From the NCBI RefSeq assembly GCF_001422285.1, contig NZ_LMMO01000003.1, forward strand, positions 387,297 through 451,296: a DNA stretch of 64,000 nucleotides. The letters run 5' to 3'. The notes beneath the pieces are model-generated. The model was not told where the DNA came from. It did not search any database and was given only the letters and a program-made list of their open reading frames with translations. Position numbers and translations under genes: made by a program. This DNA comes from Frigoribacterium sp. Leaf263. GTDB taxonomy: Bacteria > Actinomycetota > Actinomycetes > Actinomycetales > Microbacteriaceae. Below, piece after piece: positions 1 through 64,000 of this stretch (within the stretch, counting starts at the first letter, position 1; each line of letters starts with the position of its first letter).

Positions 1-325
1 GCTGCGTGGTGACGCTCTGCAGGTAGGTGACGAGGTTCGTGATCAACGCCGTGGCCTGGCTCACGACGACGGGCACGATCGCGAAGACCACCCCGACGAC
101 GGCTCCGAGCAGGGCGACCATGACGATCGCGATCGCGAGGGAGCGCGGCACGCTCCTCTTCTCGAGCCACGACACGATGGGATCGAGCCCCAGAGCGATG
201 AACAGCGCCGCCCCGACGTACGTGATGATCGTCGACAGCTCGCTGACGGCGCCGCCGATCACGAGGGCGACGAGGACGCCGAGCCCGGCCAGGAGGCCCA
301 GCCGGAAGGGATTGTGGATCTTCAC
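1..325 (-). CDS. AI-2E family transporter, N-terminal part (runs off left edge)
   Basis: The 108 codons present encode the start of a multi-pass inner-membrane protein; the rest lies outside the window. Hydrophobic segments cover about residues 8-29, 31-50 and 66-92, separated by a charged loop reading LDPIVSWLEKR, which matches the N-terminus of the AI-2E/PerM family. Members of that family are exporters or ion-coupled transporters; AI-2 itself is often not the substrate, so no substrate is assigned. The GTG at 325-323 is chosen because AGGAG lies ten bases upstream (336-340). It is transcribed in the same direction as, and 58 bases downstream of, the coiled-coil gene ending at 383. Confidence 0.75.
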   Translation of the reverse strand, partial: MKIHNPFRLGLLAGLGVLVALVIGGAVSELSTIITYVGAALFIALGLDPIVSWLEKRSVPRSLAIAIVMVALLGAVVGVVFAIVPVVVSQATALITNLVTYLQSVTTQ

Positions 326-382
326 GCGGGGTTCACTCCTGTCGACGGTGGCTCGGCCCGCTGGCGCGACTCCACCGAGTGA

Positions 383-2233
383 CTACTCTGGCGCAACCTC
401 GGGCGCGCCGCCCAACACCCCGCGGAGGTTCTCGAGGTAGCCGGCGACGGCGTCGCGCTCCTCGCGCAGATCGGCGAGGCGTCGTTCGGCGTCGCCGACG
501 AGCTCGCGCGCCCGCGTCTCGGCCTCGGCGACGATGTCGCGCGATCTCGCCTCGGCGTTCGTCAGCACCTCGTGGGCCGTCGCGTCGGCCTCGCCGCGCA
601 CCGTCCTGGCGTGCTCGTGCGACGACCGTTCGAGCTCGTCGGCCTCCCGTCGGACGTCGACGGAGCGCTGGCGTGCCTCGTCGAGCTGGGCGTGGGCCTC
701 GTCGAGGTAGTTCTGCGTCTCGGCGACGGCGGCCTGATGCCGGGCGACGAGATCGCGCTCGAGCTCGTCGAGCCGGGTGCTGCGCTCGAGCGCCAGAGCG
801 ATCCGAGCCTCGTCGGTCTCGCGGGCGACGGCGGCCTCCTCGCGGTCGCGCTCCGCGGCGAGCTCGGCGCGGAGCGTGGCGGCCTCGCTCGCGAGCCGGG
901 CGCGTTGCGCCTCCTCGTCGTCGAACAGCCGCGCCTGGCTCTCCGCCACCTCGGCGTCGAGGTCGGCACGGGCGTTGACGGTCTCGGCCTCGACCTGGGC
1001 GCGGTGCTCGGCGGCGTCGCGCTCGAGTCGATCGGCCTGCTGCTGGGCGTCGCGGGCGAGGCGGTCACGCGTCTCGGCGGTCGTGCGCTCGATCTCGTCG
1101 CGCGTGGTCGTGCGGGCGAGCTCGATCTCGTCGCGCGCCGTGCGGGCGTCGCGGTCCAGCTCGGCTCGAGCGGTCTCGATCTCGAGCTCGAGACCGGCCC
1201 GCACCTCGAGGGCCTCGGCCGCCAGGGAGGCGCGGGTCGTCTCGATCTCGCGGCGCAGGTCGTCGCGTCGTGCGTCCACTTCGCGCTCGAGCGCCGCGCG
1301 GGTCTCGGTCACGTGGCGGCTCAGCTCGGCGCGCTGCTCGGCGATGTCGCGGTCGAGCTCGGCGCGTCGGTTCTCGACGTCGTCGTCGAGCTCGGCGCGG
1401 GCCGCCGCGATCTCGCGGTCGAGATCGGTCCGCCGGGTCGTGACCTCGAGCTCGAGCTCGGCGCGCGTGGTCTCGTCGAGGCGGGCGAGCTCGGCGCGGA
1501 GGGTCGTGCCCTCCCGGTCGAGGTCGGCGCGCTGCCGCTCGCTGTCGGCGACGAAGAGGGCGCGGGTCTCGGCGGTGGTGCGGGCGAGCTCGGCGGCGTC
1601 GGCTCGCGCCTCGGCGACCTCGCGGCCGACGATCTCACGCTGCTCGGCGGCGTCGCGCTCCGCATCGGCGCGGAGGGCGGCGGCCTCGTGCCGTGCGGTG
1701 GAGACGTTCTCGGCGGCCTCGGTGGCGGCCGCCCCGCGCATCGCCGACGAGTCGCGCTGGGCCTCCTGCAGCATCGATCGGGCCTCGTTCCGGGCGCGGG
1801 CGACCATCCGGTCGGCCTCGGCGCGGGACTCGTCGATCTGGGCGGCGGCACGGCCCCGCGCGTCGCCGAGCACCGCGTCGGCGCGCTCCGAGGCCTCGGC
1901 GACGAGACGCTCGGCCTCGGACGAGGAGGAGCGGCGCAGCTCCTCCGCGTCGATGTCGGCCTGGCTGACGAGCCGGGTCGCCTGCTGCTCGGCCAACCGC
2001 AGGGTCTGCTCGAGCTTGCTGCCGAGGCCGGCGTACGTCGGGGTCCCCGCCTCGTCGAGCTCCGACTGGAGGTCGTCGAGGCGGACCTGGAGCCGCTTGA
2101 GCTCGGCGACGGTCTCGGCGCGATCGGCGTTCGACTTGATGAGCTCGCGACGGAGGTCGCCGAGCGCCCGGTCGACCTCCTCCTTGCGGTACCCGCGGAG
2201 TTCCGTTCCGAAATCTGCTTCGTCGACGGCCAC
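383..2233 (-). CDS. DivIVA-domain long coiled-coil cytoskeletal protein (Scy-like)
   Basis: A 616-residue, strongly charged, almost wholly coiled-coil protein. Residues 1-30 (DFGTELRGYRKEEVDRALG) resemble the N-terminal DivIVA/Wag31 segment that recognises curved membrane. From residue 238 to about 501 a hydrophobic residue (L, I or V) recurs at exactly every eleventh position for 24 cycles, a hendecad coiled coil as known in the Streptomyces proteins Scy and FilP. There is no membrane span. Inferred role: a cytoplasmic polar scaffold in growth or division. The start is GTG 2233 with AGAGGAG seven bases upstream; a longer reading frame upstream is just GC-rich open frame. A -10-like TAAAAT (2294-2289) would give a leader of about 50 bases. 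Confidence 0.8.
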   Translation of the reverse strand: MAVDEADFGTELRGYRKEEVDRALGDLRRELIKSNADRAETVAELKRLQVRLDDLQSELDEAGTPTYAGLGSKLEQTLRLAEQQATRLVSQADIDAEELRRSSSSEAERLVAEASERADAVLGDARGRAAAQIDESRAEADRMVARARNEARSMLQEAQRDSSAMRGAAATEAAENVSTARHEAAALRADAERDAAEQREIVGREVAEARADAAELARTTAETRALFVADSERQRADLDREGTTLRAELARLDETTRAELELEVTTRRTDLDREIAAARAELDDDVENRRAELDRDIAEQRAELSRHVTETRAALEREVDARRDDLRREIETTRASLAAEALEVRAGLELEIETARAELDRDARTARDEIELARTTTRDEIERTTAETRDRLARDAQQQADRLERDAAEHRAQVEAETVNARADLDAEVAESQARLFDDEEAQRARLASEAATLRAELAAERDREEAAVARETDEARIALALERSTRLDELERDLVARHQAAVAETQNYLDEAHAQLDEARQRSVDVRREADELERSSHEHARTVRGEADATAHEVLTNAEARSRDIVAEAETRARELVGDAERRLADLREERDAVAGYLENLRGVLGGAPEVAPE

Positions 2234-2288
2234 GGTGTCTCCTCTTGCTCGGCGGCGGGCACGAGGTCGCTCGTGCCCGGACCCGTCG

Positions 2289-2294
2289 ATTTTA
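2289..2294 (-). promoter_or_regulatory. Putative -10 box of the coiled-coil gene
   Basis: On the minus strand this reads TAAAAT, 55 bases before the GTG at 2233. No convincing -35 was seen. A TAAAAT on the plus strand at 2384-2389 could serve the divergent gene at 2491. Confidence 0.4.
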
Positions 2295-2490
2295 GCGGTC
2301 GGCGGACCGGGCGCAGGAGGTCGTGACGCGACTCGCGGACGGGCGGGCGCCTCCCAGGCTATTTCGGATACGCTGAGCCGTCTTAAAATCTGCTGCCGCG
2401 CCCGACCTCCTGGCCGGGCCCGCGCCGGCGCGGCCGTCCCGAGCGGTCCGCCGCGACCCGACCGGGATGGTGGCACGGAGGGAGAGAAAC

Positions 2491-4269
2491 GTGCGTTTCA
2501 TCGTCGCAGTGGTCGTCGTCGTCCTGGCGGCGCTCATGGTGGCGCTGGGCTTCGCCCAGCGGACCGTGTTCGCCCCGCCCCCGAGCGTCTCGTCGACCGT
2601 GTCGACCGCCGACTCCGAGGCCCGCATCACGGTCGTGCCGTCCGAGGCGCTGCACGGGCACGACGGTCGTCAGACGGTGAGCATCTCGGGTTCGGACACC
2701 GACTCGGTGTTCGCGGCGACCGGTCGCACCTCCGACGTGCTGGGCTGGGTGGGTGATTCCGCCTACAACGAGGTGTCGTTCGACGAGACCACCGGCGAGC
2801 TGGTGAGCACCCCCGTCGAGGGCGACACGGCCGACGTCCCGAGCCCCGCGGACTCCGATCTCTGGAACGCCGAGTACGCCGGCGCCGACCCGACCTTCTC
2901 GATCGACGCGCCCGACGACGTCTCGCTCGTGATCGTCTCCGACGGCACGGCCCCGGCACCCGACACCCTGCGGGTGACCTGGCCCCTCTCGACGGCCACT
3001 CCGGCCGCCGGGCCGCTCATCGCAGGCGGTCTCGTGGTGCTGCTCATCGGCGTCCTCCTCTACATCTGGGCCATCGCGCATCACCGGCGCAACCGCGGCC
3101 CCCGTCGCCGATCGGGTCAGGGCAAGCCGCCTCGCGTCACGCGCCGGTCGCGCCGCGAGCCCCTGACGTCGGGCGACGACCCCGCCGCCGGCCGTCGCTC
3201 CATCCGCCGCTCGATCGCCGTCGTGCCCGTGGTGCTGGTCGGAGCCCTCGCGCTCTCGGGCTGCACGGCCGACTACTGGCCGAGCGCCGTGGGCGGCGCC
3301 GGGGCCGACGCCTCGGCGACCCCCACCCCGACGAGCACCGACGCCGTGCCCGACGAGCAGGACGACCTCCAGCCGCCCGTCATCAGCGTGGCCCAGGCCG
3401 AGCGCATCGTCCAGCGGATCTCGACGGTGGCGTCCGAGGCCGACGGGACCCTCGACGCCGATCTGGCCGCCACGCGCTTCACCGGCCCGGCACTCGCGCA
3501 GCGTCAGGCCAACTACGCCCTCCGCGCGAAGGACGACGGCGCCGCCGAGCCCATCGCCGTCCCCGAGGGCGATGTCACGCTCACCCTGCCGCAGCAGGCC
3601 GACACGTGGCCGCGCAGCGCCTTCGTCATCGTCCAGTCCGACGACACCGCCGTGGCACCCATCGCGCTGACCCTCGTCCAGGAGGACGCCCGCGCCAACT
3701 ACCAGGTCGAGTACCTGACCAGTCTCGAGGCCGGGGCGACCCCGCCGACGGTCGCGCCCGCCAGCATCGGCGCCGCCCGCCTGTCGCCCGACGTCAAGCT
3801 CCTGACCCTCCAGCCCGATCAGCTCGCCACGGCGTACGGCGACATCCTCAGTGAAGGCGACGAGAGCGAGTACGCCGATCTCTTCGAGGCCGAGGGGGAC
3901 ACCCTCCGCGAGAAGATCGGCAAGCCCTACAAGGACGCGAAGCGCGAGGCGCTGCCCGAGACCGCGTCCATCGACTTCGCGTCGACGCCCGACGAGGACC
4001 CGGCCGTCGCGTTCGCGACGAACGACGCCGGGGCGATCGTCTCGGTCGCCCTCAACGAGGTCGAGACCGTGAAGCCCACGGCGGAGGGCGCCGAGGTCAA
4101 CCCCGAGGGCGCGGTCAAGAACCTCACGGGCATCGACAAGACCACGAAGGGCATCGAGGCGACCTACGGCGTCGAGCTGCTGTTCTCCGTGCCGCCCGTC
4201 GGGAGCGATCAGAAGATCGTCCTGCTCGGATTCAGTCAGGCCCTCATCAGCGCGAAGGAGCTGTCATGA
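2491..4269 (+). CDS. Membrane protein of unknown function with internal lipobox
   Basis: 592 residues. Residues 3-20 form a first membrane segment, 21-173 an acidic probably extracytoplasmic region, 174-196 a second membrane segment followed by a very basic stretch (197-240), then a third hydrophobic segment (241-257) ending in the lipobox-like LSGC at Cys258, and a 330-residue hydrophilic C-terminal domain. The arrangement looks like a membrane protein fused to a lipoprotein; no stop codon separates them. I do not recognise an enzymatic motif. GTG 2491 is preferred over the upstream ATG because GGAGGGAGAG lies just before it. The last codons overlap the next start (ATGA), so it is probably translated together with the thioredoxin-TPR gene. 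Confidence 0.75.
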   Translation: MRFIVAVVVVVLAALMVALGFAQRTVFAPPPSVSSTVSTADSEARITVVPSEALHGHDGRQTVSISGSDTDSVFAATGRTSDVLGWVGDSAYNEVSFDETTGELVSTPVEGDTADVPSPADSDLWNAEYAGADPTFSIDAPDDVSLVIVSDGTAPAPDTLRVTWPLSTATPAAGPLIAGGLVVLLIGVLLYIWAIAHHRRNRGPRRRSGQGKPPRVTRRSRREPLTSGDDPAAGRRSIRRSIAVVPVVLVGALALSGCTADYWPSAVGGAGADASATPTPTSTDAVPDEQDDLQPPVISVAQAERIVQRISTVASEADGTLDADLAATRFTGPALAQRQANYALRAKDDGAAEPIAVPEGDVTLTLPQQADTWPRSAFVIVQSDDTAVAPIALTLVQEDARANYQVEYLTSLEAGATPPTVAPASIGAARLSPDVKLLTLQPDQLATAYGDILSEGDESEYADLFEAEGDTLREKIGKPYKDAKREALPETASIDFASTPDEDPAVAFATNDAGAIVSVALNEVETVKPTAEGAEVNPEGAVKNLTGIDKTTKGIEATYGVELLFSVPPVGSDQKIVLLGFSQALISAKELS

Positions 4270-5261
4270 CCAACGTCCCCCCTCTGCCCGCCGGACTCCG
4301 CGGAGCCGTCGACCTGTCGTCCCTCGTCGATCGACCGGCCCCCGGGGCGGCGGGCCGTGCTCCGGCCGCCGGGTCGCCTGCGGGAGCGCCGGCGGCGAGC
4401 GACGGCGCCGCGCCGGCGTCGGTGGGTGTGCCCGCGCTCGTCCTCGACGCGACCGACGAGACGTTCGCTCAGTTCCTCGAGCTGAGCAGCACCGTGCCCG
4501 TCATCGTCGATCTCTGGGCGGAGTGGTGCGGCCCGTGCAAGCAGCTCTCGCCGGTGCTCGAGAAGCTCGTCGCCGAGTACGGCGGACGTCTCGTCCTGGC
4601 CAAGGTCGACGTCGACGCCAACCCGCAGCTCACCCAGGCGTTCCAGGCGCAGTCGATCCCCGCGGTCGCCGCCGTGATCGCCGGCCGCCCGGTGCAGCTG
4701 TTCGTCGGGGCCCTCCCCGAGGCGCAGGTGCGCGACGCCTTCGAGCAGGTGCTCGACCTGGCCGTCCAGAACGGCGTCACGGGCACCGCCGTCGTGCAGG
4801 GCGGCCCGGAGGTCGACGGCGAGACCCCCGAGCCCGAGCCGGAGCCCCTGCCGCCGCACCACCAGGAGGCCTACGACGCGATCGACCGCGGCGACTACGA
4901 CGAGGCCATCGCGGCCTACAAGACCGCCATCGCGCAGGATCCCCGCGACCAGCTGGCCGTGGCGGGTCTGGCGCAGGTCTCGCTGATCTCGCGGCTCCAG
5001 GGCGTCTCGCTCGCCGAGGTCCGCGACGCCGCGGCGGCGGATCCGACGGATCTCGCCGCGCAGCTCGCCGTGGCCGATCTCGACGTGAGCGGCGGGCACG
5101 TCGACGACGCGTTCGATCGGGTGCTGACCGTGTTCCCGACGCAGGACGCCGCGGGGAAGAACGAGGCCCGCGCGCGCCTCCTCGAGTACTTCGAGATCGT
5201 CGGCGCCGACGACCACCGTGTGGTCGCCGCTCGTCGGCGGCTGACGATGCTGCTCTACTGA
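4266..5261 (+). CDS. Thioredoxin-domain TPR protein (CnoX/YbbN-like)
   Basis: 331 residues: an alanine/proline-rich N-terminal tail (1-55), a thioredoxin fold (about 58-160) with an intact WCGPC redox pair (Cys88, Cys91), and helical TPR-like repeats from about 190 to the end. This is the architecture of CnoX/YbbN co-chaperones, which hold unfolding proteins and form mixed disulfides during oxidative stress; many family members lack the CxxC, whereas this one keeps it. No signal peptide is present, so it is cytoplasmic. ATG 4266 overlaps the preceding stop by four bases. A strong hairpin terminator follows at 5281. Confidence 0.85.
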   Translation: MTNVPPLPAGLRGAVDLSSLVDRPAPGAAGRAPAAGSPAGAPAASDGAAPASVGVPALVLDATDETFAQFLELSSTVPVIVDLWAEWCGPCKQLSPVLEKLVAEYGGRLVLAKVDVDANPQLTQAFQAQSIPAVAAVIAGRPVQLFVGALPEAQVRDAFEQVLDLAVQNGVTGTAVVQGGPEVDGETPEPEPEPLPPHHQEAYDAIDRGDYDEAIAAYKTAIAQDPRDQLAVAGLAQVSLISRLQGVSLAEVRDAAAADPTDLAAQLAVADLDVSGGHVDDAFDRVLTVFPTQDAAGKNEARARLLEYFEIVGADDHRVVAARRRLTMLLY

Positions 5262-5280
5262 CCCGCGCTCGTCACAGGCG

Positions 5281-5313
5281 CGAGGCCCCCGTCCGATTCG
5301 GACGGGGGCCTCG
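5281..5313. terminator. Bidirectional hairpin terminator
   Basis: A perfect inverted repeat with a 15-base stem (CGAGGCCCCCGTCCG) and loop ATT lies between the converging trx-TPR and glgB genes. There is no U-tract, as is common in actinobacteria. Confidence 0.75.
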
Positions 5314-5330
5314 TCATGTCGGCGGACGCC

Positions 5331-5347
5331 GAGGAGGCGCGGGTCGG
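5331..5347 (+). repeat. Dispersed repeat GAGGAGGCGCGGGTCGG
   Basis: One full copy of the short element found throughout the window; it ends just before the glgB stop codon (5349-5351). Confidence 0.7.
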
Positions 5348-5348
5348 C

Positions 5349-7583
5349 TCAGGGGCGTCGCTTCAGCCAGAGGACGCCCAGGGGCGGCAGCAGCACGTCG
5401 GCCGAGGCGGGGCGACCAGCCCACGGGGTGTCGGTCGCGACGACGCTGCCCATGTTGCCGACCCCGGAGCCGCCGTACTCGGCGGCGTCGGTGTTGAGGA
5501 TCTCGTGCCAGGTCCCCGCCTCGGGGAACCCGAAGCGCATCTGCACGGGCTGACCCGACCAGTTCGCCAGGACGGCGACGCTCTCGCCGTCACCGGACTT
5601 GCGCATGAACGCGACGACGCTCTGCTGCGCCGCGCCTCCGTCGATCCACTCGAAGCCCTCGGTGTCGAAGTCGTGCGCCCAGAGGGCCTTCTCGGACCGG
5701 TACACGGCGTTGAGCTTGCTGACCAGGTCGAAGAGCTGCTGGTGCTCGTGCCGGTCGAGCACGGACCAGTCGAGACCGTTCTCCTGGCTCCACTCGGTGG
5801 GCTGCCCGTACTCGGACCCCATGAAGAGCAGCTGCTTGCCGGGGTGACCCCACATGTAGGCCAGGTACGCGCGGAGGTTGGCGCGCTTCTGCCAGTCGTC
5901 GCCGGGCATCTTCTCGAAGAGGGATCCCTTGCCGTAGACGACCTCGTCGTGGCTGATCGGGAGCATGAAGTTCTCGCTGAACGCGTAGTGGAACGAGAAG
6001 GTCAGCTCGCCGTGGTGGTACGAGCGGTGGATCGGATCCTTCTCGACGTAGTCGAGGGTGTCGTGCATCCAGCCCATGTTCCACTTCAGCCCGAAGCCGA
6101 GACCGCCGTCGCTCGTGGGGCGTGAGACGCCGGGCCAGCTGGTGCTCTCCTCCGCGATCATGACGATTCCGGGGTGGCGCTTGTACGCGGTGGCGTTGGC
6201 CTCCTGGAGGAACGAGATCGCCTCGAGGTTCTCGCGGCCGCCGAAGCGGTTCGGCAGCCATTGGCCGTCATCGCGGCTGTAGTCGAGGTAGAGCATCGAC
6301 GCGACGGCGTCGACGCGCAGTCCGTCGATGTGGAACTCCTCGAGCCAGTAGAGCGCGTTGGCCACCAGGAAGTTCCGCACCTGCGAGTCCCCGAAGTTGA
6401 ACACCAGGGTGCCCCAGTCGGGCTGCTCGCCGAGACGGGGGTCGGAGTGCTCGTAGACGGCGCGGCCGTCGAAGTTCCCGAGGGCCCATTCGTCTTTGGG
6501 GAAGTGCCCGGGAACCCAGTCCATGATGACGCCGACGCCGGCCGCGTGCAGCCGGTCGATCAGGTACTTCAGGTCGTCGGGGGAGCCGTAGGTGCTCTGC
6601 GGCGCGTAGTAGCCGGTCACCTGGTAGCCCCAGGAGCCGCCGAACGGGTGCTGCGTGAGCGGCATGAACTCGACGTGGGTGAAGCCGAGGGCCGTGACGT
6701 AGTCGACCAGGGGGTCGGCCAGCTCGCGGTACGACAGGCCCGGACGCCACGAGCCCACGTGCAGCTCGTAGACGCTCATCGGGCCGGCGTGCTGGTCGGT
6801 CGCCGCGCGCCGCTCGAGCCAGGCGTCGTCCGACCACGTGTGACCGGAGCGCGTGATGATCGAGGCGGTCGCCGGGGGGACCTCAGCCCGTCGGGCCATC
6901 GGGTCGGCCCGCTCGACCCACACGCCGTCCGGGGTGAGGATCTCGTACTTGTACGTGCCCTCGGTGACGCCGGGCACGAAGATCTCCCAGACCCCGTTGC
7001 CGTCGAGACGGCGGAGGGCGTGCAGGGCGCCGTACCAGCCGTTCAGCTCGCCGATGACGCGCACGGCCTGGGCGTGGGGAGCCCACACGGCGAACGAGGT
7101 GCCCGTGACGCCCTGATGCTCGCGTACGTGCGAACCGAGGACGGTCCAGAGCTGCTCGTGCCGGCCCTCGCCGAACAGGTACAGGTCGAGGTCCGAGACG
7201 GTCGGGGCGAATCGGTAGGGGTCGTCGGCGAGCCAGGGCGCGCCTCCGTCGTACGAGGCCTCGATCTCGTAGCCGCCGAGGGGCGCCGTGGCGACGCCCT
7301 GCCAGAGACCGTGCGCGAGGTGCTCGAGGACGACGACCTCCGAGGAGGCGCCGGTCACCGTGACGGATGCGGCCAGCGGTCGGACGACGCGCACGACGGT
7401 CACGCCGTCGCGGGTGTGCTCGCCGAGCAGCGCGTGCGGGTGGCCGTGGCCACCCTCGGCGGCTGCCGCGACCTCGGCGTCGTCGAGCGGGGGAGCCGAG
7501 GGCGTCGGGGCGGCGACGGCCTCGACGGGGACGTCGGCCGGCGTCGGGTCCTCCGCCGGGGAGGGGGTGAGGGGGGAGGTCAT
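5349..7583 (-). CDS. glgB: 1,4-alpha-glucan branching enzyme GlgB
   Basis: 744 residues. It cuts alpha-1,4 glucan and rejoins the piece through an alpha-1,6 bond, making branches in glycogen-like polymer in the cytosol. After a variable acidic N-terminus (1-45) come an N-terminal beta-sandwich and a CBM48 module (about 50-245), then a GH13 barrel with nucleophile Asp425 (GLRVDAVASM), acid Glu478 (MIAEES) and Asp546 (ISHDE), and a C-terminal beta domain. ATG 7583 has GGAGC upstream and lies 11 bases after the glgE stop, so the two genes are an operon; GlgE supplies the linear chains that GlgB branches. Confidence 0.97.
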   Translation of the reverse strand: MTSPLTPSPAEDPTPADVPVEAVAAPTPSAPPLDDAEVAAAAEGGHGHPHALLGEHTRDGVTVVRVVRPLAASVTVTGASSEVVVLEHLAHGLWQGVATAPLGGYEIEASYDGGAPWLADDPYRFAPTVSDLDLYLFGEGRHEQLWTVLGSHVREHQGVTGTSFAVWAPHAQAVRVIGELNGWYGALHALRRLDGNGVWEIFVPGVTEGTYKYEILTPDGVWVERADPMARRAEVPPATASIITRSGHTWSDDAWLERRAATDQHAGPMSVYELHVGSWRPGLSYRELADPLVDYVTALGFTHVEFMPLTQHPFGGSWGYQVTGYYAPQSTYGSPDDLKYLIDRLHAAGVGVIMDWVPGHFPKDEWALGNFDGRAVYEHSDPRLGEQPDWGTLVFNFGDSQVRNFLVANALYWLEEFHIDGLRVDAVASMLYLDYSRDDGQWLPNRFGGRENLEAISFLQEANATAYKRHPGIVMIAEESTSWPGVSRPTSDGGLGFGLKWNMGWMHDTLDYVEKDPIHRSYHHGELTFSFHYAFSENFMLPISHDEVVYGKGSLFEKMPGDDWQKRANLRAYLAYMWGHPGKQLLFMGSEYGQPTEWSQENGLDWSVLDRHEHQQLFDLVSKLNAVYRSEKALWAHDFDTEGFEWIDGGAAQQSVVAFMRKSGDGESVAVLANWSGQPVQMRFGFPEAGTWHEILNTDAAEYGGSGVGNMGSVVATDTPWAGRPASADVLLPPLGVLWLKRRP

Positions 7584-7594
7584 GATCGGTGCTC

Positions 7595-9595
7595 CTACGG
7601 TGCGCGGTTCAGGTCGACGGTGAGGACGTGCACGGGCTCGACGAACGCGTCGAGACGGACGTAGTTGTCGTCGCCCCAGGTCCAGGACTGGCCGGTGATG
7701 AGGTCCCTGACCGTGTAGGTGCCGCCGGGGGTGAGCCCGAACTTCGTCACGTCGAGGTGGACGGTGGTCTCCCGCGCCGAGTGCGGGTCGACGTTGGCGA
7801 CGACGATCACGGCGTCGGCGCGCCCGCTGCGGGTGTGCGCGCGAGAGAGGTACTTCGAGAAGACGAGCACGGCGTCGTCGTCGCTCGAGTGCACCTCGAG
7901 GTTGCGCAGCTGACGCAGCGCGGGGTGCGACGCCCGGATGCGGTTGAGCTGGGTCAGGTAGGGGGCGATCGACGCGCCGGCCGCCTCGGCCGCGGCCCAG
8001 TCGCGGGGCTTGAACTCGTACTTCTCGTTGTCGATGTTCTCTTCGCTGCCGGGACGCGCGACGTCCTCGATGAGCTCGTAACCCGAGTAGACGCCCCAGG
8101 TCGGCGACGCCGTGGCGGCGATGGCGGCGCGGATCTTGTAGGCCGACTGCCCGCCGTACTGCAGGTACGGCGTGAGGATGTCGTGGGTGTTGACGAACAG
8201 GTTCGGGCGGAGCCAGCCGCTGGTCTCCTTCGACAGCTCGGTGAGGTACTCCTCGAGCTCCCACTTCTCGTTTCGCCAGGTGAAGTACGTGTACGACTGG
8301 TGGAAGCCGACCTGGGCGAGGGCCTGCATCATGGCGGGCTTCGTGAAGGCCTCCGAGAGGAAGACCACCTCGGGGTTCGTCTCGCGGATCTCGTGCAGCA
8401 GCCACTCCCAGAAGCGGACGGGCTTGGTGTGGGGGTTGTCGACCCGGAAGATCGTGACGCCGAGGTCGATCCAGTACCGGACGATCCGGAGCACCTCGCG
8501 GCTCAGCCCGTCGTAGTCGTTGTCGAAGTTCAGGGGGTAGATGTCCTGGTACTTCTTCGGGGGGTTCTCGGCGTACGCGATCGTGCCGTCGGGCAGGGTC
8601 GTGAACCACTCGGGGTGCTCGGTCACCCAGGGGTGGTCGGGCGAGCACTGCAGGGCCAGGTCGAGGGCCAGCTCGAGTCCGCTGTTCCTGGCGGCCTCGA
8701 CGAACCAGCGGAAGTCGGCGACCGTCCCGAGCTCGGGGTGGATGGCGTCGTGCCCGCCGTCGGCCGATCCGATGGCGTAGGGGGATCCCGGATCGTCGGG
8801 CCCCGCGGTGAGGGTATTGTTCGGTCCCTTGCGGAAGGTCGTGCCGATCGGGTGCACCGGCGGGATGTAGACGACGTCGAAGCCCATGCGGCTGATGGCG
8901 GGCAGGCGTCGGGCGGCCGTGCGGAACGTGCCGCTCTTCCAGCTGCCGTCGGCCTGCTTGCGGGCGCCTTCGCTGCGCGGGAAGAACTCGTACCAGCTGC
9001 CGAGCCCCGCTCGGCTGCGCTCGACGCGGAGGGTCTCCACGGAGCTGCGGGTGCGCAGGCTCGCGAGCGGCCTGCTCGCGAAGACGGCCGCCAGTCGCGG
9101 GTCGGTGGCGACGCGGAGGCGCGCCCCGGCGGACAGCGACGTGTTGCCGAGCGCCGTGGCGGCGTCGCGGACGAGGACGGTCTCGGGGTAGTCGTCGACA
9201 GCGGCGGCCAGCAGCTCGCTGCCGAGCGCGAAGGTCACGTCGACGTCGAGCTCTGCCGGGATCTTGATCTCGGCCGTGTGCAGCCAGGTCGCCCAGTCGT
9301 CCGTGTACGCCTCGACCTGCCAGGTCCAGTCGCCCTCGGTCTCGAGCTGCACCTCGGTGGTCCACCGATCGGTGCCCGGGATGCCCGCGGTGAGCGGATG
9401 CCGCGTGGTCTCGCCGGTCGGATCGATGAGGAGGAGGTCCGCACCGATCAGGTCGTGGCCCTCGCGGAACACGGTGGCGCCGAACGGCACCACCTCGCCG
9501 GAGAACGCCTTCGTCGGGAACACCCGGTCAGGGGTGGTCGGGGTCAGTGCCGTGACGGGGATCCGTCCGACCTTGGGCTCGTATGCAGTCGACAC
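7595..9595 (-). CDS. glgE: Alpha-1,4-glucan:maltose-1-phosphate maltosyltransferase GlgE
   Basis: 666 residues. It extends alpha-glucan with maltosyl units from maltose-1-phosphate, the actinobacterial route from trehalose or from GlgM product to glucan. An N-terminal helical/beta region (1-195) precedes a GH13_3 barrel with the family motif around NPPKKYQD (344-351), nucleophile Asp386 (FRVDNPHTKP), Glu415 (LSEAF) and Asp472 (NTHD). The GTG at 9595 is chosen because a minus-strand -10 hexamer TAGCGT (9608-9603) ends seven bases before it, indicating a leaderless mRNA; no Shine-Dalgarno is visible. TreS and maltokinase are not in the window. Confidence 0.95.
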   Translation of the reverse strand: MSTAYEPKVGRIPVTALTPTTPDRVFPTKAFSGEVVPFGATVFREGHDLIGADLLLIDPTGETTRHPLTAGIPGTDRWTTEVQLETEGDWTWQVEAYTDDWATWLHTAEIKIPAELDVDVTFALGSELLAAAVDDYPETVLVRDAATALGNTSLSAGARLRVATDPRLAAVFASRPLASLRTRSSVETLRVERSRAGLGSWYEFFPRSEGARKQADGSWKSGTFRTAARRLPAISRMGFDVVYIPPVHPIGTTFRKGPNNTLTAGPDDPGSPYAIGSADGGHDAIHPELGTVADFRWFVEAARNSGLELALDLALQCSPDHPWVTEHPEWFTTLPDGTIAYAENPPKKYQDIYPLNFDNDYDGLSREVLRIVRYWIDLGVTIFRVDNPHTKPVRFWEWLLHEIRETNPEVVFLSEAFTKPAMMQALAQVGFHQSYTYFTWRNEKWELEEYLTELSKETSGWLRPNLFVNTHDILTPYLQYGGQSAYKIRAAIAATASPTWGVYSGYELIEDVARPGSEENIDNEKYEFKPRDWAAAEAAGASIAPYLTQLNRIRASHPALRQLRNLEVHSSDDDAVLVFSKYLSRAHTRSGRADAVIVVANVDPHSARETTVHLDVTKFGLTPGGTYTVRDLITGQSWTWGDDNYVRLDAFVEPVHVLTVDLNRAP

Positions 9596-9602
9596 GTCAG
9601 CG

Positions 9603-9608
9603 ACGCTA
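9603..9608 (-). promoter_or_regulatory. -10 box of leaderless glgE-glgB operon
   Basis: TAGCGT on the minus strand, seven bases before the GTG, the same geometry as at glgX, guaB1, nnrD and the amino-acid binding-protein gene. Confidence 0.6.
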
Positions 9609-9727
9609 CCCGGTATCGCGCGGGGTCGGCCCTGGTCGGAGAGGTCGTCCCCCTCCGGGGCTCGGAGACGACCGATCGGGGTACAGAATGCCGTCCGCAT
9701 CGGTGGGGACAGACGGTCTCGTCCGTT

Positions 9728-9852
9728 TTGCCCCCCGTTCTGGGTCGGTGCACATGCATGAAAAAGCTATGTCCGCACTTAGGGGGACCGCTACTGTCGT
9801 AGACGTCAGCCAGGCCTGCCCGCCCAGTGGGAACACCGAGAGCCCGGCGCCG
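9728..9852 (+). promoter_or_regulatory. Promoter-leader element, copy 1, upstream of SipW-type cluster
   Basis: Contains -35 ATGTCC (9769-9774), a 17-base spacer holding GGGGGACC (9782-9789) and -10 TACTGT (9792-9797). CCCCCC (9731-9736) lies upstream. The transcribed part contains GCCTGCCCGCCC (9814-9825) and CCGAGAGCCCGGCGCC (9836-9851). All these blocks recur in the same order and nearly the same spacing at 13653-13779. The predicted leader before the ATG at 9976 is about 170 bases, long enough for a cis-acting RNA. Confidence 0.65.
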
Positions 9853-9975
9853 CTGACCACCCTCCGGACCCGAACATCCGGCATCCCCCGCTCACACCGC
9901 ATCGCCCTGGCCGTCCTCCCGACGGACGGCCCGGGGCGCTGCTCGTCGCGCCGTCACGGCGCGGATAGGACCGTC

Positions 9976-10551
9976 ATGAACAAGCTCGTCAAAGGCTCCA
10001 TCGCCGCCGCGGCAGGCGTCGCACTCCTCCTCGGCGGTGCGGGCACCTTCGCCCTCTGGAACGCCAACACGGAGGTCTCCGCGGCGAGCGTCAGCTCCGG
10101 CACCCTGGCGCTGACGACGAGCGGCGCGGGCACCTGGACGGACATCACCAACGGGCGCAACGTCGCGATCTCTGACGTCTCGCAGTACCGGATCGTCCCG
10201 GGCAACAAGCTCCGCTTCACCCAGACCATGAAGATCGACGCGTCGGGCAACGACCTGGTCGCCGATCTCGCCTACTCGACCGCGTCGGTCACGGGTTCGC
10301 TCAAGGGCATCGCGACCACCACGATGAGCGTCTCCAGCGCCGCGGGCTCGAGCGCCCTGCCGGCGGGTGTGACGGCCGACCCGGCGGCCCCCGGCAGCTT
10401 CGTCGTCCGGCCCGTCGCCGCCGGCAGCACGACCGCCGTCGTCACCTTCGTGGTCGAGCTCCCGCAGGCGACCGAGGGTGCGGCGAGCATGAACGGTACC
10501 CTCGACCTCAGCAAGCTGACCTTCACCCTCAAGCAGCGCGCCATCGCCTGA
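9976..10551 (+). CDS. SipW-dependent-type exported protein 1 (TasA/camelysin-like)
   Basis: 191 residues. Residues 4-28 form a signal sequence of the alternate SipW-cognate type (lysines, alanine-rich core, then GGAGTFALWNAN), which Gram-positive bacteria use for TasA, CalY and relatives. The mature part is a threonine- and serine-rich, cysteine-free beta-type domain of about 155 residues, as expected of a fibre or surface subunit. ATG 9976 has AGGA eight bases upstream. It is the first gene of a same-strand run ending in a matching signal peptidase at 13053. Inferred role: a secreted structural subunit; no specific ligand can be deduced. Confidence 0.75.
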   Translation: MNKLVKGSIAAAAGVALLLGGAGTFALWNANTEVSAASVSSGTLALTTSGAGTWTDITNGRNVAISDVSQYRIVPGNKLRFTQTMKIDASGNDLVADLAYSTASVTGSLKGIATTTMSVSSAAGSSALPAGVTADPAAPGSFVVRPVAAGSTTAVVTFVVELPQATEGAASMNGTLDLSKLTFTLKQRAIA

Positions 10552-10589
10552 TCCCCACCAGCCACCACCACCGAGACGGGAGACGCGCG

Positions 10590-11195
10590 ATGAGCCGACC
10601 GGCAGCCGCCGCGCGTCGTCACCGTGCGGAACCCTCGCGACGAGCCGGCGGTCTCCGCCGGCTCGTCCGATCCACCTGGTCGGCCACCGGCCTCGTCGTC
10701 GTCGGTCTCCTGGCCCTCGTCGCGACCGCCGGCGGCACCTACGCCCTCCTCGGGGCCTCGGCGACCAGCAACGCGTCGGTCATCGCATCCGGCTCCGCCT
10801 CCGTCACCGTGGGCAGCGTCTCGTCGCTCGACGTCGCGAAGCTCGGGCCGGGTCGCTCGGTCTCGGGGACGTTCGTCGTGAGGAACACCGGCACGGTTCC
10901 GCTGCAGCTCCGCCTCACGGGCACGACCCCCACGAGCGTCGACGCCGCGGTGGTGGGCGAGCTCACCGCGGCGGTCGCCGTCCTGCGGAGCGGCTCCTCG
11001 TGCGCGGTCTCGACCGCGGGCGCCTCGACCCGGGCGGCCTCGTTCGACACCGGCGCGTCGTGGGCCGTCCTGCCGGCGGGTCAGTCGCTGACCGCCTGTC
11101 TCGTCCTCGCTCTCGACGCCGACGCTCCGGCCACCGTGCAGAACACGGCCGCCTCCGTCGGGTTCGTCGTCGCCGGGACGCAGGTCGCCCCGTGA
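10590..11195 (+). CDS. SipW-type exported protein 2
   Basis: 201 residues. A basic N-terminus (1-28) leads into one hydrophobic segment (about 32-54, ending GGTYALLGASA) of the same alternate signal type as the preceding protein. The mature domain contains VRNTGTVPLQLRL, a beta-strand pattern common in TasA-like and DUF11-like surface domains, and two cysteines (in SSCAV and TACLV) that could form a disulfide outside the cell. It lies 38 bases after gene 1 and its stop overlaps the next GTG start. Probably a minor subunit or adaptor of the same structure. Confidence 0.7.
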   Translation: MSRPAAAARRHRAEPSRRAGGLRRLVRSTWSATGLVVVGLLALVATAGGTYALLGASATSNASVIASGSASVTVGSVSSLDVAKLGPGRSVSGTFVVRNTGTVPLQLRLTGTTPTSVDAAVVGELTAAVAVLRSGSSCAVSTAGASTRAASFDTGASWAVLPAGQSLTACLVLALDADAPATVQNTAASVGFVVAGTQVAP

Positions 11196-12112
11196 CGCGC
11201 CGTCGCACCCGCCCCGTCGCCCGGCGCGGCCTCGTGCTCGCGCTGCTCGCGGGCGTCGTCATCGGCGCGACGCTCGCGACCGGCGGCGCCGCGGTCGCCC
11301 TCTGGACGACCAGCGCCCCGGCCGCGACGCGCGTCGCCACCGGGGCCGTGGGTCTCAGCGCGACCGACCTCGCGTCCCTCCAGCGCGACTACACGGCCTC
11401 CGTCCCCGCGGTCACCGGATCGTGGTCGTTCACGAACACGGGCACGGTGGACGCCGACTACTCGACCACGGCGTCCCTGGCCTCCGGCAGCTCCGCAGCG
11501 CTCGCGTCCTCGATCTCGGTCGTGGCCTGGCCCGTCGCGCGCGGGCAGACGCCCGCCGCGGCGTGCACGGCGTCCGCAGCGGTCGGAGCCGGCTCGGTCT
11601 CGGGCACGTGGGCCGCGCCTCCTCGGCTCGGCGGGTCGCTCGCAGCGGGCGCGTCGGTCGCCTGGTGCCTCCGCTCGTCGACGTCGACGTCGTCGCCCCT
11701 CGGACGCGTCACGCCCGTGCTGACCGCATCCCTCGCGGCCGGGTCGTGGCGTGCTCCGGCCCAGGAGCGCCGCTTCGTCCAGAACAACACAGTGCCGCCC
11801 CGCCAGACGGCCACCTGCTCGTCCACCGACATCTACTACGCGTGGCTCGACTTCGACCCGTCGGACCGACCCATCGAGACCACCTACGGTTCGTTCGTCG
11901 GATCGACCCGGGTCGGCACGGCCACCGAGACCGGCCACTACCCGCACTTCGCCTTCACCCGCGAGACGCTCCCGAAGAACCCCTACGGCGACGGTCGCAT
12001 CACGGTCGACATCCGCGTGGTGGTCGACGGCGTCGCGGGTGCCGTCGCCGCGACGGGCGTCGTCGTCGCCGGTCAGGACCCGAACGGCCTGAGGAACATC
12101 CAGTGCCCGTGA
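11192..12112 (+). CDS. SipW-type exported protein 3 with extra C-terminal domain
   Basis: 306 residues. An arginine-rich start and a hydrophobic core (about 13-40, with GGAAVALWTTS) give the third alternate signal sequence in a row. Residues 45-185 repeat the fold suggested by protein 2, including the WSFTNTGTVDADYS strand pattern, and carry two cysteines (in AACTA and AWCLR). A further C-terminal region of about 115 residues, with its own cysteine pair (Cys in TATCSS and the penultimate residue), has no counterpart in the other members. The GTG start overlaps the preceding stop (GTGA). Inferred: a tip or anchoring subunit of a surface assembly. Confidence 0.65.
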   Translation: MTRRRTRPVARRGLVLALLAGVVIGATLATGGAAVALWTTSAPAATRVATGAVGLSATDLASLQRDYTASVPAVTGSWSFTNTGTVDADYSTTASLASGSSAALASSISVVAWPVARGQTPAAACTASAAVGAGSVSGTWAAPPRLGGSLAAGASVAWCLRSSTSTSSPLGRVTPVLTASLAAGSWRAPAQERRFVQNNTVPPRQTATCSSTDIYYAWLDFDPSDRPIETTYGSFVGSTRVGTATETGHYPHFAFTRETLPKNPYGDGRITVDIRVVVDGVAGAVAATGVVVAGQDPNGLRNIQCP

Positions 12113-13056
12113 ACGACGACGGGACGGCGCCGGACCCGACGCCCCGCGCCAGGGCGAGTCGCGCCGTGGTGGTCGCCGTCGTCGCAGCCGTGCTGATGCC
12201 GGCGCTCGTCGGCGGGCCGGCGGCGACGGTCGCCCACGCCGCGGCACCCCGCGAGGGTGCCGGCGCGGGGCGACGCGCCGACCCGCCGAGACTCATGCTC
12301 AGCGCCGACGGGCTGCGCTGGCAGGTGCGCCTCACGGCGGGACCCACGGCGGCGGGGGAGGCGCTCGTGCCCGGCGGGACGACCTCGACCACGTTCTGGG
12401 TGAAGAACGTCACCAGCGACCCGGCCGTGCTCGCGGCGCGCGTCGTCGACGTCGAGGTCTCGTCCCCGGCCTTCGCCCGCGATCTGACCGTCACGGCGAC
12501 CCGGGGCGCCGAGACGTCGGCCGACCCGACGCCCTCCCTGCCGCTCGGCTCGCCGGCCTGCACGGCCCTCAGGGCACCGGGGCTGCTCTCGGCCGGGGAG
12601 GAGGCGCCGGTCACCGTGGCGCTCGCACTCGCCGAGAGCGCCACCGGGTCGTCGGCCGGGCAGTCGGTGGGCGTGACCGTGCTCGTGTCGCTCGCGGGAC
12701 GTGCGGGCGACGCCGCCGACGAGTGCCCGTCGCCCGCCGTCCCCGGGGCCGCGATGCTGCGAGGCGGCGAGTGGGACGTCGCGGGAGACGCGGACGTCCG
12801 GTCCGCCGACGGAGTCGTCGCATCGTCGACCGGACCCGTCGCCGCGGGCGCCGCCTCGGGGGAGACCTCCCCCCGGTTCATCGGTCTCCCTCTGCCCGGG
12901 GAATGGCTCCCGCTGCTGCTCGGCGCCGTGTCCCTCCTCGCCGGCGGCTTCGTGGCGCTCGGCCGCCGTCGTCCCGAGGCCCACGCCGACGCGTCCGCCG
13001 ACCCCGGCTCCACCGCCGCCGCGAGCCGCGATGCGACCGACCGGACGGGCGCATGA
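12109..13056 (+). CDS. Exported, membrane-anchored protein of the SipW-type cluster
   Basis: 315 residues. An N-terminal hydrophobic segment (about 19-45, ending VAHAAA) looks like an ordinary cleavable signal peptide. A beta-rich domain follows, with TTSTTFWVKNVTSDPAVL, which resembles the strand pattern of the cluster's other mature domains, and three cysteines. A C-terminal hydrophobic segment (about 264-286) is followed by GRRRPEAH, a stop-transfer tail. No clear LPxTG sortase motif is seen. The GTG at 12109 overlaps the previous stop; an in-frame GTG at 12103 is equally possible. Probably the anchor or assembly factor that holds the secreted subunits at the membrane. Confidence 0.65.
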   Translation: MNDDGTAPDPTPRARASRAVVVAVVAAVLMPALVGGPAATVAHAAAPREGAGAGRRADPPRLMLSADGLRWQVRLTAGPTAAGEALVPGGTTSTTFWVKNVTSDPAVLAARVVDVEVSSPAFARDLTVTATRGAETSADPTPSLPLGSPACTALRAPGLLSAGEEAPVTVALALAESATGSSAGQSVGVTVLVSLAGRAGDAADECPSPAVPGAAMLRGGEWDVAGDADVRSADGVVASSTGPVAAGAASGETSPRFIGLPLPGEWLPLLLGAVSLLAGGFVALGRRRPEAHADASADPGSTAAASRDATDRTGA

Positions 13057-13655
13057 CCGCGCGCCGCGCCTCCTCGGCGGGGACGGGTGCGCTCCACAGC
13101 ATCGGCGTCGGCCTGAGCGCCGGGCTCCTCCTGATCGTGGTCGCGCTCGCCGTGGTGCTCGTCGTCGTGCCGAAGGCGACCGGGTCGACCCCGCTGACGG
13201 TCCTCACCAGCTCGATGGAGCCGAGTCTGCCGCCCGGCACGCTCCTCGTCGTCCGGCCGACGCCCGTCGACGAGATCCGCGTGGGCGACGTGCTGACCTA
13301 CCAGATCGAGTCGGGACGACCGGAGGTCATCAGTCACCGGGTCATCGAGATCGCGTCGTCGTCGGACGGCACCACGTCGTTCGTCACGAAGGGCGACAAC
13401 AACGACGAGGCCGACGACGAGGCCGTGCTGCCGGTCCAGGTCAGGGGGACCCTCTGGTACAGCGTCCCCTGGCTCGGTTTCGTCAATCAGGCGGTGAACG
13501 GGTCGGCGCGCGCCTGGATCGTCCCGCTGCTGGCCGTGGCCCTGTTCGGCTACGCCGGCTACATGATCGTCTCCGGCCTCGTCGCGCACCGCGCGGAGCG
13601 CATCAGGCGGCGGGGGCGCGGCCGTCGTTCGGCGGGGCGCTCGGCGCACGACTGA
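13053..13655 (+). CDS. sipW: Signal peptidase I, SipW (ER/archaeal) type
   Basis: 200 residues. Membrane segments lie at about 20-40 and 165-187, with the catalytic domain between them. The active serine is Ser54 in TSSMEPSLPPG; the usual bacterial lysine is replaced by His95 in ISHRVIEI, and KGDNNDEADD supplies the acidic residues, which is the pattern of SipW and the eukaryotic SEC11 subunit. Enzymes of this class process the alternate signal sequences of TasA-like proteins. The ATG overlaps the preceding stop, so it is translationally coupled to the four exported proteins, which are its probable substrates. The symbol refers to the family type. Confidence 0.88.
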   Translation: MTARRASSAGTGALHSIGVGLSAGLLLIVVALAVVLVVVPKATGSTPLTVLTSSMEPSLPPGTLLVVRPTPVDEIRVGDVLTYQIESGRPEVISHRVIEIASSSDGTTSFVTKGDNNDEADDEAVLPVQVRGTLWYSVPWLGFVNQAVNGSARAWIVPLLAVALFGYAGYMIVSGLVAHRAERIRRRGRGRRSAGRSAHD

Positions 13656-13779
13656 CCCCCCTTCTGGGGTGGGCGACGGGTCCGAGCATCCTTGTCCGTC
13701 GTTTGGGGGACCAGTACAGTCGAGACGACGACGCGGCCTGCCCGCCCGGAGCGACAACCGCCCCGAGAGCCCGGCGCCC
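13653..13779 (+). promoter_or_regulatory. Promoter-leader element, copy 2, downstream of sipW
   Basis: Begins at the sipW stop codon. -35 TTGTCC (13692-13697), 17-base spacer with GGGGGACC (13705-13712), -10 TACAGT (13715-13720), then GCCTGCCCGCCC (13736-13747) and CCGAGAGCCCGGCGCC (13763-13778), matching copy 1 block by block. No recognisable protein gene follows on this strand before 13971. Confidence 0.6.
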
Positions 13780-13940
13780 GTCGATCGGCGACGTCCCGAC
13801 TGCGGACGCCCCGTCGGGTGCATGGACCGCTCAGACCCGAGGCTGTCCCGTGCGATCGACGAACACGGCGAGCGACGGTGAGCGCCCGGACCCGGCCCGA
13901 ACCGGTCCGGTCGCCACCCGAACCGCGTCGACGCGGTCTT
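13727..13940 (+). ncRNA. Candidate untranslated transcript from promoter copy 2
   Basis: The stretch downstream of promoter copy 2 lacks a convincing gene. It holds a GGACC/GGTCC inverted repeat near 13890 and the palindrome ACCGCGTCGACGCGGT (13922-13937), which could end a transcript of roughly 215 bases. Start and end are predictions, and a short unnoticed peptide cannot be excluded. Confidence 0.25.
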
Positions 13941-13971
13941 CCTCCGCCCCGGAGCCCGCCCGCACGGCCCG

Positions 13972-14628
13972 TCAGCCGACGAGTGCGGCGACGACGACCC
14001 CGCTCAGGGCGACGATCGCGAGGTGCGCCGCCACGGTGAGCGCGAACGCCCGACGGAACGCCGGCTTGCCGGTCTTGTGCCGGAGCAGCTGCTGCGCCAG
14101 GACCGCGCCCGGCCACCCGCCGGCGAGCCCGCAGACGAGGAGGGTCCGCTCCGGCACGCGTCGCGTGCCCCGCCGGGCGGCCCGCTTGTCGACCGCGTAG
14201 GCGATGGCCGTCCCGATGTTGAGCGCGACCAGCAGGCCGACCGCCCACCACCTCGCCCACAGCGCGTCCGGCGATCCCGCGCCCGGCCAGTGCCCGCCGG
14301 TCGTCAGCGCGACGGCGACGAGCGCCCCGCTCGCCACGACCGCCGCGGCCACAGCGGCCCGGCCCCGACGCGACGGTCGCGGAGACCTCGCTCTCGGGGG
14401 CGACCAGGCAGCCCCCGCTCGGGCCACGCGGACCGCCTGCGGTCGGCGATCCCCGTGGCCGTCGACGACGTACGAGTAGGCCTCCCCGGTGCGGGGGCGG
14501 GGCGTTCCGCGGCCGAAGGCGGTGATGTGCACGAAGACCCGGCCGCGACCGGACGCCGGACTCAGGAACCCGAAGCCCCGGGCGTCGTCCCAGCTCGTGA
14601 GCGTCCCCTCGACGCGCTGCTCCGCCAC
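13972..14628 (-). CDS. Cold-shock domain / DUF1294 membrane protein
   Basis: 218 residues. Residues 1-65 are a cold-shock OB fold with the RNA-binding signature DARGFGFLSP and RVFVHITAF. Then come a basic linker, two hydrophobic segments (about 88-106 and 126-144), and the DUF1294 region with KRAARRGTRRVPE, the glycine-rich LLVCGLAGGWPGA and a final membrane helix. This fused architecture is a known but functionally undefined family; nucleic-acid binding at the membrane is an inference. GTG 14628 lies three bases after the ybaK stop, making it the third gene of the glgX-ybaK unit. Confidence 0.85.
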   Translation of the reverse strand: MAEQRVEGTLTSWDDARGFGFLSPASGRGRVFVHITAFGRGTPRPRTGEAYSYVVDGHGDRRPQAVRVARAGAAWSPPRARSPRPSRRGRAAVAAAVVASGALVAVALTTGGHWPGAGSPDALWARWWAVGLLVALNIGTAIAYAVDKRAARRGTRRVPERTLLVCGLAGGWPGAVLAQQLLRHKTGKPAFRRAFALTVAAHLAIVALSGVVVAALVG

Positions 14629-14631
14629 GGT

Positions 14632-15132
14632 TCAGTCCCGTGCCACGGCGGCGTACCGGCCGTTCACGGCCCGCACGAGGTCGTCCGGCGCGATCTCGAC
14701 GTCGAACCCGCGCCTCCCGCCGCTGACGAACACGGTCGTGAAGGAGGCGCAGCTCGCGTCGATCACGGTCGTCGCCGCCGTCCGCTGCCCCAGGGGGCTG
14801 ATGCCGCCCACGACGTAGCCCGTGCGACGTTCGGCGAGGGCCGGGGCGGCCAGCACCGCCTTCTCGGCCCCGACCTCCGTCGCGAGCGCCTTGAGGTCGA
14901 GACGCCGCGAGACGGGCACCACGGCCACGACGAGGGCTCCGTCGGCCTCGACCATGAGCGTCTTGAGCACCCGATCGTCGGAGACCCCGAGGGCGGCGGC
15001 CGCCTCGGCGCCGTAGTCGGTCGCCGTGTCGCGGTGCTCGTAGGGATGCGCGACGAAGGCGATGCCGAGCGCGGTCAGGGCCGAGGTCGCCGGCGTCGAC
15101 GGACCGGACGAGGAGGCGCGGCTCGTCGACAC
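14632..15132 (-). CDS. ybaK: Cys-tRNA(Pro)/Cys-tRNA(Cys) deacylase YbaK
   Basis: 166 residues of the YbaK/EbsC editing-domain fold. Such enzymes hydrolyse mischarged Cys-tRNA(Pro) in trans. Diagnostic parts are the lysine in RVLKTLMVEADGAL, the VPVSRRLDLKALA strand-helix and the glycine-rich GYVVGGISPLGQ. The GTG at 15132 starts eight bases after the glgX stop. The N-terminal codons (TSRASSSGP) are made by a copy of the dispersed repeat at 15110-15121, so the true start could be further in; the fold itself begins near residue 17. Confidence 0.88.
   Translation of the reverse strand: MSTSRASSSGPSTPATSALTALGIAFVAHPYEHRDTATDYGAEAAAALGVSDDRVLKTLMVEADGALVVAVVPVSRRLDLKALATEVGAEKAVLAAPALAERRTGYVVGGISPLGQRTAATTVIDASCASFTTVFVSGGRRGFDVEIAPDDLVRAVNGRYAAVARD
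15110..15121 (+). repeat. Dispersed repeat core inside ybaK
   Basis: GAGGAGGCGCGG, followed by CTCGTCG. It lies in the first codons of ybaK on the opposite strand and encodes the low-complexity RASSS part. Confidence 0.6.
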
Positions 15133-15139
15133 GGGACGC

Positions 15140-17167
15140 TCAGACGATCCGGTAGACGACGACGGTCGGACCCGAGACGACGATGTCGTCTCCGGGTGCC
15201 GAACCGGCCGGCAGCCCCCGGTCGTCGCTCGACCACAGGGCCTCGTAGCCGGCGACCCCGTCGGGGGACGGCAGGGTCGCCGTGATCGTCGTCTCCGCGC
15301 CGTGCACGACGACGAGCACGCTGTTCGGCTCCTCGTGCTCGGGGGTCGAGGTGACGAGGTGCTGGACCGTCCGGACCGCGACGTCGTTCCACTCGTCGGG
15401 GTGCATCTCGACGCCCGAGGCCGAGTACCAGGCCATCTCGTTGGCGCTGAGGGTGCAGGCCCCGTCGACGCCGAACCGGATCGGACGGAGAGCGGGGTTC
15501 TCGGCCCGCAGCCGGGTCAGCGCTGCGACGTCGTCGCGGAGGGCCACGTGCCACGGCTCGTCGGACCAGTCGACCCAGGTGAGCTCGCTGTCGGTGCAGT
15601 ACGCGTTGTTGTTCCCGTGCTGGGTGCGGCCCCGCTCGTCTCCGGCGGTGAGCATCGGCACGCCCGCCGAGACGAACAGGGTCGCCAGGAGGTTCCGCAT
15701 CGAGCGCCGACGGGCGTCGGAGATCCACGGGTTGACGCTCTCGCCCTCGATGCCGTGGTTGAACGACCGGTTGTCGTCGGTGCCGTCGCGGTTGCCCTCG
15801 CCGTTGCTCAGGTTGTGCTTGGCGTCATACGAGACGAGGTCGAGCAGGGTGAAGCCGTCGTGCGCCGTGATGAAGTTCAGACCCGCGACGGGGCCGCGCT
15901 CCCGAGCGAAGATGTTGCTCGACCCGCTCAGCTTCGAGGCGAAGCTGCCCAGCCCCGACGGCGGCAGGCCGTCTGCCCGGGCTGCGGCGACGTCGGTCAG
16001 CCAGAACTCGCGCGAGCGGTTGCGGAACCGGTCGTTCCACTCGATCCAGCCGGGAGGGAAGGCTCCCGTCTGCCATCCGCCCAGGCCGACGTCCCAGGGC
16101 TCGGCGATCATCTTGACCCCCTCGAGAGCCGGGTCGGTCACGATCGCGGTCAGGAGGGGGTGCTCGGGATCGAACACGTGGTCGGCGCCGCGGCCGAGCG
16201 TCGCCGCGAGGTCGAAGCGGAAGCCGTCGATCTGCACCTCGTCCGCCCAGTAGCGAAGCGAGTCGAGGACGAGACGCGCCGCGGCCGGCGTGCTCGTGTC
16301 GATCGAGTTGCCGCAGCCGGTGACGTCGACGGGATCGCCGGCCGCGTCGTGACGGTAGTAGCGCGAACCGTCGAGACCGCGGAGGCTCGTGACCGGACCG
16401 CCGGCCTCGCCCTCCTCGGCCGTGTGGTTGTAGACCACGTCGAGGTACACCTCGATGCCGGCCTCGTGCAGCAGCCGGACCATCCCCTTGAACTCCCTCA
16501 GGACCGCGGAGGCGCCGGCCAGCTGGGCGTCGCGGCTCGCGTAGGCCGTATGGGGCGCGAAGTACGACAGGGTGTTGTAGCCCCAGTAGTTCTCGATGCC
16601 CTGAGCGACGAGCCGCTCCTCGTCGACGTGCTGGTGGATGGGCAGCAGCTGGACGGCGGTCACTCCGAGACCCTTGAGGTAGGCGATGGTCGACTCCGCC
16701 GCGAGACCGGCGTAGCTTCCGCGCAGCTCTTCCGGGACGAACGGCGCGAGGCGCGTGAGACCCCGCACGTGGGCCTCGTAGACGACCACCCGGTCGAGCG
16801 GCGTGCGGGGCTTGGCGACGCCGCCCCAGTCGAAGGACTCGTCGACGACGGCCGACTGCCAGGTGCCCCGGCCCGTGCGGCCGAGTCCCCGCGCGTAGGG
16901 GTCGAGGAGCTCGCGGGACGGGTCGAAGGCGTTCCCGCGTCCCGGGGGGCCGTCCGCACGGAGCCAGTAGCGCCGACCAGGGGTCAGCGCACCGTCCGTG
17001 GCGCTCCAGACGTCGCCGTCGCCGCGGGTCAGGGGCACGACGCGGTCGTGGGGGGCGTCGTCGACGACCAGATCGATGCTCGTGGCCGAGCTGGACCACA
17101 CCCGCAGGGTCGGCCCGTCCGGTCCGCGGGTCAGACCCAGGTCGCGCAGGGAGTCGATGTCGGACAC
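15140..17167 (-). CDS. glgX: Glycogen debranching enzyme GlgX
   Basis: 675 residues. It hydrolyses alpha-1,6 branches of phosphorylase-trimmed glycogen. A short CBM48 module (about 1-105) is followed by the GH13_11 barrel: nucleophile Asp319 (DGFRFDLAATLGR), acid Glu356 (MIAEPWD), Asp437 (TAHDGF), and the family motif RDGTDDNRSFNHG. The GTG at 17167 follows a minus-strand TACTGT (17180-17175) by seven bases, so it is probably leaderless. ybaK and the cold-shock/DUF1294 gene follow at seven- and three-base gaps. It acts with glgB and glgE, located 6 kb away, in alpha-glucan turnover. Confidence 0.95.
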   Translation of the reverse strand: MSDIDSLRDLGLTRGPDGPTLRVWSSSATSIDLVVDDAPHDRVVPLTRGDGDVWSATDGALTPGRRYWLRADGPPGRGNAFDPSRELLDPYARGLGRTGRGTWQSAVVDESFDWGGVAKPRTPLDRVVVYEAHVRGLTRLAPFVPEELRGSYAGLAAESTIAYLKGLGVTAVQLLPIHQHVDEERLVAQGIENYWGYNTLSYFAPHTAYASRDAQLAGASAVLREFKGMVRLLHEAGIEVYLDVVYNHTAEEGEAGGPVTSLRGLDGSRYYRHDAAGDPVDVTGCGNSIDTSTPAAARLVLDSLRYWADEVQIDGFRFDLAATLGRGADHVFDPEHPLLTAIVTDPALEGVKMIAEPWDVGLGGWQTGAFPPGWIEWNDRFRNRSREFWLTDVAAARADGLPPSGLGSFASKLSGSSNIFARERGPVAGLNFITAHDGFTLLDLVSYDAKHNLSNGEGNRDGTDDNRSFNHGIEGESVNPWISDARRRSMRNLLATLFVSAGVPMLTAGDERGRTQHGNNNAYCTDSELTWVDWSDEPWHVALRDDVAALTRLRAENPALRPIRFGVDGACTLSANEMAWYSASGVEMHPDEWNDVAVRTVQHLVTSTPEHEEPNSVLVVVHGAETTITATLPSPDGVAGYEALWSSDDRGLPAGSAPGDDIVVSGPTVVVYRIV

Positions 17168-17174
17168 GGCACTT

Positions 17175-17180
17175 ACAGTA
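17175..17180 (-). promoter_or_regulatory. -10 box of leaderless glgX operon
   Basis: TACTGT on the minus strand, seven bases before the GTG start. No Shine-Dalgarno is present. Confidence 0.6.
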
Positions 17181-17288
17181 GATGAGCGCGAGGCCTCGCT
17201 CGAACCGGCCGCGGGGCCCACCTCGGCCCCTCCGTGCTCGGGCCCGCCTCCGTCCCGCCCTCTCTCTCCTCGGATCCGGAGAACCGCC

Positions 17289-18455
17289 ATGACCGTCTAC
17301 CTCGACCACGCCGCCACGACGCCGATGCATCCGGCGGCCCTCTCGGCGTACACGGAGGCCCTCGGCGCGGTCGGCAACCCCTCGTCGATCCACAGCGCGG
17401 GGCAGAGCGCCAGACGGGTCCTCGAGGAGGCGCGGGAGCGCGTCGCCGCCACCCTGGGCTGCGAGCCCATCGAGGTCGTCTTCACCTCGGGCGGCACCGA
17501 GTCCGTCAACCTCGCCCTCAAGGGCCTGTGGTGGGCGCGCCAGTCCGACCGGCCCCGCCCGCGCCTCCTCGTGGCCGCCGGCGAGCACCACGCGACCGTC
17601 GACACCGTCGAGTGGCTCGAGCGGTACGAGGGCGCCCTCGTCACCTGGATCCCCCTCGACGGACTCGGTCGCCTCCGCCTCGACGCCCTCGCCGAGGCGC
17701 TCGAGGCCCACGACGACGTCGCCCTGGTGAGCCTGCTCTGGGCGAACAACGAGGTGGGAACCCTGCAGCCGGTGGCGGAGGTCGCCGCGCTCGCCGAGGC
17801 GCACGGCGTGCCGGTTCATTCGGACGCGGTCGCGGCCTACGGGCAGGTGCCGGTCGACTTCGCCGGATCCGGGCTCGCGGCGCTCAGCGTCAGCGCGCAC
17901 AAGATCGGCGGACCGATCGGGATCGGAGCGCTCGTCCTGTCTCGCACGGCGACGGTGGTCCCGCTCATCCACGGCGGGGGGCAGCAGCGGCAGGTCCGAT
18001 CGGGCACCCAGGACGCCCCGGCGGCCGTCGCCTTCGCCGTCGCCGCCGAGCAGCCCCACACCGACTACGAGCCGCTGCGCGACCGCCTCATCGCGGGCGT
18101 CCGTGCCGCGGTCTCCGGGGCCGTGCTGCGCGGCGACCCCGTCGACCGGCTGCCCGGCAACGCGCATTTCACCTTCGAGGGGTGCGAGGGCGACTCGCTG
18201 CTGTTCCTGCTCGACGCCGCCGGGGTGAGCGTCTCGACCGGCTCCGCCTGCCAGGCGGGCATCCCCGAGCCGTCGCACGTGCTGCTGGCGATGGGGCTGA
18301 CCGACGACGAGGCCCGCGGGGCGCTCCGGATGACCGTCGGGCACACCTCGACCGAAGCCGACGTCGACGCGCTGCTGGCGGCGCTGCCCGACGCGGTCGC
18401 CCGCGCGGGCCGGGCCGGCTACGCCGACCGCACGCCCCTCCTCGGCCACCGCTGA
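17289..18455 (+). CDS. Cysteine desulfurase (NifS/IscS family)
   Basis: 388 residues. This PLP enzyme takes sulfur from cysteine for tRNA thiolation or Fe-S assembly. The N-terminal YLDHAATTP, the PLP lysine Lys205 in SAHKIGG, RSGTQ, and the persulfide cysteine Cys321 in STGSACQAG are all intact; the short loop before that cysteine fits the group that works with MnmA. In many relatives mnmA follows directly; here a small membrane-protein gene and prfB follow instead. ATG 17289 starts the conserved region. No strong Shine-Dalgarno is visible. Confidence 0.93.
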   Translation: MTVYLDHAATTPMHPAALSAYTEALGAVGNPSSIHSAGQSARRVLEEARERVAATLGCEPIEVVFTSGGTESVNLALKGLWWARQSDRPRPRLLVAAGEHHATVDTVEWLERYEGALVTWIPLDGLGRLRLDALAEALEAHDDVALVSLLWANNEVGTLQPVAEVAALAEAHGVPVHSDAVAAYGQVPVDFAGSGLAALSVSAHKIGGPIGIGALVLSRTATVVPLIHGGGQQRQVRSGTQDAPAAVAFAVAAEQPHTDYEPLRDRLIAGVRAAVSGAVLRGDPVDRLPGNAHFTFEGCEGDSLLFLLDAAGVSVSTGSACQAGIPEPSHVLLAMGLTDDEARGALRMTVGHTSTEADVDALLAALPDAVARAGRAGYADRTPLLGHR

Positions 18456-18530
18456 ACCGACCGCGGCGCCGACTCGCTCGGACGGGCGGCCCCGGAACTC
18501 GACGAGCGTCTCGCGGGGCAGACTGGGGCG

Positions 18531-19136
18531 ATGCAGCTCTACTCGTCGTCGGCCCCGGTCCGTGCTCGGCAGATCACGGCCGACGTCGTCGCCCTCGCTC
18601 TCGTCGTCGCAGCGGTCGTCGCCGGGTCCGCCGCCGCGGCGTTCATCCGGACGTTCGCGGATCTGGGCCGCCGGGTCGAGGACGCGGGCCTGGGCTTCCA
18701 GCGCTCGATGAGCGACGCGGCCGAGACGATCGCCGGGCTGCCGCTCGTCGGCGAGGCCGCCGGGCGTCCGTTCGTCGGAGCCGGCGACGCGGCGTCTCAG
18801 GTGGTGGCCGCGGGTCGGGACCAGCAGGAGGCGGTGGGCACCGCCTCCCTCGTGGTCGGCCTGCTCGTCGCGGGCATCCCCATCGTGGTCGTGCTGCTGA
18901 CGTGGCTGCGGCGGCGGATCGCCTTCGTGCGACGCGCGGCGGCGGTGAGCGCCCTGCACCGCAGCGAGGGCGGTGACGACCTGCTGGCCCTCCGCGCGTT
19001 GTCGACGCTCGAACCGGCGGTGTTGCGGTCGGTGGCCCCGAACCCCGTCGCCGCCTGGCGGACCGGCGACGCCGACGTGGTCGGGCGGCTGGCCGACCTG
19101 GCCCTCCGCGACGCGGGCGTCGGTCGCGCCCGGTAA
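18531..19136 (+). CDS. Small membrane protein of unknown function
   Basis: 201 residues with two hydrophobic helices (about 19-41 and 104-127). Between them is a hydrophilic helical region ([20 protein letters not shown]), and after the second comes a basic then leucine/alanine-rich cytoplasmic tail. I do not recognise a family. CAGACT lies six bases before the ATG and may be a -10 box of a leaderless transcript. Its stop TAA is part of the TAAGCT hexamer that probably drives prfB. Confidence 0.7.
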
Positions 19137-19139
19137 GCT
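19134..19139 (+). promoter_or_regulatory. Putative -10 box of prfB
   Basis: TAAGCT, overlapping the stop codon of the preceding gene and ending eight bases before the prfB ATG. Confidence 0.45.
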
Positions 19140-19147
19140 CGGGGACC

Positions 19148-20254
19148 ATGATCGCACTGGATTTCTCTGAGCAGATTGCCGCCCTCCGGGCCACGTTCGA
19201 AGACATCCGCGCGGTGATCGGCCAAGACCGTCTCGTGGCCGAGATCGCCGATCTCAGCGAGCAGGCGTCCGCCCCCGACCTGTGGGACGACACGGAGAAC
19301 GCGCAGAAGGTCACCAGCGCTCTCAGCCACCGTCAGGCCGAGCTCGAGAAGCTGGAGACGACCGAGCAGCGGCTCGACGACCTCGGGGTCCTGGTCGAGA
19401 TGGCCAACGACGGAGACGACCAGGAGAGCGCGGACGAGGCGCAGGCCGAGCTCAAGGCCCTCCAGAAGATGATGGACACGCTCGAGGTCCAGACCCTGCT
19501 CGACGGCGAGTACGACCCCCGCCCCGCGGTCATCACCATCCGCGCCGGCGCCGGCGGCGTCGACGCCGCCGACTTCGCGGAGATGCTGCTGCGCATGTAC
19601 CTGCGCTACGCCGAGAAGCACGGCATGTCGGCCACCGTCATGGACACCAGCTACGCGGAGGAGGCCGGCATCAAGAGCGCCACGTTCGAGATCGACGCCC
19701 CCTACGCCTTCGGCACCCTGAGCGTCGAGGCCGGCACCCACCGGCTCGTCCGGATGAGCCCGTTCGGCGCGGCCGGCAAGCGGCAGACGAGCTTCGCCGC
19801 GGTCGAGGTCATCCCGCTGATGGAGGAGACCGAGTCGATCGAGATCCCCGAGAACGACATCCGGGTCGACGTGTTCCGGTCCTCCGGTCCCGGCGGGCAG
19901 TCCGTCAACACGACCGACTCGGCCGTGCGCCTGACGCACATCCCGACGGGCACGGTCGTGTCGATGCAGAACGAGAAGAGCCAGATCCAGAACCGCGCTG
20001 CGGCGATGCGCGTGCTCCAGTCGCGCCTCCTCCTCCTCCAGAAGGAGGCCGAGAACGCGAAGAAGAAGGAGCTGGCCGGCAACATCACGGCCAGCTGGGG
20101 CGATCAGATCCGCAGCTACGTGCTCGCGCCCTACCAGATGGTGAAAGACCTCCGCAGCGAGCACGAGGTGAACAACCCGTCGAACGTGTTCGACGGCGAC
20201 CTCGACGGCTTCATCTCGGCCGGCATCCGCTGGCGCAAGCGCGACGAGTCCTGA
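19148..20254 (+). CDS. prfB: Peptide chain release factor 2
   Basis: 368 residues. It recognises UGA and UAA on the ribosome and triggers peptide release. Stop-codon reading uses Ser204-Pro205-Phe206 (MSPFGAAG), and hydrolysis uses Gly249-Gly250-Gln251 ([10 protein letters not shown]). The N-terminal helical domain spans 1-110. The frame is continuous: the UGA-dependent frameshift site known in many prfB genes is absent, so there is no autoregulation of that kind. ATG 19148 follows a TAAGCT hexamer by eight bases and lacks a Shine-Dalgarno. Confidence 0.97.
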
Positions 20255-20356
20255 TCCCGGCCGTCGGGTCGGTCCTCGTCTCCTCCCCAGCGTCCCCAGG
20301 GGATTCATAGGGCACGGGGGAGGCGCGTCGCTGCGGTGTTCGCAGGCGGTGGCGCT

Positions 20357-20362
20357 TAGGGT
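20357..20362 (+). promoter_or_regulatory. Putative -10 box of ftsE
   Basis: TAGGGT ends ten bases before the ftsE ATG; a leaderless or near-leaderless start is likely since no Shine-Dalgarno is seen. Confidence 0.4.
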
Positions 20363-20372
20363 GATCCCCGTC

Positions 20373-21116
20373 ATGATTCGGTTTGATGAAGTCACCAAGG
20401 TCTACGTCGGCAATCCCCGCCCGGCACTCAACGCGGTCACCCTCGAGATCCTCAAGGGCGAGTTCGTGTTCCTCGTCGGCGCGAGCGGCTCCGGCAAGTC
20501 GAGCTTCCTGCGCCTCGTACTCAAAGAGGAGAAGCCCTCGGCCGGCCAGATCCACGTGCTCGGTCAGCGCCTCGCGACGCTGTCGAGCCGCAAGGTCCCC
20601 TACTTCCGCCGCAACATCGGCGTGGTCTTCCAGGACTTCCGTCTCCTCCCGCAGAAGAACGTCTTCGACAACGTCGCCTTCAGCCTCCAGGTGATCGGCA
20701 AGAGCAAGGGATTCATCCAGGAGGCCGTGCCCGACGTGCTCAAGATGGTCGGTCTCGTGGGCAAGCAGCAGCGTCTGCCGCACGAGCTCTCGGGCGGTGA
20801 GCAGCAGCGCGTCGCGATCGCGCGGGCCATCGTGAACAAGCCGGCCGTGCTGCTGGCCGACGAGCCGACCGGAAACCTCGACCCCTCGACGAGCGCCGGC
20901 ATCATGACCCTGCTCGAGCGGATCAACTCGGGCGGCACCACCGTCATCATGGCCACCCACGACGCCGGCATCGTCGATCAGATGCAGCGCCGGGTCATCG
21001 AGCTCAGCGCGGGCAACATCCTCCGCGACGAACGCAGCGGCGGCTACCAGACCCAGGCGGTGCCCATCCAGGCCATCGGGGTCGAGGACCTCAGCCTGAG
21101 AGGGGCGGACGAATGA
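20373..21116 (+). CDS. ftsE: Cell division ATP-binding protein FtsE
   Basis: 247 residues of an ABC ATPase: Walker [11 protein letters not shown]-loop VFQDFRLLP, signature LSGGEQQR, Walker [13 protein letters not shown] and switch histidine MATHD. With FtsX it forms the complex that transmits divisome signals to periplasmic cell-wall hydrolases. About 25 residues after the core form a C-terminal tail. ATG 20373 is used because the conserved [11 protein letters not shown] begins there; an upstream ATG at 20349 would add eight unconserved residues. The last codon overlaps the ftsX start (ATGA). Confidence 0.96.
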
Positions 21117-22027
21117 GACTCGGACTCGTCCTCAGCGAGGTCGGCAGCGGCCTCCGGCGCAACGCCTCGATGGTCGTCTCGGTCATCCTGGTCACGTTCA
21201 TCTCGCTGACCTTCGTCGGCACCGCCGCTCTGCTCCAGATGCAGATCAACCAGATGAAGGGCTACTGGTACGACAAGGCCCAGGTGGCCGTCTATCTCTG
21301 CACCGACACCGACACCACCGGCAACTGCACGGGTGCCAAGGCCACACAGGACCAGATCGACGCCGTGCAGGCGCAGCTCGACTCCGAGGTGCTCGCGCCG
21401 TTCGTCGACCGCTCGTACTTCGAGACGCAGCAGCAGGCGTACGACCGCTTCACGACGCAGTTCGCGGACAGCGCGGCCACCGAGTTCGTGCAGCCCTCGT
21501 ACCTGAACGAGACCTTCTGGGTCAACCTGAAGGACCCGACGCAGGCCGACGTGCTCGCCGAGAGCCTGTCGAGCCTGGCCGGCGTCCAGGAGGTCGTCGA
21601 CCAACGGGCCTACCTCGACCCGATCTTCTCGGTGCTGAACGCCGCCAGCTACACGGCCATCGGCATCGCCTCGCTCATGCTCATCGCCGCCGTGCTCCTG
21701 ATCGCGACGACCATCCGGCTGAGCGCGTTCAGTCGACGACGCGAGCTCGGCATCATGCGGCTGGTCGGGGCCTCGAACACGTTCATCCAGACGCCGTTCA
21801 TCCTCGAGGGCGTGATCGCCGCGCTCATCGGGTCGCTGCTGGCGGGCGGTGCGATCGTCGCGATCGTCAACTTCTTCGTCAAGGGGTACCTGGTGGTCAC
21901 CTTCGAGGGAACCCCCTTCGTCGGGCTCCGAGACGCCGCCCTGGTGGTGCCCTTCGTCATCCTGGTGGGCATCGTGCTCGCGGCTCTGTCGGCGAACATC
22001 GCGATCCGCCGCTACCTCAAGGTCTGA
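21113..22027 (+). CDS. ftsX: Cell division protein FtsX
   Basis: 304 residues with the four-helix FtsX topology: one membrane helix near residues 20-42, an extracellular domain (about 43-175), and three helices in the C-terminal half (about 178-203, 230-255, 272-295). The extracellular part has two cysteines flanking a TDTDTTGN loop, probably a disulfide. It couples FtsE ATP hydrolysis to activation of peptidoglycan hydrolases outside the cell. Translation is coupled to ftsE by a four-base overlap. Confidence 0.95.
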
Positions 22028-22054
22028 CGACCGAACCGCACGACCGCCCGGCTG

Positions 22055-22060
22055 TATACT
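22055..22060 (+). promoter_or_regulatory. -10 box of smpB promoter
   Basis: TATACT, one of the best -10 matches in the window. The predicted transcript has a leader of about 45 bases containing CTGCC/GGCAG (22067-22083) and AGGAGG (22102-22107) before the GTG. Confidence 0.65.
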
Positions 22061-22113
22061 GACAGGCTGCCTATCGCGGCAGACCCATCACTCGAACGAC
22101 CAGGAGGCACCCC

Positions 22114-22590
22114 GTGGCGAAAGAACGCGGCGAGAAGGTCGTGGCCACCAATCGTCGGGCGCGCCACGACTACACGATCGAGAGCACGTACGAGGCCGGC
22201 ATGGTGCTGAGCGGGACCGAGGTCAAGGCCCTGCGTCAGGGCCGGGCGTCGCTCGTCGACGGGTACGCCTTCGTCGAGAACGGCGAGGCCTGGCTCGACG
22301 CCGTGCACATCCCCGAGTACACGGAGGGCACGTGGAACAACCATGCGCCGCGTCGCAAGCGGAAGCTGCTCCTGCACAAGCAGGAGATCGTCAAGATCGG
22401 CCAGAAGACGAAAGAGGGCGGCTTCACGATCGTGCCGCTCAAGATGTACTTCAGCGACGGCCGTGCCAAGGTCGAGATCGCGGTGGCCAAGGGCAAGCGC
22501 GAGTACGACAAGCGTCAGACGCTCCGCGAGCGGACGGCGACCCGCGAGGCGCAGTCCGCGATGTCGGCGCGCAAGCACCTCGGCGAGTAG
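22114..22590 (+). CDS. smpB: SsrA-binding protein SmpB
   Basis: 158 residues. It binds tmRNA and takes the place of the missing anticodon arm when tmRNA enters stalled ribosomes. The conserved [17 protein letters not shown] start, [10 protein letters not shown] and AHIPEYTEG-like VHIPEYTEG segment, and a lysine/arginine-rich C-terminal tail are present. GTG 22114 has a strong AGGAGG seven bases upstream. It lies directly before ssrA, its RNA partner, but each has its own promoter. Confidence 0.97.
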
Positions 22591-22612
22591 CGGCGGTCTC
22601 CGTCTCCTGTCG

Positions 22613-22654
22613 CCGCGCCTCCCGGGCCTGCGGTCGCTGGACGAGGAGGCGCGG
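22613..22654. repeat. Inverted pair of the dispersed repeat before ssrA
   Basis: CCGCGCCTCC at 22613-22622 faces GAGGAGGCGCGG at 22643-22654, giving a ten-base stem with a 22-base loop. The right arm is the spacer of the ssrA promoter; the left arm lies just after smpB and may help end its transcript. Confidence 0.55.
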
Positions 22655-22666
22655 AGGGCTTACACT
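22638..22666 (+). promoter_or_regulatory. ssrA promoter
   Basis: -35 TGGACG (22638-22643), 17-base spacer, -10 TACACT (22661-22666). Transcription would begin near 22673, leaving a precursor leader of about 64 bases before the mature tmRNA. Confidence 0.65.
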
Positions 22667-22736
22667 GGAGGGCCGCGGTACACCGCGGTCGGCACCACCG
22701 GCGACAACTCCACAGAGTGTGACAGCGGCCCCTCAG

Positions 22737-23114
22737 GGGGATGATCGGTTTCGACATCGCCTGCGTGCGAACGAGAAGCGGGCCGAGGATCCAGGGTTAT
22801 CTCGTAAACGATCTCTGGAAAACAATAAGTGCCAATAACAAGCGCACTGACTTCGCTCTCGCTGCGTAAGCAGTAGAGCCACATGAAGTCCGTCAGTCTG
22901 GTGACCGCCTTCTAACCAGAGCCTGACGTCATCTAGAGGGCTCGCTGCGTGACTACGCCTGAGGGTCACGCGGGACTCGAACTCGGGCTGGGCCCGTCGA
23001 CCGAGAAGCCAGTAGCGAAGGTCGGGGCCGAGCAGAACGTCTCATCTGGCTACGCCCGTAGAATGCGTGCAATCTCAGCGATGGACGGGGGTTCAATTCC
23101 CCCCATCTCCACCA
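22737..23114 (+). ncRNA. ssrA: Transfer-messenger RNA
   Basis: The 5' end GGGGATGATCGGTTTCGAC and the 3' end with a T-arm GGGGGTTCAATTCCCCCC, CATCTCC and encoded ACCA form the alanine-tRNA-like acceptor (GGGGATG pairs with CATCTCC). The tag reading frame, resuming at GCC 22831-22833, codes ANNKRTDFALAA and stops at TAA 22867-22869; after the alanine carried by tmRNA this gives an actinobacterial AANxKRTDFALAA-type degradation tag. The length of 378 bases is normal for a one-piece tmRNA. smpB lies directly upstream. Confidence 0.97.
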
Positions 23115-23194
23115 TCGGTCGCTGTCACACTCCGTCTCATGATGAACGCCTTCGCCGAACTCGGCGGGGGCGTTCGTCGTGTGCGGCGACGCCG

Positions 23195-25048
23195 TCAGGA
23201 TCGACGAGCTCCCGCGGGGGCCTCGAACGCGAGGTCGAAGAGCGACCCCGCACCTCCCGGGTGCTCCGCGGGGAGCAGCGACGGGTGGAGGGGCGGCACC
23301 GAGGCGTGCGAGATCTTGGGGTGCACCGGACGATCGTCGGTCTCGCCGTCGCCGACCAGCTCCTCGTGCAGCTTCTCGCCGTCGCGGAGACCCGTGAACA
23401 CGATGTCGACGTCCCGACCGGACATGGCGATCATCCGTTCGGCGATGTCGAGGATCCGGACGGGCTCGCCCATGTCGAGGATGAGGACCTCGGCGGGCGA
23501 CCCGATGCCGCCGGCCTGGACGACCAGGTTGCACGCCTCGGGGATCGTCATGAAGAAACGCGTCACGTCGGGGTGGGTGATGGTGAGCGGACCGCCGGCC
23601 TCGATGAGGGACGAGAACACCGGGAGCATCGAACCGCGGCTGCCGAGGACGTTCCCGAACCGGACCGACAGGTACCTCGCCCCCGTCTCGTCGGCCGCTG
23701 AGGCGGTCAGTCGCTCGGCCAGCCGCTTCGAGTGGCCGAGCACGCTCGTGGGGTTGGCCGCCTTTTCCGTGGAGATGTTCACGAATGTCGTCACTCCGAC
23801 GGCCCGGCTGGCGTCGAGCACGTTCCGAGTGCCGAGCACGTTGGTCTTCCAGGCCTCGTCGGGGTACTGCTCGAGCATCGGGAGGTGCTTGAGCGCCGCG
23901 GCGTGGAAGACGACGTCGGGACGTCGTTCGGCGAAGATGCGGTGCAGGGCCGCCGCATCGCGGATGTCGGCGAGGACGACCTCGCGCGAGTCGAGCAGCC
24001 CGTTGCCGGAGACCGTCAGCTGGGCCTGCTGGAGGCCGGTCTCGTCGCGGTCGAGCATGATGAGGTCGGCCGGACCGTACTTGGCGATCTGTCGGCAGAG
24101 CTCGCTGCCGATCGAGCCGCCGGCACCGGTCACGAGCACCCGTGAGCCCGCGAGGTAGCCGGCGATGGACTCGACGTCGGTGTCGACCGGGTGACGGCCG
24201 ATGATGTCCTCGATCGCGATGTCGCGGACGTCTCGGAGTCGGGACCGGCCGTCGAGGACCTCGTCGAGGAGGGGGAGCACCATGACCCGCAGGCCGGCGG
24301 TGGCGGCGAGGTCCGTGATCTCCTGCAGGAGGGCGGCGTCGGCTCGGCCGACCCCGATGACCAGCACCTCGGCTCCCGAGGCGGTCGCGGCCCCGACGAG
24401 GTCGTCGCGGCTCCCGAGCACACGCACCCCTTCGATGCGGAGGCCTCCGCGGGTCGGGTCGTCGTCGAGGAGCCCGACCGGCAGGTACGGCGAGTCGGGA
24501 TCGGTCAGCATGCGCCGGACGAGGTGGTTGGCCAGACGACCGGCACCGAAGATCAGGGTGCGCTGGGCGTCGTCGCGAGGCCGGTTCCGGTGTTCGACGA
24601 TGATCCGGGCGATGTAGCGCAGCGTGCCCATCGCGACGAATGCGACGGGCGTGGCGATGAACGTGGTGCTGCGCGCCAGACTCACCTCGGTGCCGACGAG
24701 CAGCACGGGCAGCCCCAGGACGAGTCCGCTGAGGGCCGCCGACGCGGCGACCGCGCGGACCTCGAGGAGGCTCCCCGGCACGAATCGGCGACGGTAGACG
24801 CCGGTGGCGAAGCCCACGGCGCAGTGGATCACGATCACGACGGCGGCCGTCGCCGCGACGGACCTCCAGGCGATCTCGTGGATGGCGAAGTCGTGTCGCA
24901 CCACGACGGCGAACACGAGCGCGACCACCCACGCGCCGGCGTCGGCGCCGACCTGGAGCAGGGTCCGACGAGCCGGCGATCTCATGAACCACGCGGCAGG
25001 CGACAGCGGTGAAGCGGGTTCGCACGGGACGTCGACACGTGATCGCAC
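23195..25048 (-). CDS. Membrane-bound nucleotide-sugar epimerase/dehydratase (CapD/WbpM-like)
   Basis: 617 residues. Four or five membrane helices (about 25-125), a first Rossmann-type domain (LIFGAGRLANHL, near 168), and a second SDR domain with VTGAGGSIGSELC (near 300), DIRDAAAL, HAAALKHLP and the active-site segment STEKAANPTSVLGHSKR. This is the layout of UDP-HexNAc 4,6-dehydratases that open the pathway to deoxy-amino sugars of surface polysaccharide or glycoprotein; the catalytic tyrosine is replaced as in the WbpM/FlaA1 group. It stands alone, without partner aminotransferase. GTG 25048 with CAGGA upstream is preferred; ATG 24985 is the alternative. Confidence 0.85.
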   Translation of the reverse strand: MRSRVDVPCEPASPLSPAAWFMRSPARRTLLQVGADAGAWVVALVFAVVVRHDFAIHEIAWRSVAATAAVVIVIHCAVGFATGVYRRRFVPGSLLEVRAVAASAALSGLVLGLPVLLVGTEVSLARSTTFIATPVAFVAMGTLRYIARIIVEHRNRPRDDAQRTLIFGAGRLANHLVRRMLTDPDSPYLPVGLLDDDPTRGGLRIEGVRVLGSRDDLVGAATASGAEVLVIGVGRADAALLQEITDLAATAGLRVMVLPLLDEVLDGRSRLRDVRDIAIEDIIGRHPVDTDVESIAGYLAGSRVLVTGAGGSIGSELCRQIAKYGPADLIMLDRDETGLQQAQLTVSGNGLLDSREVVLADIRDAAALHRIFAERRPDVVFHAAALKHLPMLEQYPDEAWKTNVLGTRNVLDASRAVGVTTFVNISTEKAANPTSVLGHSKRLAERLTASAADETGARYLSVRFGNVLGSRGSMLPVFSSLIEAGGPLTITHPDVTRFFMTIPEACNLVVQAGGIGSPAEVLILDMGEPVRILDIAERMIAMSGRDVDIVFTGLRDGEKLHEELVGDGETDDRPVHPKISHASVPPLHPSLLPAEHPGGAGSLFDLAFEAPAGARRS

Positions 25049-25330
25049 GGCGGGGTTCCTGTCTCTATCGGGGTCGGGCGCCGTGTGCGACGCCTGAGCG
25101 CCGATCGGCGACCGTGCTCCGAGGCACCCTGGTCGATCGTCCGTTCAGCGCTGTCGATCATTGTCTCACATATCGTATATCGCATGGAAGATCATTCAGG
25201 GGATGATCGCGACCGGGTGGGGGGTGATCTTGCTGATGGCCGGCTGCGAAACCCGGCCCGCGCCACCCGCGGGTCCTAGCGTGTGAGCACGGGCACGATT
25301 CCGTGCCCCGAGTGGTCAAGGAGGATCACC
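25049..25330. other. Divergent intergenic region with AT-rich palindrome
   Basis: The region holds an unusually AT-rich stretch, CATATCGTATATCG (25169-25182), an imperfect palindrome that looks like an operator of a GntR-type or similar regulator, close to TTGTCT (25161). On the plus strand it also holds TAGCGT (25277-25282), a seven-base-stem hairpin GGGCACG/CGTGCCC (25291-25308) and a strong Shine-Dalgarno before the dehydrogenase gene. No gene is seen. Confidence 0.5.
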
Positions 25331-26548
25331 ATGGCAACGAACCACGCCGTCGCGTACAAGGGCCCCGGAGTCGTCGAGGTCATCGACGTCGACTATCCGA
25401 CGTTCGAGCTGAAGGACGGGCCGGGCGTCAACCCGGCGAACATCGGGCGGAAGGTCAACCACGGGGCGATCCTCCGCACGGTGGCCACCAACATCTGCGG
25501 CTCGGACCAGCACATGGTCCGCGGTCGCACGACCGCCCCGACCGACCTCGTGCTCGGGCACGAGATCACCGGCGAGGTCGTCGAGGTCGGCCCCGACGTC
25601 GAGTTCATCAAGGTCGGCGACATCGTCTCGGTGCCGTTCAACATCGCCTGCGGCCGCTGTCGCAACTGCAAGGAGCGCAAGACCGGCATCTGCCTCAACG
25701 TGAACCCCGACCGTCCCGGCAGCGCCTACGGCTACGTCGACATGGGCGGCTGGGTCGGCGGTCAGGCCGAGTACGTCCTCGTCCCCTACGCCGACTGGAA
25801 CCTGCTGAAGTTCCCCGACCGCGACCAGGCCCTCGAGAAGGTCCTGGACCTCGCGATGCTGTCCGACATCTTCCCGACCGGGTTCCACGGGGCCGTCACC
25901 GCCGGGGTCGAGGTCGGCTCGACCGTCTACGTGGCCGGGGCCGGGCCCGTGGGCCTCGCCGCGGCGACCAGCGCACTGCTGCTCGGCGCCAGCGTCGTCA
26001 TCGTCGGCGACATGAACGCGGATCGTCTGGCGCAGGCCCGCAGCTTCGGCTGCGAGACGGTGGACCTCACCAAGGGGGACCCGGGCGAGCAGATCGACCA
26101 GATCCTCGGCGAGCCCCTCGTCGACTGCGCCGTCGACGCGGTCGGCTTCGAGGCGAAGGGCCACGGCGGCGGATCGGGGGAGGAGGCTCCCGCCACGGTG
26201 CTGAACTCCCTGATGGACATCACGGCGGCCGGCGGGGCCATGGGCATCCCCGGGCTCTACGTCACCGGTGACCCGGGAGGGGTCGACGCGGCCGCGCAGA
26301 AGGGCTCGCTGTCGCTCAGCCTCGGCACCGGATGGGCGAAGTCGCTGTCGTTCACCACGGGGCAGTGCCCCGTCATGAAGTACAACCGCGGTCTGATGAT
26401 GGCGATCCTCCACGACCGCGTGCACATCGCGAAGAACGTGCACGCCGAGGCGATCGGCCTCGCCGACGCGCCGAAGGGCTACGAGCTGTTCGACAAGGGA
26501 GCGGCCACGAAGTACGTGCTGAACCCCAACGGCTACATCGCGGCCTGA
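25331..26548 (+). CDS. fdhA: Formaldehyde dehydrogenase, glutathione-independent
   Basis: 405 residues, zinc-dependent medium-chain dehydrogenase family. Catalytic zinc ligands Cys56 (NICGSDQH), His77 and Glu78 (GHEITG); structural zinc cysteines 107, 110, 113 and 121; NAD-binding VAGAGPVGLAA near 208. The extended ends and GMSD-like NICGSDQHMVRGR match the FdhA group, which oxidises formaldehyde (or dismutates aldehydes) with tightly bound NAD without glutathione. ATG 25331 has AAGGAGG eight bases upstream, among the best ribosome sites here. A dispersed repeat starts two bases after the stop. Confidence 0.92.
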   Translation: MATNHAVAYKGPGVVEVIDVDYPTFELKDGPGVNPANIGRKVNHGAILRTVATNICGSDQHMVRGRTTAPTDLVLGHEITGEVVEVGPDVEFIKVGDIVSVPFNIACGRCRNCKERKTGICLNVNPDRPGSAYGYVDMGGWVGGQAEYVLVPYADWNLLKFPDRDQALEKVLDLAMLSDIFPTGFHGAVTAGVEVGSTVYVAGAGPVGLAAATSALLLGASVVIVGDMNADRLAQARSFGCETVDLTKGDPGEQIDQILGEPLVDCAVDAVGFEAKGHGGGSGEEAPATVLNSLMDITAAGGAMGIPGLYVTGDPGGVDAAAQKGSLSLSLGTGWAKSLSFTTGQCPVMKYNRGLMMAILHDRVHIAKNVHAEAIGLADAPKGYELFDKGAATKYVLNPNGYIAA

Positions 26549-26549
26549 C

Positions 26550-26566
26550 GAGGAGGCGCGGGTCGG
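26550..26566 (+). repeat. Dispersed repeat after fdhA
   Basis: GAGGAGGCGCGGGTCGG starts two bases after the fdhA stop. A second CGGGTCGGCCCG-like segment follows and may extend it into a hairpin. Confidence 0.65.
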
Positions 26567-26618
26567 CCCGAGAGGGTCGGCCCGCGGCCCCGGGGCGGGT
26601 GTATGACGGAACCACCCC

Positions 26619-28091
26619 ATGACGAAGCCGAGCGAAGCCCCGAGCCCCGAGCGTCAGAAGTGGCAGGCGTTCGCCGTGTGCGTCGCGGTGGCCGCTCTGA
26701 CCATCCTCGACCTGTCGAAGGTCAACGTCGGGCTGCCGAGCATCGAGGCGTCCCTCGGGGCGGGACCCACCGCGCTGCAGCTCATCGTCGCCGGGTACGC
26801 GCTCGCCTTCGGGCTCTCGCTCGTGCCCTCCGGCCGTCTCGGCGACCTGAAGTCGCGTCGGCTCATGTTCGTGATCGGCCTCTCGTGCTTCACGGTGGCG
26901 AGCCTCCTCTGCGCTCTGGCACCCACGATCGAGCTGCTCGTCGTCGCCCGCATCCTCCAGGGCGTGGCCGCGGGGATCCAGATGCCGCAGGTGCTGGGGC
27001 TCATCCAGCAGCTCTTCCAAGGCCGTGAACGAGCCCGCGCGTTCGGCTTCTTCGGCGCCATCATCGGGGTCAGCACGGCGTTCGGCCCGACGCTCGGCGG
27101 TCTCCTCATCGCCCTCGGCGGCCCGGAGGACGGCTGGCGCCTCCTCTTCTGGATGAACATCCCGCTCGGTCTCGCGGCGATCGTCTTCGCGGTCAAGCTG
27201 CTGCCGAGGGCCTCCACCGCGCCGAGCGGTCACAACGAGCTCGATCTGTTCGGCATCGTGCTGCTCGGGCTGACCATCCTGACGCTCATGCTGCCGTTCG
27301 TCCTGACGACCGGTCAGGGCGACGACCCCCTCCGCTGGCTCTTCCTCGTCGGCTTCGTCGTGTTCGGTGCGGCCTTCATCCGCTGGGAGCAGCGCTACAA
27401 GGCGCGGGGCAGGTCACCCGTCGTGCACTTCAGCCTCTTCGCTCTGGCCTCGTACCGCAACGGGACGCTCATCGCGACGGTCTACTTCTGCGCGCTGCCC
27501 GCCACGTTCCTGCTGACGACCCTCTACCTGCAGCAGGGACTCGGGCTGGCTCCGGTCTACGCGGGCATGGTCACCATCCCCTTCGCCCTGACGAGCGCGG
27601 TCGCGGCCTTCTTCGGCGGTCGGCTCGTCGAGCGGTACGGCCGGAGCCTCGTCGTCCTGGGCCTCGTGCTCGTCGCGGTCGGCTTCGTCGCCCTGCTGCT
27701 CGCGGCCGTGCTGACGCCCGCCGAGATCACGCCCTACGCGATGGGCGTCGGCATGCTGCTGGCGGGCGCCGGCGGCGGCTTCGTCATCTCGCCCAATCAG
27801 ACCCTGACGCTGGCGGAGGTCCCCGTCGAGATGGGCGGGGTGGCGGGTTCGATGGGTCAGGTCGGTCAGCGGGCCGGGACGGCGATCGGCACGGCGGCGG
27901 CCGTGTCGACGTTCTACTCGGTCATCGCCGGAGCCGGGGGAGCCGCGGGCGCCGACCTCGCCGCCTATCACGAGGCCTACCGGAACGGCTTCCTCGTCGT
28001 GCTGGGGCTCGTGACGGTCGCCCTCGTGCTCGCGCTGCTCGACCTCCGTGCCCGCAGGACGGGCCGGGTGGCGAGCTACTCGACCGACTGA
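26619..28091 (+). CDS. MFS transporter, DHA2 (EmrB/QacA) family
   Basis: 490 residues with about 14 membrane helices. Typical signatures are DLSKVNVGLPSIEASLG in helix 1, the loop motif GRLGDLKSRR between helices 2 and 3, and RILQGVAAGIQMPQ in helix 4. Proteins of this group export drugs or toxic small molecules by proton antiport; the substrate cannot be told. It follows fdhA by 70 bases and may be transcribed with it, but the two functions need not be linked. The 3' end overlaps a possible small convergent gene by 16 bases. Confidence 0.9.
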   Translation: MTKPSEAPSPERQKWQAFAVCVAVAALTILDLSKVNVGLPSIEASLGAGPTALQLIVAGYALAFGLSLVPSGRLGDLKSRRLMFVIGLSCFTVASLLCALAPTIELLVVARILQGVAAGIQMPQVLGLIQQLFQGRERARAFGFFGAIIGVSTAFGPTLGGLLIALGGPEDGWRLLFWMNIPLGLAAIVFAVKLLPRASTAPSGHNELDLFGIVLLGLTILTLMLPFVLTTGQGDDPLRWLFLVGFVVFGAAFIRWEQRYKARGRSPVVHFSLFALASYRNGTLIATVYFCALPATFLLTTLYLQQGLGLAPVYAGMVTIPFALTSAVAAFFGGRLVERYGRSLVVLGLVLVAVGFVALLLAAVLTPAEITPYAMGVGMLLAGAGGGFVISPNQTLTLAEVPVEMGGVAGSMGQVGQRAGTAIGTAAAVSTFYSVIAGAGGAAGADLAAYHEAYRNGFLVVLGLVTVALVLALLDLRARRTGRVASYSTD

Positions 28092-28213
28092 GCGGCGACG
28101 ACGTAGCTCGTGAGGTCGACCTGGAGCGTCCGCGGCAGCGAGATCGCGGCGGGATCGATGACGGTCCAGGAGGCGCGGGTCGAGTCGGAGACGATGGCGG
28201 CGGTGGCGATCAT
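28076..28213 (-). CDS. Possible 45-residue protein
   Basis: A short frame starting at ATG 28213 with AAGGA nine bases upstream. The sequence has a regular beta-strand-like pattern (SWTVIDP, LPRTLQVDLTSYVVAAQ) and no membrane segment. It fills most of the gap between fdhA-MFS and hisN and overlaps the MFS stop on the other strand. It contains a copy of the dispersed repeat (28168-28182). I do not recognise it; it may be a truncated remnant rather than a working gene. Confidence 0.35.
   Translation of the reverse strand: MIATAAIVSDSTRASWTVIDPAAISLPRTLQVDLTSYVVAAQSVE
28168..28182 (+). repeat. Dispersed repeat copy
   Basis: AGGAGGCGCGGGTCG, inside the possible 45-residue reading frame of the opposite strand. 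Confidence 0.55.
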
Positions 28214-28309
28214 GGCGATGTCCTTCGGCTGGTGGTCGCCGGCGGGTGGCGCCGGGCGTGACCTCAGTCAAGCGCCGCGCCGGGCGCCGGGCATCAGCCG
28301 GAGGAGGAG

Positions 28310-28329
28310 TCTCCTCCGTCTCGGGGATG
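28310..28329. terminator. Hairpin downstream of hisN
   Basis: CGGAGGAG-GAGT-CTCCTCCG: an eight-base perfect stem with a four-base loop, 17 bases after the hisN stop. Confidence 0.5.
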
Positions 28330-28345
28330 AACCCGCCGACGGCGT

Positions 28346-29161
28346 CTAGGCGTCCGAGTCGCCGGGCCGTTCGGCCACGATCGCGAGCACCTCGTCGTGC
28401 AGCAGGCCGTTCGTGACGATCGCCGTGCCGTGCCAGGGGCCCTCCCGTCCGTCGGCGCTCGTGAACCGCCCGCCGGCCTCCTCGACGATGGGCACGAGCG
28501 CGGCCATGTCGTAGGGCTGCAGGTCGAACTCGCCGGCCATGTCGAGCGCACCCTCGGCGAGCAGCATGTACGACCAGAAGTCGCCGTAGGCGCGGGTCCG
28601 CCAGACCCGGTCGGTGAGGTCGAGCAGCTGAGGCAGTCGCCCCGCGTCGACCCAGTACTCGAGTCCGTTGAAGCTGATCGACGCGTCCGCGAGGTCGCGC
28701 ACGCCCGAGACGCGCAGGGGCCCCTCGTGCTCGGTCGAGAAGGCGCCGCCGCCCTGCGTGGCCCACCAGCGGCGTGCCAGCACGGGCGCGCTGACGACGC
28801 CGACCACGGGCACGCCGTCGACCACGAGCGAGATGAGCGACGCCCAGACCGGCACCCCGCGGAGGAAGTTCGCCGTCCCGTCGATCGGGTCGACGACCCA
28901 CTGCCGGTGCGACGGGGCGTCGTGCCCGTACTCCTCGCCGTAGAACGTGTCGCCCGGCCGAGCCTCGGCCACTCGGGCGCGGATGGCCCTCTCGACCGCC
29001 TGATCCGCGTCGGTCACATGACTGCGATCAGGCTTCAGCGACACGTGCAGGTCGGCCGACCGGTACCGCTCGGTGCTGATCGAGTCGGCGAGATCGGCCA
29101 GCTCGAGCGCGAGCGCCAGGTCGTCGGCCCAAGGGGAGGAGGCGGGGGTCGGGTCGGTCAC
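28346..29161 (-). CDS. hisN: Histidinol-phosphatase, inositol-monophosphatase family
   Basis: 271 residues. Metal-site motifs of the Li-sensitive phosphatase fold are intact: Glu76/Glu77 in FYGEEYG, Asp91-Pro-Ile-Asp94-Gly-Thr in VVDPIDGTANF, and QPYDMAALVPIVEEAGG near 215. Its place beside rsgA and aroA is the usual position of hisN in Actinobacteria, where it carries out the histidinol-phosphate step of histidine synthesis; inositol monophosphatase activity is the alternative. The N-terminal codons PTPASSP come from a variant of the dispersed repeat (29136-29153). Confidence 0.88.
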   Translation of the reverse strand: MTDPTPASSPWADDLALALELADLADSISTERYRSADLHVSLKPDRSHVTDADQAVERAIRARVAEARPGDTFYGEEYGHDAPSHRQWVVDPIDGTANFLRGVPVWASLISLVVDGVPVVGVVSAPVLARRWWATQGGGAFSTEHEGPLRVSGVRDLADASISFNGLEYWVDAGRLPQLLDLTDRVWRTRAYGDFWSYMLLAEGALDMAGEFDLQPYDMAALVPIVEEAGGRFTSADGREGPWHGTAIVTNGLLHDEVLAIVAERPGDSDA

Positions 29162-29189
29162 GCTGCCAGCGTACTCAGCGGGCGGCCCC

Positions 29190-29210
29190 GACCCGCGCCT
29201 CCTCGGCTCG
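29190..29210 (-). repeat. Dispersed repeat between rsgA and hisN
   Basis: Read on the minus strand it begins CGAGCCGAGGAGGCGCGG and continues GTC. It sits between the rsgA stop (29225) and the hisN start (29161), in the same orientation as both genes. Confidence 0.65.
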
Positions 29211-29224
29211 GATCGTGTCGGGTC

Positions 29225-30349
29225 TCAGCCGCGTTCGTCGTCGCGCGCGTCGTCCGCGGCGGCCGCCTGATCGCGCGCGCTCACGCCGCCCTTCGACGCG
29301 AGCAGCGACTGCAGCGACGCGAGCCGCTCGCGCCCGACGTCGCCGAGCTCGCCGGCCTCGACGCGGTCGATGATCTCCCAGTCGTGCGCCTCGGCGAGCG
29401 GGATGCCCCCGACGGGCTCGCCGGCCGCGGGCAGGGCGTGCGCGGCGAACGATCGGAGGATGTTCTCGGGATCGACGTGCCCCAGGCCGAAGGAGCGGAC
29501 CCCGGGCGTGTCGACGATCCAGCCGCCGGTCGGCACCTTGAACGAGACGGTCGACGACGACGTGTGCCGCCCCCGTCCGGTCACGGCGTTGACGACGCCG
29601 ACCTCGCGCTGCGACCCCGTGAGGGCGTTCACGAGCGTCGACTTGCCGACTCCCGAGTGCCCCACCGTGACGGTGACGTGGCCGTCGAGGATCCCTCGGA
29701 GCTCGTCGAGCACCGCGGAGGGCTCGCCGTCCGGCCCCGGGTCGAAGGCCGAGGAGGTGCTCGTCACGATCCGCAGATCGAGGCACGAGAAGTGCGCGGC
29801 GAACGGCGCCGGGTCGGCCAGGTCGGTCTTCGTGATGCAGAGGATCGGCTCGACCCCCGCGTCGAAGGCGGCCACCAGGTAGCGGTCGACGAGGCGGGGC
29901 CGGGGCTCGGGGTCGGCCGCCGCGACGACGATCAGCATCTGATCGGCGTTCGCCACGATGACGCGCTCGACGGCGTCGCTGTCGTCGGCGCTCCGGCGCA
30001 GGAGAGTCGTGCGCTCGCGCACCCGGACGATGCGCGCGAGCGAGCCCTCGGAGCCTGAGGTGTCGCCCACGATGTCGACCCGGTCCCCGGTCACGACGGA
30101 CTTCTTCCCGAGCTCGCGCGCGCGGGCGGTCGTGATCTCGCGCTCGTCGGGCGTGCCGGCGTCCATCAGCACGCCGTAGCGACCGCGGTCGACCGTCCAG
30201 ACGACGCCCTCCTCCGCGTTCGCGTAGGCGGGGCGCTGCTTCGTGCGGGGCTTGTTGCCCTTCGGATTCGGGCGCACGCGCACCGAGCTCTCGTCGTATT
30301 CGGCGTAGTCGCCCTCGTCGGCGTCGTCGCCGTCCGCCCACCAGCTCAT
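29225..30349 (-). CDS. rsgA: Small-subunit ribosome biogenesis GTPase RsgA
   Basis: 374 residues. A charged N-terminal extension (1-45) and an OB fold (about 46-130) are followed by a circularly permuted GTPase with G4 ITKTDL, G1 GHSGVGKST and G3 DTPG. RsgA checks late 30S assembly. The C-terminal zinc knuckle (normally three Cys and one His) is not recognisable: the segment after RSFAAH has no cysteine at all. ATG 30349 lies eight bases after the aroA stop, so the two are co-transcribed. Confidence 0.92.
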   Translation of the reverse strand: MSWWADGDDADEGDYAEYDESSVRVRPNPKGNKPRTKQRPAYANAEEGVVWTVDRGRYGVLMDAGTPDEREITTARARELGKKSVVTGDRVDIVGDTSGSEGSLARIVRVRERTTLLRRSADDSDAVERVIVANADQMLIVVAAADPEPRPRLVDRYLVAAFDAGVEPILCITKTDLADPAPFAAHFSCLDLRIVTSTSSAFDPGPDGEPSAVLDELRGILDGHVTVTVGHSGVGKSTLVNALTGSQREVGVVNAVTGRGRHTSSSTVSFKVPTGGWIVDTPGVRSFGLGHVDPENILRSFAAHALPAAGEPVGGIPLAEAHDWEIIDRVEAGELGDVGRERLASLQSLLASKGGVSARDQAAAADDARDDERG

Positions 30350-30357
30350 TCCGGGGC

Positions 30358-31773
30358 CTACAGGAAGCCGAGCAGGTCGATGTCGGCGGGGCGCGCCGTC
30401 GCGCGTCGGCCGAGCAGGTCGTCCCACAGGTCGACGAACTGGGGCAGAGTCTTCGACGTGACGCCGACGTCGTCGATCTCGACCCCGTCGACGGCGAGGC
30501 CGATGATGGCACCCGCCGTGGCCATGCGGTGGTCCTCGTAGCTGCGCCACTGCCCGGCGTGGAGCGGCGACGGTTCGATGTGCAGGCCGTCGTCGAGCTC
30601 GTCGACCGAGCCGCCGAGCGCCGTGATCTCGGCGGCGAGGGCCGCGAGACGATCGGTCTCGTGCCCGCGGAGGTGGCCGATGCCCGTGATCGTGCTCGGG
30701 CCCGAGGCCAGCGCGGCGAGAGCCACGAGGGCCGGAGCCAGCTCGCCGCCGCGCGACAGGTCGACGTCGACGCCCGGCAGCGAGCCGCCGCCGACCAGGC
30801 CGGGGCCGCCGTCGACCGTGAGCGTGTCGCCCTCGAGCGAGACCGCGGCTCCCCAGAGCGGCAGCAGCTCGATCAGGTCGGCCCCGACCTGCGTCGTCTC
30901 GACGGGCCAGTGGCGGATGGAGACCGTGCCGCCCGCGACGAGGGCGGCCACGAGGAACGGCGCGGCGTTCGACAGGTCGGGCTCGATCGTGACGTCCCGG
31001 CCGGCGATGGCCCCGGGGGAGACGACCCACACGCCGGGCTCGGGTGACTCGACCTCGACGCCGCGTCGGGCGAGGACCTCGATGGTCATCTCGATGTGGG
31101 GCAGGCTCGGCAGCCGCTCGCCCGTGTGACGCAGCGTCAGCCCGCGCGTGAAGCGGGGTGCGGACAGCAGCAGGCCGGAGACGAACTGGCTCGACGCGGA
31201 GGCGTCGATCTCGATCTCGCCCCCCTCGACCTCACCGGTGCCGTAGAGGCTGAATGGCAGCGAGCCCCGCCCGTCGTCGGACACGTCGACCCCGAGTGCT
31301 CGGAGGGACTGCACGGTCGTGGTCATCGGCCGCCGGCGGGCGCTGGCGTCGCCGTCGAAGGCCACGGGCCCGAGGGCCAGCGCGGCCAGCGGGGGGAGGA
31401 ACCGCATGACCGTGCCGGCGAGACCGCAGTCGATGCTGGTCCCGCCCGCGAGATCGGAGGGCGTGACGAGGAGGTCGGGCCCGAAGGGCTCGTCGTTCGG
31501 GATCTCGTCGATGCGGACGCCCAGGCTCCGGAGGGCCTGGACCATCAGGTCGGTGTCCCGTGAGTGGAGCGGGAGTCGCAGCGTCGACGGCTCGGACGCC
31601 AGTGCCGACAGCACGAGCTCGCGGTTCGTCAGCGACTTCGAACCGGGCAGCGAGAGGGAGGCGCGGAGAGGGCCAGCGGCGCGGGGCGCGACCCAGCGAC
31701 CGTCGTCCACCTCGGGGGCGCGGCCCTCGTCGTAGGGACTGAACTCGGGGCCGGAATACCTGAAGACCTGCAT
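30358..31773 (-). CDS. aroA: 3-phosphoshikimate 1-carboxyvinyltransferase (EPSP synthase)
   Basis: 471 residues. It joins PEP and shikimate-3-phosphate in the aromatic amino-acid pathway. Substrate-binding motifs are [18 protein letters not shown] (near 40-57), the [12 protein letters not shown]-type [20 protein letters not shown] and [10 protein letters not shown] near the end, with [12 protein letters not shown] in the second domain. It is the first gene of aroA-rsgA-hisN. The ATG at 31773 lies nine bases after a minus-strand TACTGT (31788-31783), so its mRNA is nearly leaderless. Its first codons contain the promoter of the divergent sigma-factor gene. Confidence 0.96.
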
Positions 31774-31778
31774 CGGTT
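31753..31778 (+). promoter_or_regulatory. SigR/SigH-type promoter of the sigma-factor gene (p2)
   Basis: GGAAT (31753-31757), an 18-base spacer and GTT (31776-31778), a full match to the thiol-stress sigma-factor consensus. It overlaps the aroA start on the other strand. The transcript would begin at or near the ATG at 31789, giving a leaderless mRNA for a longer protein. Confidence 0.75.
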
Positions 31779-31782
31779 CACC

Positions 31783-31788
31783 ACAGTA
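31783..31788 (-). promoter_or_regulatory. -10 box of aroA operon
   Basis: TACTGT on the minus strand, nine bases before the aroA ATG and overlapping the start region of the divergent sigma-factor gene. Confidence 0.5.
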
Positions 31789-32568
31789 ATGCAGCGAACA
31801 GCGGGAGGACCTGTGCCGACAGCACTTGCACCGAGAGCGATCACCGTGGCCGAACTAGAATCGGTCGTGATGAGCACCCTCGAGGGCGACGAGCCCACAT
31901 CAGAGCCCACCGGTCCGACGACCCCGGTCGCAGAGACCGTCGTCGAGGCGGTCGAGCGGTCCTCCGAGGGCGAACCCGATCTGCGCGCCCTCTTCGAGGA
32001 ACAGGCGCTGCCGTACATGGATCAGCTCTACGCGGCGGGCATGCGCATGACGCGCAACCCGGCCGACGCCTCCGACCTCGTGCAGGAGACCTTCGTCAAG
32101 GCGTTCGCCGCGTTCTCGCAGTTCACCCAGGGCACCAACCTGAAGGCCTGGCTGTACCGCATCCAGACGAACACGTTCATCAACACCTACCGCAAGAAGC
32201 AGCGGGACCCGTACCAGGGCACGATCGACGAGCTCGAGGACTGGCAGATGGGCGGCGCCGAGTCGGCGACCCGCGCCTCCGGCAGCACCCGCTCGGCCGA
32301 GGCCGAGGCGATCGACCACCTCCCCGACAGCGCCGTGAAGGACGCCCTGCAGAAGGTCCCCGAGGACTTCCGCATGGCCGTGTACTTCGCCGACGTCGAG
32401 GGGTTCTCGTACCAGGAGATCGCCGACATCATGAAGACCCCGGTGGGCACGGTCATGAGCCGCCTCCACCGCGGGCGCCGCCTCCTCCGCGAGCTGCTGG
32501 CCGACTACGCGCGCGGCCGCGGCATCGAGGTCCCCGCGGGCACGACATCGAAGGGCAGCAAGAAATGA
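31789..32568 (+). CDS. sigR: ECF sigma factor SigR/SigH (thiol-oxidative stress)
   Basis: 259 residues from the upstream ATG, or 232 from ATG 31870. Region 2 ([29 protein letters not shown], quoted as separate parts [14 protein letters not shown] and [11 protein letters not shown]) and region 4 ([25 protein letters not shown]) are those of the SigR/SigH group. It directs thiol redox and protein-repair genes when its anti-sigma factor is oxidised. Two starts are supported: the upstream ATG sits right after the GGAAT-N18-GTT promoter, and ATG 31870 follows a separate TAGAAT by eight bases. This mirrors the stable and unstable isoforms of Streptomyces SigR. The stop overlaps the anti-sigma gene. 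Confidence 0.92.
31856..31861 (+). promoter_or_regulatory. -10 box of sigma-factor promoter p1
   Basis: TAGAAT, eight bases before ATG 31870; the likely housekeeping promoter for the shorter sigma-factor isoform. Confidence 0.5.
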
Positions 32569-32810
32569 CCGACTGCGGTTGCGACAAGGCCAAGGCCGAA
32601 CTCGAGGAGTACCTGCACGACGAGCTCTGCCGCGAGGACGCGGCCGACATCAGAGAGCACATGGCGACGTGCGGCGATTGCGCCGGCGAGCACGAGGTCG
32701 GGGTCGTCCTGACCGAGGCCGTCCAGCGCGCCTGCCGCGAGACGGCCCCGGAGGACCTCCGCTCGACCGTGCTGGCACGGCTCCGCGAGCTGCAGTCAGC
32801 CCACCGCTGA
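32565..32810 (+). CDS. rsrA: Mycothiol-system zinc anti-sigma factor RsrA
   Basis: 81 residues, cytoplasmic. It holds SigR inactive until disulfide formation releases zinc. The zinc motif HxxxCxxC is His32-MAT-Cys36-GD-Cys39, with further cysteines near the N-terminus (Cys4, Cys6) and at 22 and 56. One of the N-terminal cysteines would be the redox partner, as Cys11 is in Streptomyces RsrA. ATG overlaps the sigma-factor stop by four bases, fixing near-equal synthesis of both proteins. Confidence 0.95.
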
Positions 32811-32826
32811 GACCGACCGGGGCGGC

Positions 32827-32839
32827 AGGAGGCGCGGGT
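32827..32839 (+). repeat. Dispersed repeat after rsrA
   Basis: AGGAGGCGCGGGT, 16 bases after the rsrA stop. Confidence 0.55.
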
Positions 32840-32887
32840 GCCGAGCAGCGCTCCTCCGTCGTGTCGTCACCGGTCGCGAGCCTGCGC

Positions 32888-32893
32888 TAGCGT
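32888..32893 (+). promoter_or_regulatory. -10 box of leaderless acetyltransferase gene
   Basis: TAGCGT, six bases before the ATG at 32900. Confidence 0.55.
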
Positions 32894-32899
32894 CGTCGC

Positions 32900-33340
32900 A
32901 TGACCGCACCGGTGCAGACCCTCGGCAGCCCGACCACCAGCGACCTGGACGACCTGGTCTCGCTCATCCGCCTCCTCGGTCACACGCTCGACGCCGACGT
33001 TCTGTCGGCCCGGCTGGCGCGGCTCACGGTCGATGCCGGCCACCAGACCTGGGTGGTCCGCGACGTCGATGACCGCATCGTCGCCGTCGCCGGCGGACGC
33101 ATCGTGTGGGCCTACAACGACGACGCCCCGACGGCGGAGCTGCTGCTGCTCGTGGTCTCCGAGGCGGGTCGGCGAGACGGACTGGGCTCGCGCCTCCTCG
33201 GTCACGTCGAGGCGTGGGCCGACACGCACGGGGCCCGGGTGGTCAACGCGGTCGGCGCGGCCGCGACGGACACGGCGAGCCGCTTCTACCGCAAGCGCGG
33301 GTACCACGAGGCGGGTGTCCGCTACTCGAAGCTCATCTGA
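32900..33340 (+). CDS. GNAT-family N-acetyltransferase
   Basis: 146 residues forming one GNAT domain. The acetyl-CoA loop lies in SEAGRRDGLGSRLLGHVEAWA (two parts: RRDGLGSRLL and HVEAWA), and the C-terminal NAVGAAATDTASRFYRKRGYHEA is the usual last helix with the conserved FY-x-KxGY pattern. The acceptor substrate cannot be predicted. It is probably leaderless and monocistronic, ending at a strong hairpin shared with kgd. Confidence 0.85.
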   Translation: MTAPVQTLGSPTTSDLDDLVSLIRLLGHTLDADVLSARLARLTVDAGHQTWVVRDVDDRIVAVAGGRIVWAYNDDAPTAELLLLVVSEAGRRDGLGSRLLGHVEAWADTHGARVVNAVGAAATDTASRFYRKRGYHEAGVRYSKLI

Positions 33341-33372
33341 GGCGACTGCGCCTCGATCCCGAGGCGTCGCTC

Positions 33373-33419
33373 GACGACGGAACGGCCGGCTCCCCGAGGG
33401 GACCGGCCGTTCCGTCGTC
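33373..33419. terminator. Bidirectional hairpin between acetyltransferase gene and kgd
   Basis: GACGACGGAACGGCCGG pairs with CCGGCCGTTCCGTCGTC around an inner TCCCC/GGGGA stem, one C-C mismatch, tight loop. Confidence 0.75.
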
Positions 33420-33436
33420 ACACGGGAGGATCCGGG

Positions 33437-36400
33437 TCAGAGGGTGAGCGCCCTGCTGATCAGCTCGGTCTGCTGAGCTGCGCTGGCCTTCGTGGATCCG
33501 GCGGCCGGCGACGCCGAGGCCGGTCGCGAGGCCACCCGCACGGGTCGATCGAGGTGCTTCTGCAGCTCGAGCACGACGAACGGCCAGGCGCCCTGGTTCT
33601 CGGGCTCCTCCTGAGCCCAGTAGAGCTCGGCCTCGGGGTAGCGCGACAGCACGTCGCGGATCCTCTCCAGGGGCAGCGGGTACAGCTGCTCGAGTCGCAC
33701 GAGCGCGATGTCGTTCTGGACGCCGCGCTTGTCGAGCTCGGCGGCGAGGTCGTAGTGGATCTTGCCGCTGTGCAGCACGACGCGCTTCGTGGTCGACGGG
33801 TCGGCCACGCGGGTGCAGTCGAGCACGGGCTCGAAGCGGCCCGACGTGAAGTCGTGGACGCCGCTCGTCGCGCCGCGCAGTCGCAGCATGGCCTTGGGTG
33901 TGAAGACGACCAGCGGGCGGCGCGGACGGGCGTACGCCTGGCGACGCAGCAGGTGGAAGTACGACGCCGGCGTCGACGGCCGCGCGATGGTCATGTTGTC
34001 CTCGGCGCAGAGCTGCAGGAACCGCTCCATCCGGGCGGAGGAGTGGTCGGGCCCCTGACCCTCGTAGCCGTGCGGCAGCAGGAGGACGACGCTCGAGCGC
34101 TGACCCCACTTCTGCTCGGCGCTCGAGATGAACTCGTCGATGACCGTCTGGGCGCCGTTCGAGAAGTCGCCGAACTGGGCCTCCCACATGACGAGGGCGT
34201 CGGCCCGTTCGACGGAGTAGCCGTACTCGAAGGCCATCGCCGCGTACTCGCTGAGCAGCGAGTCGTAGATCCAGAGCTTGGCCTGGTCGTCCGAGATGTA
34301 CTGGAGGGGCAGCCACTCCTGGCCGTTCTCGCGGTCGTGCAGCACCGAGTGCCGCTGGACGAATGTGCCTCGTCGGCTGTCCTGCCCGGCGAGTCGGACC
34401 GGTGTCCCCTCGGTGACGACGGACCCCATGGCGAGGAGCTCGCCGAAGGCCCAGTCGATGCCGCCGTTGCGGCTCATGTCGACGCGCTTCTTCAGCAGCT
34501 GCTGGAGCTTGGGGTGCACCGCGAAGCCCTCGGGCGGGTTGTCGTGCGCGTCGCCGATGCGGTGGAGGAGCTCGAGCGAGATCGCCGTCGACTCGGGCTC
34601 GCCCGCCGAGTCGTCGCGCTGCGTGATCGGCCTCTCGAGATCGGCCACGTCGTGGTCGTCCTCCGAGACGATCGGGATGGAGCCCGTCTGCGCCGCGTGC
34701 GTCTCGGCGAAGGCGCGCTCGAGACGGTCCTGGAAGTCGCGATGCGCCCCGTCGTACTCGTCGCGTGTGATGTCGCCGCGCCCGACGAGCGCTTCGGTGT
34801 ACAGCGTGCGGACGCTGCGCTTCTCCTCGATGAGGTTGTACATCAGCGGCTGGGTCATCGACGGGTCGTCGCCTTCGTTGTGTCCGCGTCGCCGGTAGCA
34901 GACGAGGTCGATGACGACGTCGCGCTTGAACTGCTGGCGGTAGGCGAACGCGAGCTCGGCGACCCGGGCCACGGCCTCGGGGTCGTCGCCGTTCACGTGG
35001 AAGACGGGGGCCTGGATGGTCTTGGCCACGTCGGTCGAGTAGACCGACGAGCGCGACTCGGACGGCGGCGTCGTGAAGCCGACCTGGTTGTTGATGACCA
35101 GGTGGATCGTGCCTCCGACCCGGTAGCCCCGGAGCTGCGACATCTGGAGGGTCTCGACGACGACTCCCTGACCGGCCATCGCGGCATCGCCGTGGATCAG
35201 GATGGGCAGGGTCGCGAAGGCGCCGGAGGGGCCGCGGTCCTGCTTCGCGCGGACGATGCCCTCGAGCACGCCGTCGCCGGCCTCGAGGTGCGAGGGGTTG
35301 GCCGCGATGTAGACCGGGATGGTCTCGCCGGTGGCGCTCGTGAACTCGCCTTCGGTGCCGAGGTGGTACTTGACGTCACCCGAGCCCTGGACGGTCTTCG
35401 GGTCCTGGGTGCCCTCGAACTCGCGGAAGATCTGCCCGTACGTCTTGCCGGCGATGTTCGTCAGCACGTTGAGGCGACCGCGGTGGGCCATGCCGATGGC
35501 GACCTCGTCGAGACCCTCGCGGGCGGCCTGCTGGAGCACGGTGTCGAGCAGCGAGATGGTCGACTCGCCGCCTTCGAGGCTGAAGCGCTTCTGGCCGACG
35601 TACTTGGTCTGGAGGAACGTCTCGAACGCCTCCGCCTCGTTGAGCTTGGCGAGGATCCGCATCTGCTCGTCGTGCGACGGCTTCACGTACGGGACCTCGA
35701 TGTGGTCCTGGATCCAGCGTCGCTGGGCGGGATCCTGGATGTGCATGTACTCGATGCCGATCGTGCGGCAGTACGAGTCGCGCAGGATGCCGAGGATGTC
35801 GCGGAGCAGCAGGTTGGTGGTGCCGCCGAGCCCGCCCGTGACGAACTCGCGGTCGAGGTCCCAGAAGGTGAGTCCGTGGCTCTCGATGGCCAGATCGGGG
35901 TGCGTGCGCTGGCGGTACTCGAGCGGGTCGATGTCGGCCATCAGATGCCCGCGGACGCGGTAGCTGTTGATGAGCTCCTGCACGCGGGCGGTCTTGTTGA
36001 TGCGCTCGGCGATGTTGACGTTGATGTCGGGGTTCCAGTGGATGGGCTCGTACGGGATCCGCAGCGCCGCGAAGATGTCCTCGTAGAAGCCCCGCTGACC
36101 GATGAGCAGCTCGTGGACCTTCTTGAGGAACTCGCCCGAGCCCGCGCCCTGGATCACGCGGTGGTCGTAGGTGCTGGTCAGCGTGATGGTCTTGCCGATG
36201 CCGAGCTCGACGAGGGTCTTCGAGGCCGAACCCTGGAACTCGGCCGGGTAGTCGAGGGCGCCGGCGCCGATGATGGACCCGGCGCCGCGCATGAGGCGCG
36301 GGACGCTGTGGACGGTGCCGATGCCGCCGGGGTTCGTCAGCGAGATGGTGTTGCCCTGGAAGTCGGCGCCCGTCAGCTTGTTGTCGCGGGCTCGCTTGAC

Positions 36401-37198
36401 GACGTCCTCGTAGGCCTGGAGGAACTCGCCGAAGTGCATCTCGTCGGCCTGCTTGATGCCGGGGACCAGGAGCGCCCTCGTGCCGTCGGGCTTGGGGATG
36501 TCGATGGCGAGACCGACGTTGATGTGCGGGGGAGTGACGACCGACGGCTTGCCGTCGACCTCGTCGTAGAAGACGTTCTGGCTCGGGAACTCCTTCAGAG
36601 CCTGGACGAGGGCCCAGCCGATGAGGTGCGTGAACGAGATCTTGCCGCCCCGCGCCCGCTTGAGGTGATTGTTGATGACGATGCGGTTGTCGATCATCAG
36701 CTTGGCGGGGATCGTGCGGACGCTCGTCGCGGTCGGGACGGTGAGGCTCGCGTCCATGTTCGTGGCCAGGGACTTCGCCATGCCGCGCAGCGGGGTGACC
36801 GTGTTGACCGGCTCGGGGGTGGGCTGCTCGGCCGTCGACTCCGCCCGGGCGGGATCCTTCTTCTTCTTCGGCGCCTCGGCGGGGATCGGCTTGGCCGAGG
36901 GCTCGACCGACGTCGTCCGCGCCGCGGGCTTCTTCGCGGGGGCGGCGGACTGGGCGGGAGCGGAGGACTCGGCGGGCGCCGGGGGCTGCGCCGGTGCCGG
37001 GGATCCCGTGGAGGCCGTCGACTTCGCGGGGGCCGAGGAGTCGGCGGGCGTGTACGCCTCGAGCACGGGCCACCACGACTCGTCGACCGAGTTCCTGTCG
37101 ACCACCCACTGCTCGTAGAGCTCGTCGACCAACCACTCGTTGGCCCCGAACTCGGCCGCCGCGCCGTCGTCCGTCGTTCCCGTCACGTGGCTAGTCAC
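33437..37198 (-). CDS. kgd: Multifunctional 2-oxoglutarate decarboxylase/dehydrogenase E1-E2 fusion
   Basis: 1253 residues. The N-terminal helix (NEWLVDELYEQWVVDRNS) and a 90-residue Pro/Ala/Ser linker precede an E2-type succinyltransferase core (about 120-350) with STYDHRVIQGAGSGEFL and no lipoyl domain. The thiamine-diphosphate E1 region (about 360 to the end) has AHRGRLNVL, GDAAMAGQG and HYEGQGPDHSSARMERFLQ-type segments (HGYEGQGPDHSSAR). Such fusions, found only in Actinobacteria, join the oxoglutarate dehydrogenase complex and also decarboxylate oxoglutarate. The acyltransferase histidine is in DHR. GTG 37198 is the likely start (GGAGAG 13 bases upstream); GTG 37186 is an alternative. 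Confidence 0.96.
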   Translation of the reverse strand: MTSHVTGTTDDGAAAEFGANEWLVDELYEQWVVDRNSVDESWWPVLEAYTPADSSAPAKSTASTGSPAPAQPPAPAESSAPAQSAAPAKKPAARTTSVEPSAKPIPAEAPKKKKDPARAESTAEQPTPEPVNTVTPLRGMAKSLATNMDASLTVPTATSVRTIPAKLMIDNRIVINNHLKRARGGKISFTHLIGWALVQALKEFPSQNVFYDEVDGKPSVVTPPHINVGLAIDIPKPDGTRALLVPGIKQADEMHFGEFLQAYEDVVKRARDNKLTGADFQGNTISLTNPGGIGTVHSVPRLMRGAGSIIGAGALDYPAEFQGSASKTLVELGIGKTITLTSTYDHRVIQGAGSGEFLKKVHELLIGQRGFYEDIFAALRIPYEPIHWNPDINVNIAERINKTARVQELINSYRVRGHLMADIDPLEYRQRTHPDLAIESHGLTFWDLDREFVTGGLGGTTNLLLRDILGILRDSYCRTIGIEYMHIQDPAQRRWIQDHIEVPYVKPSHDEQMRILAKLNEAEAFETFLQTKYVGQKRFSLEGGESTISLLDTVLQQAAREGLDEVAIGMAHRGRLNVLTNIAGKTYGQIFREFEGTQDPKTVQGSGDVKYHLGTEGEFTSATGETIPVYIAANPSHLEAGDGVLEGIVRAKQDRGPSGAFATLPILIHGDAAMAGQGVVVETLQMSQLRGYRVGGTIHLVINNQVGFTTPPSESRSSVYSTDVAKTIQAPVFHVNGDDPEAVARVAELAFAYRQQFKRDVVIDLVCYRRRGHNEGDDPSMTQPLMYNLIEEKRSVRTLYTEALVGRGDITRDEYDGAHRDFQDRLERAFAETHAAQTGSIPIVSEDDHDVADLERPITQRDDSAGEPESTAISLELLHRIGDAHDNPPEGFAVHPKLQQLLKKRVDMSRNGGIDWAFGELLAMGSVVTEGTPVRLAGQDSRRGTFVQRHSVLHDRENGQEWLPLQYISDDQAKLWIYDSLLSEYAAMAFEYGYSVERADALVMWEAQFGDFSNGAQTVIDEFISSAEQKWGQRSSVVLLLPHGYEGQGPDHSSARMERFLQLCAEDNMTIARPSTPASYFHLLRRQAYARPRRPLVVFTPKAMLRLRGATSGVHDFTSGRFEPVLDCTRVADPSTTKRVVLHSGKIHYDLAAELDKRGVQNDIALVRLEQLYPLPLERIRDVLSRYPEAELYWAQEEPENQGAWPFVVLELQKHLDRPVRVASRPASASPAAGSTKASAAQQTELISRALTL

Positions 37199-37308
37199 TG
37201 CCGATCGCCCACTCTCCGTTGATTGTTGATCAGGTGGGGCCCCGGGAGGCCCGCCGTCCTCCAGCTTAATCGCTTCGCACGACAGGCGGGTCCGGGACTC
37301 ACAGGGAT

Positions 37309-37314
37309 TAACCT
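37309..37314 (+). promoter_or_regulatory. -10 box of leaderless guaB1
   Basis: TAACCT, seven bases before the ATG at 37322. Confidence 0.6.
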
Positions 37315-37321
37315 TGTCGGC

Positions 37322-38758
37322 ATGAGGTTCTACGAGACGACGCCGACCCACGACCTGACGTACTCCGACGTGTTCCTGGTGCCCAGCCGGTCATCGGTCA
37401 CCAGCAGGCTCGACGTCTCTCTCGCCCCGGGCGACGGCACGGGCGCGACCATCCCCGTCGTCTCGGCCAACATGAACTCGGTCACCGGGCCCCGCCTCGC
37501 GGCGACCCTCGCTCGTCGCGGCGGTCTGGGGGTCCTCCCGCAGGACATGCCCCTCCAGCAGCTCGACGCCGCCATCCGGTGGGTCAAGAGCCAGCCGGTC
37601 GACTACGACACCCCGTACACCCTCGATGCCGGGCAGACCGTCGACGCGGCGCTCTCGACCGTCCCGGCCGTGGAGGGCCACGGCATCGTGCTGCACGACG
37701 CGGACGGCGCCTACCTCGGGTGCATCGCCGCATCCCGACTCGCGACGGCCCCCCGGGACGCCGTCCTCGGCGATCTCCTGCACGGAGCCCTGACCTCGCT
37801 CGACGCCGACGACGTCGACGGACCGCGGGCCGCCTTCGACCGCCTCGTCGCGGCCGACATCGACTTCGCACCGGTCCTCCGACACGGGCGCGTCATCGGC
37901 ACCACCAGCCGGAAGAGCGCCCTCCGGTCGACGCTCTACCAGCCGGCCCTCGACGCGGGCGGACGCCTGCGCGTCGCCGCCGCCGTCGGCATCAACGGCG
38001 ACGTCGCCGAGAAGGCCAGGGCGCTCGCGGCGGCGGGCGTCGACGTGCTCGTCATCGACACGGCGCACGGCGACCAGGACGGCATGGTGAAGGCCATCGC
38101 GGCGGTGTCCGCGCTGAAGCTGGGGCTCCCGATCGTCGCCGGCAACGTGGTCACCGAGCAGGCCGTGCACCACCTGGTCGGGGCCGGGGCGACCATCGTC
38201 AAGGTCGGCGTCGGACCCGGGGCCATGTGCACCACCCGCATGATGACGGCCGTCGGGCGACCGCAGTTCTCGGCGGTCCTCGAGACGGCGGCCGCGGCCA
38301 AGGCCATGGGCGCGCACGTCTGGGCCGACGGCGGCGTCCGCTACCCGCGCGACGTGGCCCTCGCGCTCGCCGCCGGGGCGTCGTCGATCATGATCGGCTC
38401 GTGGTTCGCCGGCACGATCGAGGCCCCGGGCGATCTGGCGGCCGACGAGCGCGGCCTCTACAAGGAGAGCTGGGGGATGGCCTCGACGAAGGCCGTGCAG
38501 GGGCGCTTCGAGCGGCTCGACCCGTACGAGCTGGCGCGCAAGACGCTGTTCGCCGAGGGGATCTCGTCGTCCCGGATCTACCTCGACCCGCTCCGCCCCG
38601 GCGTCGAGGACCTCCTCGACATGATCACCTCGGGCGTCCGCAGCTCGTTCACCTACGCCGGCGCCCGCTCGGTGACCGAGTTCGCCGACCGCGCCCTCGT
38701 CGGCGTCCAGTCCGCGGCGGGCTACGAGGAGGGCAAGGCCCTCCCGGTGGGCTGGTAG
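37322..38758 (+). CDS. guaB1: GuaB1-type IMP dehydrogenase relative (probable GMP reductase)
   Basis: 478 residues, TIM-barrel IMPDH/GMPR family with a CBS pair inserted at about 95-205. The catalytic cysteine is Cys303 (GPGAMCTTRMMT), with SANMNSVTG at the start and DTAHGDQDGM in the barrel. The actinobacterial GuaB1 group differs from true GuaB in its active-site flap and has been shown in mycobacteria to reduce GMP to IMP, so GMP reductase is the best call. Leaderless start. It is transcribed divergently from kgd. Confidence 0.9.
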   Translation: MRFYETTPTHDLTYSDVFLVPSRSSVTSRLDVSLAPGDGTGATIPVVSANMNSVTGPRLAATLARRGGLGVLPQDMPLQQLDAAIRWVKSQPVDYDTPYTLDAGQTVDAALSTVPAVEGHGIVLHDADGAYLGCIAASRLATAPRDAVLGDLLHGALTSLDADDVDGPRAAFDRLVAADIDFAPVLRHGRVIGTTSRKSALRSTLYQPALDAGGRLRVAAAVGINGDVAEKARALAAAGVDVLVIDTAHGDQDGMVKAIAAVSALKLGLPIVAGNVVTEQAVHHLVGAGATIVKVGVGPGAMCTTRMMTAVGRPQFSAVLETAAAAKAMGAHVWADGGVRYPRDVALALAAGASSIMIGSWFAGTIEAPGDLAADERGLYKESWGMASTKAVQGRFERLDPYELARKTLFAEGISSSRIYLDPLRPGVEDLLDMITSGVRSSFTYAGARSVTEFADRALVGVQSAAGYEEGKALPVGW

Positions 38759-38802
38759 CCGGGCCACCGCGACGAGCGCGCGTGCCGTAAGCTCTTCCGT
38801 CT

Positions 38803-38886
38803 ATGGACGACCCTCCGTCTCCGACGCGCACCGCGTCGACGACCACTCACCCGCACCACGCCGAGCGAGGTGACCGTTCGTCGTGA
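38803..38886 (+). CDS. Possible 27-residue leader peptide before the CNNM gene
   Basis: ATG 38803 opens a short frame rich in Thr, His and Pro that ends at TGA 38884-38886, overlapping the GTG start of the next gene (GTGA). A TAAGCT hexamer (38788-38793) ends nine bases before the ATG, consistent with leaderless initiation. No resemblance to a known peptide. It may simply be chance; coupling to the downstream gene is the only argument for it. Confidence 0.3.
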   Translation: MDDPPSPTRTASTTTHPHHAERGDRSS

Positions 38887-40274
38887 ACGAATGGATCCTC
38901 CTCGCCTTCGGCATCCTCCTGACCATCGGCACCGGTCTCTTCGTGGCAAGCGAGTTCTCCCTCGTGAACCTCGACCGGTCCGAGCTCGAGTCCCGTCAGA
39001 GCAAGGGCGAGAAGGGCCTCTCGACCACCATCGGGGCCCTCCGCATCACCTCGACGCACCTCTCGAGCGCCCAGCTCGGCATCACCCTCACCACCCTCCT
39101 CACGGGCTACACGATGGAGCCCGCGATCTCGCGCCTCATCTCGCCGCCGCTCGTGTCGGCGGGGATCCCCGAGGCGGCCGTCACGATCTCGGCCCCGATC
39201 GTGTCGATCGTGGTCGCCACCCTCCTGTCGATGATCGTCGGCGAGCTCGTGCCGAAGAACTTCGCCCTCGCGCTCCCGCTGCGGACGGCGAAGCTCGTCA
39301 TGCCGTTCCAGGTCGGGTTCACGACGGTCTTCAAGCCGGCGGTGGCGCTGCTCAACAACACCGCGAACGCCATCCTCCGGTCGGTGGGCGTCGAGCCGAA
39401 GGAGGAGCTCTCGGGGGCTCGGACGGCCGAGGAGCTCTCGTCGCTGGTCCGTCGATCGGCCACCGAGGGCAGTCTCGAGGCCGACACGGCGACGCTGCTC
39501 GCCCGCACCCTCGCGTTCAGCGATCACACGGCGTCCGACGTCATGACCCCGCGGCCCCGCCTCTCGTCCGTTTCGCGCACGGACAGCGCCGAGACCGTCC
39601 TCCAGCTCGCCCGCCGGACGGGCTACTCGAGGTTCCCGGTGACCGACGACGGGATCGACGACGTCGTCGGGCTCGTGCACGTCAAGCAGGCCGTCTCGGT
39701 GCCGCGCGAGCGTCGGGCCGACGTCCCCGTCTCCGCGCTGCAGACCGACGCCGTGCGGGTGCCCGAGACCATGACGCTCGACAACCTCCTGACCGAGGTC
39801 AGGGGGCGCGGCTATCAGATGGCCGTCGTCGTCGACGAGTACGGCGGAACGGCCGGCGTCGTGACGCTCGAGGACCTCATCGAGGAGCTCGTCGGCGAGG
39901 TGTCCGACGAGCACGACCGCAGTCGCGTCGACGTGGTCCGATCGCGCAACTGGCTGACCTTCCCCGGTCTGCTCCGCCCCGACGAGCTCCTCGAGCGCGC
40001 GTCGGTGAAGGTCCCGGAGGACGGCCCGTACGAGACCGTCGGCGGCTGGCTGATGAGCGAGCTCGGGCACCTGCCGTCGGCCGGCGACGTGGTCGAGACC
40101 GAGGCCGGCGCGTTCCGCGTCGAGAGGCTGGACGGGCGGCGGATCGACCGGATCCGCTTCACGCCCGCCACGGACGACGACGCGACCACCGGATCGGGTG
40201 ACGCGAGCGCGTCCCCGACCCGCGCCTCCTCGGCTCCTCGCGGGACGACCGCCGAACGGAAGGCCCTCCGATGA
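38883..40274 (+). CDS. CNNM/CBS-pair/CorC_HlyC membrane protein (hemolysin family) 1
   Basis: 463 residues. An N-terminal CNNM (DUF21) transmembrane domain (about 1-190, with TSTHLSSAQLGIT and VGELVPKNFAL), a CBS pair (about 205-325, VMTPRP and YGGTAGVVTLEDLIEELVGEV) and a C-terminal CorC_HlyC domain (about 340-435). Homologues export magnesium and, in M. tuberculosis, related proteins matter for membrane integrity. GTG 38883 has GAGGTGA nine bases upstream. The last 25 residues (SPTRASSAPRG) are low-complexity and encoded by the dispersed repeat. Its stop overlaps the next ATG. Confidence 0.9.
   Translation: MNEWILLAFGILLTIGTGLFVASEFSLVNLDRSELESRQSKGEKGLSTTIGALRITSTHLSSAQLGITLTTLLTGYTMEPAISRLISPPLVSAGIPEAAVTISAPIVSIVVATLLSMIVGELVPKNFALALPLRTAKLVMPFQVGFTTVFKPAVALLNNTANAILRSVGVEPKEELSGARTAEELSSLVRRSATEGSLEADTATLLARTLAFSDHTASDVMTPRPRLSSVSRTDSAETVLQLARRTGYSRFPVTDDGIDDVVGLVHVKQAVSVPRERRADVPVSALQTDAVRVPETMTLDNLLTEVRGRGYQMAVVVDEYGGTAGVVTLEDLIEELVGEVSDEHDRSRVDVVRSRNWLTFPGLLRPDELLERASVKVPEDGPYETVGGWLMSELGHLPSAGDVVETEAGAFRVERLDGRRIDRIRFTPATDDDATTGSGDASASPTRASSAPRGTTAERKALR
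40217..40236 (-). repeat. Dispersed repeat in the tail of the first CNNM gene
   Basis: Minus-strand reading GAGCCGAGGAGGCGCGGGTC. On the coding strand it specifies TRASSA in the disordered tail. Confidence 0.65.
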
Positions 40275-41314
40275 GCGACGACTGGTGGGGCATCGTCTGG
40301 CTCGTGCTGCTGCTGATGGGCAACGCGTTCTTCGTCGCCGCCGAGTTCGCCGTCATCTCGGCCAGACGGTCGCAGATCGAGCCTCTCGCCGAGACCGGCA
40401 GCCGCGCGGCGCGGACGACGCTCTGGGCGATGGAGCACGCGACGATGATGCTCGCGACCACGCAGCTGGGCATCACCATCTGCTCGCTGCTGATCCTCAA
40501 CGTGTCGGAGCCCTCGATCCACCATCTGCTCGAGGGGCCTCTCGGCCTGACCGGTCTCAGCCCCGAGCTCGTGAGCGTGATCGGCTTCGTCATCACGCTG
40601 GTGCTCGTGTCGTTCCTGCACGTCGTGTTCGGCGAGATGGTGCCGAAGAACATCTCGTTCTCGCTGCCCGACCGCGCCGCGCTGATGCTCGCACCCCCGC
40701 TCGTCGCCATCGCCCGGGTGCTGCACGTCGTGGTCCTGTCGCTGAACTGGTCGGCGAACACGGTGCTGCGGGCCTTCCGGGTCGAGCCGAAGGACGAGGC
40801 GGCGAGCGCCTTCACGGTCGACGAGGTAGCGAACATCGTCGCCCAGTCGCGCCGCGAGGGCACCCTGACCGACGCGAGCGGGACGGTCCAGGCGGCGTTC
40901 GAGTTCACCGAGAAGAAGGTGTCCGACGTCGCCGTGCCGATGCCGGGGCTCGTGACCCTTCCCGAGGACGCCACCCCGTCGGACGTCGAGCGGGCCGTGG
41001 CCCAGAACGGCTTCTCGCGCTACGTGCTCGTGGACGACGTCGGCGACCCCACGGGGTACCTGCATCTCAAGGACGTGCTCGACCTGGACGACGACGAGTT
41101 CGGCGACCCCGTGCCTCCGAAGCGGATCCGGCAGCTGATCTCGATCTACCGGGGCACCGACCTCGAGGACGCGCTGGCGACCATGCGCCGGAGCGGCGTG
41201 CACGTCGCCCGCTCGTTCGACGAGCACGGCACGACCGAGGGCGTGCTGTTCCTGGAGGACATCCTCGAGGAGCTCATCGGCGAGGTCCAGGACGCCACGC
41301 GACGGGGACGCTGA
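40271..41314 (+). CDS. CNNM/CBS-pair membrane protein 2, lacking CorC_HlyC domain
   Basis: 347 residues. It has the same CNNM domain (about 1-180, with MLATTQLGITICSL and FGEMVPKNISFSLP) and a CBS pair (about 205-335) ending ...LFLEDILEELIGEV, but stops there: the C-terminal CorC_HlyC domain of its neighbour is missing. Four-base overlap with the first gene indicates a co-translated pair, and the two may form a heterodimer since CNNM domains dimerise. Ion specificity cannot be read from the sequence. Confidence 0.9.
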   Translation: MSDDWWGIVWLVLLLMGNAFFVAAEFAVISARRSQIEPLAETGSRAARTTLWAMEHATMMLATTQLGITICSLLILNVSEPSIHHLLEGPLGLTGLSPELVSVIGFVITLVLVSFLHVVFGEMVPKNISFSLPDRAALMLAPPLVAIARVLHVVVLSLNWSANTVLRAFRVEPKDEAASAFTVDEVANIVAQSRREGTLTDASGTVQAAFEFTEKKVSDVAVPMPGLVTLPEDATPSDVERAVAQNGFSRYVLVDDVGDPTGYLHLKDVLDLDDDEFGDPVPPKRIRQLISIYRGTDLEDALATMRRSGVHVARSFDEHGTTEGVLFLEDILEELIGEVQDATRRGR

Positions 41315-41344
41315 GCCTCGGCTCGGCGCCCCCGCGGCGGGGTC

Positions 41345-42478
41345 TCAGCTCAGGCGGAAGGGCGCGCGCTGATACTGCGCGGGCCAGTAGTCGAGCTCGA
41401 CCCCGAGCTCGGCGGCGGCGCGCAGAGGGAAGTGCGGATCGCGGAGGAACTCGCGGGCCATCAGGACGACGTCGGCGCGTCCGCTGGTGATGACCTCGTC
41501 GGCCTGGGCGGCCCCGACGATGAGACCCACGGCCCCGGTCTCGACCTCGGCGTTCGTGCGGACGTGCTCGGCGAAGCGCACCTGGTAGCCGAGACCGACG
41601 GGGATGCTGACGCCGGAGACGAGACCACCGGTCGAGATGTCGAAGAGGTCCGCACCGGCGTCCCGGCACCAGGCCGCGACCGTCGAGGTGTCGTCCTCGT
41701 TCCAGCCGCCGTCGGCCCAGTCGGTCGCCGAGAAGCGCACGAGGAGGGGCAGGGTCCCGCCGACCTCCGAGCGGACGACCCGGACGACCTCGAGGAGGAA
41801 CCTCGCACGGTTCTCGAGAGAGCCGCCGTACTCGTCGTCCCGTCGGTTGCTGAGGGGCGAGAGGAACTGATGCAGCAGGTAGCCGTGGGCGGCGTGGAGC
41901 TCGATCAGCTCGAAGCCGGCGTCGACGGATCGACGAGCCGCCAGACGGAAGGCCTCGACCAGCCCGGCGATGTCGGAGATCGTCAGCTCGGCCGGCTCGT
42001 CGTAGCCCTCGAAGGCGACCGCCGAGGGCGCCACGGTCCGCCAACCGCCCTGGTCGGCCGGCACGGTGCCCTGCTCGTCGCTCCAGGGGCGGAACGTCGA
42101 CGCCTTGCGACCGGCGTGCGCGAGCTGCACGCCGGGCACGGATCCCCTCGAGCGGATGAAGTCCGTGATCGGACGGAACGCCTCGAGCTGCGCGTCGTTC
42201 CAGAGGCCGAGGTCCTGAGGCGAGATGCGGCCCTCCGGCGTGACGGAGGTCGCCTCCGCGATGACCGCACCCGCGCCTCCTCGGGCCAGGGAGCCCAGGT
42301 GCACGAGGTGCCAGTCGGTCGGGACGCCGTCTTCGCGCTCGGCCGAGTACTGGCACATGGGCGCGACCCAGAGGCGGTTGCGGAACGTCGTGCCGCGGAG
42401 GGTGATCGGGTCGAAGAGCCCGGGAGCCCGGTCGGAGGTGGTCGTGTCGGTCGTGGGGGTCGCTGCCGTCTGGGTCAC
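41345..42478 (-). CDS. NADH:flavin oxidoreductase, old yellow enzyme (YqjM-like)
   Basis: 377 residues, FMN-dependent ene-reductase barrel. YqjM-group residues are visible: CQYS (the FMN-tuning cysteine), the HAGRK segment, the paired histidine site LHAAHGYLLHQFLSP and ENRARFLLEVV. Such enzymes reduce activated C=C bonds of quinones and enals using NADPH. The start is uncertain: GTG 42478 has GAAAGG some 14 bases upstream, while TTG 42523 would add 15 residues and lies just after a TACCGT hexamer. The gene is divergent from nnrD. Confidence 0.88.
   Translation of the reverse strand: MTQTAATPTTDTTTSDRAPGLFDPITLRGTTFRNRLWVAPMCQYSAEREDGVPTDWHLVHLGSLARGGAGAVIAEATSVTPEGRISPQDLGLWNDAQLEAFRPITDFIRSRGSVPGVQLAHAGRKASTFRPWSDEQGTVPADQGGWRTVAPSAVAFEGYDEPAELTISDIAGLVEAFRLAARRSVDAGFELIELHAAHGYLLHQFLSPLSNRRDDEYGGSLENRARFLLEVVRVVRSEVGGTLPLLVRFSATDWADGGWNEDDTSTVAAWCRDAGADLFDISTGGLVSGVSIPVGLGYQVRFAEHVRTNAEVETGAVGLIVGAAQADEVITSGRADVVLMAREFLRDPHFPLRAAAELGVELDYWPAQYQRAPFRLS
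42269..42284 (-). repeat. Dispersed repeat inside the old yellow enzyme gene
   Basis: CCGAGGAGGCGCGGGT on the minus strand, encoding ARGGAG in the conserved SLARGGAGAVIAEAT segment; here the match may be fortuitous because the protein motif itself is conserved. Confidence 0.4.
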
Positions 42479-42572
42479 GGGTGTCGTCGTCGCCTTTCGC
42501 TGGGGATCGTCTTCGGGAGCCAACGGTACGCCTCGCCCCGATGTTCCCCCGTCGGAGCGTGCGGGCCGCGAC

Positions 42573-42578
42573 TACCGT
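42573..42578 (+). promoter_or_regulatory. -10 box of leaderless nnrD
   Basis: TACCGT, seven bases before the ATG at 42586. Confidence 0.55.
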
Positions 42579-42585
42579 CGAGGGC

Positions 42586-43422
42586 ATGAGCGACTTCGCG
42601 ACCTGGACCCCCTCCGACGCCGCCGCAGGGATCGCCGTGCCGGCGCCCGACGACGACAAGTACAGCCGCGGGGTGCTCGGCGTCGTCACCGGCTCGAGCG
42701 CCTTCCCGGGGGCGGCCGTGCTCGGCGTGGAGGCGGCGCTGCACACCGGCGTCGGCATGCTCCGCTACCTCGGGCCCGCGCGTGCGTCGGACCTCGTGCT
42801 GCAGCGACGCCCCGAGGCGGTCACGAGCAGCGGGCGCGTGCAGGCGTGGCTGCTCGGCTCGGGCGTCGATCCGGACCACCTCGACGACGAGACGCGCGAC
42901 GGGTTCGCGACCGCCGCCTCCTCGGGGCTGCCGCTCGTGCTCGACGCCGGCGCGCTGCCCTGGCGACCGGAGGCCGCAGGGCCGGTGGTCGTCACGCCGC
43001 ACTTCCGCGAACTGGCCAGGGCGACGGGTCGCGAGGTCGACGAGATCGCGGCCGACCCGGGCGGAGCCGCCGTGCGAGCGGCCGGCGAGTGGGGGTGCAC
43101 CGTGCTGGTGAAGGGGCACCGGACCGTCGTGGCCTCGCCGGGAGGCACCCGCCTGGTGGCCGAGAGCGGGACGCCGTGGCTGGCCACCGCGGGCACCGGT
43201 GACGCCCTCGGGGGAGTGCTCGGAGCCCTGGTCGCGACGCACGCCGCCGAGATCGCGGCCGACGGCGAGGCGCTGGCGCGTCTGGCGGCCACGGCCTCGG
43301 TCGTGCACGGACTCGCGGCGGTCCGGGCCAGTCGCGGCGGCCCGATCACCGTGCTCGGGTTGATCGACGCGCTGCCCGCCACGATCGCATCACTCGTGGC
43401 GGGCAGCGCGGCGGAGGACTAG
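42586..43422 (+). CDS. nnrD: ADP-dependent NAD(P)H-hydrate dehydratase
   Basis: 278 residues with the ribokinase-like YjeF C-terminal fold: KYSRGVLGVVTGS at the start, DAGAL, TPHFRELAR, LVKGHRTVVASP and the nucleotide site GTGDALGGVLGAL. It repairs hydrated, damaged NAD(P)H. The epimerase domain (NnrE), often fused to it, is absent, so this is a stand-alone dehydratase. It is leaderless. Its stop shares the four bases CTAG (43419-43422) with the stop of the converging YceI gene. Confidence 0.92.
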   Translation: MSDFATWTPSDAAAGIAVPAPDDDKYSRGVLGVVTGSSAFPGAAVLGVEAALHTGVGMLRYLGPARASDLVLQRRPEAVTSSGRVQAWLLGSGVDPDHLDDETRDGFATAASSGLPLVLDAGALPWRPEAAGPVVVTPHFRELARATGREVDEIAADPGGAAVRAAGEWGCTVLVKGHRTVVASPGGTRLVAESGTPWLATAGTGDALGGVLGALVATHAAEIAADGEALARLAATASVVHGLAAVRASRGGPITVLGLIDALPATIASLVAGSAAED

Positions 43423-44111
43423 GAGGCGGGGGTCGCCGACACGAGGAACTCGACGGTCCCCTGGTCTTCGACCTCGACGAAGCCGAGGCTCGGCGCGTCG
43501 ACGCCGTAGTCGGAGAACGTGACCGGGATCGATCCGCTCACCTGGACCCCGTCGCCCGAGAGGGCGGCCTGGAGGGGGACCTCGACGGTCTGCGTGACGC
43601 CGTGCATGGTCAGCTCGCCGGTGGCGGTCACGGTGGCGACCTCGCCGTCGGCGGGGACGGCCGCGTCGACGGGCTCGGTCAGCGTGAACTCGGCCGTCGG
43701 GTAGGTGCCGACCTCCATCGCCGTGTCGCGGAAGTACCCGTCGCGGTTGCCGCTGTCGGTCGCGATGCTGGCCACGTCGACGGTGATGTCGGCCGCGGTC
43801 ACCGAGGTGCCGTCGACGGTGACCGTGCCCGAGACCTGGTCGGTGGTGCCGACGACGGTGACGTCGGTGCCGTTGAGCACCTCGTCGACCCGGTAGCCGG
43901 CGGTGCTGCCGTCGCCCACCGACCAGTCGCCGGTCAGCTGACTCGCGTCGACCGTGCTCGAACCGGGGGTCACGGAGACGGTGGGGGCCGCGTCGGGCTC
44001 GCCGACGATGACGTCGCGGTAGAACGCGGGCCCGGCGACAGCCGCCGTGGTGCCCAGGCCGACGACGACGACCGCCGCGACGGCGATGATGATTCCGGTC
44101 TTCTTCTTCAT
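43419..44111 (-). CDS. YceI-family exported protein
   Basis: 230 residues. A lysine-rich start and hydrophobic residues 7-27 form a signal anchor. The YceI beta-barrel (about 60-228) has the expected GDWSVGDGSTAGYRVDE opening, DSGNRDGYFRDTAMEVGTYPTAEF (in parts NRDGYFRDTAMEV and YPTAEF), TGELTMHGVTQTVEVPL and VTFSDYGVDAPSLGFVEVEDQGT-type ending. YceI proteins bind long isoprenoids and help in stress or transport of lipophilic molecules. It is a single gene. Confidence 0.92.
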   Translation of the reverse strand: MKKKTGIIIAVAAVVVVGLGTTAAVAGPAFYRDVIVGEPDAAPTVSVTPGSSTVDASQLTGDWSVGDGSTAGYRVDEVLNGTDVTVVGTTDQVSGTVTVDGTSVTAADITVDVASIATDSGNRDGYFRDTAMEVGTYPTAEFTLTEPVDAAVPADGEVATVTATGELTMHGVTQTVEVPLQAALSGDGVQVSGSIPVTFSDYGVDAPSLGFVEVEDQGTVEFLVSATPAS

Positions 44112-44207
44112 GATGGTCTCTCCAGGGTCGGCTCGGGGTGCGGCGCGGTCACGCCTCGGTGTCGGCTCGGATGATGCGGGGCCGTGCGGCCCTGAGAGGA
44201 TGATGGC

Positions 44208-44249
44208 GGGTGACCCTATGGCCTCCCTGGGATCAGCTGGGAGTCACCC
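44208..44249. terminator. Hairpin after the amino-acid ABC transporter operon
   Basis: GGGTGA pairs with TCACCC, and an inner CTCCC pairs with GGGAG; it starts one base beyond the stop of the ATPase gene (44251) on the minus strand. There is no U-tract. Confidence 0.5.
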
Positions 44250-44250
44250 G

Positions 44251-45024
44251 TCAGGCGGTGAAACGGGTGAGGAACTCCCTCGCCCGCTCGGTGCGCGGCG
44301 CCGTGAAGAGCTGCTCGGGCGGACCCTGCTCGGCGATGCGACCCGCGTCGAGGAACACCACGCGGTCGGCGACGTCGCGCGCGAACGCCATCTCGTGCGT
44401 CGCCATGAGGATCGTCGTCCCCACGTCTTTCAGGGTGCGGACGAGGTCGAGCACCTCGCCCACCAGCTCGGGATCGAGCGCGCTCGTGATCTCGTCGAGC
44501 AGGAGGAGCGTGGGCCGGGGCGCCAGCGCCCGGGCGATGGCGACCCGCTGCTGCTGACCGCCCGACAGCCGGTCGGGGTAGGCGCCGGCCTTGTCGCCGA
44601 GCCCCACCCGATCGAGCAGTTCGCGGGCCCTCGCGTGGGCCTCGGCCTTCGGCCGTCGGAGGACGTGGCGACTGGCGAGTGACACGTTCTCGAGCACCGT
44701 CAGATGCGGGAACAGATTGAAGTGCTGGAAGACCACTCCGATCCGGGCGCGGACCGCGTCCGCCTTGACTCTCGGGTCGCTGATGTCGTCGCCGCCGAGG
44801 ACGATGCGCCCGTCGTCGATCGGCTCGAGGAGGTTGACGGTGCGCAGCAGGGTCGACTTGCCCGAGCCGCTCGCGCCGATGAGCGCGACGACCTCGTCGC
44901 GGGCCACCTCGAGGTCGATGCCGTCGAGCACGGTCGTGAGGCCGAAGGCCTTGCGGACCCCCTCGAGACGCAGGACGATCTCGGGCGCGGGGGCGCCGGA
45001 CGCGGCGGATGCGGGGGCGGTCAT
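44251..45024 (-). CDS. Polar amino-acid ABC transporter ATP-binding protein
   Basis: 257 residues: Walker [11 protein letters not shown]-loop VFQHFNLFPH, signature LSGGQQQR, Walker B LLLLDEITSALDP and H-loop MATHEM, matching the GlnQ/ArtP/HisP group. The last gene of a three-gene operon on the minus strand (binding protein, permease, ATPase); its ATG overlaps the permease stop by four bases. It powers uptake of a polar amino acid or opine-like compound. Confidence 0.95.
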   Translation of the reverse strand: MTAPASAASGAPAPEIVLRLEGVRKAFGLTTVLDGIDLEVARDEVVALIGASGSGKSTLLRTVNLLEPIDDGRIVLGGDDISDPRVKADAVRARIGVVFQHFNLFPHLTVLENVSLASRHVLRRPKAEAHARARELLDRVGLGDKAGAYPDRLSGGQQQRVAIARALAPRPTLLLLDEITSALDPELVGEVLDLVRTLKDVGTTILMATHEMAFARDVADRVVFLDAGRIAEQGPPEQLFTAPRTERAREFLTRFTA

Positions 45025-45926
45025 ACGACGCTCCCGGCCTGCTCGCGACGACGGAGGCGCGCCGAGAGCCAGTCGGTCAGCCACAGCGTCGGCAGGGCCA
45101 GCAGCACGAAGAGCAGCCCGGCGAGCACGTACGGCGTGAAGTTCGCGGCGGTGGCCGTCTCGATCTGCGCGGCCCGGACGGCGTCGACCGCGCCGAGGAC
45201 GGAGATGAGGCCGACGTCCTTCTGCATCGAGACGAAGTCGTTCATGAGAGCGGGGGTCACCTTGCGGATGGCCTGAGGGAACACCACGAGGCGGAGGGTC
45301 TTGGCATGGCCGAGCCCGAGCGATCGGGCGGCGAGCCTCTGAGACGGGTGCACGGCGTCGATGCCGGCGCGCACGACCTCGGACACGTAGGCCGAGTAGG
45401 TCAGCACCAGCGCGATGGTGCCCCAGAACTCGGCAGGGAGGCGCGGGATGCCGAGACCGAGGCCCGGGATGCCGAAGCCGACGAGGTACAGGACGATGAT
45501 CAGCGGCAGGCCCCGGAACATGTCGGTGTAGCCGCGGACGAGAGCTCGGACCGGGAAGAACACCGGGCCGCGGAGGGTCCGGAGGGCCGACAGGACGGTC
45601 GCCAGGACGGCGACGCCGAGGGCGGCGACGACGAGCACGCGCACGTTGAGCCAGAGGCCCTCGAGCACGCGCGGCCAGGCCGCCACGAGGGTCGGACCGT
45701 CGAAGAAGCTGAACCGCACGCGCTCCCACCCGGGCGTGCTCGTGACCGCCCACCAGGCGAGCCCGGCGAAGACCACCGTGCTGATCACGGCGACGAGCAC
45801 GGAGCGGACGGACTGCCGGCGGCGATAGGCGCGGCGTCCGATCTCGAGATCGCTGACGGGGGGAGCCCCCGTCGCGACCGCGGTGGGCGCTACGAGAGGT
45901 CCTTGACGTCGTAGTCGGCGAGCCAC
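45021..45926 (-). CDS. Polar amino-acid ABC transporter permease
   Basis: 301 residues, with about five or six membrane helices (first near 40-62). The HisM/GlnP-family EAA loop is YVSEVVRAGIDAVHPSQRLAARSLGLG (in parts EVVRAGIDAVHPSQ and AARSLGLG) followed by VVFPQAIRKVTPALMNDF. The start is uncertain: GTG 45926 makes the gene overlap the binding-protein gene by 37 bases, but no better start is found before the first helix. It forms the membrane channel with the ATPase at 44251. Confidence 0.9.
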   Translation of the reverse strand: MARRLRRQGPLVAPTAVATGAPPVSDLEIGRRAYRRRQSVRSVLVAVISTVVFAGLAWWAVTSTPGWERVRFSFFDGPTLVAAWPRVLEGLWLNVRVLVVAALGVAVLATVLSALRTLRGPVFFPVRALVRGYTDMFRGLPLIIVLYLVGFGIPGLGLGIPRLPAEFWGTIALVLTYSAYVSEVVRAGIDAVHPSQRLAARSLGLGHAKTLRLVVFPQAIRKVTPALMNDFVSMQKDVGLISVLGAVDAVRAAQIETATAANFTPYVLAGLLFVLLALPTLWLTDWLSARLRRREQAGSVV

Positions 45927-46720
45927 TCCTGCTGCAGGTCGCCGAGGGTGCCGTCGGCCTCGAGGTCGTCGACGGCCTTCGTGACGTCGGCGGTCAAGGA
46001 GCTGCCGAGGGGCAGGACGATGCCGAGCTGATCGCTCGCCCCGTCGACGGCGGCGAGCTGACCGAGCACGACGCCGCCCTCGACGAAGTAGGTCGCGGTG
46101 GGCACGTCGAGCACGATGGCGTCGACCTGGCCGGACTCGAGGGCCGCCTTGGCGTCGTCGTTCGAGTTGTAGGCCTGGACGCCGTCTTCGGGGTCGATGA
46201 CGGTCTCGGCGGCCGTGAAGCTCGTCGAGCCGCTCTGCGCGCCGATGTCGAGTCCCCGGAGGTCGGCCACGCTCGACGCGCCCTCGGCCGCCGTGCCGGG
46301 GAGCGTCACGACGGCCTGGCGGGTCTCGTAGTACGGCGACGAGAAGTCGACGGCCTTCGCGCGCTGCTCGGTGATCGAGAACTGCTGCAGGTTGAGGTCG
46401 AAGGTCTTCGGGCCGGGTGCGATCGACTCGTCGAAGGTGGCGCGCACCCAGACGACGTCGTCGCGGTCGTACCCGAGGCGGTCGGCGACGGCGTAGGCCA
46501 GCGCGGCCTCGTAGCCCGACCCCGACTCGGGGGCGTCGTCCTCCACCCAGGGGGAGTAGGCCGGCTCGCCGGTCGCGACGGTGAGCTTGCCCTCGGTGAC
46601 GGCGCCGACGCCGCTGCCCGAGCCCTCGGAGTCGGACGTGGGGGCGCAGGCGGCGAGGGCGCCGACCGAGAGGAGGGCGGCGGCGACGGACGCGACGAGT
46701 CGCGACGGGGAACGGGTCAT
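45890..46720 (-). CDS. Amino-acid ABC transporter substrate-binding lipoprotein
   Basis: 276 residues. A lipoprotein signal with the lipobox LAAC (about 21-24) anchors it outside the membrane. The SBP type-3 fold follows (LTVATGEPAYSPW, GYEAALAYAVADRLG, FDLNLQQFSITEQRAKAVDFSSPY in shorter parts, and DLRGLDIGAQSGST). The ATG is preceded at seven bases by minus-strand TATCCT (46733-46728), so the operon is leaderless. The bound amino acid is not predictable. Confidence 0.93.
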   Translation of the reverse strand: MTRSPSRLVASVAAALLSVGALAACAPTSDSEGSGSGVGAVTEGKLTVATGEPAYSPWVEDDAPESGSGYEAALAYAVADRLGYDRDDVVWVRATFDESIAPGPKTFDLNLQQFSITEQRAKAVDFSSPYYETRQAVVTLPGTAAEGASSVADLRGLDIGAQSGSTSFTAAETVIDPEDGVQAYNSNDDAKAALESGQVDAIVLDVPTATYFVEGGVVLGQLAAVDGASDQLGIVLPLGSSLTADVTKAVDDLEADGTLGDLQQEWLADYDVKDLS

Positions 46721-46727
46721 GAAGCCG

Positions 46728-46733
46728 AGGATA
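46728..46733 (-). promoter_or_regulatory. -10 box of leaderless ABC transporter operon
   Basis: TATCCT on the minus strand, seven bases before ATG 46720. Confidence 0.6.
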
Positions 46734-46786
46734 TCGGCGACCGGCGACACCGCCGAGCCGTGAGGCGCCGTGTGACGCACGACGGC

Positions 46787-46792
46787 TAGCCT
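46787..46792 (+). promoter_or_regulatory. -10 box of the GT87-like gene
   Basis: TAGCCT, six bases before the ATG at 46799. Confidence 0.55.
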
Positions 46793-46798
46793 GACGGG

Positions 46799-48088
46799 AT
46801 GACCGTCGCCGCGCCTCCCGAGATCGTCGCGGCGCGGACGCCCCTCGGCCGGCGGCTCGTCGTGGTCGGGCGGCGACGCGAGATCCTCTGGATCGCCTTC
46901 GCCGTCGTGCACCTCGTCGTCGCCTGGATCGCCCTGGTCGGGCCCGACCAGTCGCTCGGCGACGTCCGGACCGTCTACCGGTCGTGGATGGACCAGGCCG
47001 TGTCGGGCGGCGACCGGGTCGGGATCGACGTCGCCTGGGTCTACCCCCTGCTCGCGGCCGTCCCGATGCTCGTCGCGCGGCTCGGCGGCGCCGCGGACTA
47101 CGCGACCGTGTGGCTCGTCGTCGTGGTCGCCCTCGACGCGGTCGCCTTCGCCGTCATCACGCGGCGACGGACGCCCTCGACGACGACGGCCGCCTGGTGG
47201 TGGCTGCTGTTCGTCGCGGCGCTCGGTCCCATCGCCCTCGGGCGAATCGACGCGGTGACCGTGGCGCTGGCCCTGATCGGCGTGCTGCTCGTCGCCGAGC
47301 GGCCCGTGGCGGCTTCCGTCGTGCTGACGATCGCGGCCTGGGTGAAGGTGTGGCCCGCGGCCCTCGTGGGCGCGGCCGTGCTCGCCTCGCGGCGCGGGCC
47401 GGCGATCGTCGTCGCCGCCGTCGCGACCACGGCCGCCGTCGTCGCCGTCTCGCTGGCGCTCGGCAGCGGCGCCACCGTGCTCGGCTTCATCGGACAGCAG
47501 GCGGGCCGGGGGCTGCAGATCGAATCGCCGGCCGCGACGCCGTGGCTCTGGCGGGCCGCCGCCGGCGTGACGGGCACGGCCGTCTACTACGACCAGCAGA
47601 TCCTGACCTTCCAGGTGCAGGGCGACGGCGTGGGTCTCGCCGCCCGGGCGACGACCGTCGTGATGGCGGTGGTGGTCGGAGGCGTGGTGCTGCTCGGTCT
47701 GCGGGCGCGACTGGCGGGTGCGGCCGCCCCGCACCTCCTCGGCCCACTGGCCCTGGCGCTGACGACCGCCCTGATCGTCACGAACAAGGTCGGCTCGCCC
47801 CAGTTCGTGTCGTGGCTGGCCGTGCCCGTGGTCGTCGGACTCGTCGCGTCGCGCACCGGCGGACCGTCGTTCCGGGTCCCGGCGGGGCTCGCCCTGGGCA
47901 TCGCTGCGCTGACCCAGCTGATCTACCCGTGGTTCTACGACGACCTGCTGCGGGTCGAGCCGTGGATGCTCGTCGTCATCACCCTGCGGAACCTCTGCGA
48001 GGTCGTTCTGCTCGTCGTCGGCTGCATCATGCTCTGGCGTCTCGGGGGAGTGCGCCGCGGCCCGGCCGCTGACAGGATGAGCGCATGA
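46799..48088 (+). CDS. GT87-like polyprenyl-phosphate-mannose mannosyltransferase
   Basis: 429 residues with about ten to eleven membrane helices. The extracellular first loop carries an aspartate (GPDQSLGDVRTVYRSW), and YPLLAAVPM, WVKVWPAAL and TNKVGSPQFVSWL are the pattern of GT-C family 87 (PimE-like) enzymes, which use polyprenol-phosphate-mannose to decorate lipids or glycans at the outer face of the membrane. Leaderless start. The stop overlaps the next ATG. Confidence 0.75.
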   Translation: MTVAAPPEIVAARTPLGRRLVVVGRRREILWIAFAVVHLVVAWIALVGPDQSLGDVRTVYRSWMDQAVSGGDRVGIDVAWVYPLLAAVPMLVARLGGAADYATVWLVVVVALDAVAFAVITRRRTPSTTTAAWWWLLFVAALGPIALGRIDAVTVALALIGVLLVAERPVAASVVLTIAAWVKVWPAALVGAAVLASRRGPAIVVAAVATTAAVVAVSLALGSGATVLGFIGQQAGRGLQIESPAATPWLWRAAAGVTGTAVYYDQQILTFQVQGDGVGLAARATTVVMAVVVGGVVLLGLRARLAGAAAPHLLGPLALALTTALIVTNKVGSPQFVSWLAVPVVVGLVASRTGGPSFRVPAGLALGIAALTQLIYPWFYDDLLRVEPWMLVVITLRNLCEVVLLVVGCIMLWRLGGVRRGPAADRMSA

Positions 48089-48411
48089 TCGTCGCCTTCT
48101 CCCTCTCACCCAGCGGCGGCGCCCCCGCCGGAGACCTCGACCCCGACGCCCACGGCGACTCGGTGCACGCCGCGGTGGCCGCCGCCGTGCGCGTCGTCCG
48201 GGACTCCGGGCTGCCGAACCGCACCTCGTCCATGTTCACGGAGATCGAGGGCGAGTGGGACGAGGTCATGGCCGTCGTCAAGGAGGCCGCGGAGGCGGTG
48301 GGCGCGTTCGGCAGCCGGGTCTCGCTGGTGCTCAAGGCCGACATCCGACCCGGGCGCACGGGTGAGCTCACGGGCAAGGTCGAACGCCTCGAACGGGCCC
48401 TCGACGCCTGA
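48085..48411 (+). CDS. Thiamine-binding protein, MTH1187/UPF0045 family
   Basis: 108 residues forming the ferredoxin-like YkoF/MTH1187 fold: MIVAFSLSPSG, SVHAAVAAAVRVVRDSGLPNR (in parts), MFTEIEGEWDEVMAVVKEA and RVSLVLKADIRPGR. Members bind thiamine or a precursor in the cytoplasm. Four-base overlap with the glycosyltransferase gene suggests translational coupling, although a functional link is not evident. Confidence 0.88.
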   Translation: MIVAFSLSPSGGAPAGDLDPDAHGDSVHAAVAAAVRVVRDSGLPNRTSSMFTEIEGEWDEVMAVVKEAAEAVGAFGSRVSLVLKADIRPGRTGELTGKVERLERALDA

Positions 48412-48431
48412 GCCGAACGCCCCGGGCGGTG

Positions 48432-49706
48432 TCACTGCCCGTAGTTGCGCCCGTACGACCGGTCGACCGACGCGTTCGCCGGGCGCACCGTGTCGTTCTT
48501 GACCGAACCGGTCAGGGGCAGGGCGTAGGTCACGGCGACGTTGCTCGCCTTCGTGATCTGACCGGCACCCGGGTCGGTGTAGTACGGGTACCGGTACCCG
48601 GCGATGTAGTTGTACTTCGCCAGGTTCCTGGCCGGCTGCGCGATGCGGTACGTCTTGATGCCGCCGCTGTTGTACTGCTCGCCCTGCGGGGCGCCGATGA
48701 CGTTGCGCCAGAGCACGACGCCCTCGGCCTTCAGCCCGATCGTCACACCGCTGCCCGCGTAGAGGAGCGTGTTGTAGCGGATGGCCACGTCGCGCGGGCT
48801 CTCGTTCGGGTCGCTGCTGCCGGCCGCCTTGATGTTCGCGCCGCGGGGTGCTCCCCAGATGAGATTGCGCTCGACGAGGCCGTTCGACGACCAGATCGAC
48901 GCGAGCAGGTACAGGTTGTGGTCGGTGCCGAGGACGTCCTGACCCTTGTTCTCGTGGATCACGTTGCCGACGACCGTCCAGTCGTGCGGCGCCGCGGCGA
49001 CCCGCGCGGCGGTGCTCGTGCCCGAGGGGGCCTCGGTCGTCACCATGACGTTCGCGGTGCGCCTCGACCCCGAGACGTCGTTGCCGCGGAACGTCCAGCC
49101 CGTGCCGCCGGCGAAGGTGACGAGACCGTACGTGTTCGACTTCGCCGCGTCGTACGTGAAGCGGAGACCCCAGACCAGCCAGTGGTCGGCCCCCGTGAAG
49201 ACGAAGCGCCCAGCGACGACGGCGCGCTCGCCGGGTGCGTTCTGGATCACGATCGGCTTCGAGGCGCTGCCGCCCTTGCCGTTGTTGCTCACGGACTCGG
49301 TGTAGGTGCCGCCCCGCACGACCACGACGTCGCCGGGCTTCACCAGGAGCATCGCCATCTGCAGCGAGCGGACGGGGTTCGAGTAGTTCGCCGCCGGGCA
49401 CTGCTTCCTCACCCAGTCGGTCGAGGCCGCGTTGCCGATGCAGTACGAGCGCTTGTACGGCTCGACGTGGCCGTCGGGGTAGCGCAGGTCGATGTAGTCG
49501 CGCCCCGTCGTCGAGACCCAGATCGTCGTGCCGCCCGCGGCCGGCGTCTTGAGCGACGTCGACCCGGTCGGGTGGGCGGTGGCCGCGACGGTGGCGGCCT
49601 CCGCGGGAGCAGGTGCGGACGCGACGGGCGCCACGACGGCGACGGTGGCGACCAGCGAGGCCGCGGCGAGGACGGTCGCGAGGCGACGCAGGGGAGAAGG
49701 GCGCAA
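48432..49706 (-). CDS. Secreted right-handed beta-helix protein
   Basis: 424 residues. A signal peptide (about 1-38, ending APAEAA) is followed by parallel beta-helix coils from about residue 75 to 400: VKPGDVVVVRGGTYTES, KPIVIQNAPGERAVV, DHWLVWGLRFTYD, GWTFRGNDVSG and VVGNVIHENKGQDV are typical of pectate-lyase-like proteins with the DUF1565 opening. Probably acts on or binds extracellular polysaccharide; no catalytic set can be assigned. The start is TTG 49706 with GAAAGAG seven bases upstream; no ATG or GTG fits the signal peptide. Confidence 0.8.
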   Translation of the reverse strand: MRPSPLRRLATVLAAASLVATVAVVAPVASAPAPAEAATVAATAHPTGSTSLKTPAAGGTTIWVSTTGRDYIDLRYPDGHVEPYKRSYCIGNAASTDWVRKQCPAANYSNPVRSLQMAMLLVKPGDVVVVRGGTYTESVSNNGKGGSASKPIVIQNAPGERAVVAGRFVFTGADHWLVWGLRFTYDAAKSNTYGLVTFAGGTGWTFRGNDVSGSRRTANVMVTTEAPSGTSTAARVAAAPHDWTVVGNVIHENKGQDVLGTDHNLYLLASIWSSNGLVERNLIWGAPRGANIKAAGSSDPNESPRDVAIRYNTLLYAGSGVTIGLKAEGVVLWRNVIGAPQGEQYNSGGIKTYRIAQPARNLAKYNYIAGYRYPYYTDPGAGQITKASNVAVTYALPLTGSVKNDTVRPANASVDRSYGRNYGQ

Positions 49707-49873
49707 GACAGGGCTCTTTCGTGCGGTGAGCGCGGGTGAGTCGCTCGATGTCGGACAAAAGGCCCCGGGTACGGCCGGGGTCCACCCTAGGCGAGACCCG
49801 GCGCCCTGACCACGCTCCCGGGGAATCGCATCCTCCGGCCGTTCCGTCGGGGACCACCCGTCCACGGCTTCCG

Positions 49874-49884
49874 CCGCGCCTCCT
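49874..49884 (-). repeat. Dispersed repeat copy
   Basis: AGGAGGCGCGG on the minus strand, 27 bases before the -35 of the MFS promoter. Confidence 0.55.
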
Positions 49885-49900
49885 GACGTCCGTCGCGGGG

Positions 49901-49930
49901 CTGTCACCGCGCCTCCCGAGGTCGTAAGCT
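49901..49930 (+). promoter_or_regulatory. Promoter of the DHA1 transporter gene, repeat in spacer
   Basis: CTGTCA, 18 bases, TAAGCT. The spacer begins with CCGCGCCTCC, the reverse-strand repeat core, as in the ssrA promoter where the forward core is the spacer. Confidence 0.5.
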
Positions 49931-49975
49931 CGTCGGTGGTCCCGCGCCGATCGAATCGATTCGGTCCGAGGCCCG

Positions 49976-49990
49976 CAGGAGGCGCGGTCC
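49976..49990 (+). repeat. Dispersed repeat copy in the MFS leader
   Basis: CAGGAGGCGCGGTCC in the predicted leader of the DHA1 transporter mRNA; it can pair with the copies upstream in DNA but only with itself in RNA. Confidence 0.5.
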
Positions 49991-50078
49991 GCCTCCGACG
50001 CACCATCCCGGCCCGTTCGACGGAGAGCCCCGGGCACCCGCCGCCCGACACCCTCCACCCCAGCGAAGGCAGCCGCCC

Positions 50079-51365
50079 GTGAACACCCTCTCCACCCGTC
50101 GCAAGACGTTCGCCCTCATCGCCCTGGCGCTCGGCGGCTTCGGCATCGGCTCGACCGAGTTCGTCGCCATGGGGCTGCTGCCCAACATCGCCCAGGATCT
50201 GCTGCCGGGCCTCTACGCCCAGTCGTCCGAGGAGGGCATCGCGCGCGCCGGCTGGCTCGTCAGCGCCTACGCCCTGGGCGTCGTCGTCGGGGCCCCGACC
50301 ATCGCGGCCATGTCGTCGCACCTGCCGAAGAAGAAGCTGCTGATGGGGCTGCTCGGGCTCTTCGTGCTCGGCACGGTGCTCTCGGCCGTGCTGCCGTCGT
50401 TCGGCTGGGTGCTCGGCGCCCGCTTCTTCGCGGGGCTGCCGCACGGCGCCTACTTCGGCATCGCCTCGATCGTCGCGGCCACGATCATGGGGCCGGGCAA
50501 CCGCGGCAAGGGCGTCGCGCTCGTGCTCAGCGGTCTGACGATCGCCAACGTGATCGGCGTGCCCACCATCACCGCCCTCGGTCAGGCGCAGGGCTGGCGC
50601 GTGGCCTACCTCGCCGTCGCGGCCATCTTCGCCCTCACCTTCGTCGCCGTCGCGCTCGCCGTCCCGCGTCTCGAGGGCGACTCGTCGGCATCGATGCGCC
50701 GTGAGCTCAGCGCGTTCCGGAAGCCCCAGGTCTGGCTCGTCATGGGCATCGGCGCCATCGGCTTCGGCGGCTTCTTCGCCGTCTACAGCTACATCGCGAA
50801 CGCGGTCACCGAGGGGGCCGGCGTCGACGAGGGCGTCGTCCCGTGGGTGCTCGTCGGGGTCGGCGTCGGCATGACGATCGGCAACGTGATCGGCGGATGG
50901 GCCGCCGACAAGAACCTCAAGGCCGCCCTCACCGTCGGCTTCATCGGTCTCATCGCCGCGCTCGTCGCCTACGCCCTGCTCGTCGACGGCATCGTCGGCA
51001 TCTTCGCGACGACGTTCCTGCTCGGTCTCGTCAGCTCGATGATCGGCCCGTCCGTGCAGTCGCGCCTGATGGAGGTCGCGGGCGAGAGCCAGGTCATCGG
51101 CGCCGCGCTCAACCACTCGTCGATGAACCTCGGCAACAGCGCCGGCGCCTACCTCGGCGGCGCCGTCATCGCGGCCGGCTTCGGCTTCGCAGCCCCCGGC
51201 TGGGTCGGCGTGGCCCTCGCCCTCGCCGGCGTCGTGCTCACGGTCATCAGCTTCCGTCTGCAGAAGACGGGCGACGCGCGCCAGGCGGCGCTCTGCGCGG
51301 CCGCCGCCGAAGCGGACCACAAGGAGGACACCGACACCGGGTCGGTGTTCATCACCCAGGGCTGA
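50079..51365 (+). CDS. MFS transporter, DHA1 family (AraJ/YdhP type)
   Basis: 428 residues, twelve membrane helices. FGIGSTEFVAMGLLPNIAQDL in helix 1 (parts GIGSTEFVAMGLLP), the AYALGVVVGAPT segment and GARFFAGLPHGAYFGIAS identify the AraJ-like exporter subgroup, which expels sugars, purine nucleosides or drugs. The C-terminal tail (residues 395-428) is hydrophilic with an unusual alanine and acidic content. GTG 50079 has GAAGG nine bases upstream. It ends at the paired-repeat hairpin at 51397. Confidence 0.92.
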   Translation: MNTLSTRRKTFALIALALGGFGIGSTEFVAMGLLPNIAQDLLPGLYAQSSEEGIARAGWLVSAYALGVVVGAPTIAAMSSHLPKKKLLMGLLGLFVLGTVLSAVLPSFGWVLGARFFAGLPHGAYFGIASIVAATIMGPGNRGKGVALVLSGLTIANVIGVPTITALGQAQGWRVAYLAVAAIFALTFVAVALAVPRLEGDSSASMRRELSAFRKPQVWLVMGIGAIGFGGFFAVYSYIANAVTEGAGVDEGVVPWVLVGVGVGMTIGNVIGGWAADKNLKAALTVGFIGLIAALVAYALLVDGIVGIFATTFLLGLVSSMIGPSVQSRLMEVAGESQVIGAALNHSSMNLGNSAGAYLGGAVIAAGFGFAAPGWVGVALALAGVVLTVISFRLQKTGDARQAALCAAAAEADHKEDTDTGSVFITQG

Positions 51366-51396
51366 GGCTCCCGGGCCGGGGTGAGGCCCGGCAGGA

Positions 51397-51446
51397 GACG
51401 AGCCGAGGAGGCGCGGGTCGGGTGACCCGCGCCTCCTCGGCTCGTC
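51397..51446. terminator. Perfect hairpin made of two dispersed repeats
   Basis: A 23-base perfect stem (51397-51419 with 51424-51446; core GAGGAGGCGCGGGTC) and loop GGGT between the convergent MFS and LuxR genes. This is the fullest version of the repeat in inverted pair form and very likely terminates both transcripts. Confidence 0.75.
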
Positions 51447-51456
51447 CGTGACGCGG

Positions 51457-52134
51457 CTAGAAGCTGGTCTGCGCCGGGAGGTCCGTCTGCAGCAGGATGC
51501 CGTCCTGGATGGCGCGCTTCCGGAGCGCGACCTTCGTGCCGACGTCGTAACCGGCCACCCGGTACTTCTCGCGGATGCGCTTGAGGTAGCTCTTGGCGGT
51601 CTCTTCGCTGATGCCGAGCTGGTACGCCACGGCCTTGACCGGCTCGCCGCCGCCGTAGAGGGCCATGACGCGGCGCTCCTGGGCGCTGAGCTTCGGCACG
51701 CCGCCGATCTCGGCGGCGTTGAGGGCGAGGTCGAGCTCGGCCGAGATGTAGGACTCGCCCTGCGACGCCGATCGGATCGCCTCGACGATCATCTCGGCGT
51801 CCTCGCTCTTGACGAGGTAGCCGAGCGCGCCCGCGGCCAGCGCCTCGCGCACGACGTTGGGTTCGGAGTACGTGCTCATCAGCACCGTCTTGACCCCGGT
51901 GGTCTTCAGCGTGTTGATCTTCAGCGAGATGGGGATGCTGTCTTTGAGGTCGAGGTCGAGCAGGACGACGTCGACGGGGAACTCGGGGTGCGTCAGCAGC
52001 TCGGGCCACGACGCGACGGCCGCCACCACCGAGATGTCGCTCGCGGCGCCGCGGATCCACTCGCTGAGGGCGCCGAGGAGCATCTTGTGGTCGTCGACCA
52101 GGGCCAGACGGATGCGATCGTCGGAGTTCGTCAC
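51457..52134 (-). CDS. LuxR-family response regulator
   Basis: 225 residues. Receiver domain (about 8-125) with acidic pocket ALVDDHK, phospho-acceptor Asp60 (VVLLDLDL), Ser87/Thr88 and Lys109 (YLVKSED). C-terminal LuxR helix-turn-helix (about 150-215): LSAQERRVMALYGGGEP and GISEETAKSYLKRIREKY. GTG 52134 has AAGGA upstream and its own -10-like TAGCAT on the minus strand. It lies 82 bases after an accessory membrane gene and the sensor kinase, its probable partner. GGGGGACC (52186-52193) stands in its upstream region. Confidence 0.92.
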   Translation of the reverse strand: MTNSDDRIRLALVDDHKMLLGALSEWIRGAASDISVVAAVASWPELLTHPEFPVDVVLLDLDLKDSIPISLKINTLKTTGVKTVLMSTYSEPNVVREALAAGALGYLVKSEDAEMIVEAIRSASQGESYISAELDLALNAAEIGGVPKLSAQERRVMALYGGGEPVKAVAYQLGISEETAKSYLKRIREKYRVAGYDVGTKVALRKRAIQDGILLQTDLPAQTSF

Positions 52135-52216
52135 GGGGTCCTTCTTTCTTCGAGCGTGCCCATCATGCTAGATGCCGTGAGGGTGGGGGGACCGCTTCGC
52201 CGAGCGGCCAGGCCGA

Positions 52217-53467
52217 TCACGTCTCGGCCGGGTTGTCGACGAGGCACGAGACCTGCAGGCGGACGCTCTGCTCGTGCGTCGAGACGGTGTACTCGCCCAC
52301 CCGCTCGAGGGCGTTCCAGGTGGCGGGGGTGACCCTGTTCCGCCGGATCCCCGTGGTGGTGATGAGCACCGGCACCTCGACGCTGCGACCGGCGAGCGAC
52401 TGGCCGGCGGCCGTGACCGGACCGAGACCGAGCGTGATGGTCGTGCCCGGGCTCCGGCTCTTCGAGTCGCCGAGCAGCAGCCAGACGGCCTGCAGGAGCC
52501 CGTCGCGCTGCGGGGGAGCGAGGAGGCCCGCCAGCGACGACGGGTCGGCGAGGGTCACCGAGCGGCCGAGGTACTCGGACTCGGTGACGGCGTGGTGCAG
52601 CCACGTCTCGCGACGACCCTCGATGAGATGCAGCCGCAGCTCGGTGGCGAGCGACGCCGCCTGCGACGCGACCTTCGGCGCGAGGGGCAGCGGCACCTCG
52701 CCCCCGGCCACCCCGTCGAGGAGCTTCTCGGCCGCGAGGTCGAGCCGGGCCAGCTCGTCGCTGGCGAGCATGCCCACGGCGAAACGGGGTTGCGACACGT
52801 TGCTCTGCACCAGCACGCGGTCGAGCTCGACCTGGACCATGCGGCGGAACCGCTGCAGGACGACGGTCGCCACCGCGCTCGGCAGCACCGCGAGCGAGAT
52901 CACAGCGATCTGCTGGGGCCCCGACGCCGAGGTGATCGGCGTCGTGGCGAGCGTCATGACGACGAACGCCGCGAGGAGCACGATCGTCGCGGCGACGATC
53001 TCGCGGGCCGGTCGGAGCGTCACGACCGGCAGCAGACCGAAGCCGACGGCGACGCTGGCCGTGGCGTAGGCCCCGACGTCGTGCAGCGGTGCGATGGCGA
53101 TGAAGTCGAGGGCGACGACGAGGGCCAGGATGACCGCGATGGCCGCGAACATCCACCCGGTCAGCCGTTGGCCCCGGATGGTGACGAGGGCCGTCGTGAC
53201 GACGAAGACCGCGATGTAGAGGAGCCACGCGGCCAGCGCGGGGGCGACCGCGGGGTAGTCCTCGAGGTGGCTGAAGAAGAAGATGAGTCCGTAGACGGTC
53301 TGGAGACCCGCGACCACGGCGGCGCCGATGCCCAGATAGCCCGTGCCGAGGGTCGCACCCGCGGCACGAGCCTGTCGCAGCGAGCGGGCGCCCGTCGAGC
53401 CGATCGGCAGCCCGCGCGCGGCGCGCCGCCCGCGGGTGACGCCCAGCGTGTTCTCGTCGACGTTCAT
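52217..53467 (-). CDS. Six-helix accessory membrane protein of the two-component module
   Basis: 416 residues. Six membrane helices (about 44-66, 76-96, 103-126, 132-150, 156-175, 187-204) precede a 210-residue cytoplasmic region with no histidine-kinase H-box, N-box or glycine boxes. That region has SLATELRLHLIEGRRETWLHHA and GLLQAVWLLLGDSK, and may be a degenerate kinase-like or regulator-binding domain. Its ATG overlaps the kinase stop by four bases, so it is part of the same unit as the sensor and regulator. I do not recognise a named family. Confidence 0.75.
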   Translation of the reverse strand: MNVDENTLGVTRGRRAARGLPIGSTGARSLRQARAAGATLGTGYLGIGAAVVAGLQTVYGLIFFFSHLEDYPAVAPALAAWLLYIAVFVVTTALVTIRGQRLTGWMFAAIAVILALVVALDFIAIAPLHDVGAYATASVAVGFGLLPVVTLRPAREIVAATIVLLAAFVVMTLATTPITSASGPQQIAVISLAVLPSAVATVVLQRFRRMVQVELDRVLVQSNVSQPRFAVGMLASDELARLDLAAEKLLDGVAGGEVPLPLAPKVASQAASLATELRLHLIEGRRETWLHHAVTESEYLGRSVTLADPSSLAGLLAPPQRDGLLQAVWLLLGDSKSRSPGTTITLGLGPVTAAGQSLAGRSVEVPVLITTTGIRRNRVTPATWNALERVGEYTVSTHEQSVRLQVSCLVDNPAET

Positions 53468-54621
53468 CGCGGCGCCTCCAGCACGACGGTGGTCCCCGAT
53501 CCGGGCGACGAGAAGAGGCGGGCGCTGCCGCCGACCTCGCGCAGTCGTCCGACGACGGACTCCTTGAAGCCCAGGCGCTCCTCGCTCACCCCGTCGAGGT
53601 CGAAGCCGACCCCGGCGTCCGTGACCATGGCCCGCACCATGCTGTCGTCGTGGATGATCGTGACGTGCGCCTCGGTGACCCCGGCGTGCCGGCGGACGTT
53701 CTCGAGGCACTCGGCCAGGGCGAGCAGGAACGCGTCGAGCACGTGGGTGGGCAGCAGCACCTGACCGGTGCCGTGCCAGCTGACCTCGAGACCCATCCGG
53801 CCGAAGCGCTGCTTGACGGACTCCAGCGTCTGGCCGAGCGGGGACTCCTCGACGGTCTCGAGCGAGTAGTCGCCGGAGGCCTGCGGCTGAGGGGTCCCGC
53901 CGAGGCGGAGGTGTCGGAGCAGTCGGGCGTCCTCCGCCGCCTGCGCCTGCAGCGCCTGAGGGGTGACCCCGACGCCGGAGTGCGCGAGGAGGGTCAGCGT
54001 CGCGAGGACGGTGTCGTGCAGCAGCCGGGCGCCCTGGCGTCGCTGCGCCTCGGTCTCGCTGGCCTGGCGTTCGGCGCGATGGGCGTTGCCGATGCTGTAG
54101 ATGCGTCGCGCGGCCAGCGGGACGCTGCGACCCAGCCAGACGCCCATGACGAAGATGAGCGCCCAGCCGAGCACGACGGACGCGACGGGGAAGGTGAGGA
54201 GCGAGCCCGTCGTCCAGGCCACGAGCGACACGGCGACCACGAAGGCGACCGCGGCGATGACGACCCGGATGCGGCTCGACGAGAGGACGATGCAGAACGA
54301 GGCCGTGGCCCCGCCCACGAGGGGGATCACCGCGGTGGCGAGGGCGGGATCGGTCGGATCGCCCGAGGGGAGCAGGGCCACCAGGCTGACGGCGATGCCG
54401 GAGCCGAGACCGATCAGCACCCACGACGGCGTCGACGCCCGTCCGACCATCCACAGCGCGACGATCAGGAGGGCCGCGAGGGGCACGATCGCCGCCAGGT
54501 GCAGCGGCTCCGTCACCCCCGGGATGGCCAGGGAGACGAGGGAGACGAGCGCGCACGGGATGCCGAGCGCCCGCGCCGCACGGCCGAGCAACCGGTCACG
54601 CTCCTGCGCGAAGATGTCCAT
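53464..54621 (-). CDS. Sensor histidine kinase (DesK/NarL-partner type)
   Basis: 385 residues. Six hydrophobic helices (about 20-165) form the sensor, with no large extracellular domain. The H-box contains His202 (GARLLHDTVLATL); ATP-binding motifs are Asn308 (ECLENVRRH), DAGVGFDL (335-342) and the GSGTTVVL end. This class phosphorylates LuxR-type regulators such as the one at 51457. The start is not certain: ATG 54621 is chosen; ATG 54654 and a still longer frame from 54687 are possible. Confidence 0.88.
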   Translation of the reverse strand: MDIFAQERDRLLGRAARALGIPCALVSLVSLAIPGVTEPLHLAAIVPLAALLIVALWMVGRASTPSWVLIGLGSGIAVSLVALLPSGDPTDPALATAVIPLVGGATASFCIVLSSSRIRVVIAAVAFVVAVSLVAWTTGSLLTFPVASVVLGWALIFVMGVWLGRSVPLAARRIYSIGNAHRAERQASETEAQRRQGARLLHDTVLATLTLLAHSGVGVTPQALQAQAAEDARLLRHLRLGGTPQPQASGDYSLETVEESPLGQTLESVKQRFGRMGLEVSWHGTGQVLLPTHVLDAFLLALAECLENVRRHAGVTEAHVTIIHDDSMVRAMVTDAGVGFDLDGVSEERLGFKESVVGRLREVGGSARLFSSPGSGTTVVLEAPR

Positions 54622-54720
54622 GCGGATCCCAGGTGTGCATCGGATGTCGTCCATCCTGTCGGTTGACAGCAGACCCCATGCTTTCACACAGGACCCCCCG
54701 GCGGGGGACGTACGCGCCGT

Positions 54721-55929
54721 TCAGTCGTCCAGCAGCCGACGCAGGTGCCCGCCGACGGCCTCGTTCTCGATCAGGAAGCCGTCGTGGCCGAACTCGCTGG
54801 CGATGACCGCCGGCTCGTGACCGTCGATCCCGCCGGCGAGATGACGGGCGATGAGGCGCTGATCGGACACCGGGAACAGCCGGTCGCTGTCGATGCCCAG
54901 GACGAGGGTGCGCGCGGTGACCCGGTCGAGCGCCGCCGCGACGCCGCCCCGGTCGCGGCCGACGTCGTGCGAGTTCATCGCGCCGAGCAGGGTCGCGTAG
55001 CTGCCGGCGTCGAATCGCCGGGTGAACTTGTTGCCGTGGAAGTCCAGGTAGCTCTCCACCTGGAACCGCCCCGGCCCGCCGAGCGGCGAGATGTCGCTCT
55101 GCCAGCTCCGTCCGAACCGGGCGTTGAGCTCGTCGGGCGACCGGTAGTTCAGCAGCGCCATGCGGCGGGCCAGCGCGAGCCCGCGATACGGCCCCTCACC
55201 GTCCGGTGCGTCGTAGAAGTCGCCGTCGTTCCACGCGGCGTCCATCCGGATCGCCTCGTGCTGCACGGTGTTGAGCGCGATCTGGTCGGCGCTCGCGACC
55301 GGCGGAGCGGCGAGCACCCCGAGACGGGCGACGCGCTCGGGGTGGGTGACGCCCCATTCGAGCGCGTGCATCCCGCCCATCGATCCGCCGACGACGGCCG
55401 CCCACCGGTCGATGCCGAGGTGGTCGGAGAACGCCGTCTGGGCGGCGACCTGGTCGCGGATGGTCAGGTGCGGGAACCTCGACCCCCACTCGACCGCGTC
55501 GGGCGCGATCGACGCGGGGCCCGTGCTGCCCTGGCAGCCGCCCAGCATGTTCGGCGCCACGACATGCCAGCGGTCGGTGTCGATCGCGAGGCCCGGCCCG
55601 ACGACGCCGTTCCACCAGCCGGCGGTCGGGTGACCGGGCCCCGAGACGCCCCGCACGTGGCTGTCGCCCGTCAGGGCGTGCAGCAGCAGGACGGCGTTGC
55701 CGCGATCAGCGTCGAGCTCGCCCCACGTCTCGTAGGCGATGCGGGGTCGGGGGATGACGACGCCGCTCTCGAGCGCGAGGTCGTCGAGCGCGACGAACCG
55801 CCGGTCGCCCGGGTCGTCGCCGTCGCGCCAGGCGCCCGTGACCGGCGGTCGGCCGAGCATCGCGAGACGCGTGCGCTCGCTGACGACGCTCGACGGGACG
55901 GTGTCCTCGGGTGTGGTCTGCCAGTCCAT
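54721..55929 (-). CDS. metX: Homoserine O-acetyltransferase MetX
   Basis: 402 residues, alpha/beta-hydrolase fold. Oxyanion and substrate segments ALTGDSHV and GCQGSTGPAS, the nucleophile serine in VVGGSMGGMHALEW, acidic residue in LGIDSDRLFPV and histidine in SEFGHDGFLIE. It acetylates homoserine for direct sulfhydrylation. It follows metY on the same strand, 78 bases apart, with an inverted pair of dispersed repeats between them that may reduce read-through. Confidence 0.96.
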   Translation of the reverse strand: MDWQTTPEDTVPSSVVSERTRLAMLGRPPVTGAWRDGDDPGDRRFVALDDLALESGVVIPRPRIAYETWGELDADRGNAVLLLHALTGDSHVRGVSGPGHPTAGWWNGVVGPGLAIDTDRWHVVAPNMLGGCQGSTGPASIAPDAVEWGSRFPHLTIRDQVAAQTAFSDHLGIDRWAAVVGGSMGGMHALEWGVTHPERVARLGVLAAPPVASADQIALNTVQHEAIRMDAAWNDGDFYDAPDGEGPYRGLALARRMALLNYRSPDELNARFGRSWQSDISPLGGPGRFQVESYLDFHGNKFTRRFDAGSYATLLGAMNSHDVGRDRGGVAAALDRVTARTLVLGIDSDRLFPVSDQRLIARHLAGGIDGHEPAVIASEFGHDGFLIENEAVGGHLRRLLDD

Positions 55930-55946
55930 GGGTCCCCATCCTGGTG

Positions 55947-56009
55947 GAGCCGAGGAGGCGCGGTGCGATTGTTACCGCACCGCACCGCGCCTCCCCGTCC
56001 TCCCGGCTC
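55947..56009. repeat. Inverted pair of dispersed repeats between metY and metX
   Basis: Left arm GAGCCGAGGAGGCGCGGTGC (55947-55966) pairs with CGCACCGCGCCTCC (55981-55994) and, after an eight-base insertion, CGGCTC. The right arm reaches the metY stop codon (56008-56010). Confidence 0.65.
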
Positions 56010-57339
56010 AGCTGCTGCGGAGCGACTCGCGGGTGACGGCCTGCGCGGCGGCGAAGCCCGCCTCGAGGTCGGACTTCAGATCGTCGATGTTCTCGAGGCC
56101 GACCGACAGCCGGACCAGACCCGGGGTGACGCCCGTCGTCAGCTGCTGCTCGGGGGTGAGCTGCGAGTGCGTGGTCGAGGCGGGGTGGATCACGAGACTG
56201 CGGACGTCGCCGATGTTGGCGAGGTGGCTGAACAGGCTCAGCCCGTCGACGAGCGCCCGGCCGGCGTCGACGCCGCCCTTGAGCTCGAACGAGAGCACGG
56301 CGCCGACGCCCTTCGGGGCGTACTTGTTGGCGGCGGCGTACCACGGGCTGGTCGGCAGACCCGCGTAGTACACGGCGGCGACGTCGGAGCGGGCGTCCAG
56401 CCACTCCGCGATCTCCTGCGCGTTCTGGACGTGACGCTCGATCCGCAGGCTGAGGGTCTCGATGCCCTGGATGAGCGAGAACGCCGTGTCGGGGCTGTTC
56501 GAGGCGCCGAGATCGCGCAGCAGCTGCACGCGCGCCTTGATGATGTAGGCCAGGGGGTCGCCGACCGCCTGGGTGTACACGGCGCCGTGATACGACGGGT
56601 CGGGCGTCGTCAGGCCCGGGAACCGCTCGGCGTTGTCCGACCAGGCGAAGGCGCCGCCGTCGACGATGAACCCGCCGATGACCGTCCCGTGCCCGCCGAG
56701 GAACTTCGTCGCCGAGTGCACGACGATGTCGGCGCCGTGCTCGAGGGGGCGGATGAGGTACGGGGTCGCGATCGTGTTGTCGACGATCAGCGGGACGCCC
56801 TCGGAGTGCGCGACCCCCGAGACCGTCTCGATGTCGAGGATGTTGATCTTCGGGTTTCCGATCGTCTCGGCGAAGAACAGCTTGGTCTCGGGCCGGACGG
56901 CGCGACGCCACTCGTCGGGGTCGTCCTGGTTCTCGACGAACGTCGTCTCGATGCCGAGCTTCGCGAGCGTGTACTTGAAGAGGTTGTACGTGCCGCCGTA
57001 GATCGACGACGACGACACGATGTGGTCGCCGGCCTGCGCGATGTTCAGCACCGCGAACGTCGACGCCGCCTGACCCGACGCGACGAGCAGGGCCCCGGTG
57101 CCGCCTTCGAGCGCGGCGATCCGCTGCTCGACGACGTCGTGGGTCGGGTTCATGATCCGCGAGTAGATGTTGCCGTTCTCGGCGAGGGCGAAGAGGTCCT
57201 GGGCGTGCTGGGCGTCGCGGAAGACGTACGACGTCGTCTTGTAGATCGGCGTCGCGCGGGCGTGCGTGGTGGGGTCGGGCTGCGCCCCCGCGTGGATCTG
57301 CCGGGTCTCGAACTTCCAGGCGGACGTGTCGTCGCTCAT
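56008..57339 (-). CDS. metY: O-acetylhomoserine sulfhydrylase MetY
   Basis: 443 residues, PLP-dependent Cys/Met-metabolism family. The opening FETRQIHAGAQPDPTTHARATPIYKTTSYVF (parts FETRQIHAGAQPD and PIYKTTSYVF) and the PLP lysine in VVHSATKFLGGHGTVIGG are characteristic. It makes homocysteine from O-acetylhomoserine and sulfide, directly using MetX product. The promoter is -35 TGGACA, 17 bases, -10 TAGCGT on the minus strand. ATG 57339 has CAGGAG eight bases upstream. No SAM riboswitch was recognised in the leader of about 50 bases. Confidence 0.96.
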   Translation of the reverse strand: MSDDTSAWKFETRQIHAGAQPDPTTHARATPIYKTTSYVFRDAQHAQDLFALAENGNIYSRIMNPTHDVVEQRIAALEGGTGALLVASGQAASTFAVLNIAQAGDHIVSSSSIYGGTYNLFKYTLAKLGIETTFVENQDDPDEWRRAVRPETKLFFAETIGNPKINILDIETVSGVAHSEGVPLIVDNTIATPYLIRPLEHGADIVVHSATKFLGGHGTVIGGFIVDGGAFAWSDNAERFPGLTTPDPSYHGAVYTQAVGDPLAYIIKARVQLLRDLGASNSPDTAFSLIQGIETLSLRIERHVQNAQEIAEWLDARSDVAAVYYAGLPTSPWYAAANKYAPKGVGAVLSFELKGGVDAGRALVDGLSLFSHLANIGDVRSLVIHPASTTHSQLTPEQQLTTGVTPGLVRLSVGLENIDDLKSDLEAGFAAAQAVTRESLRSS

Positions 57340-57396
57340 GCTGTGCTCCTGCGGTCGGGGTCTGCGGCGGCCGATCGGCCGGACTGCGATGCGGCA

Positions 57397-57425
57397 ACGC
57401 TACGGAAGGGCCGTGGGGCTGTCCA
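57397..57425 (-). promoter_or_regulatory. metY promoter
   Basis: Minus strand: -35 TGGACA (57425-57420), 17-base spacer, -10 TAGCGT (57402-57397). It is the best-formed two-box promoter found in the window. Confidence 0.7.
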
Positions 57426-57527
57426 CGCGACGGACACGCGGCGTAACCGGGCGCGCTAGCGTCGACGGGGTGCCGGGACGACCGGCGGCCGGTCGGCGGG
57501 CGCCGACTCGACGACGAGGAGCAGTGG

Positions 57528-58316
57528 ATGACGAAGCGTGTCGTGGTGACAGGGGCCAGCTCGGGGATCGGGGCGGCGACGGTCCGTCTGTTCCGCCGGC
57601 GGGGCTGGGACGTGATCGCCGTCGCCCGACGGGAGGACCGCCTCCGCGAGCTCGCCGCCGAGACCGGGGCGACCTGGTTCCAGGCCGACGTCACGGTGGA
57701 CGCCGACGTCGCCGCGCTCCGCGAGCACGTCGAGTCGACCGGGGTGCTCGACGCGCTGGTGAACAACGCGGGCGGCGCCTTCGGCCTGGACAGCGTCGAG
57801 GCGGGCTCGATCGAGGACTGGCAGCGCATGTTCGACGTCAACGTGCTCGGCACGAAGCGCGCGGTGTCGGCGCTCCTGCCGTCGCTCCGTCGCGGTGCGG
57901 ACCACGCGAGGGCCGGAGGGGGACCGGGAGGCGCGGACATCGTCACGGTGACCTCGATCGCCGGTCATGTCGCCTACGAGAACGGCGGCGGATACAACGC
58001 CTCGAAGTTCGCGGAGCACGCCCTGGTGGCCGTGCTGCGCCTCGAGCTGTCCGGTGAGCCGATCCGGGTCGTGGAGATCGCCCCCGGCATGGTGCACACG
58101 GAGGAGTTCTCCGTGAACCGCTTCGCGGGCGATCAGGATCGGGCCGACGCGGTCTACCGCGACGTCGAGGGGCCGCTCGTCGCCGACGACGTGGCGGAGG
58201 CCATCGTCCATGCGGTCGAGCTGCCGCCGCACGTCAACCTCGATCTCGTCACGGTCAAGCCCGTGGCCCAGGCCGCGCCCCACAAGGTCGCCAAGGGAGT
58301 GCTCGAGACGCGCTGA
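57528..58316 (+). CDS. SDR-family NAD(P)-dependent oxidoreductase
   Basis: 262 residues, classical short-chain dehydrogenase: VVVTGASSGIGAAT at the start, DALVNNAGGAFG, the serine in TVTSIAGHVAYE and the YxxxK pair in GGYNASKFAEHAL. The cofactor site with an arginine after the first strand (AVARRED) suggests NADP. It resembles the YdfG/serine-dehydrogenase-like branch, but the substrate is unknown. ATG 57528 has GAGGAG six bases upstream. TAGCGT (57457-57462) may be its -10 box. Confidence 0.9.
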   Translation: MTKRVVVTGASSGIGAATVRLFRRRGWDVIAVARREDRLRELAAETGATWFQADVTVDADVAALREHVESTGVLDALVNNAGGAFGLDSVEAGSIEDWQRMFDVNVLGTKRAVSALLPSLRRGADHARAGGGPGGADIVTVTSIAGHVAYENGGGYNASKFAEHALVAVLRLELSGEPIRVVEIAPGMVHTEEFSVNRFAGDQDRADAVYRDVEGPLVADDVAEAIVHAVELPPHVNLDLVTVKPVAQAAPHKVAKGVLETR

Positions 58317-58429
58317 GCGCCGGCCGCTCCCGGCGGCCGACTCGCCGGACGGGTGATTCGCGGACCATCCGGCGGGTCACCCGCCCGCCCCAGAAGAGGG
58401 GGCAGAGCCGGCGGCGCCGCCGTGAGGAG

Positions 58430-58470
58430 CACCCCCGTCCGGGGGTGATGCGACCCCCGGACGGGGGTCG
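58430..58470. other. Two adjacent, mutually complementary GC hairpins
   Basis: CACCCCCGTCCGGGGGTG (58430-58447) and CGACCCCCGGACGGGGGTCG (58451-58470) each fold on themselves with four-base loops GTCC and GGAC. The two loops, and in fact the whole hairpins, are complementary to each other. They lie 114 bases after the SDR gene and may terminate it, or act as a switch. Confidence 0.6.
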
Positions 58471-58483
58471 TCGTCGACCGGCA

Positions 58484-58503
58484 TGTCCTCCCTCTGGGGG
58501 ACC
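58484..58503 (+). promoter_or_regulatory. TGTCC-N7-GGGGGACC element
   Basis: The same TGTCC, seven bases, GGGGGACC arrangement as at the two promoter copies of the SipW cluster (9770-9789 and 13693-13712), but with no -10 hexamer at the matching place. Confidence 0.35.
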
Positions 58504-58527
58504 GATCGGCCGGTAAGTGAGTACCAG

Positions 58528-58716
58528 TCAGTTTTTTTCGGGGGACAAGCCCGGAGCGGAGGACGGCCGGGCGGGCGCCGTCCGATCGACTCGGAAGCGC
58601 CGGCACGCGGCGGCTCCGCAGAGGGAGCAGTCGCTCCCACGGCGGTAATGCTCGTGGGCCTCGCGGGTGTGGCCGCAGACGCAGAGCGTGCTGTCCTCCG
58701 TGACGCTGCGCCCCAT
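58528..58716 (-). CDS. Small Cys/His-rich (zinc-ribbon-like) protein
   Basis: 62 residues. The core CVCGHTREAHEHYRRGSDC, then CGAAACRRF, gives a CxC-His-x4-His-x-His spacing with CxxC and a further Cys, a likely zinc site. Short proteins with this pattern occur in many Actinobacteria and have no assigned function. ATG 58716 has GGGAGG six bases upstream, and a minus-strand TACAGT (near 58778) may be its -10. The tail is proline/alanine-rich. It is a single gene between two structured intergenic regions. Confidence 0.75.
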   Translation of the reverse strand: MGRSVTEDSTLCVCGHTREAHEHYRRGSDCSLCGAAACRRFRVDRTAPARPSSAPGLSPEKN

Positions 58717-59122
58717 GGCTGCCCTCCCGAGCTCGGTCCGAGGGGCTGTCGTGCGACGGCGCCTCGAGGTCTCGTCGACTGTACCGAAGAGCCGGCTGAG
58801 GGGTCCGATGTCCCCCGGCCAGGGCCGCTCTTCGGGGGACACGGGCGACCGGGCCCCTCCGGCGGGCGCTCGGACGAGGAGGACCGGGTGAGGCCCGGGC
58901 CGTTCCCGGCGCTCGGGTGATCGTTGCGCGACACGGCCGCCCGATCGGTACTTGCGCTCCGCCGGATGACGCGTAAGTTTGCACTCACCCGACGGCGACG
59001 TCGTTCAACCCGAAATTGGACGACCGAGCCCAGCCCCCTGGCGTGAACCCGAAACTCCGCCGGTGACAGGGCCTCTCTCGCACCATCCCCTTTGCCAGTT
59101 CGCTTACCCCTGCAAGGACCCC
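58717..59122. other. Intergenic region upstream of the glycosyltransferase operon
   Basis: No gene seen. It holds the inverted repeat TGTCCCCC (58809-58816) / GGGGGACA (58834-58841) with 17 bases between, and a direct repeat AACCCGAAA (59007-59015 and 59046-59054, 39 bases apart) that could be tandem operator sites for the operon starting at 59123. Confidence 0.4.
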
Positions 59123-60010
59123 ATGAACCAGGTGTTCCCCACGCCCGAAAACGGCGCCGCTCCCCGTATCTCGATCGTCGTCCCCGCCCGGAACGAAGCC
59201 CGCAACCTCGAGATCGTCCTCCCGATGCTCCCGTCCGTCCACGAGGTCATCCTCGTCGACGGCAACTCGGTCGACGACACCATCGCGACCGCTCAGCGCG
59301 TCATGCCCGACATCAAGGTCGTCCGCCAGAGCCGCAAGGGCAAGGGCAACGCCCTGGCCTGCGGCTTCGAGGCCGCGACCGGCGACATCATCGTCATGTT
59401 CGACGCCGACGGCTCCGCCGACCCGGCCGAGATCCCCCGCTTCGTCGAGGCGCTCACCTCGGGCGCCGACGTCGCCAAGGGCAGCCGCTTCGTCCACGGC
59501 GGCGGCAGCGAGGACATCACGCGATTCCGCGCCCTCGGCAACTGGGGCCTCAACGCCCTCACCAACCTGCTCCTCGGCACGAAGTACACCGACCTCTGCT
59601 ACGGCTACAACGCCTTCTGGGCTCGCATCGTGCCGAGCCTCGAGCTGCTGCCCTCCGATCTCGCGCCCCGCGCCGACGGTCAGATGCACAACGGCGACGG
59701 CTTCGAGATCGAGACGATCCTCAACTGCCGCATCGCCGCTCTCGGCTACGACATCGTCGAGGTCCCGAGCGTCGAGAAGCTCCGCATCCACGGCACGAGC
59801 AACCTGAACGCGATCTCCGACGGCTTCCGCGTGCTGCGCGTGATCCTCGAGGAGCGTCGTCGTCGCCCGTCCGGCGCGGCCCGCATGCGCCGCATCCGCG
59901 AGTCCGCTCTGACGGCGGCCCAGGCCACCGACGAGCCGGCACCCGTCTTCGCGGTCATCGACGGCGCCCGTGGGGACGCCCGACTCGGAGCCCGCCAGGA
60001 CGTCGCGTGA
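59123..60010 (+). CDS. Family 2 glycosyltransferase (polyprenyl-phosphate mannose-synthase-like)
   Basis: 295 residues, GT-A fold. The nucleotide site is ISIVVPARNEARNLE and VDGNSVDDTI, the metal site DADGS (in IIVMFDADGSADPAE), and the acceptor region LCYGYNAFW, with KLRIHGTSNLNA near 230. No membrane helix is present, unlike typical dolichyl-phosphate-mannose synthases with an anchor. ATG 59123 has AAGGA four bases upstream. It is the first of four overlapping genes that probably build and acylate a surface glycan. Confidence 0.88.
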   Translation: MNQVFPTPENGAAPRISIVVPARNEARNLEIVLPMLPSVHEVILVDGNSVDDTIATAQRVMPDIKVVRQSRKGKGNALACGFEAATGDIIVMFDADGSADPAEIPRFVEALTSGADVAKGSRFVHGGGSEDITRFRALGNWGLNALTNLLLGTKYTDLCYGYNAFWARIVPSLELLPSDLAPRADGQMHNGDGFEIETILNCRIAALGYDIVEVPSVEKLRIHGTSNLNAISDGFRVLRVILEERRRRPSGAARMRRIRESALTAAQATDEPAPVFAVIDGARGDARLGARQDVA

Positions 60011-61017
60011 CCCTGCGGTCGACGACGGTCTCCGTCATCGTCTGCGCGTACACCGAAGACCGCTGGGACGATCTCGTCGCCTCGGTGGAGTCCGTGCGCG
60101 GACTCCCCGAGGGGCCCGAGGTCGTGCTCGTGATCGACCACAACGATGCGCTGCTCGCCCGCTCGCGGAAGCGGTGGGTCGACGTGGTCGTGGCCCCGAA
60201 CGAATTCCGCCAGGGGCTCTCGGGCGCGCGCAACACGGGGGTCCGCCTCGCCGCGGGCGACGTCGTCGCGTTCCTCGACGACGACGCCTCCGCCGACCCC
60301 GCCTGGCTCACGCATCTGCTCGGCCCCTTCGCCGACGCCCGCGTGGCCGGCGTCGGCGGCCATGCGACCCCCGTGTGGCCGGACGGCGGCAACACCCTCT
60401 ACCCGCCCGAGCTGCTCTGGATCGTCGGCTGCAGCCACCGGGGTCTGCCGACCGAGCTCTCGGCCGTGCGCAACGTGATCGGCTGCTCGATGGCCTTCCG
60501 CCGCGAGAGCATCCTCGACGTCGGGGGATTCAACCTCGACACCGGCCGGGTCGGCGCGATCCCGCTCGGCGGCGAGGAGACCGATCTCTGCATCCGCATC
60601 CGCCAGGCCGATCCGACCGCCCGCATCGTGCTCGAGCCCCGTGCCGACGTGCGGCACCACGTCACCGCGAACCGGGTCACCTGGGCCTACCTCCGTCGTC
60701 GCTCGTTCTACGAGGGCGTCTCGAAGGCGGCTCTCAGCCGGCAGCTGGGCGCCTCGGACTCCCTCTCGAGCGAGTCGGCCTACCTGCGTCGCGACATCCC
60801 GCGCGCGGCCCTCCGCGAGCTGCGCTCGATCGGACGAGGAGGCGCGGGTCGTCTCCTCGCGCTCGTCACCGCCGTCGTGGCCACCGTGGCCGGCTACGCC
60901 CTCGGCAGCCTCCGCCGCGCCTCCCTGGCTCCCGTCGACCCCGTCGCCGGCCGAGCGCTCCTCACCCGCGACTCGACGCGGCCGGCCACGGCCGGCCGGA
61001 CGGACGGCACCTCATGA
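60007..61017 (+). CDS. Family 2 glycosyltransferase, second of operon
   Basis: 336 residues. VSVIVCAYTEDRWDDL opens the GT-A fold; FLDDDASADPAWL is the metal-binding site and LGGEETDLCIRIR the catalytic-base region. A C-terminal hydrophobic segment (about 283-303) may associate with the membrane. Two dispersed repeat copies (60833-60853 and 60915-60931) code for GRGGAGR and RRASLAP on either side of that segment. GTG 60007 overlaps the preceding stop. Confidence 0.88.
   Translation: MTLRSTTVSVIVCAYTEDRWDDLVASVESVRGLPEGPEVVLVIDHNDALLARSRKRWVDVVVAPNEFRQGLSGARNTGVRLAAGDVVAFLDDDASADPAWLTHLLGPFADARVAGVGGHATPVWPDGGNTLYPPELLWIVGCSHRGLPTELSAVRNVIGCSMAFRRESILDVGGFNLDTGRVGAIPLGGEETDLCIRIRQADPTARIVLEPRADVRHHVTANRVTWAYLRRRSFYEGVSKAALSRQLGASDSLSSESAYLRRDIPRAALRELRSIGRGGAGRLLALVTAVVATVAGYALGSLRRASLAPVDPVAGRALLTRDSTRPATAGRTDGTS
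60833..60853 (+). repeat. Dispersed repeat inside the second glycosyltransferase
   Basis: GACGAGGAGGCGCGGGTCGT is read in frame as GRGGAGR just before a membrane segment; an inverted core lies at 60915-60931. Confidence 0.5.
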
Positions 61018-62378
61018 CAGATCTCCACCTCGTCCGGCCCATGGCCGGCTCCAGCGCGCCCACCTGGGAGGGCGCGCTCTGGATCGGCGCCATCGACGCC
61101 GACGACCTCGCCCGCCCGGATCTCGGCGACGTCGTGCTGACGGACCCCGAGGGGCACCGCGGCGCGCGGCTGCTCGTCCGCCGCGGTCGGAGCGTGCTCG
61201 GCTTCGTCGACGCGCCCGTCGTCGACGGACGGGTCTCGGTGGACCTGCTGCGGTCGGAGGTCGCCTCCCTTCCGGAGGCCCTGACCCCCGTCGAACCGAT
61301 CCACCTGCCGACGGCGACCGTGGTGCTCTGCACGCGGGACCGCGCCGATCACCTCCGTGGTGCGCTGCGGAGCGTCCTCCGACTCGACTACCCCTCGTTC
61401 GACGTCATCGTCGTCGATAACGCCGCGGCGACCGACGAGACCCGCGATCTGGTCCGCACAGAGTTCGACGATCCGCGCGTGCGGTACCTCGAGGAGCCGG
61501 TGCCCGGACTCTCCAGCGCCCGCAACGCCGGCCTCGCCGCCGCGACCGGCGAGATCGTCGCCTTCACGGACGACGACGTCATCGTCGACGACCAGTGGCT
61601 CCACGGCCTCGCCGCCGGATTCGCCCACGGCGAGGACGTCGTGTGCGTCTCGGGTCTCGTCCCGAGCGGCGAGCTGCGCACGCCCGTGCAGCGCTTCTTC
61701 GACGACCGCGTCTCGTGGTCCCGCAACGTCTCGACCCGCGTGTTCCGGCTCGCCGAGCCGCCGGCCGACCTTCCGCTGTTCCCCTTCTCCGTCGGCGCCT
61801 TCGGCACCGGTGCCAACTTCGCGCTCCGGCGTCGCCCCGCCGTGCTGCTCGGCGGGTTCGACACCGCCTTCGGCGTCGGCACCCCGACCGGCGGCGGCGA
61901 GGACCTCGACGTCTTCACCCGCGTCCTGCTGGCCGGTCACGCCCTCGTCGTCGAGCCGTCGGCGCTCGTCTGGCACCGTCATCGCTCGGATCTCGCCGCC
62001 CTGCGACTGCAGGCGACGGGCTACGGCACGGGTCTCGGCGCGTGGCTGACGAAGATCGCGCTCGACCCCGCGAGCCTCCGACTGGCACTGCGTCGCGCCC
62101 CCGGGGCGATCCGGGTGCTCGCCGCGAAACGCCGCGTCGACGCACCGATGGGCGAGGGGACGGAGTCGCCCCGCGCCTCCTCGGCTCCGCGCGACGTCGA
62201 TCTCGATCGCGAGATCGCCCGCACGGCACGGCACGAGCTCGTGTCCGTCGCCCGCGGTCCTCTGCTCTACCTCCGTCAGCGTCGTCGTGGCGCGGGGCTC
62301 ATGGGCCACCGCGTGCCGGCCGGCGAGACGCAGGGCGTCCCGGGCGGCTCGTCGAGCGTCGCCGAGAGGGCACGATGA
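61014..62378 (+). CDS. Family 2 glycosyltransferase with N-terminal extension
   Basis: 454 residues. Residues 1-95 are an extra N-terminal region absent from its neighbours (WEGALWIGAIDADDL); the GT-A domain starts at TATVVLCTRDRADHL, with TDDDVIVDD as the metal site and GGGEDLDVFTRVL near the catalytic base. The C-terminal 90 residues are basic and contain SPRASSAPRD, specified by a dispersed repeat. ATG 61014 overlaps the previous stop by four bases, and its own stop overlaps the acyltransferase gene. Confidence 0.87.
   Translation: MTDLHLVRPMAGSSAPTWEGALWIGAIDADDLARPDLGDVVLTDPEGHRGARLLVRRGRSVLGFVDAPVVDGRVSVDLLRSEVASLPEALTPVEPIHLPTATVVLCTRDRADHLRGALRSVLRLDYPSFDVIVVDNAAATDETRDLVRTEFDDPRVRYLEEPVPGLSSARNAGLAAATGEIVAFTDDDVIVDDQWLHGLAAGFAHGEDVVCVSGLVPSGELRTPVQRFFDDRVSWSRNVSTRVFRLAEPPADLPLFPFSVGAFGTGANFALRRRPAVLLGGFDTAFGVGTPTGGGEDLDVFTRVLLAGHALVVEPSALVWHRHRSDLAALRLQATGYGTGLGAWLTKIALDPASLRLALRRAPGAIRVLAAKRRVDAPMGEGTESPRASSAPRDVDLDREIARTARHELVSVARGPLLYLRQRRRGAGLMGHRVPAGETQGVPGGSSSVAERAR
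62171..62187 (-). repeat. Dispersed repeat in the third glycosyltransferase
   Basis: Minus-strand GAGCCGAGGAGGCGCGG; on the coding strand it gives PRASSA in a disordered stretch, as in the first CNNM protein. Confidence 0.6.
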
Positions 62379-63661
62379 CCGCCGCGTCCACCGGCCGCGG
62401 CGTCGCCCGTCTGCCCATGCGCGCCGTCGACCGGCTCGGCTCGGGGATCCACATCCTGTCCGTGTTCGGACCCGTCGCCCTGCCCGGCCGCGAGGCGCTG
62501 GTCGACGCGGTCTGGCGCATCCTCTCCGTGGGCCCCGACGCCCGCCTGGGGCTCCGCGCCGTCGACGGCCGTGAATGGGAGTACGCCCCCGAGAGCCTCC
62601 GCGAGGTCGCCGAGCGGATGGTCGTCGAGGCGCCCGAGCTCGCCACCCGGGAGCTCTCCGAGGCCCTCGAGGGCCTCGTCGCCCACATCGAGCCCGGTCT
62701 GCCCATGCGGGTCGTGCTCGCGGGGGACCGCCTGCTCCTGATCCTCGACCACGGCGTCGTGGACGCGCGCTTCACCACGCGCCTGCCGGCCACGCTCGTC
62801 GCGGTCGCCGGGGGCGGAGAGATCCCCGCGTGGCTGACGGCCGAGGGCATCAGCCGCCCCCTCTGGACGGCGTTCGTCGAGACCTTCGCCAAGCACCCGG
62901 GGCGCGTCGTCGCCCTCCTGAGGGCCCGCCGGGTCGAGTCGCCCGTCGCGCCCCGCATCGCGCCGGTCGAGCGCCCGTCGATCGGCTGGAACGGCTCCAC
63001 CTCGGTCGTCGTGGCGGCGGGCTCCAAGGCGTCGTTCAAGGCGCTCCACAACTGGCTCCGACGACGGGACGAGCCGGTCTCGTTCGGCGCCGGCGTCATC
63101 GTGGCCCTCCGCGCCGCTCTGGCCGCGGAGGGGCTGCGCCTCTCGCCGGACAGCGAGATGGTCTACGACGTCCGCGGCTACCTCCCGTCGGGCGTCGACA
63201 CGACCGGCAACTTCGTCACCGGGATCCCGGTGACGGGCGGCGACGACCTCACGGCAGTCGATCGCAGCATCGCGCAGACCACGTCGTCGGGTCGCCCTCT
63301 CGCCGCCCTCATGGCGGGCGCGATCAAGGAGTCCGTCCGTCCGGCGAGGAGGGTCCTGCCCGCGTCGACCCCGGCGCACGCCCGGGCCCGCGTCGTCCTC
63401 AGCAACCTCGGTCTCAACCGTCCGCTCCAGTCCATCCCGTGGATCCGCGACGGACGGTCCATCGAGGCGGCGTCGGCGGTTCATCCGATCGCCCCCGAGA
63501 CGGTGGCGGCGCAGCTGATGGTGCTCGACGGCGTGCTGCACGTCGCGGTCTCGTACAACGACACGTCGTTCGACCGCGAGGCCGTGCAACGCGCCGTCCG
63601 GGCGTTCGTCGACGACCCGGTCGCGCTGCTCGACGGCGTCGTCAGCCGCGAGGACGCCTGA
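62375..63661 (+). CDS. Condensation-domain-like acyltransferase
   Basis: 428 residues resembling CoA-dependent acyltransferases and NRPS condensation-type folds. The active-site motif looks like a divergent HHxxxDG: His126 and Asp130 in LILDHGVVDARF. Other fold marks are VSFGAGVIVALRAAL, DVRGYLPSGVDTTGNFVTG (parts) and VLSNLGLNR, which resemble the DFGWG-region strands. The first histidine of the motif is replaced by Asp125. Placed last in the glycosyltransferase operon, it may acylate the glycan or glycolipid. ATG overlaps the preceding stop. Confidence 0.65.
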   Translation: MTAASTGRGVARLPMRAVDRLGSGIHILSVFGPVALPGREALVDAVWRILSVGPDARLGLRAVDGREWEYAPESLREVAERMVVEAPELATRELSEALEGLVAHIEPGLPMRVVLAGDRLLLILDHGVVDARFTTRLPATLVAVAGGGEIPAWLTAEGISRPLWTAFVETFAKHPGRVVALLRARRVESPVAPRIAPVERPSIGWNGSTSVVVAAGSKASFKALHNWLRRRDEPVSFGAGVIVALRAALAAEGLRLSPDSEMVYDVRGYLPSGVDTTGNFVTGIPVTGGDDLTAVDRSIAQTTSSGRPLAALMAGAIKESVRPARRVLPASTPAHARARVVLSNLGLNRPLQSIPWIRDGRSIEAASAVHPIAPETVAAQLMVLDGVLHVAVSYNDTSFDREAVQRAVRAFVDDPVALLDGVVSREDA

Positions 63662-64000
63662 CCGCTCGCAGCCCTGCGAGATCCTCGTCGACCAGCCCGC
63701 GGAGGCGGTCGGCGCGACCCTCGTCGTAGTCGGGCGTCGGCGCGGCGGCCCAGCCCAGACGGTCGACCACCGTGCTGCCCACGTCGTCCCAGGCACGCGA
63801 TCGGGCGGTCGCTACGAGGTCGTCGACGAAGGCGTCGTCGGCGGCGCTGCGGGCGATCCGTCCCGCGAGCTCGCGGTGGGTGGCCTCGCGCAGGCGCAGG
63901 GCGTCGATGTCGTCGACGCGGTAGTCGAACTGGTGTCTCGACTGCCCGTACGAGCGGTGCGTCCGGCGCCGGAGCGTCTTGAGCCGGGCGATGCCGTCCC
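63642..64000 (-). CDS. Unrecognised protein, C-terminal part (runs off right edge)
   Basis: About 119 codons in a continuous frame ending at TGA 63644-63642, overlapping the 3' end of the acyltransferase gene by 20 bases. Visible pieces are THRSYGQSRHQFDYRVDD, LREATHRELAGRIARSA and STVVDRLGWAAAP; the composition is helical and soluble with codon use like its neighbours. I do not recognise the family; the N-terminal part beyond the window would be needed. Confidence 0.55.
   Translation of the reverse strand, partial: DGIARLKTLRRRTHRSYGQSRHQFDYRVDDIDALRLREATHRELAGRIARSAADDAFVDDLVATARSRAWDDVGSTVVDRLGWAAAPTPDYDEGRADRLRGLVDEDLAGLRAVRRPRG

Follow-up and report, generated by a model that had tools for sequence, protein, structure and literature searches.

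A short exact repeat on both strands of the Frigoribacterium genome: a candidate self-DNA uptake signal

Results

Copies of a ten-base word in a 64,000-nt window

The window, by which we mean the whole stretch of 64,000 nt that was analysed, contains 32 exact copies of the ten-base core GGAGGCGCGG, against 1.82 expected (sd 1.22; the maximum in 100 dinucleotide shuffles was 5). The original prediction had counted about 22 copies where two would occur by chance. The repeat is real and the chance estimate agrees with the shuffles, but the count was too low; the 20 copies for which positions were given are all true exact copies, offset by 0-3 bases. Gene calls come from a home-made caller based on codon usage, not from a standard annotator; 18 of the 32 copies lie inside called genes of at least 60 codons.

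Following the window from its start, and giving the strand of each gene and copy as + or -, copies within genes are present in a DivIVA-domain gene (383-2233, -; copy 1226-1235, +), in a glgB-like gene (5349-7583, -; copy 5630-5639, -), and in two further called genes, at 11192-12112, + (copy 11613-11622, -, with an AGCCGA 5' flank) and 13053-13655, + (copy 13064-13073, -). A tRNA_edit gene (14632-15132, -) has one copy at its start (15112-15121, +) and another (14708-14717, -) that is kept in the congener G014 and not in the sister species G002. The Aminotran_5 gene (17289-18455, +) also contains two: the copy at 17559-17568 (-) is kept in both of these genomes, and the one at 17426-17435 (+) in neither, G002 encoding the same EEAR residues without the motif. 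The copy in aroA (30358-31773, -; copy 31657-31666, +) is exact in 7 of 15 congeners, with one mismatch in another 7 and two mismatches in 1, and that in a sigma-70 gene (31870-32568, +; copy 32271-32280, -) is exact in 10 of 15. Near the end of a CNNM/CBS gene (38883-40274, +), the copy at 40220-40229 (-) has both the AGCCGA flank and a GTCGG tail. The remaining copies in genes are those of an Oxidored_FMN gene (41345-42478, -; copy 42271-42280, -, kept in all three aligned congeners), a BPD_transp_1 gene (45021-45800, -; copy 45437-45446, +, kept in G002 and with four mismatches in G011 and two in G014), the start of a called gene (46799-48088, +; copy 46809-46818, -), an adh_short gene (57528-58316, +; copy 57927-57936, +), a called gene with two copies (60007-61017, +; copies 60838-60847, +, and 60915-60924, -) and a Glycos_transf_2 gene (61041-62378, +; copy 62171-62180, -).

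Intergenic copies are located at 5333-5342 (+, with a GTCGG tail), between smpB and tmRNA (22613-22622, -, and 22645-22654, +), directly past the stop codon of the gene at 25331-26548, + (26552-26561, +, with a GTCGG tail), and between the genes at 28346-29161 (-) and 29225-30349 (-), where the copy (29193-29202, -) has the AGCCGA flank and the GTCGG tail. The copy at 28169-28178 (+) was also taken as intergenic, the 46-codon open reading frame called there being doubtful. Another is found at 32828-32837 (+), and three form a cluster (49874-49883, -; 49907-49916, -; 49978-49987, +). Two pairs form hairpins. The left arm at 51407-51416 (+) and the right arm at 51427-51436 (-) make a perfect hairpin between convergent genes, and the region 51390-51450 folds at -58.1 kcal/mol (z -9.4); the arms at 55954-55963 (+) and 55985-55994 (-) make an intergenic one, with 55945-56002 folding at -37.9 kcal/mol (z -5.5).

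The word is abundant and exact

Over the whole genome (3.24 Mb), GGAGGCGCGG occurs 1,421 times (694+727), about one copy per 2.3 kb, compared to 103 times (50+53) for the same word read backwards. The contrast is stronger for the longer forms: the 13-mer GAGGAGGCGCGGG is present 369 times, against 3 for its backwards control, and the 16-mer GAGGAGGCGCGGGTCG 110+109 times, against 0. Six copies of this 16-mer lie in the window, and 53 of the 301 copies in 644 kb have this form. A scan of IMG/VR found 50 contigs, each with a single match to the 16-mer. When over-represented words of 8, 9, 10, 12 and 14 bases were ranked in 464 kb with an order-5 Markov model, the motif or its extensions headed the lists. 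The fuller consensus in Frigoribacterium is GCCGA-GGAGGCGCGG-GTCGG; the extension CGAGCCGAGGAGGCGCGG, to which many copies had been thought to reach, is found in just 4 of the 32 window copies and 9 of the 301 copies in 644 kb. An exact motif of 9-12 bp in hundreds to thousands of copies, far beyond chance, is what is expected of a DNA uptake signal. Counting against this reading, copy density climbs with GC content (from 1.60 to 3.15 per 5 kb between the lowest and highest GC fifths), and the spacing of copies is near random (CV 0.98).

The excess largely concerns the perfect word. Because the motif's own hexamers feed the Markov model, its expectations for one-mismatch words are too high; these figures were therefore not used, and expectations were taken from codon permutations. 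In coding sequence, one-mismatch forms number 338 against 281 (sd 17, 10 codon permutations), whereas the perfect word numbers 193 against 16. Variants in the last two bases of GGAGGCGCGG are elevated in the same comparison.

Copies lie mainly in genes and show no strand bias

Positional statistics within this genome cover 464 or 644 kb (some 14-20% of it); the stretches all lie on contigs C1 and C3 and were picked by position. In the 464 kb, 150 of 238 copies are wholly within coding sequence, 84 lie between genes and 4 span a gene end. The copies had been described as predominantly intergenic or at the ends of genes; the majority are in fact coding, but intergenic DNA is about threefold richer in copies per base, so that an excess between genes does exist. 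Against the 150 coding copies observed, permuting synonymous codons within genes gives 15.95 (sd 4.0, 100 permutations), and junction-preserving permutation gives 13.6 (sd 3.3, 30 permutations). This approximately tenfold excess over synonymous-codon shuffles rules out a codon-usage artefact, and the counts equal neither those of composition nor those of codon use.

No strand bias was seen by gene or by replichore. Coding copies have the same orientation as the gene in 95 cases and the opposite one in 98, plus- and minus-strand copies are distributed homogeneously over 32 chunks (p 0.94), and a division by the local GC skew of each stretch gives 151 and 150. In G007, a complete genome, a 13-mer has 125 copies on the plus strand, split 57/68 between the replichores (100 were among the matches listed and the other 25 were placed by order). 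Copies on both strands, in coding as well as intergenic DNA, are likewise expected of an uptake signal. An RNA-processing signal, which had also been proposed, is unlikely because the coding copies are equally frequent in both orientations to the gene.

Conservation and turnover among congeners

The genome was compared with that of the sister species G002 over 220 kb of alignment (84.5% identity). Alignments of at least 400 columns and 72% identity were used, and copies closer than 25-35 bases to the end of an alignment were omitted. Of 57 coding copies compared, 38 have an exact counterpart in G002, whereas composition-matched words do so in 3,845 of 21,617 cases (17.8%; p 5e-16); in the reverse comparison 38 of 53 G002 coding copies were exact. 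In this one sister species, exact conservation at orthologous sites thus exceeds the background, as it would for an uptake signal. Of 105 coding sites with a one-mismatch form, 38 have that form unchanged in G002, also more than the matched 17.8%; since these forms are conserved beyond the match and the last-two-base variants are raised, the need for a perfect word is not absolute.

Turnover is fast, which counts against the uptake reading: over 15 congeners, site-by-species comparisons (raw figures) show an exact copy in just 35 of 105 cases for coding sites and 18 of 63 for intergenic sites. Counting both directions, 34 coding sites are not exact between the sister species. Gaps lie within the site in 15 of these and in the flanks of 7 more, and such sites are uninformative on the origin of the copies. 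Leaving the 7 out of the 19 sites that differ without a gap in the site gives 12, at which 36 nucleotide differences result in 9 amino-acid differences. These 12 sites align gap-free and have equal length in both species, so they changed by substitution. Some intergenic differences resemble gained or lost segments.

Copy density is 0.42/kb both in DNA that does not align to the sister species (9 in 21 kb) and in DNA that does (51 in 123 kb). A depletion in the former had been predicted from the uptake reading; the unaligned stretches are few (21 kb), and their lack of alignment does not imply a foreign origin.

Dialects in Curtobacterium

Curtobacterium has the same core, but its flanks differ, with CGGMCT-core-TGCC in place of GCCGA-core-GTCGG, and such dialects around a common core are a feature of uptake signals in related genera. 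The Curtobacterium k-mers were taken from single-genome samples; pooled counts are inflated because the loci are orthologous. In two Curtobacterium samples, 24 of 36 copies are intergenic, as terminators would be, which counts against the uptake reading. Nearly all other Microbacteriaceae sampled lack enrichment of the motif, and in other genera a k-mer survey turned up different motifs rather than this one. CGGATGYCG, a second motif that occurs in other Microbacteriaceae, could be a further uptake language of this kind.

Competence genes

The genome contains comEA and comEC, which adjoin each other, and a Tad-like locus with a T2SSE ATPase and T2SSF, as would be needed for a competence apparatus. 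These genes are not specific to motif carriers, since motif-free relatives also have ComEC; of the 40 relatives sampled, 39 have it, whether or not they carry the motif. The machinery therefore does not account for the distribution of the motif, a point against the uptake reading. Natural transformation is reported in PMC11577799 for two other Microbacteriaceae. Competence in Frigoribacterium was not among the reports found, the full-text term search covering one Frigoribacterium paper, PMC12823222. Searches of open-access PubMed Central on the sequence and on actinobacterial uptake signals listed no paper describing the motif, as judged from titles and the beginnings of abstracts.

Discussion

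DNA uptake signals are tags by which a few bacteria recognise the DNA of their own kind. We put at roughly 0.5 the probability that GGAGGCGCGG is a genus-specific signal that works like the DUS of Neisseriaceae and the USS of Pasteurellaceae, for self-recognition in DNA uptake. We infer that the competence apparatus (Tad/Flp-type pilus, ComEA, ComEC) would include a DNA receptor at the cell surface that binds motif-bearing DNA, and that this DNA would enter single-stranded and then recombine with the chromosome. Alleles with a perfect motif would be imported more often, and this preference would be the drive by which copies spread and stay exact wherever the sequence tolerates them, including in genes. 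Some intergenic inverted pairs may double as terminators. A little more tentatively, Frigoribacterium and Curtobacterium may share a self-DNA uptake signal, in genus dialects and possibly read by a Tad/Flp-type pilus, that arose independently of those in Neisseriaceae and Pasteurellaceae and would be the third known and the first in Gram-positive bacteria. If so, this unrelated third case, in Actinobacteria, would indicate that biased uptake evolves repeatedly, in a very different cell envelope, and comparing the dialects would offer a route to the receptor. Even if the uptake reading is wrong, about 1,400 exact, strand-neutral and conserved sites per genome call for an explanation.

The original prediction had also offered a protein-binding, chromosome-organising site, and a putative site for an abundant chromosomal protein (acting in nucleoid organisation, segregation, repair or regulation), with selection for binding keeping each site, is the main alternative, though a rather unlikely one. 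It is compatible with a strand-neutral, exact, conserved motif read at the DNA level, with the several copies close to gene ends and upstream of tmRNA, and with the equal density in DNA that the sister species share and do not share. Architecture sites such as matS and those of SlmA and Noc number in the tens, however, far fewer than about 1,400 exact ten-base sites, 63% of a sample within genes. Moreover, the flanking bases vary by genus around a fixed core, and orthologous sites gain and lose the motif rapidly, which would be odd under site-by-site selection. In copy number, exactness, dialects and location within genes, the motif matches an uptake signal better than any architecture site known to us.

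We consider it improbable that the copies are terminator hairpins whose arm sequence was fixed by copying. The perfect hairpin at 51390-51450 between convergent genes would fit, as would the hairpin-like sequence without the motif that is seen by eye at this position in G011 and G014, and the intergenic inverted pairs that are frequent among the Curtobacterium copies listed. But in 644 kb only 12 inverted pairs are at most 40 bases apart, 6 of them in called coding sequence; inverted repeats at gene ends can thus concern at most 24 of 301 copies, and terminators would not account for the single copies that genes contain in either orientation. A signal for recombination or segregation, like Chi or KOPS, is equally improbable: an abundant, genus-specific short word would suit it, but the replichore bias of such signals is missing, both in G007 and by local GC skew, and the extended flanks exceed the length of the Chi and KOPS words. 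Least probable is a mobile short repeat of the REP type, as originally proposed, or of the MITE type, mobilised by a transposase (RAYT or another): dispersal, intergenic enrichment, some clusters and pairs, and the intergenic segments apparently gained or lost speak for it, but most copies are coding and unpaired, one-mismatch decay products are barely enriched in coding sequence, the 12 differing coding sites kept their length, and a profile search with PF01797 (Y1_Tnp) at E <= 0.001 gave 0 matches in this 99.95% complete genome, whereas a control search hit in 5 of 14 genomes.

Among known systems, REP sequences are likewise short, GC-rich, dispersed and partly palindromic; the Frigoribacterium copies differ in being mostly genic and mostly unpaired, with no RAYT match found in the genome. 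Chi and KOPS are short over-represented words, from which our motif differs by its lack of replichore strand bias. The USS has about 1,500 copies per genome and extended weaker flanks. Our candidate signal resembles it in these traits and in being present on both strands, and differs in its unrelated sequence, the absence of AT-rich flanks and the Gram-positive host. The specific DUS receptor in Neisseriaceae is ComP, and the Pasteurellaceae receptor is, as described in PMC12616744, a predicted minor pilin. For the DUS, PMC2397512 gives about 2,000 copies, a spacing of about 1,150-1,500 nt, 71% exact conservation and inverted pairs as terminators, and PMC3630211 describes dialects among related genera. 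The 67% exact conservation in Frigoribacterium refers to two species at 84.5% identity and differs in this from the DUS figure. The motif also differs from the DUS in its unrelated sequence, its actinobacterial host and its few inverted pairs. The traits in common, drawn from sequence, are a ten-base core in about a thousand or more copies with 1-2 kb spacing, in genic and intergenic DNA, hairpin-forming inverted pairs, exact conservation beyond background, and dialects in related genera (compare PMC3630211 and PMC2397512).

Abundance and form of the motif

The window holds 32 exact copies of the ten-base word GGAGGCGCGG (plus strand 15, minus strand 17), whereas 100 dinucleotide-preserving shuffles gave 1.82 (sd 1.22). 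All 20 positions listed in the original prediction correspond to genuine copies, with an offset of at most three bases. Over the entire Leaf263 genome (3,243,570 bases in 10 contigs), this core occurs 694 times in the forward and 727 times in the reverse orientation, compared with 103 occurrences of the control, i.e., the word read backwards. The extended 13-mer and 16-mer are present in 369 and 219 copies, and their controls in 3 and 0, respectively. At every length tried, the most over-represented words in a 464-kb portion of the genome were the motif or its extensions. The consensus is GCCGA-GGAGGCGCGG-GTCGG, with flanks far weaker than the core. In 644 kb there are 301 copies, of which 144 match GAGGAGGCGCGG, 85 match GGAGGCGCGGGTCG and 53 match the 16-mer; the fuller CGAGCC form, to which many copies had been said to extend, accounts for just nine.

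The original prediction considered a REP-like mobile sequence, but no Y1_Tnp (RAYT-type) match was found in the genome, and many near-copies would be expected for a decaying repeat family. The 30 one-mismatch words, pooled, occur 338 times in coding sequence versus 281 (sd 17; 10 permutations), a 1.2-fold excess, whereas the excess of the perfect word is twelvefold. Most of the one-mismatch excess comes from the final two positions (such as 52 versus 25 for the form ending in C) and from position 6 (T, 18 versus 6). Markov figures agree in direction, although hexamers belonging to the motif itself inflate them.

Copies inside and between genes

A gene caller based on codon usage predicted 434 genes (88% coding). 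The 464 kb contain 238 copies, of which 150 are wholly inside genes, 84 intergenic and 4 straddling; in 644 kb, with genes shorter than 60 codons dropped, the corresponding numbers are 193, 104 and 4 of 301. Hence the motif is not located mostly between genes, as had been proposed, although it is roughly threefold denser there. Two synonymous-permutation tests showed that the coding copies are not explained by codon use: the 150 copies compare with 15.95 (sd 4.0, maximum 27; 100 within-gene permutations) and with 13.6 when codon junctions were also kept (sd 3.3, maximum 20; 30 permutations). The backwards word showed no excess in coding sequence under either scheme (14 versus 22.3 and 15.4). 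Intergenic copies number 80 versus 1.1 under an order-2 model. With six permutations per genome, coding excesses were also obtained for the sister species G002 (65 versus 6.7), Frigoribacterium endophyticum G006 (18 versus 2.0) and G084, from another genus of the family (11 versus 2.3); two Curtobacterium samples gave the small numbers of 4 and 8 versus 0.8 each.

Orientation, spacing and hairpins

Coding copies in the 644 kb are oriented along the gene in 95 cases and against it in 98. Motif sign is homogeneous across 32 stretches of 20 kb (157 plus, 141 minus; p 0.94), and copies divide 151/150 by local GC skew. In the single-contig relative G007, with dnaA at 218 kb, the 125 plus-strand copies of a 13-mer divide 57/68 between the halves from the origin, with the terminus taken opposite the origin, 100 copies placed from the matches listed and the other 25 placed past the last listed position. 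Hence there is no strong bias of the Chi or KOPS type.

Thirty of 217 distances between neighbours are at most 100 bases (12 expected). Twelve inverted pairs, comprising 24 of the 301 copies, are at most 40 bases apart, and six of them sit in called genes. Convergent genes flank the pair at 51407/51427, which has a predicted fold of -58.1 kcal/mol (z -9.4). At this position, G002 has a motif hairpin whose outer sequence differs; judged by eye, hairpin-like sequences lacking the motif occur here in G011 and G014. Termination would thus be a side use at best.

Copies are mostly isolated, but clusters of two to three cores in the same orientation were observed at L019:1680-1732, L021:10597-10710 and L023:17629-17652. 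At 22590-22737 of the window, the interval separating smpB from the tmRNA gene (22737-23114, ARAGORN) holds a spaced core pair. The second core, immediately upstream of a TACACT box, is exact in G014 and has one mismatch in G002; the first is absent in G002.

Conservation and turnover

We compared 220 kb aligned to G002 at 84.5% identity. Copies of Leaf263 are exact in G002 at 38 of 57 coding and 20 of 33 intergenic sites, and those of G002 are exact in Leaf263 at 38 of 53 and 20 of 35. Coding words of ten bases matched for composition are exact in 3,845 of 21,617 cases (17.8%; binomial p 5e-16 against the core), and one-mismatch forms of the core in 38 of 105. Around exact coding copies, the flanks share 82% identity, which is not above average.

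Of 34 coding sites with the motif in one species only, counted in both directions, 15 are gapped in the site and 7 in the flanks. Gapped sites do not reveal how the copy originated, and some intergenic gapped sites resemble gained or lost segments. The other 12 coding sites hold 36 nucleotide and 9 amino-acid differences, and four are wholly synonymous; at 17426, EEAR is encoded with the motif in Leaf263 and without it in G002. Copies can therefore appear or disappear through in-place substitution. Across 15 congeners, where the region aligns, copies are exact in 35 of 105 coding comparisons, counting the copy at 28169 (a doubtful ORF) as coding, and in 18 of 63 intergenic ones; thus, turnover is fast. 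The copies in aroA (31657) and in a sigma-factor gene (32271) are exact in 7 and 10 of the 15, respectively.

Distribution and dialects

By AroA, the closest named relatives of Leaf263 belong to Frigoribacterium (82-84% identity). Among 299 Microbacteriaceae genomes, strong enrichment of the core was seen in all seven Frigoribacterium drawn, Leaf263 included (842-1,421 copies; controls 103-148), in all six Curtobacterium (216-688; controls 61-118) and in G084 (399 versus 142). The group of six was identified as Curtobacterium from matching core counts: genomes reached via named Curtobacterium loci gave the same numbers as its members (G336 as G134, G338 as G283). Four other genomes of the genus of G084 lack clear enrichment. 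In the remaining genomes, scanned by eye, the core is near or under its control; the top excess among those with more than 100 copies is 133 versus 98 (G153, same genus as G084), and small-number exceptions exist (e.g., 17 versus 5 in G080). A second survey of 20 named genomes gave 903-1,378 copies in four Frigoribacterium (controls 52-148) and 140-928 in nine Curtobacterium (controls 56-122); single genomes of Clavibacter, Frondihabitans, Arenivirga, Leifsonia, Naasia, Cryobacterium and Microbacterium have 16-119, each under its own control. In a draw of 396 genomes from the order, where Leaf263 was the sole Frigoribacterium, the 13-mer exceeds 11 copies in Leaf263 alone, and the 16-mer has 35-251 copies in 15 of 15 congeners and at most one in 24 genomes of other genera.

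In two Curtobacterium samples of 18 copies each, the same core is preceded by CGGCCT or CGGACT and often followed by TGCC, and inverted repeats are frequent. Flanks also differ between two Frigoribacterium species groups, sorted by 16-mer counts. In G006 (L139-L142), a variant, GGAGTCGCGG, occurs beside the standard core (15 versus 1.7 expected), possibly as a second dialect inside one genome.

In other genera of the family, coding sequence is enriched in another word, CGGATGYCG (CGRCATCCG on the opposite strand), which exceeds synonymous permutations roughly four- to sixfold: 19/3.3 in G016 (L106-L108), 19/5.2 in G021 (L115-L117) and 14/2.8 in G023 (L121-L122), with strand counts of 14/13, 16/21 and 9/8. 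Strands are less even in G022 (L118-L120; 5/11) and G017 (11/3). This word may represent another signal of the type of GGAGGCGCGG. G021 coding sequence also contains GCGACATCC (19/3.7), and G022 has an intergenic GCGAGGCGCGGC, with 11 copies in 60 kb, which is a portion of a longer GCGTGGCGAGGCGCGGC-like form and has GAGGCGCGG in common with GGAGGCGCGG.

Discussion

The likeliest function of the motif, in our view, is that of a DNA uptake signal, with a probability of roughly one half. The genome encodes an intact ComEC and, immediately before it, a ComEA that carries SLBB and helix-hairpin-helix domains; ComEC is permissive evidence only, because it was found in 39 of 40 relatives sampled. 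At L025:623-3117, a T2SSE ATPase frame (375-378 aa) precedes genes for a T2SSF protein and a small (81-aa) DUF4244 protein. We read this arrangement as a putative small Tad/Flp (Tad-like) locus in which the DUF4244 protein may be the Flp-like pilin. According to a review (PMC6370729), Micrococcus luteus possesses homologues of comEA and comEC and depends on Flp pili for transformation. Within the family of Frigoribacterium, natural transformation is reported for Rhodoluna lacicola and Aurantimicrobium photophilum (PMC11577799).

Two observations weigh against an uptake signal: motif density is equal in the small amount of DNA unaligned to G002, and most copies in the Curtobacterium samples (24 of 36) are intergenic. 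The main rival, a binding site for a putative chromosomal protein, would be about half as probable in our view.

The motif has the profile of the DUS of Neisseriaceae and the USS of Pasteurellaceae, as outlined in PMC3630211 and PMC2397512: a strand-neutral, exact and conserved word, present inside and between genes, with upkeep beyond codon use, genus dialects and occasional hairpins. We class the motif as probably acting like an uptake signal, rather than as a proven member of the class.
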